The notes under the pieces were generated by a model, which did no database searches, was not told where the DNA came from, and worked only from the letters and a program-made list of their open reading frames with translations. Below, one piece after another: positions 1 through 64,000 of a DNA stretch of 64,000 bases; within the stretch, counting starts at the first letter, position 1; each line of letters begins with the position of its first letter. The stretch spans positions 57,729,257-57,793,256 of the forward strand of contig OX104128.1 of the NCBI GenBank assembly GCA_944470555.2, given 5' to 3'. Made by a program: the position numbers and the translations under genes. The stretch is from Heterobilharzia americana (taxonomy: Eukaryota > Platyhelminthes > Trematoda > Strigeidida > Schistosomatidae).

Positions 1-99
1 TGTTCGGTCCTTATCATTTTAGAAGTTTTGAACATCCTCACTAACAACCATCTTAGTTATTTGTTATAATGTCCTTTTTTACAAGCTGAAAGCCCTACT

Positions 100-480
100 T
101 GACCTAGTTTTTGTGTATTTGGTACTTGTCAGAAAAAAAAGTATCCGCAATCTTTACGGGACTGATGTCTCACCCTCATCACCCAGTGCTGCAGTCAGAG
201 ACTTTAACATATTGCAAAATAATCAATAGAATTCGATGCCTACTCACGACTAGACAACATGAAGTTGGTTACCCTCCAGTGAGCATTTAATGTACCTAAT
301 CCATTCCTACAGAAGGTTAGTCACGTCTCTAGTAGCTTAGTGGTAACGTCTCTGACTGCAGCACTGAGTGGTGTTGGTTCGACTCTCAAGTAGGACATCA
401 GTACCTTCAAGATTGCAGATATTACTTTGCTGATGAGTGCCAAAAAGTACGAACCCCAAGCCAGGACTTCTAGCTGACTA
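100..480. repeat. Family D SINE fold-back with degenerate hammerhead
   Basis: Left part (113-210) is the inverted, diverged copy of the right part (343-470). The right half has a tRNA-like A box (tagcttagtggtaacgtct) and B box (ggttcgactc), then CTGATGA at 430-436, stem II gtgc/gtac and GAAC instead of GAAA. The cleavage triplet is GCC, which is not NUH, so this ribozyme is predicted dead. Confidence 0.7.
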
Positions 481-609
481 CCTCAAACCAACTAACATCT
501 GTTCTGTTTTGATTTGCCTCCTTTCTTATGTTTTGTTTTTCAGTTCGGTGAACTGAATCGAAGCACTTCCTTACAAGCCTTTATTTTAATCTGTCTATTT
601 GTGTATCTG

Positions 610-945
610 AAGAATAGGCAACAAGGAGCTGTGCCAACGAATCAACGAAGCAAGAACTCATCGCCAAACAAATATGCAGAAGAAGAAGGTGAAGATGGAT
701 CGGACATACACTAAGAAAACCATTCGGGGACATCACGCGCCAGGCACTCGAGTGAAACCCAAAGGAGAAACAACGAGTTGGGCGTACGAGGGTGACAAGG
801 AGGAGATGGTGTGAGGAAGAAATGAAAGCTTGTGGACAGTTGTGGGGCCAGGTTCAAAAGACTTAAGAGAACAGAATGAAATGGAGACGTGCAACTGAAG
901 CCTTATGTTCCACTAGGAACCCAAGGGAAAAAAATAATAATAATT
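610..945 (+). mobile_element. Non-LTR retrotransposon L1-family 3' end
   Basis: Matches the 3' end of the LINE copies at 14832-15917 and others: caggcactcgagtgaa, ggtgtgaggaagaaatg, then ccactaggaacccaaggg followed by an A-rich, taataa tail. Carries only the last part of the ORF, frameshifted. Confidence 0.8.
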
Positions 946-1181
946 TGTGTATCTAATGCTGGTCGTGTGTAATATCTTTACTCGGTTCCGAAATGCTTAC
1001 AAATAAACCAAGTTAACATATCCAGATACTGTGAAATACTTCTGATAATTTCTGTTGAAAAATATAGTGAATGCTTTACACATAGACGAAACAATATGCT
1101 CTACAGTTTAAGTAACTGAAACTGCAATTTTCCATTAATTGATTTCAGGCTAAAAAGAAAGTCAGACTTATAAAAACTCAC

Positions 1182-2422
1182 TTTGCAAATAAATGTGATT
1201 TAGCATCCATTAAATCAGCACGATCTATTTCTTCTGGTTGTAGAGGCATACCATGAAGTAATGCGGCTACCGCTTCCATACATGCTAAATCTAATTCTCT
1301 TGTTTGAGCTGCAGTCTGTGCTACTATACCTGCTGATGTGGAAACACTTGGAAGATTAGAAACACCACTTCCGCTACTTAGAGTTGAAACTACAGAACTA
1401 GAAACTGTTGGCATATAAAGTGAATTAGTATTTGTGTATGTATGCAAACCACAGTTGACACTACTTAATCCTGAGGAAACATGAGCGGTAGAAGATTGTA
1501 AAGGATATGATGTATATGCTCCACTAAACGTCGGTGTAAAACCAGCGTTCTTTGATACATTTCCTTGAATATTAATTGGGTTGAATGTCGATAGATTAGA
1601 TCCTGTTGATAAAGAACTGCCGCAAGATGTGTAGCTGTGATTAGATGCACCAACCAAACCAGTTGATTTGTTACTCATAACGCTTAATGAGTGATTTTGT
1701 CCCATAACGCTCAATCCATCAGTTATTGAACGGTTACTGACTACACTTCCATGTGGTATATTGCTCAAATTAGTCAATTCTGTAGTATTATAATAAGGTG
1801 GAAATGGACTATTAGAAAATTGACCATAAGCAATCAATCCGATACCAGTACCTAAATTCAGTGCAGAACTATCCCATGAGTAATTAGGACAAGTGAAGTC
1901 AGACCGATTTCCAAAGTTGATTGGTGATTGTCCTTGAGATGCATAATTGGCTGGTCCATAGTTCGACGATGCAAAGAAGTTGGCATACGGATTACTCAAA
2001 GAACTAGCTGTACCACCATGATAACTACCATAATTTGCAACTACTCCACAAGTTCCAGCAGTAAATATATAATTTGATGGAGTTGTTTGTATATTATAAT
2101 TTGTCATTCCGACAAGACTATTCTGGGTTTGATTTATGGGCACATTTATTCCGGTTGGAACTATGACTGATGGATTTGATAGTGACATATCGGATAAAGG
2201 AAGATTTTCATGAAACTCTGATGTAAGAGAGGTAGTTGCTGAAGTATTTGAACCTCCAGGAATACTGGAAAAATTACCACCTGTGACTGAAGTGGCTGTC
2301 ATTGTTGTGCCAATAGAATTACTGGTCGAGTAATTTGTTTCCACTGAAAGATTCAGATGATAACTGCTACCCATAATCCAATCACACAGATAATCTACTA
2401 GTTTATTACGAAATCTCATTTC
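1182..2422 (-). CDS. NF1: NF1 window exon 14, with ~350-residue Ser/Asn-rich insertion
   Basis: 1241 bases, phase 0 in and 2 out, 413 whole codons. The first 20 residues, EMRFRNKLVDYLCDWIMGSS, equal human EMKFRNKMVEYLTDWVMGTS. The last 40 include LDLACMEAVAALLHGMPLQP and DLMDAKSHLFAK (human LDQASMEAVVSLLAGLPLQP, ELMEAKSQLFLK). Between them is a Ser/Asn/Gly/Thr/Tyr-rich stretch of about 350 residues with no stop, replacing about ten human residues. The donor is GTGAGT at 1180-1181. The next exon (human YFTLFMNLL) is not in the first 1181 bases. Confidence 0.95.
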
Positions 2423-5400
2423 CTAAAATATAGAGAAAAACACATAAGAAGCAATTTATTTTTTTCATTGAATATACTTCAAGTAATTTTTTGTTTGTAT
2501 TGTCCCCTCGTTGAGTGGAGCGAAACGATCGGTCTCTATTGGCATATGGGCTCCTGTGCGGATGCCTCGATATTGCCTGTCTTTGAGTTATATGCTAATG
2601 ATAGAGCACATATGCCAATAGAGACCGGTCAATTCAGTCCAATCAACGACGGGATAACACAAGCAACAAGAAGTGGCTGTTCATGACTTGGTGGTCTAGA
2701 GGATAATGCTCCGGCATTTGGAGCGATCGGGTGCGAGTCCGAGTCCCACTGGGGAGAACACTGCTCACTGTCAAGCAAGTACATCCAGCTGACGACTCCC
2801 AAACAGAAGGAAACAAGCATCCTGGAATCCACTGCCAGCAACTATCCATTATATATATATATATATATATATTTCAGGCAACTTGGAATTATTGAAGAAA
2901 GATGAAAATTCCCACTTGACACATTGAACAAATATTCGAAGTATTCTAAACATGTTTAAGTCCCCATGTACACATACGACATCTGCAAAACTTGACTGAA
3001 TACAAACAACCGGAATCCTTAAACAACTGAATGCGTACTATGATAAGAACATCGTCGGGATAACTACCTTATAGGATGGTTATATGTTTAAAAAATTCTC
3101 ATCCCCCAATTTCGATATCATTTATTGAAGTGTACGAAAATCATGAATGCAAGTTGTTTCTTTTTTAATAAGTAAATTTATTTTGGGGTTAATGAGGACT
3201 TTAATTTAAAGTTAGTATTAATCATGGACTGATATTCGTCCGGAGAACCACTGAAAACTTGGGAGTGCTGGACAGCTGTTTCGTCTTAGCAAGGGACTCC
3301 TCAGCAGTCCGCACCCACGAACCCTGCATGGACCGAACTCAAGACCTTCGAGATTCCATCAAGATCATTAAAATCCGACCCAATGGCTAAATGGCTGACG
3401 TGTTTGTTGTGAAACCTGAAAATGCTGAGTTCAGTTCCTTACGACGTCATGGGTGTGTACTGCTGAAGAATCTTATACTAAGAAAAAACAGCATTCCAGT
3501 GCTCTCTGGTTTTAAATGGTTCCCCAAGTGATGTCATTCCATGATGAATACTACCTTAATAAGTAAATAAAAAGTTGGTTTTAAATTATCTACGATAATT
3601 TTTATCCCAAAGATTCATGATCGATATGATTAAAATAAATGAGCTTTCAAAGAGTAACATTGATAACTGACAGATAGTTGTAGAAACATTGAAACCTAGA
3701 ATAGAATATTTTTTTAGTATGAGAACTTGTTTTTACTAAAAATTCTAAAAGTTTATCAATTATTGGTAATCACTGCAACTGTTTAGTTACAAGTGTTGAT
3801 CAAAATATGTCGATCAAGTTTACCGTTTACCCATCAAACTTTAGTGATGCAACATCACGGTTGGCTTATGTTTTGACGCTAGATTTTCAAAATCAGCAAT
3901 ACATATCAGTAGCTTTGTAAGTTCATCCTATAAACTTTGACTAACCAACGTGATCTGAATGGTATAATGATAAAGTTAATGACTCCAGAATTGACCCATA
4001 TAAGTTGAAATTTACAAGAGAACACTAGTTTCCTAAAAGTCTTAGAAGCATCTTTGTAATGAGTTTCAATAAGCTTATTATTCTCTCTTAATCTTTGATA
4101 TAATAATCGATTTTAGCACATTATCAGGGGGTTTGAATTTGAAACGTTTAGTTTCCTAAGGTCATATCATACCAGAAAAGCTTGTTGAATACTAATAAGA
4201 CAAAACAACAGTAACCAATATAGTGTAAATAGTTACGCTGTGATGAGTATCTGGGGATGAAGTTATACTACTGGTTGGATGGCATGTCACAGCAAAAAGA
4301 TGGTTTCAGACAATGGACCAGTAGTACATGCTGATACTGCCTTCCCTGTGTACAGGTAAAGGGATCAGGAATGGTCGGTCCAAAAAAAACACATTTCCTC
4401 CTACTCTGAGGTATTCTTTAGCCGGTAGTATGAGTTTCCTAGCTGGATTTAAGTCAATCAAAGTTAAAACTCAAATTTCACAAAGGCCATGCATGATCTG
4501 GCACAATCAGATGTTCCTTGAACTTTGCCATCCTGCATCACAATTACTAAAATAATTTCTCCTTCAGATATCTCAAGAAGGAGTGACCTTTCATGTTGTT
4601 GACAGCTAAGAAGTGTCAACTGCCTTTTCAACCCTAGTAAGCCTCAAGTTCCCTCAGATCATTATCAACATTCCCATACTTAGTCTTCAATCTCTCTCGG
4701 CACCTGACAGTTAATATTCCTACGTCATTTATTTCAGCTCTGTAGCTCTCAAGGAATGGCATTATTAGTCTTCTGAGACGGCAATCCAAACCAACTTTCG
4801 ACCCCCTCACCTTTCGTCAAATCAAACAAACTTGGTGGGTCAAAACTTCGGCATATCGGGTCATAAATATGAGATGTGTTTCTAGAGAATTTATGGCTAA
4901 CTCGTGAACTTGTAGGCATTTGTGTAGCATTCTGTGCTAAGCCAGAAAGTATGTGGCTCGACTGGATCCCGGTTGATACTGGCTGACTTGGACATGCACT
5001 GTGCATGCCAAACCACCAACTACCTCAACACACCATACAAAAGAAAGTTGGCTAAGGTTGAAGAAGCGTTCACGGTGACCAGATCAACACCTAGCATCAC
5101 TCGATCAAGTCTCACACTGTTGGTCTCAGTCGTATGGGGAAACGCAAAACAACCTGATTCAGATCTCCAACTCACAAGGAATCAGTGGTTCACGATTCTT
5201 CGTGACATGACTCAAAATCAGTCACAATGGAGCAGATTTATTCACTACTTGACATCTAATGAAGCTTGAATATTCATATTAACCTTCATCCACAGATTCT
5301 TGATTGTCTCACACTACTTTATCTACTTTGATATCACTCCTTTATCTTTCGACGTGTTGTTTGTGTACTATAGTGAAGTGTGTCAACTTCAGCTGATGTA

Positions 5401-8400
5401 TCTATGTGAAAGGTTCTACGTTGATTTTCTGAATGTATTGTCAATAAACAAGGAATTCGCCTCAGTGTCTAATAAGTAGAAAAGTGATCTTGATTTCACA
5501 ATTGTTGATCAACTTTTATAAAGGTTGATAATCCCCTAAAGTCTAAGGATATTGCTTTGTATATGCTAGAGGTTGACAGCTATGGAGAAAGAATAGTTGT
5601 TCGTTTGTGGAAGCTTGCATCATGGATAGGTTGACACCCGTAGATTTGATCACTCTTACGACTCATCTTATCAGGTTGGCTTTATGCTTCCTTGTCATGT
5701 GGATATAAATATCAGCGATCAGGTAGAATTTTTATGTAATAAACCACTGAGAAAATTTCTCCATTATATTTCAGATAAATAGTTCTACTTTTTGTGACAA
5801 TAGCAAAACAACAAGCTGTGAGATAAGCAAAAAAAATTTTATATCATTTTTTTTCATTTATTTAAACGTAGATTAAGCGAAATAAATATGTAAAGTGTGA
5901 CATGACCTTAGAAATCCAAAGTAATACCTATCCATATTGTATTTCCTAATAAGTGACAAGAATGTGGTAAGAGAATGAATGATGAGAATACAAGTATGCT
6001 TGCAGATGATATATGTGTGGAGACTTAAGTAAGTAGCAAATTGATCAGCGTTATACTGCTAAAGAAATATGCTGAAAGTAATTGGAGTTTTAAGTTTTAA
6101 AACTGAAAAGTTATTGAGATACTATGCAAAAAGTAACACCAGGAATAAGGCAACATTATTACGGTCACATAAAGTTACCAATAAATTTTTTTGTAAAGGC
6201 AGAGACAGTTAGGCCATCTTCATTACTTTCCTTTTTTATTTGTCCCTTAGGTTTCTAGCGGAACATATGGCTTCAGTAGCACATCACCATTTCACTCTCT
6301 TCTCCCCACTCTTTTCAACCCGGCAACACCACTCCCCTCAAACTTTCATTTCCTACTCACACAATCTACTCCATGTCACCCTCGCCTACGACACCCAACT
6401 ACTCGTTTCCCATTTGCCTTCCACTCCACGACCTGGCCTGATGCGTCATGTCCCCAAAATGTCTACTCAGTCTATGTCCAATCCAATCCAATCCAGTTCA
6501 CCTCCACTTCATTCTTCTCCATATTTGTTGGGCTATACATTCTTGGTTGGTTAGTTGGTTGGTTGGTTGGTCGATTCGTCACCAGCCAGACTTCCTCCTT
6601 GCTCATTCTTATCATTATCATCACCATCCGATCTTCATCTTCACTATCAACTCAGTGTAGGCGGCAGCTGTTCATCCATCATGTATTAGTCTGTTGGAAA
6701 TGCTTCAATGTTTTAACGCACCAAATCTATCAACCATCACATACAAGCACTGACTTACTTGACTGACATTAGTGTTGAAAATCCGGATCTTGTTCATGCT
6801 TTATGATGAATGCAGTGCAGTGCAGTGCAGTACAGTCGACCTCCACACTGATTTCAGATTAATGCATGAATGCCTGTCTTTTTGTCTTTCCGATCCTGAC
6901 TTTGGCATCCTCATCTGTGCCGCCTGTAGTTGAGACGGTGGTGCCTAGGTAGGTGGGTGTGAGAGACAACTTCCTTTACATTTTTCCCGTTCATGGTGAG
7001 TGGTTCTTGTTGTTGTTGGTTGGGTATCATCATCACCTCTGTCTTTTCTATGTTCACCTGAAGGAAGTCCTGTCTTGGCTGCCCTACCACTTCTACCAAC
7101 CTGTAGATTTTCCAGTTTGTGCGACATAAAACATTAGACATAAACCATCATCAGCGAAATCTAAGTCTTGTAGGGTCTTTTCATTGGTCACTTCTGTCTG
7201 AATCTTTCTTAATTTTCATGGACAGACATAGGGAGAATTATAACAATAAACGAAAGCGCATCGGTTCAAGCCGTTGTATTTTAAAAACAATAGAAAGAAA
7301 TGAAAGAAAATTCTCAACAGATAGAGAAAAAAATTAAACAGAGTAATAAAAATCTACATTAAAACCAAAACAAACCTGTCTGAATGCTAAATCTTCACGT
7401 CGGGCCATCATTTTCTGTACTAATTGACAAACTTTAATCTTAATTTGAAGAGAATGTACACATTCTAGGTGACGAACATACCTTTATAATGAATAAGTAG
7501 TAGATAAAAAGGTTGTTTAAGCATAGACTGACCATGGTAAGAAGCAAAATATAAGATTGACAAATTGTCTAGGCTACTAGTAAAGAATAAGCTTATCTCC
7601 TACATACTCAGTAGAATATTTGCAACAGGTATGAGTCAATTGAAGTTTGGTTGCAAAGACAATTCAACTGATTTATCTGGACAAAAGTATTTCTTAAGGA
7701 TATCTAGTCCTGAATGTAAAGATTATAAGTAGAATCTATCTACAAAGAGTTAACTATTTCTTTACTACATCCTTCCCTTAAACATTTAACCAAAAGTTCA
7801 ATTAAGAGGTCAGGTTGGTATTCATCATAGCCTGACATCTGTTGGAGAACCACTGAAAGTCTAGTGGCACCGAACAGCTGTTTCGTTCTAGTATGGGACT
7901 CCTTAGTAGTACGCAGTCATGACCCTGCCATGAATCCACCCATATACTGAGACGAAACAGCTGTCCAGTGTTCCCATGTTTCCAATGCTTCTCTGACTGA
8001 TGTCAGTCCATGAGGAATACTAACTTGCAATCAATAAATGAACCCCCATAAACCTCAGAATTGAATTACTCTCTAATGCTCACTAATGACTTGTTTCGAG
8101 ATGGTATTTCCGAAGTTTATATGAGAACTCGTGACCAGTGTGACGAACCAATGTAGACATGAGGATAGTTTCTCAATGTGGATCACTGGATACTGACCCA
8201 CTAATGGTAACATGCTGACTGTAGAACCTGAAGGTTTTGGGTCCGATCTATAATGGTTTATGGCCACGCACTGTTGAGGAGCCCCATACTACGACGAAAC
8301 AGCTGGAAAGTGCTTCCAGGTTCCCAATGGTTTTCCAACTGATGTTAGTTTACGATGAATATCAACCTGAAATTAGTCAGAAAATCTGTTGAAATAACCA

Positions 8401-11376
8401 CCTATAGCAGGTACTTTTGTTTAGAAATACAAACATAAAACTCCTTCAAAGTGATGGATGGGTCCTGTAGAAATATTCAGTATTTAAGGGCACAGTGTAC
8501 ATGGGGTATTTTCATTATTCGATTCCTATGGCTTTAGTATAAAAACTAACTCTAAGAATTCATACTGTGCCCTGGAAACCACAATGTACAGAGAAGCTTG
8601 TATAATGTTGACTAGACAAACAGGTGAACTTTCTCATGAAGTTGCATCCGGTGAAATAGCTATGAAGTTTATTTAACAAAATATTCAAACTGATGAATTA
8701 TTCTGTCGAACAATCAAGTTTTATTACAGACTGAAGAAATTTTGAAAGCAGCGACTGCTGAGTTTCAGTCCTGCTGCTCTACCAACTGAGTTACGAGATT
8801 CGATTATTGACCACATTTTTATTTCACCTCAGTCAAAAAGGGTTCTACCCGATTGTCATATGAATTCATGACCATACACAAACTGGCTGCCTAATCAGAA
8901 CTTCACATCTCACTCCAAATCTACTGAAATTAAAAAGAGAGGAGCATCATATTGGTTATCATTTTAACTATCTAAGATAGCCGCGGTTTGATAGACTTGT
9001 ACTGATACTATATGATGATTGAAGTGAAATAAAAATTTGGTCACCAGTCGGTTCTCGTAGCTTAGTTGGTAGAACACTGGTTCGAATCCCTCCGTGGTCC
9101 AAGTTTTCATTTCACCTTCAATCATCACCCAGTATAAATATTAGTCTACCAAATCACGACTATCTCAGATATTAGTCAAAATAATGAACAATATGCTATT
9201 CCTTTCCTTCTCTAATTCAGTTAGATTTGGATTGGAATGAGAAGTCCTGACTAGGTAACCAGTGTGAATAAGATCAAGCGGTAGTAACGCGTCACGAATT
9301 CACATAGTAGTTGGGCAAAATCCTTGGTGATTGGAGTGAAATAAAGAAATCTGGTCAGCAGTGGGACCTCGTAGCTTAGTTGGTAGACCACCGGGCAGGA
9401 AACTCGGTGGTGATTGGTTCGAATCCTACTGTGGCTCAAATTATTTTAAATTCATCAAAGGAATCAAATATAGGATAGAATATATACATTTACACATGAA
9501 CTTACCTAACGATATTTAACATTAAACTTTCTATACTAACCAATTCCAAGTGATCACTTAGTCGATCAACAGATTTTGTACGTTTATCCAGTATACTACG
9601 CATAATAAAGATAACATTTTCAATAAATAATGTATTTGTCTCTGTGACAACAACTTGTTGTTGTCCTTGCCCAGAAAAGCATGCATCCACATGACTACGT
9701 AATTGATTGAAAAGAATTGGATAAATTAAAGGATTCAATTCATTACCAATAGATTCTTTCACGTGTTTTTGTATTTGATGGCCAAATTTTTCATGTTGAC
9801 AACTAATTAGTAATAATAGATTACCTATGAACCTATAAAATATGAGTAAAATAATAAAAAAAAATAGTAGAATACTATTCAGTCTATGAAAACAAAATTT
9901 TGACTTTGTATTCATTTTGGTAGTTTGCAATGGAATCAATGACATGCGTTTCGTCCGATTGGGTACTCATCACCTGGATGTATCTGCACTCCAGTGAATG
10001 ATGGTATTCCCACTGAGACTTAAACTCGCTTCAAAAGCTAAAGCGTTATTCACTAAGCCACTAGGGCATGAAAGTAACCACTTGTTCAACGGGTAACATT
10101 TGTTGTTATTCGCCTTTAATATATATTATAAAAGGCAAAATAGAAAGGTAAAGAAGGTTAATTGAATTCTGACTTCATTAAATTATACTTTTACTAACAG
10201 ACCAGTGAAGAAGAAGAAGAAGTGAATTGAACAGATTCCTGTTTGTAGAATGTTAATGGCAACTTATTATGAGAACCTGATAGAAACAAACCTCAGACAT
10301 GAGACTGAAGAGAAGGATTAAATGAATGAATTGATCCTGGTGGTATGTTAGATAGAGAAATAAAGAAGTTTAGTAATCGACTGAAAGACTATAGGATTAT
10401 CCAGAAGAATATGGTGAGTAGAGGAACGATGATAAGAGAAGTGTAGTATTATTCTAGAAGCACCATAGTTCGAGTTGTGTGTGTTATGTCAGTGAAACTG
10501 TTTATTGTATACAGACTTATTATTGTCAGTTGACTTCAATATAAAGAGTAGAAATTTAAAAACAAATCACTTACTGAGCTACAGGTGAGAATTGATTATC
10601 TTGATTTAAGCTAGATTGAACAAATGAAAGACGTCTTACATTATTTAATTCATTTAAACAAGCACCATGAAATGTATGATATTTATTAAGATTATGATTA
10701 TCATCAGTTTGATCAATGTCAGTTGTATTCTTATTGAAATTTGTACGATGAGATCGTAGAAAGTAATTTGCTCCTAAGCATGCTGGATCAAAATGTTGAT
10801 GTACATGATCTAATAAATGATATGAACAATAATGATAATGTGGACAATGAGATTGTAAAGATTTCACTTTGCTTTGATCCTGAAAATTAATTAAAACAAA
10901 ATAAAATAAAAGTTGTTTTAAATGAATATTTGAGGGAGATGTGGAAATTTGGAAATATTTCAAGTTGTTATTCATCATAGACTGACATCAGTTGGAGGAA
11001 CAAAGGAAACCTAGGAACACTGGACAGCTGTTTCGTCCAACTAGTATGAGACTCCTCAGCAGTGTGCACCCATGACCTCGACAGGGACCGAACCCGCGAC
11101 CTTCAGGCTCCATGGCCAGCGCGTTACCATTGAGCCACTGCGTCAGAATCCAGTGTTTCATATTTCCAACTTCTGTTAGCTCACGATATAGCGCAACAGC
11201 CGAGAAGCTGGAAATATGGACCGTGTTTTGGGACTCGTCACCTGGATGTACCTGCCTCCAAGTGAGCGGTGTTGTTCCCATCGGGACTCGAACTTAGTAC
11301 TGATCGCTTGAAACGCTAGACCACCTAACTATGATAGCCACTTATTGTGCGACGGGTATGGTTTTTGATTTTGTCG

Positions 11377-11417
<41 letters not shown>

Positions 11418-14400
11418 CTGAAACACAGGCCATATCTAGGCATCCGCACAAGAACCTATATGCCAACAGAGACCGATCAATTCGGTCCATTCAGCGACGG
11501 GATAATATAATGAACAACATTATGTCTTGTTAACTTTATTCGGATGTTTATATTTCCTATTAAACCATAGTGTTTCCTGTTAACTTACTTCATGTAATTG
11601 CAAAAACTTTATGCTTAAGTCCTTCTCTTAAGTGATTTATATATTTTTTGAGTTGTGAGCAGCTGAAGAGGAACTGACGAAACAAATTGGTACCACTTTA
11701 GTCCATTTCAAACATTGTTTTTTTTATCGACTCAAGTTCATGAAGGGGAATATGCGTTTGGAACTTCTGTAACTTGTAAACAAGTGAATTAAAAACACAC
11801 ATGTAAACTCATCAACCAAACTTCTGAAGGCATTCAGTTTACAAAAGAAGAAGATAAAAATAGTGAAATCAACTTTCTAGATGTTCTAATTAGTAAAATA
11901 CATGATGGAATGTCGTAAACTCAGGTGTAAAGAAAAGCGAAACAAACAGATTAAGTTTAGAACTACAGTAGTAGCAAACCACCATCTCATAAAAAAGATA
12001 TGTGTACCACCACTATTTGTTAGTACCAAGACTTACTGCAGAAATCAACATTCATAAAAGTTAGAAGAAAATCACCTTTACAAAGTATTCACAGATGTTA
12101 ACTTTCAAAAAGACTTTATAAAGGTGTTCCTTTCAACAAAAAAACAGAAGACATGCAGACTACCTCAGCCCTAAAAATATCACTTTACGATGCATCAAAG
12201 TCATCATCGAAATCCCTACAGAAGATCTCATACAAGGTGGAGAAACCATTACTCAAAGAAGACAGGACAAAGTCAATGCACAAAGTTAGTTTGGAAGACT
12301 GTCCGAATCAATCTCTTAGTTAATCAAGTTGTCGAACAGACTAAACGATCTATGAGCATTAACTAGCATTCAATCGACATGATATATCATCAGTGACATG
12401 GATGCGTGTAATTGAGCACAAATAAAACTTCATTTGAGGCAACATGGGAATACTACTATACGCAAGCTTAAAAACTGCAGAAGAATTTCTTGAAGTATGG
12501 TATTCCAATCTGACGGCAATCAACAGGCACACGCATAGTGGCCTAATATGCTGACTACTAAGAAGAGACCAGCCAAATGGAAATCAATCACGCGAATCAA
12601 TAGTCAAAGAATAGGTCAGTTGCATAGGTAATATAGTCACAATATTTATAAAGGTGACCTCTGATATAAAAAAGGAAGGCATATCTCTCCTACCTACAAG
12701 CTAGTAATGCTACATGTTTGCAGATATCTTACATAAACACTTGCACAAAATGAAAAAGCTACACTTCTTCATAAAGCAAATGCTGATAAGGTCATCTAAT
12801 CTGAGAATGAAAAGTTCAAGAAAAAGCTTTGATGCTTTGATGACACAAAAACGTTTTCGTCCTTGTTCTGAGCCGAAATCTTCTCTAACATCTCCGGAAA
12901 ATGAAGTACACCTTTATATACGATGGTGTGAACCCCAATTGTTTTATCCGGGCTGTATACCAGACAGAAAGAGATAAACAAAATCGATGTAGAAGCTCGG
13001 ATACAAGTGCATCGGTGCAAGGTGGCACATGTGAAGCATGACAGTAGCAGACAAAGAACAAGTGGGCAGTAAAAGACTGATATCAAAGCAGACGAAAGTA
13101 TATGGAAGGAAAAAGAATTTGGAAATGAAAGTTAATGAAAATATTCAAGCTTCAGAAGACATCGAAGAATGATCCATTTTCAGCCACGTCCCATAAAGTC
13201 TTCAGCCAAGTAGTCTACGCCTCCCTATCCCGTAAAAAACCAACAAGTAGACACTTCATCTACTGGTGTCATGTCTTGATCTAGCCACCCTCAACCCTTT
13301 TCTAACCCAATTCAACTTCTTCTAGAATGGTACGACGAGGTAGATCGTGGCTTCGCTCGCACAGCAAATGTCCAAACAATCTCAGTCACCGAAGGTTCCC
13401 CACCTAACCGACCAACTTTTCTTCTTTGCTTAGTACCCTTTGCCCATCCTCGATATTACTCACACGGTGATCCCCCTTATGTGACCAATACTACGAAGAG
13501 ATTTATGATCAAAAACATGTAGTCTCTTCATATCTGCTGCTATTAACGGAAATATCTGACAAGTATATACGAAAAAAGTAGAAGACCGTTGCACAGCATA
13601 CTCTTCCTTTAATAAGCAGTCAGATATTGAGCTGGCTGTTTGCCGGAAGGCAGACAACTGGAGTACTTCAGAACCGATGGACTTTAAATAAAATACCTTT
13701 GTCAAAGGGACATATCAACCTGAAAGTAGGTGTTTGCAAAGTTGTCTGGGTCGAGGGAGAGATTGATAACCGAATATTCGTCGGCTGGACCACAGCCATC
13801 ATTATAATAAGAATGACACTATACACGTTAGGCAGGCATCGAAAATTTTACTTCCTCCGAAACATAACAGTATTTTATTATTTGTCCCTTAGGTTTCTAG
13901 CGGAACATATGGCTTCAGTAGCACATCACCATTTCACTCTCTTCTCCCCACTCTTTTCAACCCGGCAACACCACTCCCCTCAAACTTTCATTTCCTACTC
14001 ACACAATCTACTCCATGTCACCCTCGCCTACGACACCCAACTACTCGTTTCCCATTTGCCTTCCACTCCACGACCTGGCCTGATGCGTCATGTCCCCAAA
14101 ATGTCTACTCAGTCTATGTCCAATCCAATCCAATCCAGTTCACCTCCACTTCATTCTTCTCCATATTTGTTGGGCTATACATTCTTGGTTGGTTAGTTGG
14201 TTGGTTGGTTGGTCGACTCGTCACCAGCCAGACTTCCTCCTTGCTCATTCTTATCATTATCATCACCATCCGATCTTCATCTTCACTATCAACTCAGTGT
14301 TGGCGGCAGCTGTTCATCTATCATGTATTTAGTCTGTTGGAAATGCTTCAGTGTTTTAACGCACCAAATCTATCAACCATCACATACAAGCACTGACTTA

Positions 14401-17400
14401 CTTGACTGACATTAGTGTTGAAAATCCGGATCTTGTTCATGCTTTATGATGAATGCAGTGCAGTGCAGTGCAGTACAGTCGACCTCCACACTGATTTCAG
14501 ATTAATGCATGAATGCCTGTCTTTTTGCCTTTCCGATCCTGACTTTGGCATCCTCATCTGTGCCGCCTGTAGTTGAGACGGTGGTGCCTAGGTAGGTGGG
14601 TGTGAGAGACAACTTTCTTTAGATTTCTCCCGTTGATAGAATATAAAAACGAACAGAGAGAGTTATGTAGCTGCCTGGATATGGTTTTGCATGATAAATT
14701 GTGTCCGAAAACAACAGTATATAATACTCATCACTGCATCACATGCCTAACACGCAAACTAAAGCGGAGCTAACCTTAACTAAGGGAAAATCCTTATCAT
14801 TAACATATCACACTGAACCATATTTATTTATATTATTATTTATTAGTCCCTTGGGTTCCTAGTGGAACATAGGGTTTCAGTAGCACGCCTCCAGTGACCT
14901 CTGTTCTCTGAGATCTTTTGAACCTGGTTCCACGACAGCCCACAACCTCTCATTTCCTCCTCGCATGACCTCCTCCATGTCACCCTCGGACGTGCAACTC
15001 GTCGCTTCCCATGGGGATTCCACTCGAGGGCCTGACGCGTGATGTCCTCAGTCGGCCTTCTCAGTGCATGGCCAATCCATCTCCACTTCTTCCTGCATAT
15101 TCGTTGCGTGATAGGTTCTTGGTTGGTTCGTTCCCAGAGTTCCTTGTTGCTTATTCTTTCTGGCCATCTGATCTTCAGTAGCGAGCGTAAGCAGTTGTTG
15201 ATGAATGTCTGTAGTTTATTGGAAATCCCTTTCGTGACGCGCCAAGTCTCTGAGCCATACAAGAGCACTGACTTGACGTTGGTGTTGAAAATCCGTGTCT
15301 TGTTCCGCATGCTGAGTGCAGAAGATCTCCACACTGGTTTCAGGCTAATGAAGGCCTGTCTTGCTTTTCCGATTCTCACTTTGACGTCCTCGTCTGTGCC
15401 TGTGCAGCCTGTAGTTGAAACAGTGCTTCCTAGATAAGTGAAGGAGGTTACTTCCTTCAAGTTTCTCCCGTTGACGGTGATTGGAGTTTGTTGTTGTCGT
15501 TGATGGTGGTGGTGCGGTATCTTCATCACTTCTGTCTTCTCTATATTCACCTGAAGTCCCGTCTTCCTCCGCTGCCTCTTCTATCAACTTGTTAGTTTTT
15601 GTCTGCAGATCTTCAAGTTTATGTGACATTAGGCACAAGTCATCGGCGAAATCCAAGTCTTCTAGGCTCTTTTCCGCAGTCCAGCGTATCCCCCTCTTCT
15701 CGCTGCCTACTGTTTGCTGCATCATCCAGTCCATCACAATAAGGAATATCATGGGTGATAGTAAACAACCTTGTTTCACTCCTGTCTTCACTTCAAAAGC
15801 ATCACTGAGCTTCTTATTGTGAATTACTTGGCATGTGGCATCTTCATATAGTTGTTGAATGAGGCGGATAAAGGTTTGCGGTACTCCGTAGTATTGAAGC
15901 AGTTTCCAAATTACCATATGTCAAAGTATAATTCATTCGAAAGAAAAATTGAAATAAACTCAGAAGCCTTGTGCACTTGTACATAGTAGACAATCAGTTT
16001 CATCTTTTATGCAAAGACTAATGATACCAACAGACTGTCTAAACTATGGTTAGAGGAGTGGAGTACAAACCCTTAACCCACTGGTTGAAAGTCGAATACC
16101 TCGATCAATGAGCCACATTTCCTTCTCATATGATGCTCATCAATGCTGGCATACATGATGAGAAACAATAAAATTATTCAGACATCTGGATCTGAATTTA
16201 AACCAAACAAGCTGACAAAATATAAACTAAAATAAAGAACCTGTACGTTGATCATAAAGGCGTACAGTTAATTTAAACAGGCTGTTTACAATGTCACAAC
16301 AGAATGAATTTCTTTACAAATTTTAAATTAATTTTGGATTTAATATTAAACTGATGGCGATTACTTTCTTAAAGCAGATTCAATATGACAAGTGATGATG
16401 ATTTTCTAAGCCAAGTTAAATACAGATAGCTTATCTGCGCTCAGCTTATCAGATTCCTACAAATAATTGTTCTAGTCCAATAGGGAAGTATCTTGGCCAC
16501 ACAAACACCTTGCCTTTTAAGTAGAGAAATCAGCCAATCACTTTTCATTTCCTTTTCTTTTTCACCCCGAATAAATCAGGGGGAGAGGTGTGCCGCGTAA
16601 TAAACGTCAAACGTGTACTGGAAAAAAAAGAAATACATTTGATCTATGGCTAATAATTTCTTCTCGGTTCCATGCAAGTAAGAGCCTCACTTGAACCCAT
16701 AAACGTTGGTAGCAGAAGTCCAAGTTCTTCGATCGTCAAATATATCGTTCAGACAGGTTACAGGATTGATGTGGTTACTTCCTTCACATCTATTCACAAA
16801 ACGTGTTCGGGACGGATCTTTGAATTTGTTGAGGCATTAGCTATTCGAAAGTTGAAACCACCTTTGTGCGCTCATAAACAATTTGTTATCACATTAAGTC
16901 TTCCTTAGTAAATTCATCTATGGAAACCAAGTTCGATGTACTATTATTTCCGCTCTATCGGCCATCAGGCTTTGACTCCACCGGTCACGACTTGTCATTG
17001 GAACTTCGGGAATACTTCTCGAAGCTAGTCACCAACGAGCACTAGTTCAATTAAATTTTGAGGGGGTTGTGGAGATTTGGAAATATTTCAAGTTGTTATT
17101 CATCGAAGACTGACATCAGTTGGAGGAACAAAGGAAACCTGGGAGCACTGGACAGCTGTTTCGTCCTAGTATGGGACTCCTCAGCAGTGCGCACCCACGA
17201 CCCCACCAGCAGGGATCGATTTTCATTGTTATTCAGCCTTTAATTCAGTCTTCCTGCTTGACCTCCTTTTATTTTCTCACCCCTTCATGAATTTTCATAT
17301 AAATACCTGTGATAAGTACGTGGGTGATCAGATAGTTCGAAACGCAAATACATTACACGGTCCAGACAATTTACGTCATCTCATTGTTTTGTCGAAGTTT

Positions 17401-20400
17401 ATCAAGGGAACTAATTGTGATAATTTGGTTGTGGCCAGCAGAAGGATCCAGGAGGCGCACTTCGTCCTGTTTAGGACTCGTCAGGTGGATGTAGCTGCAC
17501 CCCAGTGATGTTGTTCCCAATGAAATTCAATCCTCGTACCCATCGCTTCAAACGCCAAGGCCTTATCCACTATGCCACGGAGGAACGGCAGCCACTTCTT
17601 GTACCTACTACCCGTTGTACAACTAACCAAATTATCATAATTAACATTCAGGCAATATCGGGGCATCCGCATAGGAGCCCATATGTTAATTGGGGTCGAA
17701 CAATTCGATCCAACAAAACAACGGAGAATAACAAGTATGTCAATAAGTAGTAGGAACTAATTATTTTAATGATTTCTTGTGTTATTTTCTACCCCTCCCC
17801 CCTCACTCCCTGTGTCACTGGTTGTCGAATCACAATACACGATGAATCAGCTCAAGTGACTGGTTGCAAGAAACTGAAAAGCACTATAAGACAGAGGAAA
17901 TTGGGGAAGGGTTACTTTGTTTCTGTGATGAACAACGATACCGTCCGAAATAATCTTTAGGAGGGGTTTTTGTCTCGCAGCGTTTCAGTCCTTAAAGTCT
18001 TCGACCGACGCGCAAACGAAGTATGAGAAGCAGACGTACATACACTACGTTGTGCAAGATTCACTTTTTTAAGGTGACCGAAGAGCCTATGTCAAGTTTG
18101 TTTGCTTTAAGGCTAGTGGAAGCCGGTCAATAAAGGTTGTAGTGACAAGAAGGTCAGTTCTGTTTGTTTTCATTATATATTTCATAGGATATCTCTGAAA
18201 TGCTCTTGTCTGCTGTTCGTGCTCGCCAAGTTTTTAGCAGGTTTCTGGACAGTAACTCGGTGGCTGTTAACTCACAATTATCCCTGCAATTCTCTGCTTT
18301 ACGGCAATAGTTTTTGGGCGTGAAAGTTGACGGGAGTTGAATTGGACAACTTAAGGCCATTGCTAATATCCGGCACAGTTGCATTGAATGTTGTTGATTT
18401 CGTACCCCTTCATAACAAACGCCAGAGCGTTATTCACTTAACCGAGTCCCAAATAAGAAGAAATGCCAGTCTTGGATCCCTTTTCTTGTCACCGAGATTA
18501 ATGTAACATCATGAATAATCAGCAATATTAAGGCGTCTGCATAGGACCCCATCTACCAACAGAGGTCGAACAGTTCAGCCCTGTATAGTAGTGGAGGATT
18601 AAAAGTATCAACAACAACCACACTCAATACATTTTGAAACAGGCTCCTTGAAGTGGTACACAACCTTGTCACTACAAAATAAAAATCTCTACAAATTCCA
18701 AATTAATTTTGGATTTCATCTTAACCTGATGGCAACAAGTTATGATGATCTTGTAAGCCAATCTAAATATAGATAGTTTATCTGCGCTCAGCCGATCAGA
18801 TTTTTAGATATTATTCTTCTAGTCCAATAAGAATGTATCTTGGCTACACAAAAACATTGTCGTTTAATTTAGGGGTAGTATTCCTCATGGACTGACATCA
18901 GTTGGGGAACCATTGAAAACTTCGGAGCACTGGATAGCTGTTTCGTCCCAGCATAGAACTCCTCAGCAGTACTGGCCCACGACCCTGCTACGGATCGAAC
19001 TCAAGAGATTCAGGTTTCACGGCGAACAGCTGTTTCGTCCTAGTATGGGACTCCACTGAACTCCGACCTAGTGGCTGAGTGGCTAATGCATTCGCCGTGA
19101 AACCTGAGTCTCTTGAGTTCGATCCGTAGCAGGGTCGTGGGCCAGTACTGCTGAGGAGTTCTATACTGGGACGAAACAGCTATCCAGTGCTCCGAAGTTT
19201 TCAATGGTTATCCAACTGATGTCAGTCCATGATGAATACTAACTCTAAATTAAAAATTCCCCGTTCATTTCAAAAATACATTATCTTTTAAACAGAGGAA
19301 TCAGCCAACTTCTTTTTTCCACCCTAAATAAATTAGGGGGGGGAGAGGTATGTCTGGTAATAAACGTCAACCACCCAGTATAGAAAAACATTATCCCAGT
19401 TTCCAGGTGAATACCTTGAGAATTACTTAAGCGATAAACTAATATATTTTCAATGAAGAAAAAATGAAATGAATATGAACATTATTTTAAGTAAATGTGT
19501 AATACCAAAAACTATGAATTCATAATAAACTGAATAAAACTTACGCATGAATAAACTGATGATAATGTTTGCGTCGAGAATGCGGTAGATCCTTGAGGTA
19601 GTGGCATATTCAGGGCCACAGATCCCAGTGCACATAAAAATCCTGTCATATTTGCCCATTCATTGAGTACATCTTCAATTTCATGATCGTTTACAGGTGA
19701 CTGTTGACTAACTCGACGTTTTACAGCCAAATAGCGACTTGTACTTGCGTTTCCAGCAGTAAATGGACTTGTTCCAGTAGAACTACCAGAGGCTGAGACA
19801 CCTCCAGAAGTATTCGTCATTGTAAGTATCATTCCAGTTGAACCTGCCACAGAAGGGAATCCATCTATATTCATACCAACTCCAGCAGTATCTACTGAAT
19901 TTGTTATAGAGTCCAAACCACTAGATATAGATGGTGAACTACCTAGAGATGCTGGAGAAAATCCACTCACTGAAGTATTGTTTGTAGTATTGGCAGTAGA
20001 CTCATAACATGGATCTTCACTTCCACCAGGTGGAACAGAAGCTTTTGATTTTGGATAGTTAATAAGAAACTTTGTACTTCTCAGCCATATCATATAAGTA
20101 TGTTCCCAAGCCTGTAAAAGTGATAAACATTTATATTTTATAGAATGCAATACAAAAGTTTAAAATATTTCAGTTCAGATTGTAAGCTTGCATTAAACGA
20201 AACAGTACAAAAAGTAGTCTACTCGCGACTTCCATTTCGGTGTTACTGTAACTAGGAAAGATGCAAAGTGTGAAAAGCCTTGTAATTGTTATAACAGAAT
20301 ACAAAAAGTATTTTTATGAACAAACTGACTGATGTATTGCTACCTGCATACAATTGTGTGTTTTGCAGCTATGTGCTCAGGAAAATATAAACCGCTGATT

Positions 20401-23400
20401 GATAATATGTGTAACAAAATAGGACTCTATGGTTCATGTGTACTTACAGTTTTCTTGGTTTAAATCGTAGTATAATCTCAACAGGTTCAACTCTAAATTA
20501 GTCAGTTTTTCATTGGAAAAATAATTCATACTGAGTGATGATTGAAGGTGGAATGAAAATTTGGACCACGGCCGAATTCGAACCAGTCACAACCGGGTTT
20601 CCGGTCTGATGTTGTACCTCATAGATCAGTTGGTAGGGCATCAGACCGGAAACCCGGTGGTGGGTGGTTCAAATTCGGCCACAGTCTAAGTCTTCATTTC
20701 ACCTTCAATCATCATCCAGTCTGCCAAACGACGGCTATCTCAGATAGTAGTCAAAATGATAAGTAAGATAATTCTGTACTTAAGAGACGGATAACTGATA
20801 TTTTATACAAAGTGACTCAAAACATTCTAGGCCACTGTAAACTTCAAAACAAAAAAGAAAGAAATCTGTCAAACTTACAAGCTTATTTCCTTGTGTTTGA
20901 TGATTAATTTTTCGTAATAAGGCTAAAATTTGTTTTTGTAAATGAGCACGACCTGTTGTAACTATTGATCGACTATGTTCAGCAATTTCAGCGTATATAT
21001 TGTAAACTGGTAAAAGATCTGGAAGACGAAAATCAGTAAGTGCCCATTGAATCGGTAATGACCATAAACATGATTTTCCTAACGAGCTAGTTGTATGAGA
21101 AACAGGATTTGTAATTTTATTTGATGTATGTATTAGAAAGTTTGTTGTATTATCATCTGAGTATTCAGAGCAAAATGTTGGATTACTGTCGGAATTGATT
21201 GGATTCCTGAAATTGGAATGTGAGTTTGAATCTTGAATGGATCGATTAGCTGCTGGAATACCATCAATATTTGTACACACTGGAAGGTAATTAACTGGAG
21301 TACAAAGAGGGCATCCACAATTACATAAAGCAATACAAGATCCAGGTAAATTTGAACGACGATTTTCAGTGTCATAAGAGCTTGAAGAGTTTTGAAAGCG
21401 TTTACATGTTGTTTCAGATGGAGTACTGCTAGATGGACTTTGATCGACAGAAACTGATGGAACAACTAGCCTGTAATCACTTGTAAAAGGAGGTGACTTG
21501 CGAGTTATATCACCATGATATGAATGTGTTGTCACATTCAAACTATTCAATTTAGGATTTTCCACCCAGTATGATGTCCCTGATGGATTAGTAGTGGATG
21601 CATTTGTATTGGTTGAATAGCATTCACAATCAGAACGCTGTAAAAATTCTCCATCTGAAGCAGAAGTGATTGTAGCTAAGGCAGTAGCGCTACTCCAAAG
21701 TTCAGCTTCTTGACAAAGTAGTCGAAAACAAGACATTGAAGTTAAAACAGCTTCCAAATCAAGTGACCATAAGTAAGTGAAAAATACAGTTTCTAGTTTG
21801 ATAAGAGCCATTTGATTTCTCTTTGGATTAATACCTAATGGCCCTAGAAATGGGCTAAGGCAGGAGCCACTTTGAGAGTTTGTCTTTCCTGCAGGAGCTG
21901 GACCAATATATACGCCACCATCCGTGTAATTCATACCTAAAATGTGAATGATAAACTTTAAGGCTTTACATATACGCTATTGGAAAATAGAATTATAGTT
22001 TTGGTACTGGGTGATGATTGAAGGTGAAATGAAAATTTGGACCACAACCGAGTGCGAACCAGTGACCATCGGATTTCCGTCTCGATGCTCTATCTTGTAG
22101 CTCAGTTAGTAGAAAATCCTTGAATGTGAAAACTTTAAAGCGGCCAGAGAACTTTTAGACGCTTGGTGCTCAAGTGAATTAGTAATAAATAGCAACTTAG
22201 AAGTAGAGAGAGAGGAATCAACTGATCTAAAAGCAAAGAAACGAGCAACTCAGCCAGTGAGGAGATCAACAATTAGCAAGATTAAGATAAATCAAAAATG
22301 TCTCGCCGAACTCCTCCATGTAATTAATCGATGCAAAAAGATATCCCTTTATTTGGAAACAACCGGCCAGTAAAACTAAAGGAAATCTCATCAGTTAGAG
22401 CGAATCAACCAGTCAGTGAGTAGCATTCCTATCCAGTACAAAAGAGGTAACCAATCACAGTACAATATGAAAACAAAGGAAGTCAACGCTATGTGAAAAC
22501 TTACAGGAAAAACACCAACTAGTCACTACGAACATATACACATGCACTTACCAACCAATTAATTGGGTTTAATCAGTTAGTATCAACATAGGACTTGGCA
22601 CCACCGCGTAACGGTCTGAATGCCATAATGCATATCCAAATATCAAGGTAGCAGGCGCTATGTTGAAAGACAAGTAGTGATGGACAAAGTAGTCAAAAGT
22701 GGCAGAAAGTCGTGAGAAGAGAACAGTCAAGGATGAGATAATAATAAGATCGGTAAGATGATTAGGCTGAAAATAATGTATGGATACAACTAGGATACCT
22801 ATATTTCCTTACACGGCTCAGGTCAACAGTCAAAGACATCATGGGCTGATACCATGTTTTAGTCTGGTTACTTCACACCATTTTCCAGCCCAAACCTGCT
22901 GCGGATAGCAATGTGTGACAAGACAGAGGGTGACTAGGCATGAGTAACACATTTTCCAGTCACCTGAGTCGGTAAAGCTTCACGACCTCATCAACTGACT
23001 GACGTCTTGTGCCAAAAAATTTACGCCCGACTTTTTCACCGCTAAGGTGGTAACACGAAGATATATGGTCTACGCTACGAAGGCTACAGTGGTCGAACAA
23101 TTAAAGCCTTCTGATGTCCTTTATTTTTTAGTGGCCAAGTTTCACAGCGACAAAGTAGGACAAAGCGAAATTCAGTGCAGAAAACTCAGTCCTTGATAGG
23201 AGATTTGATGTCACGGTGGCACCACAGATAGCGTAAATTGGCAAAAGGCGAGCGAGCCTTTTGTATTCATGCAGAGATTTAGTCGATTAATGACATGTGA
23301 AGACTTATCCAGTTTTTAAAGTGAGCGAGGTGATTAACGCACTCAACCACTTAACTCTCTGCTATTAAACGAGGTGCTAACAAGGACCAGTCATTAAGCA

Positions 23401-26400
23401 TGAATTTTCATTTGAATGACCAGCAATTAGCTTACACCTCAGTCAAGTAGCATGTTATAAATATCCGTAGACAACGAATTAATTCACTTTCTAGAGGAGC
23501 TCTGAAGCAGTCATGACGATGTCTAACACGGCATCGAAATGCTGGCCAAACTAAATTCTCAGCTCAGAAAACAAGACAGTTAAAGCATTCATATGCTGAG
23601 CTGCAAATGTTCGTAATTATTTCCAAATTATTTCTAACGATTTTGTCAATTATTTGCTACTGTGCCTAAAATAACGAATGTTTATCATAAAAAGATGTAC
23701 AAACAATAACCTGAAAGATTGAAAGCAATGAAATCAACATAACGAGGCTAATCATAAACTTTTCAAAGAAGGGTTTTAACTTCTAAAAATCAACCTAATG
23801 TGTGATGTTTGTAACAAGTGTTCTCGCTTATTTGAATCTTCACCATTATTATTATATTAGTTGTCTCTTGGGTTCCTAGTGGAATATAGGGCTTCAGTAG
23901 CACGTCGCCATTTCACTCCCTTCTCTGTAAACTTTTGAACATGGCACCATGACAGTTCACAAGCTCTCATTTCTTCTTCACACTATCTCCTCTATGTCAC
24001 CCTCGGACACCCGACTCGCCGTTTCCCCTTTGGATTCCACTCGAGTGCCTGGCGCGTGATGTCCCCAAACGGTCTCCTCAGTGCATGCCCAATCCATCTC
24101 CACTTCCTTCCAGTGCATATTTGTTGAGCGATAGCTTCTTGGTTGGTTCGTTGCTAGAGTTCCTTGCTGCTTATTCCATCTGAGCTTGAGTAACGAGCCA
24201 GCGTAAGCAGTTGTTGATGGATGTTTGTAGTTTGTTGGAAATGTTATTCATAACACACCAGGTCTCTGAACCACATAGAAGCACTGACTTGATATTAGTG
24301 TTGAAAATCAGGATCTTTTTGTTTATGCTAAATGCAGAAGATTTCCACACTGGTTTCAGGCCAATGAACACCTGTCTTGCTTTTCCGATCCTGGCTGCTT
24401 TGACGTCCTCGTCTGTGCCACCTGTAGTTGAAACGATGCTGTCTAGGTAGGTAGGTGGAAAAGACTACTTCCTTTAAGTTTCTCCCATTGAAGGCGATTG
24501 GTGTTTGTTGTTGTTAATGGTGGTGTTGGTTGGGTATCTTCATCACCTGTCTTCTCTACGTCCACTTGAAGTCCCGTCTTCGCTGCCGTGCCTCTTCTGT
24601 CAACTTGTTAGTTTTCACCCATATATCTTCAAGTTTGTGTGAAATTAGACTCAAGTCATCGGCGAAATCCAAATCTCCTGGGATCTTTTTCCCGGTCCAG
24701 CCATCCAGCGTATACCCCTCTTCTCACAGCTCACTGTTTGTTACATGATCCAGTCCACTACAATGAGGAATGTCATGGGTAATAGCAGGCAACCTTGTTT
24801 CACTCCTGTCTTCACTTCAAAGGCATCAGTGAGCTTCCCATTGTGAATTACTTGGCATATGGCTTCTTCATATGTCGCTTTATAGATATCCTTGTGCTTG
24901 AACACAGTGCCACCAATCACCAAATAGTTGAATGCACAGAATTCTGCAAACAGTTCACCATAGTGAAACTTATTTTCCCAGTGTGAAAGCAGGAAGGATA
25001 TATTAATATGAGAATAAAACTTGAGAACTGTGGTAGATTGTACTTCCATTTTAATTGTTTGATTAGACTTATCACACAGTGGAACAGTATTATTTACTAT
25101 ATAACGTTTCTAAGACAATTTCGTGTCCATAGCCATATCAAGATAGCTCCACAACTTTGAGACATGGTTTATATAGCTTGAATGTATTTATTACGAGTAA
25201 ATTTCTAATGGGAAGTCTACTTACATTACACCGATTCATTCCACAATGCTGAAACTTTTGATTTGATATATGTATATATAGTTCTTTTTCTCTCTCCTTC
25301 TTTGTATACAAGCAGTGAAATATTCCATATATCCGAAAAATATGTTGATTTATGCCTGTTGAGTGTGTTTGGTGTTGATTCGATACACGAAGATTCGGTT
25401 ACCAATCTCTCTCTCTCTCTCCTGCTCTCCACCAGGTTAGTTTTAAGGATCTCCACCCTATCCCATCCTGTTGTATGGTTGTATGTAATAGCATGCATAG
25501 CTATGGTCCAGCTTTTTTCTAAATTTCTTATATTACTAGGACCTAAAAAATTTGATCTAGCCAGCGTTTTGTTCTCCGACCCTGGTCGACTACTTCAACC
25601 TAAGTATTTGACCTCGCAATTATTGCAAGGGATTTTATTTGGTAAAGTAAATTATTCTAACTAACTGGATTAATAGGATCTTTTTACCTACAAAGCTTGT
25701 TTTTAAGTATGTTTGCAGGTTTAAACGCCAACTCTAATTCCAACCTTATTGTTCACATGGTGATTCCACCAAACCCTGAGCAAATGCCAAATAGGCCTTC
25801 TCTATCCTAGCTGAGATTTAATTTGCGACCAAATCGTTTTCTCAAGTAAGCGAAGTAGTCGACACATCCTATTCTTTCATTCCCTATCATTCAGCTTAAA
25901 GTAGTTGTACAAAACCAGTCCTGAGGTATTATCTTACACTTGACAGGTGCTTGTGAGACGCTTGATAAAAAATACTTTGATTTCTGGGTCAATTAAACAC
26001 CCAAATCTTGATAGTCCTTTATAACGATTGATAATAATAACAATAATATTGATAATGATGATAAAGCCTCAATGATTGAAGTAAAATTAAGAATTCGCTA
26101 GCAACTGGGTTTTGTACCTTAGTCAGTAGAACGTCTGACAAGTAATTCAAAGGTCACTGGTCTGAATCCTGCCACAAGCTAGATTTTTATTTCACCCTCA
26201 ATTTATATCCAGTATCAAAAAATTATTATTATTGATGAAATAAGTATATAAATTAGACAAACCTGAATTTGCGTTTGTCTGTGCATTTGTTGATGTAACC
26301 GATGGACTGGATATAGTGGTTGTTATTGTTGTTGTTGTTGTCGTCGAAGTGATTAGTGTAAAAGAATTAGTAACGCCTATATTTCCACTTGTACTGATAC

Positions 26401-29400
26401 TAGTATTATTCATATCACCATCAGTTGGTAAATTGGAGGATGTTAATAAACCCAGTGTACAACATCCTGATAAATTAGCATAATCACAGTGTTGTTGAAG
26501 AAATTTTATACGACATACAAGTATTTCTCTTAACCACTTTAATACATCACATGAATTAGGTATATTACGATTGATTAATTTCTGAGCAATACTGTACAAA
26601 AGTTGTGGGCTTTATAGATAAAATAATAAAGAAAAGAAAATTCCATGGAAATATTAAATGGATATGAAATTATTAAAAGTTGAAATGTTAAACATGATGC
26701 AACTTTATGAATAACTTACATCAATTGAGAATTTAACGAATCATACTTACTGTATGAAAGCTTTGTTTGATTGTCTATATCAAAGTAGATGGAGAAAGTT
26801 TGAAACCCTTTGATTTTAAGTTGAATAATTAAGATTTTACGTTGATTAACTCTTTCAAGTGATCAAATGTATTACTCTTGATCTTCATGAATATATCTAA
26901 TTGCCTATATAATAATTGTTTCATTTAATAAAGTGAATTTATTTGGCAGTGTTAGCCAATATTGATGATAGGTGATTAGAATAAGTCTTACTATTTTTTT
27001 AACTCAATTGCCAAATGTATTCACTTAAATAGAATGTTAGGTGTTTGGAGGTAATTAACAGGAGGATTTATACCACCTAGTATTCGTAATTGTGTCAACT
27101 TAGGGACTAGAATCCACAACCAGCAGGGTTGAATTCAGAGGCGTTAGTTCTCTCGAATCGGCGGATATATCTTGGTGACGACCACAAACGACCTAAGTAT
27201 AGAACTTTATTAATGATAAATCCAGTGGAATCCAGGATACGCGTTCTTGTTCTAATTCAAACTAGTCGGCTGAATGTACCTGCCTCTCAGTGAGCGATGT
27301 TGCTCATATTAAGACTTGAAAACTGATCAACTCGGTCTAACCAACGCCGGAACAATACAAACAACAACGTAAAAACCATATCCATCGTATAAGAAGCTGC
27401 TATCGTGACCCGGTGGCCTAGTGGATAACGCTCTGGTGTTTTAAATGATCGGTCCCGGCCCCGAGTCCTAGAGGGAACAACATCGCTCACAGGAAGGCAG
27501 GTACATCTAGTTGACGAGTGCTAAACAGGATGAGATGAGCATCCCGGGCTCCACTGCTAGCCACTATCCATCATTCATCGATAACTGAAACACAGGCAAT
27601 ATCGAGGCATCTTCTCAGGAGCCAATAAAGACCGATTAATTCAGTCGATATATAATAGGACTTTCTACAGAATGCCAAACCGACCTAAACTCAAATTACG
27701 CTGAGATAGTAAATTATCTAACTTGGTGATAAGACTGCAAAAACAATCAATGAAATTCGATCAACAGTTAAGTATAAACAAAATGAAATCGGTTTCTCTC
27801 CGGTAATCAATCAATGTTGAAACTCTATCCCTTTGATTAGTGACTTCCAAGCACTAACTATCCAAAAATTGTACCACCTATCACGCTATCATAAAAGGTT
27901 CAGTTTTATACGGTTTGATGGAACGTTAGTAATAAAATAATCAATTCATTCAGAATGAGTCTTCTGGCTTCGAAGAGAAGATCTGACTCGAGATATGGCA
28001 AATAGCAAATGTCCTTCAAAATTTCGTTTACATTTATCAATAGGCGCAAATATGAAGAAATATGAGTTCACAACTTCTATTTATCTGTTATTGAATAATC
28101 AACATTGAAGATAGAATAGTCAACAAAACCATAGGTTAATGACCTGCTTTTTAGCACCTTCTTGAGTGAAAATCAATAAAGATAGTTATAAATCTCTTTT
28201 GAAAAGCATCTCACGATGTAACTATCAAGGAAAAATCACTGACTTATATATTTACTTTCACATCAGTTAGCCTGTATCATGAAGTGGAGCTGTGGTTCAC
28301 TAGGTTAGGCAGTTGACTTGAAATTAGTAGTTCTTAGATTTAAACCTAGCCGTCATACAACAGGTATGGTTCATCGCCTATTTGACGAACGTGGATAAGA
28401 TTGATGAGTGTATTCCGTTCCTTTCTTGTATTATCAAGGGAAGAATTAATTGTCCACCTGAGTTATTTAATATATTTGAAAACAGTGAATAGTAAATAAC
28501 ACTGATTTAGATGCCTTTAGAAGCTGATTATCTGCTTTAAAGATTTACAATATCTAATTACTTTTCATCTATCTATTCATCTTTCCATTGATATAATCAT
28601 TCTTTGTTTTATTACCTCAAAGTTATGGTTGATTAACTTTTTTATTGACAGAAAATTTGACAATTTGAACTGATTAATTATTCTAATAAAGTTTTTTGAC
28701 GATCTTTATTTCTTATCATTTGACTACGATTTGAGATAGCCATAGTTTGGTAGACTAGTATTTATACTGGAGTGATGATTGAAGGTGAAATGTAAGTTTG
28801 GATTACGGCCGGATTCAAACCAGCAATCACCAGGTTTTGGGGTTGGAGAGTCAGTTGACAGGGCATTGGGCTGGAAACCCAATGGTTGCTGGTTCGAATC
28901 AGGCTGCAGTCCAATCTTTCATTTCACCTCCAATCTTTATTTCTACCTATATGTAAAGAAATGATTACTGATGTAGGTAAACTGACAGTTATAGAATCAA
29001 AACAAATATTAAAAACAGAATAATACTGAATCCTGTAGATAGGCAATCATCTTAAGGATGTGTAGTTTTGATTTAGATTAAAAAAATCCAACATCAAAGT
29101 GTTATCAGAAACAGCTTGACAACTTTTCATAAAAGTGTTTTTCTGTACAAATGGATCTAATTATTTGTGAGACAAAATAATCCACAGATTAAGGTGTTGA
29201 TTATTTTGAGAAATAACAGTTATATCCCAAGCTTTAATACTATGCATTCTGTCTTGTATACCAACTGGAAATTACAAGTATTGTAAGAAACGACAAGACA
29301 AAGACGTAGGAAGAAATGTTTATTATTGACATCTTGTACAGTAGTCATCAAATATTGTATACTTTCTACTGAAACAGTCGTTTTCATAATGTGTTTCACT

Positions 29401-32400
29401 AACTCTTCTGTTTCTACCTTGATTTGCTCTTAATACGCCAACATTCTATTGCGTTCCTCTGGGCAGAATCTTTACCCATTGCTGATAATTTCCTATGATT
29501 TCTGCAGTCCTCTGAACATATACTACTTATATCCATTCTGACCAGTAGCACCCACTACAGTATTTAAACAACAACTGATATCCAATACACAGGTAGTGGC
29601 TATAGTACCTCAGTGGCCTAGAAAAAATCCTTTAGTGTTTGAAGCGATCGATACTGTGTTTGGGCGTCAGTCGGATTAAACATCACTCACTAGTGTGTAG
29701 GCAAACCCAGCCGATGAGTCCCAAATAGGACGAAACGTATGTCCTAGATTCCACTGCCAGTCACCAAGATGGATATATTGATCTAGTTACTGAATTGAAA
29801 AAAATCATCTCAGTAACACCTAGCTTAGTATAAAGTAATCATTTGATAAGTCGAATTTATTGTTTGATTGTTTAAAAAATGAAAATGATTATTATCATTA
29901 AAAACTACACACCTTATTTCCCAAAATGCTTGAGCTGGTGAATGTAAATTCCATAATCGTATGTTGGCTGGTTGATGAAGACAAAGTAAAGCATCCATAG
30001 CCTCTTGGGCTAAATCAGACATAATAGATTGTTGTATTAAAGACATTAAACCATTCATTAGATCAAATGTTGCTTTCTGAGCATCTGAACTTGAACGTGT
30101 CTGTGGACTCTAAAGAAAAAAAAAATAAATAAATAAATCACATAATTAATGAAGAATGTAGATATTGGTGAGCTATTTTTGAAAAACTTTAGGCAAATAA
30201 ATATAAAAGAAAAAAAGGGAAGAATAAAGGTAAAAGCAGTAGTTCTGTAGTGGGTGCTACTGATAAAAAAATGGATATAAGTAGTATATGTTGAGAGGGC
30301 GGTATAAATCACAGGCAATTACCAGTAATGGGTAAATATTCTGCCCAGAGAAATGCAAGAGACAATGTGGGCGTATTAACAGCAAGTCAAGATAGGAGCA
30401 GAAGAGGAAATGAAATACATTGTACAGATGACTATTTTAGTGGAAAGTGTACAAGATGTTAATAATAAACATTCTGTTCTGCATCTCAGTCTCCTGACAT
30501 TCATGTCAATTTTTTCCAAACCATTTATCTCCATAACAATCCAAGATATCCTGAGTAATATAGCTGTAGTTTCAATAGTTAGTCTTGCTATCTTAAGGAT
30601 TAAACAAGTCAGAGGTGAAGAAAAATGAGATCTAATCTAGACGAAATATCATTGAATCATACAACGTAATAACTGACGTTGAAAAGTTGAAGGCTATCGA
30701 CACCAACTCACAACCTAAGTTGTAAGATGATGGCTGATAATTTTATCATTCACTTTCTTATTTTGAGGAATGGTTTAAAGTTTGAAGAGGTAAAACGTTA
30801 CACTTGTTTTAATGTTATTTCTTGTATTATACTGTCGTCGATTGGACCGAATTGATCGGTCTTTATTGACATATGGGCTCATGTGTGGATGCCTCGATAT
30901 TGCCTATGTTTTACTTATCGTTAAACGATGGATAGTGGCTAGCAGTGGAATCCAGGATGCGTGTCTCTTCATGTCTGGCATCACTCACTGGGAAGCAGGT
31001 ACATCCAGCCGATGAGTCCCATATGGGATGAAATGCACATCCTGGATTCTATTCTTAGCTACCATCCATCATTACCACATCATTAAAAACATAGGCAATA
31101 TCAAGGCATCCACACAGGAGCCTAAATACCAATCAACGACGGTATAATACAAACAATAACACTTAAACTATACCCGCCGAACAAGAAGTGGCTATCGTAG
31201 CTCTATGGTCTAGTGGATAACGCTCTGATGTTTGAAGCGATCGGTCTCGGGTCCGAATTCCGGTGGGAACGACATCACTCGGCACTGGGAGGCAGGTACA
31301 TCCAGCTGACAAGTGAGTCCTATATAAGACGAAATGCACATCCTGGATTCCACTGCTAGCCACTATCCATCACTACTATTACACTTTTTTAGTTATCCTT
31401 GGTTTTCAATAGTTTCGACGTTAGGTCGGTTCATTAAAAAAGGTTGAAACTTCAAAAAGTAACCAGTTGAATATGGATAAAAGTTCTGTATTGCCATAGA
31501 TATGCTTAGATTAGTCTCTCGATGATAACCAATATAAGCGACGACTCATAAGTTCGGATAGAAGTCTATCAACTAAGTGTTACAGGTTCCAAGAACTTGA
31601 TGATTCATTCGGTGTTCAGTGTAGTGTTGCCACCATACCATATTACTACTATATACTACCATTACTGTTTCTGCCATAGAATTTGGATAATTTAAGTAAG
31701 TATACTTTATTGTTTTAAAGTAGTTGCTTCATTACTATATTTTTTATCTATCAACAAAAACATTGATTTGTGTGAAAAAGAAAATAGTTTTTTATCGATT
31801 AAGAGTTAGTCAATTACTATCAACATAAGAACCGAAGTTATTGCGTAATAGCTCTAGTTGTATTACTTTTCGCATCAAGTTATAAATATACACAGTAACA
31901 AGACAAAAAGGCATAAAAGTATTCTAACTAATTGTTGAAGAATGTTAGAAAATGAAAAGAATAATGAATTAACGTCAGTTGAGCAATGTGACATGACAAT
32001 GATGAAGATAGGATATGGGAGCATCTTTACGATTCAGATCGATTTCCAGACATTTGATCTACAGTCTCCAACCCTGGTTGTCAGATGAACCCTAAAATAG
32101 AATTCAATTCCACTACACCATTCAAACGACCATTAGAGATTTCGTAGGATGATGTCACGTTTAAGTCTGGTCACACTAAGCTAACTGTTTAGGGATGACA
32201 AGCTGTCATGCAATATGGTGATTATGTCTTCGTGATACATCTCAACCACCGTAATCTCAATGTCTTAAACTTGATCAGATATAACTTACCTAAGAATCTG
32301 CGTGTAACTTATAACTATAAGAAATATGCAGCACTAAAGGAATAAAAGTAATCGAACACACGAAACCTTATTACTTCATCCCCATTTTAAAACCATGTTT

Positions 32401-35400
32401 TCCCATCAAACAGTCCACTTTAATCTAAACATGCGATTGGATATTTCACTGACACAATAGGTGGCGTAATTTGTGAAAAACTAATGGAGGCTTTCAAATA
32501 TATGCAGAGATTTCCTGCTTCATTGACGACTGATAAGAATTCATAGACAAGTGAAGTAGTTAATGCATTCAAACATATCACTACCTAATTTCAGACAAAG
32601 TATCAATCCATATGAAAAGTGAAAAAATGATTGGAATTCTAGAGGAGAATAGTTATTATCTTATTCAGCAGTTCCCTTCGTTAATACAGTTAGTATAAAA
32701 TTAAAACATGGGAACTACAGTAAAAGCTAATACCTTTTTCGTCTATTTATTAGATTATTGTTTGACCACCTGAGATGGTCGTGGTTTGGCAGAGTAGTAT
32801 TTATACTGGGTGATGATTGAAGGTGAAATGAAAATTTGAACCGCAGCCGGATTAGAATCATCCACCAACTTACCTGCGAGATCCGACTTATGAGCAGATA
32901 TTTATTTCACTTCAATCACCAAGGGATGTGTCTGACAAACATGTGGCTTTGTCACACGTTACTACCACTTAGTCGTATTCACAGTGGCTGCCTGGTAAGG
33001 ACGTCTCATCCCAACCCAAATGTAAATGAATTTGAGTAGGAGTATCACACTGATCATCATTTTGACGTTCTGAGATAAACGATGAAAAGAGACTAGAAGA
33101 TTTGTATTTCGGCCATGATCATGATTTATATGCAATGTTGCACAAACTAGAAAATCTATAGGCGAAAACTAACAAGTTGACAGGAGAGGCAACGAAAACG
33201 GGAATTCAAGTGAATGTAAAAAAGATGGAGGTGATGAAGATATCCAACCAACAACACCATCAACAACAAGAGACACCAATCACCATTAACGGGAGGAACC
33301 TAAAGAAAGTCATCTCTCTCATCTATCCACATCGGCGGCATCGTTTCAACTACAGGCAGCACAGTCACAGACGAGGATGTCAAAGCAGCCACCATCAGAA
33401 AGACAGCAAGACAGGCATTCCTGCATTCATCTAAAATCAGTGTGCAGATCTACTGCACTGCACTGCACTGCACTACACTCAGCATAAAGTGTGAACAAGA
33501 TCTGGATTCTCAACACCAATTCAGTCAAGTGAGTCAGTGCTTCCATGTGATGGTTCAGAAACTCGGCGAGTCACGAAAAGCACTTCCAACAAACTTCAGA
33601 CATGCATCACATCAACAGCTGCCGTCTACGCTCACTCGATACTGAAAATCAGATGGATGGCCAGAAAGACTAAGCACGGCGGAACTCACTCTGGCTGGCA
33701 ACGAACCAATGAAGCAAGAACATATCACCCAACAAGTGTGTAGAAGAGGAATGTGGAGATGGACTTGATTTGGCATACATTGAGAAGGCTTAGTGGGGAA
33801 ATCAAGCACCAGGACAGGCCAGAATGTCGAGTGGACACCACAGGGGAAACGATGAGTTGGGCGTGCCAGCTGAGAGTGATATGGAGGAGATGGTGTGAGG
33901 AAGAAATGGAAGCTTGTGGGCGCAGTTGTGTTGCTAGGTTTTGAAGAGTGGATAGAAGAGAATGGAATGGAGGTGTGCTAGTGAAGCCCAACGTTCCTTA
34001 GGAACCCAAGGGGAAAATAATAATATATAATAATAATCATACTGATTTCTGTTTTGGCTATCTGAGATAGTCATAGTTTGGCAAACTAGTATTGATACCG
34101 GATGATGCTTTTTCGAATCTGGCTGCAGTTCAAATTTTCATTTCACCTTCAATTATCACCCAGTATATTTATTAGATGTATTACACAGCGAAGAAACAGT
34201 GCTGTTTACTGTATTACGTTTTGGACACAATTTCGTGTCCTTAGTCATATCACAGATTTAATACGGTGTCAAAATGATTTACTGCCTTTAATACCACTTT
34301 CAAGCAATCAAACTTTCTAGTTATAATTATCAAATTAATCATACAATCGTAACATGGAATAGATATTACAATGATGATCATATTTTACGAAGTTCTGACA
34401 ATCCCAACTAACACACTTCATGCATTAAAATTTCTGAAGTAGAATCCTCATAGACTGATGAAATATGCTAGATACCGATGTCGCATGTTTTCAAGTTTTA
34501 CTGCTCAAGTTGAAGATCATCTAAATAAGATCAAAGGAATGAATTCTTCTGAGTTTATCAATGATGGAAAAGAGTGTCAAGCGAATGAAATAATTTTTTT
34601 GGTTTAATCACAGGTAGAATGATGGCTTCCAGTCTCTTCATCACTGTTACTGCAATTAGTCTGGATATCGGTGATCCCAAGATCACCGAATGAAACAACT
34701 CTCCAAAGTATAGATAAATCTCATCCAGTTAACATGACCTATAAATTAGTGTTGACAGTTGATAAGCTTTCATATCTCTAAGCAATATACACGTAAAAAT
34801 GTAATAATAATCATGAACATATATTCTTTGGTGAAAATAACCTTAACATTAATATTTTCACTTACATAAAGCATTAATAATGGATTTGCATTCAATAAAC
34901 GAACCATATTTAACAGTAAATTATATTTACTCATCAAATTATCTTCTGTTTTATCTTTGTTTTTTAGATTCATCTTATCTCTGAATGTTAGACTCTATAG
35001 AGAGAAAAAATAAATGAGGAAAAAACATAATATATTGAATATATGCTATGATACATCCAGTTGGTTTGGTTACATATTCAAAGTGTAATACCTAAAGTTG
35101 AATAAAATCCCTATATTTATGAATATCACCTCATTTAGATTATAAATGTGCCATTTAACCAATTAAATGTATTTTATACTGGGTGATGACTGGTTCGAGT
35201 CCGGCCGCAGTCCAGATTTTCATCTCACCTTCAATCATCATCCAGTATAAAATACTAATCTGCCAAACTATGTCTATCTTAGATAGTCAAATGATTATTA
35301 GTTGTATCACTTCTCTACACATTCAAAGTAAGTAATGCCTAGAAATACTCAAGTGAAAATTGTTATCTTCAGTGAAATCATATAGATAACAGAGAGTTTT

Positions 35401-38400
35401 TATGAGAAAGATATTGGTAAAGAGAGAAACTATATCAAAAGAAATCATTCGCTTGCTGGATACATTGAAACTTAATAAATTCAAAAGAATTTAATACGCT
35501 ATGCGTATTTAACTGTTTTCTGACTAGTTGAAGGATGTCAGACAGCCATTTGGAGACGGCATGGTATGGTATATTGAATTGTTCATATTGAAAATTGGAT
35601 GCAGAGGAAGATCTTCCTTGTATACATTCAGGAGACCTTATAAGTGAAGAGTTACAGAACCAGATGGTTGAAATCACTCAAATAGTTCAGCGCTGATGAT
35701 CGATTTATTCTTCATTTTATGAAGAATTTGAATGAACTTTCGTTCAATTTGCGCCGTAGAATAATTTAAGTAGAGTCTGTGGAAATTTATGCTTATTTTA
35801 GCGTTGTAGTCCGGGCGATCCCTAAGGGCAATATCAACGCGTTTTTCAAGACGAACTAGCAGCAAATCTTTATTTTTTCAAGATCTCACGTGGTTGCTCT
35901 TTATGCTCCTTCGTTAACAGTCATTTGTAATGTAGCTTCGTATTAAGATATTGATGGTAGCAGTTAAAGAAAGTTGATTCGAACTGTTTAAGTCTCTTGT
36001 TTAAAAATGGTAGAAGATCGTTTGTTTGGTTGGTTAGGTTTTGAAGCTGCATTTATATCTAAATCATTAGTAGTTGTTGAAGAATAGCAAAATTTCGGAC
36101 CCAGAGATAATACGTGCATTTGAATGGAAATCAAAGTTATCTTGGAGAAGTTGAATACGTGTTTCTCTGGTGCTTCTGAAAACGAGGATGTACCTCTGTT
36201 GATTTAGGACATCTCACCAACTTAAGATTAACGTCTTCCAATCAACTTTTTGACACCGTAGCAATATAGTCTGTGAAATTAAAGCGCCCGTCTTTGAGTA
36301 GTTCGAATAGTGCATGAACTATCAATGAAAGGTTACACTCCAGTATCATTGACAATGAATTGGACAAACTACAGGAAATCCTTACACAAAATAGATACCC
36401 ATCCAGATCTATCGAGAAGAACTTGAAAATAAAACAGAATAAGGGGCAACTACTAACAGCCCCAAAGAAGGCTTTAGTTATGAACGTTGGTTTCAAGGGG
36501 ATAAGGCACCAAAGATCCTGAAGAGTAGGCTGTCCAAATCGCTGAAGACATTGTTGTCTCCGAAGCTACAGATTAGTTTATCTAGTCAGTAACTGGTTTC
36601 AGGGTGTGTTAAGGACAAACTGACGCTTTGGGCCAACTCAGTGTGTATTTACAAGCTTAACTGATCCAGTGAAGCTAGTTATATAGGCTGCTATATCTCT
36701 AAACATTATTCTGCATGGTTGTTGAGGAGAGCATGCAAATCAATTAACGGTTCAATTCTTGAACATACGATCAACTGTAAACATATAGATTCACAAGAGT
36801 CCTTTTTCAGTACCATTTACACAGTTAAAGAGGACAGTTCAAAAACAGTACGTTTTGGACAATTATGTACACTAGAAGGACTGACAACTCACCAATTCAA
36901 GCTTGACCTCTAAGTGCAGAAGAAGTATGTTCAGTTTCTTCTCTTACCGTGGTCTTAAAACTTTCATAGTTCTTTTCGATTTCAATATTAGTTAGTTTAA
37001 GATTATCATCTTCATTATGTCCCCAGTTTCTTTCTTCATCTTCTTTGTATCTATCAAGTGGATACTCAACTATTGCCTTCCACGTTTATCAACAGGTTTC
37101 AACTTGTCAAACTTTTTTTCTTTCCTATTATATCCATTTTCTAAGAGATTATTACGCAACTACTCTCCATTCTTAACTTCAGTCTATAGCACTAGCTTAA
37201 TGATGCAACTATATATACTCTATGGTGAAATAATAGACTGCTATATGTTTGTGATCTATATAAATATGATTATACAGTTTTAGAAAATGATATCGTCGCA
37301 AAAAGGAAATTTTCTTCGCTGAATTTATTTCTATATCAAAAATCTCTTAAAAATGTAGTTTCTTTTAGTTTACATGCTAAAATTCAGGAGTATGGGTAAG
37401 ATAAGTAAACAGTACTTATTTACTAGCATCCCAAAACCTTTTTCAAATGTGATGCTTACAGACGTTACTATTTAGCTAATCCAAAATAGTGATCTAAAGT
37501 CCTAGAAAATGCTATTACAAATTTTTAGATTTGTCTAACAACCTAGAATAGCTGATTGAAATGTTGAATAGTTTATCCCCATGGATGAGTTATCAGTGTA
37601 GCAGATACTTACCTACCTCGATATATTTGATATAAAGTAATGAACAATAATCTTATCACAATAACATGCATCAATTTTATCTTGAAATGTTTCATTAAGA
37701 TATTTCTTAGAAAGTTTCTAACAAATATTCGTGAATCTAGGGTATTTTGTAGGGATTTACTAATTTCAAGTTGTTATTTATCACGGACCATTAGGAACAT
37801 GGAACTACTGGAAAACTGTTTCTTTCTAGTATGGGACTACTCAACAGTGTACATCCATGACCCCGCCAAGAATCGAACCCAGGAACTTAGGGATTCCACG
37901 GCCAGTAAGTTACCATTGAATCACCGGTCAAAATCCAATATTTCTTACTTCAGTCAGTTCATGATTTAGCGCAACCATCATCCAAAGTCATCTTGGAGTA
38001 TTTGTCCTCATGTCCACTGTGATTCCTACATAAGTTATTGTCTTCAAGACCAAATAACATCAATGTTATGTAGTATAAATGAGGAAAATTGGGTGGTGAG
38101 AATTAAAAAGTCAACTGACAATTTCTAATGTATATTATACAGAGAAGAAAGAAAGTTGAACATCGAATTGCAACAAAAGTATTCTAGACAAAGAACAGTC
38201 AACACTATGTTTCTTGAGAAACGTAAATATAAAAAAATGCCAGGAAATTTACATCAACTAAGAAAATACTATGGGCGCATGATACACAGTTCGATTATTT
38301 TATTTTCTCCCTTGGGTTCCTAAGGAACGTTGGGCTTCACTAGCACACCTCCATTCCATTCTCTTCTATCCACTCTTCAAAACCTAGCAACACAACTGCG

Positions 38401-41400
38401 CCCACAAGCTTCCATTTCTTCCTCACACCATCTCCTCCATATCACTCTCAGCTGGCACGCCCAACTCATCGTTTCCCCTGTGGTGTCCACTCGACATTCT
38501 GGCCTGTCCTGGTGCTTGATTTCCCCACTAAGCCTTCTCAATGTATGCCAAATCAAGTCCATCTCCACATTCCTCTTCTACACACTTGTTGGGTGATATG
38601 TTCTTGCTTCATTGGTTCGTTGCCAGCCAGAGTGAGTTCCGCCGTGCTTAGTCTTTCTGGCCATCCATCTGATTTTCAGTATCGAGTGAGCGTAGACGGC
38701 AGCTGTTGATGTGATGCATGTCTGAAGTTTGTTGGAAGTGCTTTTCGTGACTCGCCGAGTTTCTGAACCATCACATGGAAGCACTGACTCACTTGACTGA
38801 ATTGGTGTTGAGAATCCAGATCTTGTTCACACTTTATGCTGAGTGTAGTGCAGTGCAGTGCAGTGCAGTAGATCTGCACACTGATTTTAGATGAATGCAG
38901 GAATGCCTGTCTTGCTGTCTTTCTGATGGTGGCTGCTTTGACATCCTCGTCTGTGACTGTGCTGCCTGTAGTTGAAACGATGCCGCCGATGTGGATAGAT
39001 GAGAGAGATGACTTTCTTTAGGTTCCTCCCGTTAATGGTGATTGGTGTCTCTTGTTGTTGATGGTGTTGTTGGTTGGATATCTTCATCACCTCCATCTTT
39101 TTTACATTCACTTGAATTCCCGTTTTCGTTGCCTCTCCTGTCAACTTGTTAGTTTTCTCCTGTAGATCTTCGAGTTTGTGCGACACTGAAAATAAATCAT
39201 TGGCGAAATCCAAATCCTCTAGCGTCTTTTCATTGGTCCAGTGAATGCCCATGATGCAGTCCGATAAATAGTTTTAAATCAAATCAACAATATATAAAAG
39301 TGAAATGAAAGCGCTGTCTAAAAGTATCACTATGATTACCAATACTACCATTTTGAGGGACAAATTAATAGTTTATTTCGAGGTTTTCTGGAATTTTGAT
39401 TATTTCAAGACAGTACTCATCTCGAACTGATATCATTTGGAGAGCCAGTGGAAACGTGAAAGCACTGGACAGCTGTTTCGTCCCAGTATGGAACTTCACA
39501 GCAGTGTACATCCATGACCCCACCAGCGATCGAATTCAGGGCGTTCAATTTTCTCAGCAAGTGAGTTAACCACTCAACCACTAGATTGAAGTTCGACAGT
39601 CCACAATTCTTTACTTCTGTCAAGTAATATCTGTCTCTCCTCACATACACATATTCAATTGTAATCGCTCACAGGATTTGAGCCACCGACATCGAGGTTA
39701 CGCCTCGGAGCTCAACTCACTAAGCTGCGAAAGCCAACTGCAACCTAGATCTTAGTTTGGTTTTAGTCGCTAAGGGTTTTCCCGACTGTCATGTGAATTC
39801 GTAATGCATTACTATCCGTTCATCGTACCCACACCTTCTACTCAGCCAGATCTCAATCCAGATTCAGCTCAGTTAGAGAGGAGGAAAATCACTTCACATG
39901 AAAGTCGGGCAAAACCCTTGGTGACTGGAGCGAAATAAGATCTGGTATGCACTGTAATGTAATGTACTCAGTCACCTCGTGCCCACTCATGCAGTGGGCA
40001 ATGAGCCATACCGATTGTATGAGGGCTTGTGATATTATCTGGCTGCCAAAACCCGGGTAGATGGAGCGGAGCTTGAAACCTTAAACCACTGAGCCACAGC
40101 TCCTCAGGTCTTCTGTCGGGTCTCGTAGCTCTCAGTTGGCAGAGCACCGGGTTGCTAACCTACAGATGGTAGTTCGAATCCCGCCAGCATCCAGATTTTT
40201 ACTTCACCTCCAATCACCAACAAGTATCAATACAAGTTTGCCAAATCACGGCTATCCCAGATAGTCAAACTCCCTAAATGTCATCAATCTGATGAGCGAT
40301 AAATTAGTTTTCATTAAATATCAAAGTAATAACTTCTAAGCAAAACGACTAATCGGAATTCAGATACATTCCACAGACAAGTCTCAACTTGCAATAGATG
40401 TATAACTTAGCCAACAAACAGGTGGTTTGATTTAAGCCAATGCAAAAGCATGCTTTCTCAAGAACCAAAAGATCAACATAAATTGGTTCATTTCATCCAT
40501 TTAAATTAGTAACAATACACTTCGAGATCTTACAATATCATCGACGAGAATATCTGAAATAGCTATGATTTGAAAGACTGGTATTTCTGATAAAGAGTGA
40601 TGATTGAAAGATGAAATGAAAATCTAGCTAGTTTCGAGGTTTGATGCTATGGAAACTGAACTACGAGAAGCAACTGCTGACCGAATGTTGACTTCTTTTC
40701 AATTACAACATTGTAAAGTTTTGTTAGTTCTTTTATTCACATGTCTAGGAGATTCTGACTTATTGATTTTTAGTTTACAGACACAGTTGTATTTAGGTAG
40801 ACTACACACCTTGATTCATTTTGTTTACTAACTAACATGATGTATTATTATGTGTAGAGAGGAAAACAGGTAGATAAGATGTTGTTTACACAAAGGTAAA
40901 AGTTTTTTCTTTTAACGGTTAAGTATAACTGTTATATGATGTGGCACAACGGAATAAACTTGTATGCATGCCTTAACTATTCCTAATCAGAAATAGTGAA
41001 AAATAAGCGATTAAATCAATTAAGAAGTATTGTATGCTAAGGTATAGATAGTGTGAATGATAAGTGTATTATGGTTACCCATAGATGATGAATTTTACAA
41101 GTTATCACTTTAGTATACATAGAAGAGATTGTTTCAGTATTGATGAGGTAACTTGGACATGTACTTCGCACGCTGAATCACTACTTACTTCAACGTACCA
41201 CGCTAGGTGAAATTGAATTAGGTTGGAAGAGGAGTGATGATGGCCAGAGCAAGACCTGGCACCAGTCGATGAAGTCGTGTGGAGGATGTAAACTGTCTGA
41301 TTGGTGTCTCATAGATAAAAGGAACCAGTGGTTAAGAACTCTTGATGATATGACTGAAAATCAACCATAATGGTGCAAATGTATTCATACCCTGACGTCT

Positions 41401-44400
41401 TCTAAAGCTTGAATATTTATACTAACCTATATCTTCAAAATGTCTTTGTCTAGTTCGATATCAATCTTATTCATCCACATGTTTGTCGTATACTACTGTG
41501 AAGTGTGGCTAGTTGAACCGATGGACTTGTGTGCTAGGTTATATGTTGATTTTGTCAGTCAGTCATTCAGTCAAATGAACAAATACCATTTGTAGTAGCC
41601 TGACGTTTAGGATATTTGAATGCATTTGAGTAACTCAGTTCTAGTTTATGGATTTCTATATAAGCTACATCTGATAGCCGAATCTGAAAGAATTTAAATT
41701 GATATCAGTCCAAGAAACTTAAACAGATAGAGTGTTAACTAGTCTATCAAGCCATAGTTCCACTAGACTTCAAAGTGAAGCTAAGCAATTTACTGATACA
41801 ATTTATTGATACAAAGAATATACTTTACTAAAACCTATGAATTCATATTACTTCATGAATGTAAGGGTAAATAACACCTATCAAAGTGCAGCATAATAGT
41901 CAACCTCTTAGCTTAGTGACCTCGTTGTAAAATGATACATAAAATTTGGTCAGTATTCAAGCCTAGACTGGATGAGATTAGTTGCTCTCCTTTGACCAAT
42001 CAACTTAAGTAGGCGGTTAACTTAAATGTTGAAATCCATACTATGCTTGATGATCTGCTTAAATTTTAAGCTAGTAAAACGTTTTCATCGAATATATTTC
42101 ATAAAAACTGTTTTTTTTTGTTAAAAACTTGTTTTAATCATTTAAACGTCAAATAATCGTAAGACATACTCTTGTGCATACTTATAATATCTTTAATCCA
42201 TCATTACACAAATTAATGAAAAAATTACCAGAAAATATCATAGTAGAAGCCAATGGGTAGCTAAGCACATAACAGTACATTATATTACAGATACTACAGA
42301 AATAGTTAACTGAGAATGCAGATTTTCATACTGGTTAGATGAACCTTGACCAGTACACTTACGGAGGCTTTTCTAGTCTTCTTGTAATAAGGTACTCAAA
42401 AACTAGATGATAATCTAAAAACAATTGGTTGTTGTGCATTGTTACTAGCGTTAGTTAACTGGAATGATTATTTAATTTGAAAATATTGTAAAGGGAGTAA
42501 GTAAATCTGTCAAAATATCACACTGAAAATTCCATAGAGTATTGAAAATTATTGTTTGGCATAGACTGATGATTATTTATTATCTTTCAGAAGTGTAATA
42601 TATGCATCAAAAATGTTTGATGACAGTACTACTGTAAACTCTACCTTGTAGTACTATATCTCAGCATACCGTATGAGAGAAACATCAGAGACTGATAGTA
42701 AAAGTAGTGAGAGACTGTGAAAATGCATACCGCAGTGTTCTATCTGGTTCACCTCTATTTTTTTTCAAAAATCTAGTCAAAAAGATAATAATGAAGAACT
42801 TGGTAACTGCATACCAAATAATTCTGCTTTAAATTTTTCAGCATTCGAAATAGACTGTCTTCTCAAGCTGCTAGTTGCTTCTGACCAAATGTGTCTTTGG
42901 AGCAGTTCTCGTGTAAGGTGGAATCACCACTTGAGCAATATACAGGTCAGGCGAAGGGTTTTATGCAAGGAAGGCAAAGTCAGTCAGTGAGGCTGTGCAT
43001 CTTGAGCGACTGAGGTGGTTTGGATATGTGTTTTGCACTCCAAGTCACCGCCTACCTGGACGTGCATTGCTAGGGGAAATTGGATTAGGTACGAAGAGAG
43101 TTCAGGTTGACCAGATCAAGACGTGGCACCAGTGGATGAAGCCCCCGAGTGTTGGTCTGAGTCGTGTAGGGGATGTAGACTATCTTGAATGTTTTTACCA
43201 ACCTTGAACTTTGAATTCATTCTCCTCCCGCATCCCTTTGTCTACTCTGATATCAGTCTCCTTCAACCCACTTGTTCTTCGTATGCTACTGTGAAGTGTG
43301 GCAATTCAAACCGATGCACATGTGTAAGTGAGGTTCTACTTTGGTTCTGCCTATCTGCCTGAGTCGTGTCACAGTTCGAGAACCAGTGGCTTCCGATTCA
43401 CCTACCTGCTACCATATCAACTAAGTTAGGGTACCCAGATGCCTGAGTTTCACACAAAGGAATATATCAATTAGTGAGATTGGTAAAACAGTAAATGATC
43501 AACCGACAAAAAGTATGCACATTCTGAACATAAAACAATTAAAAAATAAACTTCGTATCAACAAAATATATATTGTCAATAAAAATGTATGTAAGCGTAC
43601 TTGTGTGATTCGGATGGGTGGATGATGATTGACACGATTTAATGTTTCCAAGAACATTGTACGAATTTCTGTTGACTTTGAATAGAATGGACTTACATCA
43701 GGCCACCATGGTAGACGTGACTAAAACAGTTTGACAAAATAGTAATGATAATGAGGTTAGGTTTGACAAGCTACAAAAGCAATAAACCATGTTTATGATG
43801 TTTGACAACACTTTAAATTTGCATAAGATAATTTTTTAAACACCAATGACATTTTCAGAAATCCCGTAGTTAATATATAAAACTTTATTCTTTCTTAAAA
43901 TCCCTATAAAAATCCAACTAATCTAATCACCGTCTGAACAGTTTTGACAATCAACTTACGATATATTACAAATGTTGTCTAAAGGCATGTTGAAATTTTG
44001 ATGGTGTTGTGTTCCCTGAGCTGGATGATTTTATCGTGAAGCTTTCATTGTCATTATAGACAACAATATCAACAGAAACTTCAGAAAGAAGAGGTCTATA
44101 GAGTTTCCTCGACAAGTGATTTAGTGGCTAATGCTCATGATTTTGTATGGGATTGGTTGTTTTTGCCAAGGTCTTGCCATTCGTCTCCATGTTCTGAATA
44201 GTTACTCTGCTGATGTGAACTTTGACCTTCTTGTTGTTTCTTATTGGGTAGATGTCAATATGCCTGTTGATTGCTGATTGACCTAAATACCAAGCTATTA
44301 AAAATTCTATGACATTCTTTGTGTTCCCTCTATCCAGGATTTTTACATTTTTCTAATCAAATTCATGTCCGCAGTTGTCTGTATCCACTCATATGAGCGA

Positions 44401-47400
44401 AGATATGTTATGATGTTTCATTGTTAGTTGGTGTTCATGTAGGCTTCATGAAAACTTTAAACCAGAGGGTGAGCTATGCAGAATAAAATGTCACTCAGAT
44501 TTCATGAATAATCTAAATTGAGATAACTAGGTAATTTTCCACTGTATTTGGCACTTGTATTACTCCAGACGAATAGCTATTATCTTAACATGATGGTTTG
44601 GATAGGACACAACAATAATACAAGGAGATGAGAAGAGTAAGACTGTTGTTTAAAGTTTTGAAATGTCAGAAAGATAGGTTGGAAAGTGACAAGACTAAAA
44701 GAAGTTAATATAAACAGCTTTTGCCAGGACAATGATCTGAAGGTGAATGCATTGTCTTAGTTGGCCAGGGAACTGACATAATTGTAATTTTTATTGATTA
44801 ATCATGAGAGAGCAACCAATTTCATGTTACCTAGTCCTGAGTGCACACCGAACCCTACCGATCATATTTGCAATGTGGCCACCAAGCTAGGAGGCCCAAC
44901 ATCGCGACGCACATTAGTAGGTTAGTTAGTTGAAGGAAAATCGACAGGAAGCCCTGGACCTAGGTTTCGTGCTTGTTGGCACTCATCAGCAAGGTGTATT
45001 TTGCAACCTCGACGGAACTGATGTCCCTCCTAAGATTCAAACCGGCGTCACCCAGTGTTTTAATCACTGACGTTACCAATCAGCTATTCGGGCCACGATT
45101 GACCTCCTATAGGACTGGGTTGCTCGTATTGATTGGTCACGGGAGAGCAACCAATTTCATATTGTCTAGTCCTGAGTGTAGACCGACTGCCTACAGCCAA
45201 CTAACATTTACTAATGTGCACCATGATGCTGTGCCTCCTGGCTTGGTGGCCCCACTGCAAAAAATGATCGATAGAATCCGGTCAGCACTCAGGACTGGAC
45301 AGCATGAAATTGGTTGCTCTCCCGTAACCAATCAATACATGCAGCCCAGTCCCAAGGGTCCCAATATCAGACAGGACATGAGTTCCACCGAGGTTACAGA
45401 TATGCCTTGTTGACGAGTGCTAACAAGCAAGAAACCTAGGTAGGGCACAGCTTCCTGTCGATTGCCTGCAATCAACTAGTAGCTAGAGTGTTTTTCTCTA
45501 GTAAGTAGCACCCCATCTGCTGTGCCTTTCCACGTCAAGGAGTAAGTGCTGGAAAAAGTTGGCAATAGACACAATGTATTCCACCTTCCTACATTTACAT
45601 GGAATAAGGTTAATAATGAAAGAAGTAATTTTAAAAAAAGTTAAAGAACTCCATTATTTATGCGAGAAACATCGAGCAGACATATGTTCCACCTTGACAC
45701 TGCCCTTTATTTTAGGTTACTTAAGTTCATACATGCATTTAGAAGGCATCAACTGTCCAGATGTTTCCAAGGGTCTGTGAAAGGAACTTAAATCTTTCAA
45801 AACGGTCTTCATATTTGTCTATACTTCTATCTTCATCATCTCATGGATTTAAACAAGTTATATACTCTACAGTTTCTTAAAATTTTTTATTCCATAACCA
45901 CCATGGATGATTCTAAGGAACGGAATAAGATTTTCAGCCTCTTGCAATATTCTATTAACTTCACTCCAGGGTTCTCAACTTCCGAATTTAATAAAATGTC
46001 AGACATTAGGTTTCACAAGCTATGCAGGTATATTTTGGCTCTGAGATGCACAAATAAGACCACACTTACAATTCAATTATATATTGGTCTGACAATATGT
46101 ACTTCTACACTTTAATAGCAACAATCAAGACTCTTCTCCTTGGTTAGTAAGTTGAACTGAGGTAGTTTCGTTAAAAAAATCAAAGTTCATCTGTGCACCT
46201 TTCTGATTGGCTGAAAGATGAAAATATTAAGTTTGTATTCAAGGAAGAGGTAATTAAACTTGTATCGGAAAATGACTAAGATTCGCATCCTGAATTAGCT
46301 CGACATCATTTTCAGTATGTTGTTAAAACATTGGTAAAGACTAGAAGCAGTAACCAAACCCAGTAAGCCACTGTACATTACTGAGATAGGAGTTATTTCG
46401 GCTGGCTGCGATCACGGAGAGGGGTAGAAGAAGTTAAGGCGTCAACTGACTAGGAGTCTTCGTAATGGTCATAAGTAGTGGTGAGTGACAAAGTGGAGGA
46501 AATAAAGACAAAAAGGCTATTGAGAAATGCTCAACAGTCATTAAATTTATTAATAGGAATGACCTGAAAACTATAAAATTCACTGAGAAATAATGGATCC
46601 TTGATCATATCTAAGAACAAGAGGTTAAACACTTCAATACAAAACTCTGATTGACATTTTGGTTTACTCACCACCTTGATTGAGTTACCTCCTATCTATC
46701 CTTCTATCTGAATAGGAGAAAGATCACGGTTTTTAAAATCTAACAGAAATTTTTGAAGCAACCAGTCCCTTTGATAAATTTAAACAATGTAATGAGAAGA
46801 TGAAGATTATCTGAAATATTTGATGTATTAGCGCTATGCATTTCAAACAATCTGATCACACATGGATTTGTCGAACTATTTATGTGAAAACTGACAAAAG
46901 GTTTTCTCTTGGACTCGAAAGACAGCGAAGCTAAAATACCTGACGGTTACCTCAGAAGTACTATCGGTTATGTGGAATTCAGATGTTGTTCATTTAAGTG
47001 TCACGAGTTGTTGACCTTTTCGATCTACGAGAAAGAGAAGAAACCTGATTTACTGTTTGTAGAACTTCTAGTAAACTGAGTATATATATAAGTGACATAA
47101 TCCTGTCAAGTAAAGATCTTGACAAAGTTTTAAAGTTTTTTGAAAACATTGTCCTAAAGCCTGATTATATTTTGCATACAGCTCAAACCTATGAAAAATA
47201 ATGTTACAAAACTGGTGTGCACCGGCTCCTATTTCAAGAATAGGAGGTGAAGTCGTGGAATGTATCGACCACTATACTCATCAAGGAAATTGTATCAGCA
47301 CTGATGAACAGAAGCACAAATGCCAGTTACTCATTTACCAACTGAAGGGATATTATCGGTCAGTACGATTACCTTAATAGCAATCAAAACATAAGTAGGC

Positions 47401-48199
47401 TTCTCAGCGATTTGTTTACTGTTACGTAGTTAACGTCTAAGACATATTCGTTGGAGGTGGAAAATAATACAAAGATAGAAGTCATCGATTTCGAATGTGG
47501 CTGGATCATCAAATGAGTAATTTTGAGGCTGAACAAAAGGCGCTAGACAAAGAAGATAAGTTAGTTTATGAGGCTGTCAACTGATATTGACTAAAGCTAT
47601 TCGAATGTTTGTTACTCATGATCATTCACTGACTATCTAGATGTACTGTGTTAACTAAATTAGAATTAGTCATAAAAATAGGCGAAGGATAACTAGACCA
47701 ACAGATTCCACCTAACCATTCAGTCTCTGATCGTTGACTTAAGCTACATAAGCAAGCGTAAGCTATTCAACTATCGTTCTCAATATGTTAAGACGCCCTC
47801 AGTCATATGTTTGAAGATCAACTACTCTGATATTTTTTTAAGTCTCGAACAACTGTTAATTTTAAAACGTATATTATATCTCTTCTCATATCTTTCTTGG
47901 TTGTTTGAATAATTATGACATTTCTGTTTCCTTCTTTATGCATTTTTATTAAATGGGACACCTGAAACTATAGTTTCTTCAACTGCATGTTTTGTGTATA
48001 CCAAAGCAAGTTTGATTACTTTTATCATCTGTCAAAATTATTTTTCATAAATATTTTAATGGTAATTCACTTGAACAATTTAAATGATATATATAGCAAT
48101 TGTGAGATTTTTTTCTCCTCAGATTGTTAAGTTTTCTGTTTCTTCTTTCTGTTTTCTCAGGGATATGTGAAGGTGTGAAAAGCTCCAAGTTGGTACGCT

Positions 48200-48257
<58 letters not shown>

Positions 48258-51200
48258 TTGATTCATCGAAAAGGGAATTCTTCTCTCACAGACCACAAAA
48301 TTCTATAGAAAAGAGAGTTAAGCATCTTCAATGGCTGGCTATCCAGCAAGTCATGACAGTCTTGTTTATAAGGTAGATGAATGTAGTTAGTTCTAATGGT
48401 TACACCATTAAAAAACAGCAGGCTAAAGTAGTTAAATAACATGACTACCATATTTATTACTTCTCTAATTGTAAATTTCGAAAACTCCATCAATTCATAC
48501 CAAATAATCCTCCATCTTATTTGAACGCATACTGACTTACAGTTTATAGAAAAAAAGTATTAATGTACATGAATCAACCAACTGTATCACACACACACAC
48601 ATACAAAGTATGAAAATAATAAAAAATAATTTCATGTTATGTAATTTTACCTGTGTAATAATTCGATAAAGTCCAGAGACAAGTACAGTATGATAAATAG
48701 CTGGTGATGTTGTTTGCAGGCAAACTTTAAGGAGATTTTTATTATGCGGTGTAATACGGAAATAGGCGACAAAAAATTCAGTTAATAATGATTCACTTTC
48801 TGCTAAATTCTGATTATTTCTTACATAAGGTTTATTTGGATTGAATAATAAATTCTATTTGTTTTGTATTCATTTGTAATCATAAAAATAAAATGAAAAG
48901 TACAAAAAAAAAGAACAAAGGGGTTAGGTTTATTGGAATATTTCCTCCAATTTGCACTAGAAAGTAATAATTTCAATAAAATTGTTATGCAAACTTGTAC
49001 ATCTAGTCTAATCTACAAAATAAAAAGATTATTTGTTCTCTTTAAATACGATATAAGAATATGGAAACAAGAAGTACTTCAGTGAAGAGTCTCTTTCCAG
49101 CGAATTCATTTACTTAACTATCCTATCGTATTTATATACAATTTTCTTTGTTGACAATGTTTCTATTTTGTTTCATATTGTGAAGGCAGTTGCTTAGACA
49201 TGGTAGCAAGATGATATATATTTATATATAAAATGTAGTCTGTTGAATGGATAACAGTGAAATCCAGGACGCACGTGTCGTCCTATTTGGGACTCATCAG
49301 CTGGATGTGCCTGCACCCCACTGAGTGGTGTTGTCAAGTATCAATGAACACCAACTGATACGCATTGCGCAGTTGGTGGCTATCGTGCCCAAGTGATCTG
49401 GTGGACAATATTCTAGCGTTTGGAAAGATGGGTACAGGGTTCGAGTCTCTGTGGGAACACAACTCGGGGGTGAAGGTGTACCCAGCTTACGAGTCTCAAA
49501 TAGGATGAAACAAATGTCCTGAATTCAACTGTTAGTCATCAAATAGACGACAATGCATAAACTTATTCAAATGTCTTCTGTGAAGACATGCCTAATTATC
49601 CCAGGTACTTAGTTAACAAACAATGGGTCAGAGGTTAAGCTCTGCTCTAACTACTTTGATTTGGGCAACCATGGTAAAGTGTACAACGTAAATCTAAAAT
49701 ATTTAATCAGTGAGATATGAGTATGTGATGTAAATTATCTACTTCAGATTTTTTAAATTGGACTGTATAAACACTTATGATAGTATTCCTTGATTTTGGT
49801 TACCATAGGGTTCGAGCCACTGCTACTTCACATTTCTCCAAACTCTTTATTTGTATATCTTACCTAAAAATATCTTATTGATCACTTGTTTACAATACAA
49901 ACTTGATACACTTTCCTGAGGTCAAAATCTAGTTAATTTGAACAACAACTATGATACCACTTTTATATAATAATTCCCCCTCGTCCCTACTCATCACTAG
50001 TACCAAATTAAAAATACCGTCAATATCAAGGCATACGCACACGAGCCCATATGCCAATGAAGATTGATCAATTGGTCCCACCAAAGAAGTGAAACTACAA
50101 GGTATAACATCAAAACTAAACTATGCCCGTCATGCAAGGGATGGATATCGTGGGTCAGTGGCCTAGTATATTACACTGTGGCTCTCCGTTCGAGTCTTGG
50201 TGAAAACAATATCACTCACTGGTAGCTACGGAGCAATGGCTCAGTGGTTTGTGGAGATGGCAATCAACCATTTAGTTGCGGGTTCGAACCCGCGCCACTC
50301 ATCCAGGTTTGGGAAGCCAGGTAGAATCACCAGCCCTCAGACAACAAGTATAACTCATTTCCAACTGCACGGGTGTACTCAGGGCGGCTGAATGCGTTCC
50401 GTTCGTACCAGGAGGCTGGCGCACCTAGCTGATGACCCCCAGACAGGACGAAAAGCTCATTCTGAATTCTCCTGCTAGCCACTATCCATTATTGTTTACA
50501 GAATCACTGCCATTTGTAATTAGTTATTCATTCAGCATACTTTCTTATCTGAAAGCAACAAGCCATTTATTGAATACTTCATCAGGGTAGTCCATATAGA
50601 TTAGAGAGGGGGAGAAAGTAATGTATTTCATAACTGATTGCATATCCTTATGTGAAAATACATGACATCACCAGATTGATCAACTGTATAATCTACTCCT
50701 ATTGATTACTTCATCAGTTGAGCAACTAGTAGTTAGTCCAAACGATTAAATACATGAAATTTTGATGCAAACAACACACATTAGTTTACGCAATGTCAGT
50801 CTATTAGCCTTGGTATTTCATTCACAGAGAGAGGAAGAGAGAGAGAATGAAAAAAAGCAACATCAACTATCTTGACAACAATTAAAAGTGGCTTCGCTAC
50901 GGCTCGAATCCAGGGCCTTCAGGTTCCCTGGACAGCACATTACCGTTGAGTCACTGGGTAGGAATAGAATGATCCATATTTCCTACTTCTGTAAGTGCAC
51001 GATATAGCGCAACCACCACCCAATGTCATCTCCCAGTATTTGTCGTCACGTCCACGTTAGTTTGCCTCACTGGTCACGGCTTTTCATTGGGACTTCTCGA
51101 AACACGTCACTAATAAGCACTGGAGAGTAATTCAATTTGGAGGTTTGCGAAAACTCATTTATTAATTTCAGGTTGACATTTATCACGGACTGACATCAAC

Positions 51201-54200
51201 TGGAGAACCATTGAAAGTCTGGGACCACTTGAAGCCTGATACGTCCTAGCATGGAGCTTGATCCCTAGCGAAGTTATGGGCGCGCACTATTGAGCAGCCC
51301 CATACTATGACGAAACAGCTGTCCAGTGCTCCTAGAATTTTAAGGATTCTCCAAATAATATCACTTCATGATGAATACCAACTTGAAACCAATAAATCCC
51401 CACAACCCCCAAATTGGATTTATGCTCATTGTTATTTTTACAAAATGAATAGGTTATCTTATAACAATTTTGTACAGGCTAGATTACGATGATACTACTT
51501 CTGTGACATAGTATGAAAACAACTACTCTGATTCATTAGATGAAATTAATAAAATAATAAGCAATACAACAAGTTTCAGCTGATGACTGTTGTAGCTGTG
51601 TAACCCTCGGTGGCCAGCACCCGTAGAAATCTGTCGACCAAGTTTTCAATGTGACCGTTAAGATAAGTGAGGCGTTACTGTAGTGCACCATATTTCAGTG
51701 TTAAATGTTAAAAGTTGACTGTGATAGAAAACCCTAAACCTCGGTTTCTTACTTATTGGTACTCATCAGTCCTATTAGTTTGGACACAGCAAGAAAGACG
51801 AAATTTTCAGAGTCTGCAACAGTTATTAGGAGGTAGGATATTTTCAAAATCAGAAAATTAATAGTCCCATATTGTTCAACCAAATCATTGATAATCTATG
51901 TAACATATACAGAAGGATGAGAAATGTAAGAAGAGAAACAAAATGAATCAAGAGCTGTGCAATTAAGATGATACAGCATCAAATCATATTCATCATGGCA
52001 GTGAAAGATAAACCATACTTTCCATCTGTATGTAAAGGTCAGATTGAAGGCATTTTATTGCAACCTCTCCCATGAAACGCAGTAATCCAAATATCCTCTG
52101 TATATTTATTATTGTAAGCGCAGTCGTGGTTTCAACCTAATGTCCTATATCTATGATGTATCTGGTCATTGCACTAGTTAGAATTCCATTTCCTTTCAAG
52201 CACAAATTCATGGTGATATGTTCAGTGAACCGATTAGACGCCCTCCTCTCAGTCCCTCTAATGTACTTGCTACCAAAAGTGCATGTGAATTCAGAAATAT
52301 AGTTGAAGGTGAAATGACCAGAGTAATTATCCATTTCTGACTGACTTAACAAGCATGTGATATTGTATACTGATACAATTTTAGCTTCAGTTAATTTGGT
52401 TAACGCTTCTGACATCCATATAGTTCATCTAATAAAAAGTTATCATTCTATCTGAGATACCCGTGGTTTGGCAGACGTGTATTAATACTGGGTGATGATG
52501 ATTGAAGATGAAATGAAAATTTGGACGGAAGCCAGATTCCAACCTGCAACCACCGGGTCTCAAGCCCGATGCTCCACCAACTGAGCTACGATGCCCGACT
52601 GCTGACCAGATCTTTATTTTACTTCAATCACCAATGGATTTGCCCAACTAGTCGCTGGTTCGAATACCCTAACAGTCCAGATTTTAACTTCACCTTCAAT
52701 CGCCAATACAAGACTGTCAAACTATGGCCATTTCAGATAGTGGTCAAAATGATAATCAGTATGATGCTCCCTACGTCTCTAATTCAGCTAGATTTGGATA
52801 AGGATACGAAGTCCTGACTAGGCAACCAGTGTGAATAAGATTAAAAGGTAGTAACGAGTTACGAATTCACATGGTAGTCGGGTAAAACCTTTAGTGATTG
52901 AAGTGAAATAAAAATTTGGTCAGCAGTCGAACCTCGTAGGTGTGTTGGTAGGGTACCGAACCAGAAACCCGTTGGTAGCTAGTTCTAATCTGGCCGCGAT
53001 CCAAATTTTCATTTCACGCTAAATAATCATCTAGTATTGATAAGAAATTATCATAAACCGTCAATAGTGTTAAATACTGTGGATCTTTTATTACTACTCG
53101 ACGTTTAAAATCTCTTGGTTCATTGAAAAGAGAATATGCTTTTAATAGCTTAAAATTTTTTAAAGTAAAATAGGTTACTGATCTGAACTTGTCATTCACA
53201 TAAAATAATCCACTACTGCTTGTATTACCTCCCCGTGATCTCATTAACATAGTAATAATAATGATAATTTTTAGCTAGTGTTTATCACGGTCTGATATTA
53301 GTTGGAAAACCGTTGAAAACCTGGGAGCAATAGACAGCTGTTTCGCCATTGTGTATGACTCTTGGCTAGGGATCTAACTCAGGACCATCAGGTCTCAGAG
53401 CGAACGCTTTAGTCATTCAGCCACTAGTCAACAGATTTCTACGTCTATCGATCCACGATATCGCGCGACTATCATCAAAGATCGTAAGTTAGCATCCCCT
53501 TCACTTTCAACTGGTTAAACCCACAGGTCACGGTTACTCATCAAAACTTTGTGATATCCATCTCGAAGCATGTCACTAGTATGTACTGTACAGTAATTTA
53601 GTTTGACGTCAATGGGGATTCATTTTTTAAAGTAGTATTTATCACTAACTGACATCAGTTGGAAAATTAAAATCCCCATTAGCCTCAAAATACAATAATA
53701 TTAATGGCTTTATTCTGAAAGATATTTCTAAATGACCTTGACAACATTAAATCTACATGTAGGTAAAAATAGTTAACACCAGTGCTAGTTCAGCCTTGAG
53801 AGCAGAGGGAAGAAAAAATAGTAACGGTATGAAAATAGTCACGTAGGTTATTTTAAGGTCATAGACAAAAAAGCAGGTAAAATTAGGGGTTGATAGCACA
53901 TAAGCAATTAGATTCATAATACTTAAATAACAGCAAGCTGTGTACTCATTAATAAGCTGGTTTTCGAAAGCGAAAGTTGATTGGTTAGTTTATTTGTAAT
54001 ACTTTGTCGTACAGGATACGAGTTAAATGCGGTATGGTAGAGTTTTTATATTTATTAGTACGCCCATAAAGCCTCATGTACTTGCTCCTGGTATTGTCTG
54101 AGAACCTAGAAATAGAGAGTTTTGAGTCAAGAAGATGCTACTCATCTGATAAAATAACTTCTGTCAGATGTCTACATGAGTTAAGATGTTTGTCTACAAC

Positions 54201-57200
54201 AATTTCTATAAGAAGAAGATTTAAAGATACCGACAACCTTCAAAGTTCTACGCATTTACACCAATCTGAATGGTATCACGTTGTTTATTTGTCACTTAAA
54301 ATAATTTCATGGTAATGCAGTGAAGTGAAACACTGAGTATTGTGGTTAGTAATACTAAAAGCTATAAGCATCTATTCAAAGACGCTGATGATGTCTAATA
54401 CAGCATCATCAGTCGATTATTATTGCAATTCAAGGCTTTAACGCGAAATAATTTATTCGCATAAATGAAACTGTGAAAAAAATATTGTGTGAATAACAGT
54501 GAGACTATATATATTACTCAATTTGTACTATCACACAATCATTCTATGTTATATAAGCAAAAACGAAAATGAAAAGCTAATTTCTGAGAAACACTTTTAC
54601 CTTCAACGTATACAACAAAAAACAAGATCAATGTATAAGCTTACTTGTAAGTCTGCATACACTGAATGAACGAGAATGAAGAGAATATTATTTCGATCAT
54701 TTATATTGATATACGTTGATGCTTTGCATAAATTAACAGCGGCTAGTAATGCAGCCTCTAGTAACGCTGGTTTACTACCACTACTTCCATGGCCATGTGA
54801 AGCAAGAGCTTTACGAACCTAAAAAGATAAGTTTTTAAACAAAATAGAAAGATTATATCCTTAGATGTATCCGCGAATCCAAAATAGATTACATTAGTAA
54901 TCAAATGACATAAACTACGGACGAATTTGGATTGAACAAAACTTCGATATTACTAATTCATTACTCTACCCACTTGAATCTGAAATAGAAATGACAATTA
55001 GTGTTGTTATTTGAATTATCCTCTCGTTGATCTGACCGAATTCCCCGGTCTCAGATCGGATATGGGCTCCTGCGTGGATGCCTAGATATTCCCTACCAGT
55101 AGCTAGCAGTGAAATCCAGGATATGCATTTCGTCCTACTTGCGACTCGTCAACTGAATGCACCCGTCTCCCAGTGAGTGTTGTGGTCCTAACTAAGACTC
55201 GAACCAAAAGCCGATTGCATCAAGTACCAGAGCGTTGTCCAGCGGGCCATCGAGTAACGATAGACACTTCTTGTACAGCGGGCATAGGTTTAATGTTGTT
55301 ATTTGCATTTTCTCGCCGTTTATTGGACAGAATAGTCGCTCACTGAGGGGCGGATACATCCAACTGATGAGTCCCAGATATAAAGAAACCCTCATCCTGG
55401 ATTCCTCTGCTACCCACAACCAGGTAACTTACCTTAATAAGTATTCAGGCAACATCGAGGCAGCTGCATAGGAGCCCATATGTCAACAGAGATCGAACAA
55501 TTCGATCCAGTATAACAGCGGAGAATTACAGGCATATGAACAAACAGTTATAGCTAACACCCACTGTACAAGAGTTGGTGCTTCGGCATTTGAAGCGATG
55601 GGTATGAAGTTGGGGTCTCAGTGAGAACGACATCACTCCGCACTGGGGCGCAGGTACACTCAGCTGACGAGTCCTATATGGGACAAAATGCGCATTCTGG
55701 ATCCCTCTGCTAGCACCATCAAGTAAATTACCATAATAAAATATGTTTTCCTTTTAACTGCTTTTCCTGTAGAATTCGTTTTACACACTCAACTGCTAGT
55801 GTCAGATTTTCAAAATTATATCCTATTCTATCCAAATAAAAGTCTCATCATGTAATATATCTGAAGACATCATGTAAGCCGTTTAAACACAGTGACACAA
55901 TAGTTTTCCTTAATAACGGCCTGTGGCTATATCATAAATATATAGATTATAAAAAACTATTTGTTTTCAATTCAGTAGTATAGTGGACTCAAGCTAAGCT
56001 TGTATGGAAAATAAATACAGTAAAAGATAAACTAAAATGATACTCTACTGGTGATTAGGGTTACTTTATCTCCTCACGAAGATCAACAATTCTTGTGGTT
56101 ATGATAAAAATCTTTGCTATTAAAAATTCGATTACTAAGAGCTGTTTCCATCACTTGAAAATGAAATTCTCACTTTAAAGTTGTACCTCTGAATACCAGA
56201 TTATTGACTTTGGAACAGTAAGATGGTTTTCATTGAATGTACAGTTGCATATAGTGACTATTATTATTATGTAAGTTTATTGTATGTCTTTCAAGACAAT
56301 CAATTAAACTTATCCATTACAGGATATTCGTTTGATTCGTTTTGATAATTTTAGTTGTGTTCTGTAAGCTCAGAGAACACAATACAACCAAGACCATCCA
56401 TCTGAGCTACCAATATTCTCCACCATTTCAGTTTCATTGTTAACATATGGAAGACAGAGAAGCTAAAATTCAGTCATTCCACATTCTCTTATTTCGATTA
56501 AAAGCATGCCAGTGTCATTAGATACTACTAGCAAAACCTATTTCACATAAATGATCACTCCTATTCTGTATACGGTTTTATGATGCAGCCACTAATTATG
56601 CTTGACGTTTTTACACTGTATATTAATCAGTTGTCTTTGGCTGATTGGATTTGAATCCATTGACTAGAACTGTATTGTTATTATTTTTGTCCCTTAAGTT
56701 CCTAGTCGAACATAGGGCTTCACTAGGACGTCGCAACTTCACTCTCTTCTCTCCACTCTTTTGGACCTGGCTCCACCACTGCCCACAAGACTTCACTTCT
56801 TCCTCACACGATCTTTTCCATGTCACCCTCACCTCAGACGCCAAACTCGTCGTTTCCCATTTGGCTTCCACTCCACAGCCTTGTCTGGTGCGAGATGTCC
56901 CTAACCCGTCTTCTCGCTGTATGTCCTATCCAATCCATCTCCACTTTCCGCTACATATTTTTTGAGCGGTAAGTTCTTAGTCGGTTGGTTTGTTTCCTGC
57001 CACAGTTCCTTATTCTTATTATTCTTGTCACCTGACCTTCAGAATCAAGTGAGTGTAGGCGGCAGCTGTTGATGATGTATGTCTGCAGTTTGTTGGAAAT
57101 GCTTTTCTTAACGTGCCAGATCTCTCAACCACCACATAGAAGCACTGACTTACTTGACTGACTTAGTGTTGAAAATCCGGATATTGTTCACGCTTTATGC

Positions 57201-58197
57201 TTAATGCAGTACAGTGTAGTGCAATAGATCTCTAAACTGATTATTTCAGATTAATGAAGGAAGGTCTGTCTTGCTATCTTTTCGATCCTGGCTTTGACAT
57301 CGTCACCTGTGCCGCCTGTAGTTGAGACGACGCTGTCCAGGTAGGTAGGTGAAAGGTATAACTTCCTTTAAATTTCTCCCATTGATGGTGATTGGTGCTC
57401 GTTGTTGTGGTTGTTGTTATTGTCGTTGATTGGGTATCTTTATCACCTCTGTATTCTGTACGTTCACCTGAAAGAAATACCGTCTTCGCTGCCCTACCTC
57501 TCCTGTCAACTTGTTAGTTTGCGCCTGTAGATCCTCGAGTTTGTGTGACATTATATATAAATCATCATCCGCGAAATCCAAATCTTCTAGGGTCTTTTCA
57601 TCGTTCAAGTAGAGCATGCCCATCTTCTCACTCCTCACAGTTTGTTGCATGATCCAGTTCATTCCAGTCGACCACAATTAGGAAGATCATCAGTGACAGT
57701 AGGCAACCTTGTCTTACTCATTCCTCTCTTCACTTCGAAGGCATCACTGAGCTTTCTATTGTGAATCACTTGGCATGTAGCATCGTCACATTGCTGTTGA
57801 ATGAGGTTGATAAAGGTTTGTGGCCCTCCGTAGTGTTGAAGCAGCTACCAAATTATTTTACTCACTAGCACTGTACTAAAATTAATCGTATTGTTATCAA
57901 AGATAGAAGAAAAGAAGAAAAACAGTCAATAAACTGTACTTACTTCATCTAGAAATTGTTTCTTTTTTTGATGTTCTGGGGATAATGGTGCACCATTTTC
58001 AGCATTATTAATCTCTTCTAGAATTTTTGGACAAAGTACTAAAAGCATCATTTGCAATGGCCAGACAAGAACTTTTTTTCGACCACTCTCAGCGCAAAGT
58101 GATGAGAACAAATCAAATAGACGTTCACAACAATCTTTATTCAAAGGGAGAGAGAGAGAAAGTGGCTAGAGGAAATGTCATATTAAAATAAATAATC

Positions 58198-58267
<70 letters not shown>

Positions 58268-61200
58268 TGGAGGCAATTGGTTGGAAGTTCTGAATCCATA
58301 TTTCATACTTGTTGGTACTTATCAGCAGGTTTATCTGCAACCTTAAGGGAACTGATTCCGCCTCAGAGAGGCAAACCCCTCGTCACTAAGTTCTACATTT
58401 AAAGAATCTACCATACAGGCATACTTGTATGTCAGACAAAATCTACATAGAACCTGAATGACTTTAAAGGCCACCCTAGCAACCATTAGGACAAACAATT
58501 ATGGTTCTGTTATTTTATGAAAATCTAACTTCCTAGCTGAAATATCGAAACTTGGTTGGCTGTTCCACCAGTTGCCGGGGTACCTTTAAGGTCACCTTAG
58601 AACCTCGCACGCAAGTGTATTGATTCTAGTTGCCACAACTCATAGTAGCATTCAAAGAACAAATGGATAGAATAGGAGTGATATCAAAGTAGACAAAGTT
58701 TATGTGAGAGAATAAGCAGTTTAAAGATAACGGTTAGTGCAAATATTCAAGTATTAGAAGACGTCAAGAAGTGAATACATCTACGTCAACAGTGTCACTA
58801 AGACTCCTCAACTATGAGAAATTATGCACATGAAACCATGTTTTAGGGATAGGAAAAGATAAAAACCCTTTTTATCATTATCCTGATGTCTGCTTGGCGG
58901 TCAGTAGTAGAATTAAAAATGTGCATTTCGTCCGATTTGGGACTCATCAGCTGGATGGACCTGCACCCCGGTGAGTGACGTTGTTCCCAGTAAGACTCGG
59001 ACCTAGTATCGCTTTAAACAAAAAACCGTTATCCACTAAGCCACTGGGGCACGATAGCTTACTAGATAGTTGTCTGGAGTTTGAAGCGAAGGGTACTGGG
59101 TCCAGGCCTCAGGGGCAACAACATCACTCACTGGGGTGCAAGTACATCCAGTCGACGAGTCCCAAATAGGGCGTCTTGGATTCCACTGCTATCCACTGAG
59201 CAGACAGCAATAATAAGTAACCAGGGAGTATCGAGACATCCACATAGCAGCCCATTAACCAACAGAAGTTGAGCCATTCAGCCTTGTACAGCAACAAAGG
59301 AATTAAAAGTGTCAAAAGCAACACTGTTATCATTCTAGTCACATAGAATGCAACCATAGGCTGGCTGGCCAGAACAAAGTAAAAAGCTATGCATTAGTAT
59401 AACAGAGTAGTTCGTCATGATTTCAATCACCATAAAGAAGAAAAGGTAATAAAGGTAACATGAGTTAAAATTGAATAACACATAGAACCTAGCTACTTAA
59501 GAATTCAATAGTGATGTATAGATAAGTATTCCCTACTTATGTTGTTTCCTTTTACTACGAAGAATCCAATGAAGATAGATCTTTCCAAAGTTCTACGTGT
59601 AATCTTGTACTTGGGCTCTTAGCTGATGGCATTCCTACAGGGATGAACGCAACTTTTTAACTGATAAAAAATTTTAAGAAAATACCATACGTAAACAGCT
59701 TTCAGCATCTGTCCTTGGGTTTTGTGGTTACTCAATACCTTTTCACTTTCTAAAGATTTCACATTTCATCCTGCGTATATCCTCAGATTTTCAACAACAT
59801 ACAACTTTCCAAGTCAACGTCAACCCACTTCATCACTGTTTTGCCCTCCTTATCTCCCACAGGTATCAACATCTCATTCATGATTTTCTCAACTTCTTAT
59901 TATACATCTGTTGATAAAGTGCTATGTTAGTTTGCGTATAAGAACAACAGTAAAACAATAACACTATGGTAGAATATTATTCAGTTTAGATTTATGATCT
60001 TGGTGAATAGCAGAGGAATCCAGCATGCGCGTTTCGTCCTGTTTGAGACTCGTCAGGTGGGTGTACCTGCACCCCAGTGCGGAGTGATATTGTTCTCACT
60101 GAGACTCGGACTTCTTATTCATCGCCTCAAACGCTAGAGCGTTATCTACTAGGCCACTGAGGCATGATAGCCACCTCCTGTGCAACGGGTGTCAGTTGTT
60201 GTAATGATACTTGTGATTTCCCGTTGCTATACAGGGCTGAATCGCTCGATCTCTGTTAGGTTTTGATTGAAATTCATATTAGTTTGTTACTTCATTGAAT
60301 AAACGGTCATTTCTGTTTGAAACAGTGGCATATTTTGTAAGTTAATAAGAGTGGTAGAAGAGTTAGTTTGTTTACTTTATGCATTCCACAGTGAAATAAC
60401 ATGGTTTAAGGTGATATTTTCACAGACAAAATTTATTATTCACTGCCATATGTTGGATTGTACATTCTTGTATAATTTGTGCCTGGCATATTTCCTGGGT
60501 ATATCGCTTGGTTAAATAAGCTTCAAACGTCAAATGCATACTAAAGGAGTTATGAATAATCTTGAAAAACACAGAGGGAATGCATATTGTGAATTTCTCT
60601 AAGAGGTGAGTATCTAACCACCATACCTTCAGTATGATCTGAAATCAATTTCAACTTACCTGTCAAACTTCTTGCAACTGTTGAGAAAATGCTACAGTCA
60701 AATAGATTTATGATGTAGTTACTAAAAGTATGGTTTTTTCCCTTTTCCTATGAACTGAAACAAACAATGAACGAAACTGCTCTGTTGATGATGAGAAAAA
60801 CCTCTTTAAGGCTTCCTGTTTTGACACTTCAAGCTTGTCACATCCTAACTTTCTGCCTAACTATATGATAATTGTCAGTATGCAATTCAAATTCACAAAA
60901 CCCAACTACTCTAATTCATTCACAGCTGATATTGTTCGCTTTCGTAATGAATAATAACAATGGCTATATCATTAAATTTAGTATTTCTCGAGTCTATTTT
61001 CTCGTTAGGCTATAGTTACAGCCAACTATAACTAACCACTGATACCATAATACTTTTCGGATACAACAACTAATGGTGTCCGTCAAGGATGTCCCATGTC
61101 ACCATTCCTAGTTAGTTTCGTCATAGATGTAGCAATGGAGGTAACCTTAGGTATGTCTGACATCACATAACTTAACCTGGTTGACTTGGAGTATGCAGAC

Positions 61201-61550
61201 AATGTTGTCCAGGTAAGTGAAGATGCTGACAAAATGCAGGGTCTTCTGAACACTGATAAAAAAAATCTGAGTGTGTTTGTTATGCGTCAGACTAGCACCT
61301 GTCAAATGTCAGACGATGCTCCAAGATTAGTGTGAAACGATCCCTAGTTTATTGATAGGGAGTGAAGTGTTGGAAAGTGTCGACCACTTCACTTACCTAG
61401 AAAGTTGCATCAACTGGAACGGATTGGTTCATGACGAAATCTCAACTAGAATACAGAAACCGCATTTAACATTTGCCAACTTGGGTCATCTGTGGCGCCG
61501 ACTGGCGAGATATTCAGCTATCTATCAGAGGATGAGTATACTGCACTGCA

Positions 61551-61607
<57 letters not shown>

Positions 61608-63729: not shown

Positions 63730-64000
63730 CTTTAAAATATTGAATTTTGATGAATGCCATTAAGGGTGAAAATAATGATGTCAACAGTTCAATGTGTGGT
63801 AAAAGTCCATTAATAATTAACTTCCTTAAAACATCTACAACGTATAAACTAAAGCACCACTGACCTATATATGTGCATGTAAAAGATAGTAGTTTCTATC
63901 TCTGAGTGAAATCATCCAGAGAACCAGTGATAGTGTGAAAGCATTGAACAGTTATTTTGTCTTAGTTTAGGATTTTTCAGCTATCCACAGCCTCGTGAAA
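63730..64000. other. Intron 5' of window exon 1 (partial)
   Basis: AT-rich with a decayed family B start at about 63905-64000 (ctgagtgaaatcatccagag, aacagttattttgtcttag). No exon seen. Confidence 0.6.

Follow-up and report, generated by a model that had tools for sequence, protein, structure and literature searches.

The window, by which we mean the whole 64-kb stretch of DNA that was analysed (G+C 34–42%), contains on its two strands 13 type I hammerheads at or above the gathering score of Rfam Hammerhead_1 (the RF00163 kind) and 13 further, weaker hammerhead matches. All 26 belong to three families of short repeats, 8 to family B, 15 to family C and 3 to family D, for which consensus units of 389, 317 and 334 nt, respectively, were built from the window copies; the 317-nt figure rests on old, gapped copies of C, and all copy counts given here refer to this one window and to diverged copies. 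Family B is represented by a minus-strand reference head at 11017–11144, in which A and B boxes are followed by a type I hammerhead with the stem III sequence ACAGCTGT (Rfam, 40.8 bits). A single minus-strand arm of the SMalpha-like family C at 60003–60257 likewise consists of a head and then a hammerhead, at 60018–60062 (Rfam, 43.8 bits), and a single short form of C on the plus strand at 29589–29764 has a tRNA-like head and stops just beyond the hammerhead. The family D hammerhead at 44938–45007 is HH9-like, with stem III ACCTAGGT and 33.8 bits against an HH9 cut-off of 52. The highest Rfam score, 62.3 bits (4.6e-14), is that of a family C copy. Most hammerhead copies are decayed, both core motifs, CTGANGAG and CGAAA, being intact in only 8 of the 26.

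Promoter boxes and ribozyme anatomy

On the sense strand of the consensus units, the A and B boxes together score 15/16 in B, 16/16 in C and 14/16 in D, at spacings of 43, 44 and 43, and these scores are reached by 4, 0 and 25, respectively, per 2000 first-order Markov controls. On the antisense strands the corresponding scores are 12, 11 and 11, values that more than half of the controls attain. In a looser test that admits spacings of 30–61, the observed score was reached in 10 (B), 0 (C) and 45 (D) of 300 shuffles, and the best A box of D was located elsewhere; the box evidence is least certain for this family. One B head aligned over its full length, if weakly, with the Rfam tRNA model (12.5 bits, cut-off 29), slices of one C and one D copy gave no match to that model at E up to 10, and ARAGORN found no tRNA gene in the window. 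With 13 hammerheads above the Rfam cut-off and box spacings of 43–44, the joining of A and B boxes to a hammerhead in all three families, as proposed in the first-pass annotation, is borne out, and the boxes of B, C and D may serve as internal tRNA-type promoters. In family B a TTTT just 3′ of the cleavage site lies ahead of the start sites described below and could terminate polymerase III transcription before they are reached.

Other elements of the proposed common design need qualification. The hammerhead had been placed 50–80 bases after the boxes, which agrees with the distance from the A box to the ribozyme start (about 61–81 nt across the three families) but not with that from the B box to the hammerhead start (about 18 nt in B and 37 nt in C and D). 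The families had also been called independent sequences. The consensus units of B and C match only in a 28-nt part of the ribozyme core. Those of C and D can be aligned along 81 nt, B box and ribozyme included (68%, E 2e-6), with equal spacing, so that with this module in common the three families are not fully independent. A self-complementary stem III, finally, had been ascribed to B, C and D alike; a perfect 8-mer palindrome is present in most B copies (6 of 8) but in just 1 of 15 C and 1 of 3 D copies. For the copies at 59146, 27505 and 414, the 8-mers are mis-framed or lie in damaged cores, and none is palindromic by eye. Co-folding yields a double-hammerhead RNA dimer for B and D, which makes it plausible that in these two families a palindromic stem III allows cleavage as dimers. 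Dimeric cleavage reportedly occurs in other minimal hammerheads.

Head-to-head pairs and target duplications

We mapped 45 arms of the three families: 14 of B (15 rows, reduced by hand through one merge), 22 of C (25 rows, after two merges and the removal of 44964–45043 as a D cross-match) and 9 of D (12 rows, after one merge and the removal of 29705–29744 and 49259–49301 as C cross-matches). With neighbours counted within 60 bp, the arms make up 30 insertions, and 15 of these are head-to-head pairs, every one composed of arms of the same family. There are no tail-to-tail pairs among the 30, and the one case of head-to-tail neighbours involves different families. In two places, 10919–11383 and 16971–17602, a copy of family B is preceded on its own strand by a copy of family C. 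When near inverted repeats in the window were listed by BLAST (E up to 0.01, at least 40 bp, less than 600 bp apart), every one, (TA) runs aside, fell in these families or in a fourth, family A.

The family B pairs lie at 3171–3571, where a 13-bp target duplication, TTAATAAGTAAAT (13/13), surrounds arms that end 93 and 59 nt past the cleavage site; at 7810–8386, with a plus arm of 1.20 units; at 18864–19283, with a 15/18 target duplication, arm ends 65 and 88 nt past the cleavage site and a minus arm in two pieces; and at 50895–51427. A single minus-strand B arm at 53265–53666 exceeds one unit. Family C pairs are found at 2488–2855 (flanking repeat weak, 9/10), 11227–11522 (with a family B copy adjoining the minus arm), 17431–17746 (complementary halves and a 10-bp target duplication, GGAACTAATT, 10/10), 18416–18576 (minus arm of 23 bp only), 27223–27649, 30806–31372, 49248–49538 (top-scoring hammerhead of the window in the minus arm), 54998–55702 (each arm longer than one unit) and 58903–59279. 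The pair at 30806–31372 carries two hammerheads in its plus arm (31003 and 31300) and an 11/12 target duplication, and its arms end 146 and 36 nt past the cleavage site. Family D pairs occupy 98–498 and 44792–45478, the latter with a minus arm of 1.18 units that holds the HH9-like hammerhead.

Each pair is probably a single integration event. In 10 of the 15 pairs no more than 0–4 bp of gap or overlap separates the two arms, and the junction falls at a different unit position in each of the 15; the pair itself is therefore not the mobile unit, and a mobile inverted dimer is ruled out. Direct repeats were sought in flanks reaching 25 nt outwards and 20 nt inwards from each end, with a threshold that was picked with the data in view. 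At a score of at least 9 they flank four of the 15 pairs and none of the 15 single insertions (null rate 0.022), and at a score of at least 7, six pairs and no single insertion (null rate 0.149). The remaining 11 pairs have no flanking repeat of score at least 9, and an earlier test, on the mean duplication score over all insertions and with wider flanks, gave no significant difference (observed 6.97, null 6.74, p = 0.135). The outward-facing 3′ ends of two cDNAs, together with the target duplications, indicate that both sides of a DNA cut were primed.

This constant geometry bears on the reading of the families as satellite-like arrays rearranged by recombination, in which the pairs would be later inverted duplications. 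On the S. mansoni W chromosome, similar hammerhead families do occur in long tandem arrays (PMC8490949), and the arms at 18864–19283 are 95% identical over 165 unit positions and have 21 changes in common, as a later duplication would leave them. Four pairs, however, are flanked by target duplications, the orientation is head-to-head throughout and every junction is different, and we consider such a rearrangement highly improbable. Moreover, with 18864–19283 excluded, derived changes common to the two arms of a pair occur at 1.97 times the independent expectation (30 versus 15.2), much like the 1.92 times found between arms of different insertions (284 comparisons), although this comparison is weak evidence because a near-consensus source would leave no such changes. 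The near-palindrome at 18864–19283, whose minus arm entered the pair and overlap analyses with the start of its smaller piece, could be a product of snap-back or of recent conversion. Self-primed snap-back as the origin of all pairs is ruled out by the 9 of 15 in which, with a 15-nt tolerance, neither arm is contained in the other.

Copy ends and the cleavage site

The hammerhead cleavage site is crossed by 37 of the 45 arms, and of the 90 arm ends only 2 fall no more than 5 nt from it (chance expectation, about 2.9), which rules out the site as the boundary of the copies. The first-pass annotation had suggested that multimeric RNA is cut to unit length before retrotransposition, and had itself named as refuting this a lack of relation between copy ends and cleavage sites. 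The ends have no such relation, and the version with linear, cut RNA fails. Its broader suggestion of a shared life cycle holds up well, since B, C and D have one integration signature in common.

Besides the head-to-head pairs, that signature includes defined 3′ ends and random 5′ ends. The best two 25-nt windows per family capture 35 of the 45 3′ ends, against a mean of 19.9 and a maximum of 27 in 2000 null simulations; the equal test applied to the 5′ ends captures 19 of 45, no more than chance, and thus reveals no clustering. The 3′ windows begin 57 and 96 nt after the cleavage site in B, 13 and 140 nt in C, and 29 and 162 nt in D, a separation of 39 nt in B and of about 130 nt in C and D. 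In the repeat-flanked pairs the exact arm ends fall 59, 65, 88 and 93 nt (B) and 35, 36 and 146 nt (C) after the site. The ends are alignment ends, in our judgement accurate to perhaps 10–20 nt in old copies, and some of the 3′ clustering in C may reflect alignments that break off in a variable stretch around unit positions 15–35. Defined 3′ ends combined with random 5′ ends point to target-primed reverse transcription from set places in the RNA. These places lie 3′ of the cleavage site, from where an open, cut RNA would give only a stub reaching back to the cut; the template would thus have been either uncut RNA or a circle re-ligated at the cleavage site, both of which are possible.

A template that was cut and closed again is what the retrozyme cycle envisages, in which the hammerhead cuts multimeric RNA, a host ligase circularises the product, and the circle gives rise to tandem cDNA that is integrated; this order of multimer, cut and circle is that of the retrozyme model already in print. 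A closed circle would give copies that extend across the cleavage site, as found here, some arms extend to 1.3 units with two hammerheads, and metazoan retrozymes are expressed as circles, as passages of PMC7229834 describe. A circle alone, however, predicts neither head-to-head pairs nor clustered 3′ ends, and family A forms pairs without a hammerhead. We regard this cycle as possible but not probable. The extent of the arms leaves a related choice: at least 40 unit positions are common to both arms in 12 of the 15 pairs, and such overlap implies either a pair of templates or two rounds of copying on a single multimer or circle.

Candidate enzymes and known systems

Family A is tRNA-headed, and by our reading of the rows 6 of its 12 insertions are head-to-head pairs, including those at 20524–20775 and at 52448–53042, where a 13/15 direct repeat near the flanks was found, the one such case among the four family A pairs tested. 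Further intervals lie at 8746–9440, 28707–28935, 34036–34175 and 39673–39951. The hammerhead search of the window gave no match in any family A interval. Pairs that form without a hammerhead indicate that the signature belongs to a common machinery and not to the ribozyme, and the equal pair rate in A means that nothing links the signature to an enzyme that recognises hammerheads. One could go further and regard the hammerheads as inert passengers of elements in which the tRNA-like head and the tail alone matter, as the spread of family A without one and the intact core in only 8 of 26 copies would allow. Yet copies decay after insertion, so that the low count says little, three families keep the motif soon after the B box, and 3 of 5 hammerheads tested from the schistosome families W25.2 and W36.2 cleave in vitro (the other 2 had damage to the core or cleavage site) in data taken from portions of PMC8490949. 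Inert hammerheads are in our estimate quite unlikely.

None of the three hammerhead families contains an open reading frame for a reverse transcriptase or GIY-YIG protein, for which units of 317–389 nt are too short, and the only D-internal frame of at least 120 codons (44964–45413) has no Pfam reverse transcriptase or GIY-YIG match. Two kinds of candidate helper are present elsewhere in the window. The plus-strand frame at 62770–63132 has one homologue, P0001 of Schistosoma margrebowiei (E 1.8e-23), among whose relatives, those listed being from Schistosoma and Heterobilharzia, are schistosome proteins named reverse transcriptase and GIY-YIG. GIY-YIG matches P0001 below the Pfam cut-off only, and the window frame gives no Pfam match to it. 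From a resemblance to the endonuclease of Penelope-like elements, and from the names of these relatives, the frame is probably the decayed remnant of the carboxy-terminal part of such an element. Taken with the G+C content and the SMalpha-like ribozymes, the blood-fluke origin of the listed relatives suggests that the window comes from a blood fluke. The second candidate is a reverse transcriptase fragment at 15345–15920 (RVT_1, 3.7e-10, above cut-off), to which frames at 14843–15580, 24741–25109 and 38887–39273 are akin by eye, RVT_1 exceeding its cut-off in the first frame only; we take the fragment and its lookalikes, by eye, to be of the RTE type.

The window holds other open frames of repeat or gene character. 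Identical frames of 121 codons in inverted orientation, about 4.7 kb apart, at 33612–33977 (−) and 38344–38709 (+) may belong to a DNA transposon as its terminal inverted repeats, and near-identical plus-strand frames in direct orientation, 7.6 kb apart, at 6251–6766 and 13893–14396 are perhaps long terminal repeats. Long frames at 1178–2422 and 20780–21976 resemble exons of a large host gene, presumably one like neurofibromin, and have no clear Pfam match.

Building on the two candidates, the repeats could be moved in two ways. If an RTE-type LINE were responsible, the pairs would be products of twin priming on one RNA, of the kind known for L1. The reverse transcriptase fragment in the window would provide for this, the target duplications of 10–18 bp are compatible with it, and the pairs at 17431–17746 and 2488–2855 resemble the near-complementary halves that it would leave. 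The 12 of 15 pairs whose arms have at least 40 unit positions in common, however, are impossible from one linear unit RNA, and inverted insertions, as given in sections of PMC2912911, number 1 of 5554 for L1-driven Alu, against 639 among 2068 for L1 itself in human and chimpanzee. Twin priming by an RTE element is therefore unlikely in our view.

We lean, if only slightly, towards B, C and D being hammerhead SINEs of a schistosome-like fluke inserted by a Penelope-like enzyme that primes at both cut ends of the target. An internal tRNA-type promoter would produce an RNA running through the hammerhead, the enzyme would cut both target strands and prime reverse transcription at both cut ends, and synthesis would begin at internal sites 13–164 nt downstream of the cleavage site, on RNA continuous across this site at the time of priming (uncut, or a re-closed circle). 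Two templates would be copied, one per DNA end, and the two 5′-truncated cDNAs would join to give a head-to-head pair and a target duplication. Against a Penelope-like helper, the pair rate of 6 of 12 in family A is obtained without a hammerhead, and the RTE-like reverse transcriptase is also in the window, an RTE with frequent twin priming being possible. The spacing of the second start also differs among the families, being 39 nt in B, like the 30–40 nt tail reported for Penelope, but about 130 nt in C and D. That half of the insertions are head-to-head pairs suggests that an enzyme copies RNA from both sides of cut DNA, and the copies argue that self-cleavage need not come before retrotransposition. 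The co-folded dimers of B and D also allow a variant in which the palindromic stem III pairs two SINE RNAs into a double hammerhead, and a dimeric Penelope-like enzyme would take this RNA pair to a double-strand cut and copy one RNA at each DNA end. The hammerhead would then serve packaging and recognition, and self-cleavage would be a brake or a later step. The pairs of family A, and the palindrome in 1 of 15 C copies, argue against the necessity of a stem III dimer, and we think this variant very doubtful.

Much of the setting is already in print: the literature describes the hammerhead SINE SMalpha, cleavage in vitro by hammerheads of schistosomes and, for animal retrozymes, the circle model, and tRNA-derived SINEs of schistosomes have been published (PMC2770079, in part). 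Family C resembles SMalpha, called W36.2 in the portions of PMC8490949 consulted; both are SINE-like with a type I hammerhead, the SMalpha unit measures 333–335 nt compared with the 317-nt consensus from old, gapped C copies, and its dominant autosomal size of 150–165 nt compares with short forms of about 160–180 nt in C. The same portions list three more schistosome hammerhead families, W25.2, W26.2 and W27.2, of 399–428 nt. B and D may be among them, and B (389 nt) may be W25.2 (415–428 nt), which is guessed solely from the lengths. Neither tRNA nor polymerase III occurs as a term in the main text of PMC8490949, the SMalpha literature, as far as its consulted sections go, describes no head-to-head pairs, no internal start sites at the 3′ side and no position of copy ends with respect to cleavage, and in the published texts, to the same extent, we found no description of tRNA-type boxes in further hammerhead families, of such pairs or of such start sites.

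As in the metazoan non-LTR retrozymes presented in parts of PMC7229834 and PMC7761336, the families have a type I hammerhead, units of a few hundred nucleotides (about 170–400 nt in the retrozymes), tandem dimers and no autonomy; type I hammerheads in units of 150–450 nt, present as tandem copies too, are thus a trait common to both. Metazoan retrozymes reportedly lack apparent promoters (passages of PMC7761336), and in this the three families differ by their tRNA-type boxes. The 5′-inverted L1 insertions in the consulted sections of PMC2912911 have a 5′–5′ inverted junction and target duplications, as the pairs do, but here the arms overlap in most pairs and the elements have the size of SINEs.

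A further parallel is with Penelope-like elements, which the same sections of PMC7229834 and PMC7761336 propose as helpers of metazoan retrozymes. In the portions of PMC11167929 consulted, the Penelope-like protein of the green anole (PAc) cuts and extends both target strands, initiates at two internal sites past the hammerhead, prefers AT-rich DNA and in vitro uses unprocessed RNA, ribozyme activity being dispensable. A hammerhead, start sites 3′ of it, extension of both strands and an uncut template are thus features that such elements would have in common with B, C and D, although Penelope-like elements encode the protein and B, C and D do not. Priming from both target strands is read here from the copies themselves, that is, from the pairs, four of which have target duplications, and a template uncut at the hammerhead is likewise consistent with them, a re-closed circle being expected to look alike. 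Hammerheads have no settled role in animal retroelements, and no motif of metazoan retrozymes reveals the autonomous element that mobilises them, according to passages of the review PMC7761336. The copies of B, C and D do carry information on the helper, in their defined 3′ starts, random 5′ ends, passage across the cleavage site and two-sided priming. Their structure points to a concrete helper class, turns the matter into one that can be tested by counting in existing fluke genomes and, in contrast to metazoan retrozymes, offers a testable route of integration.
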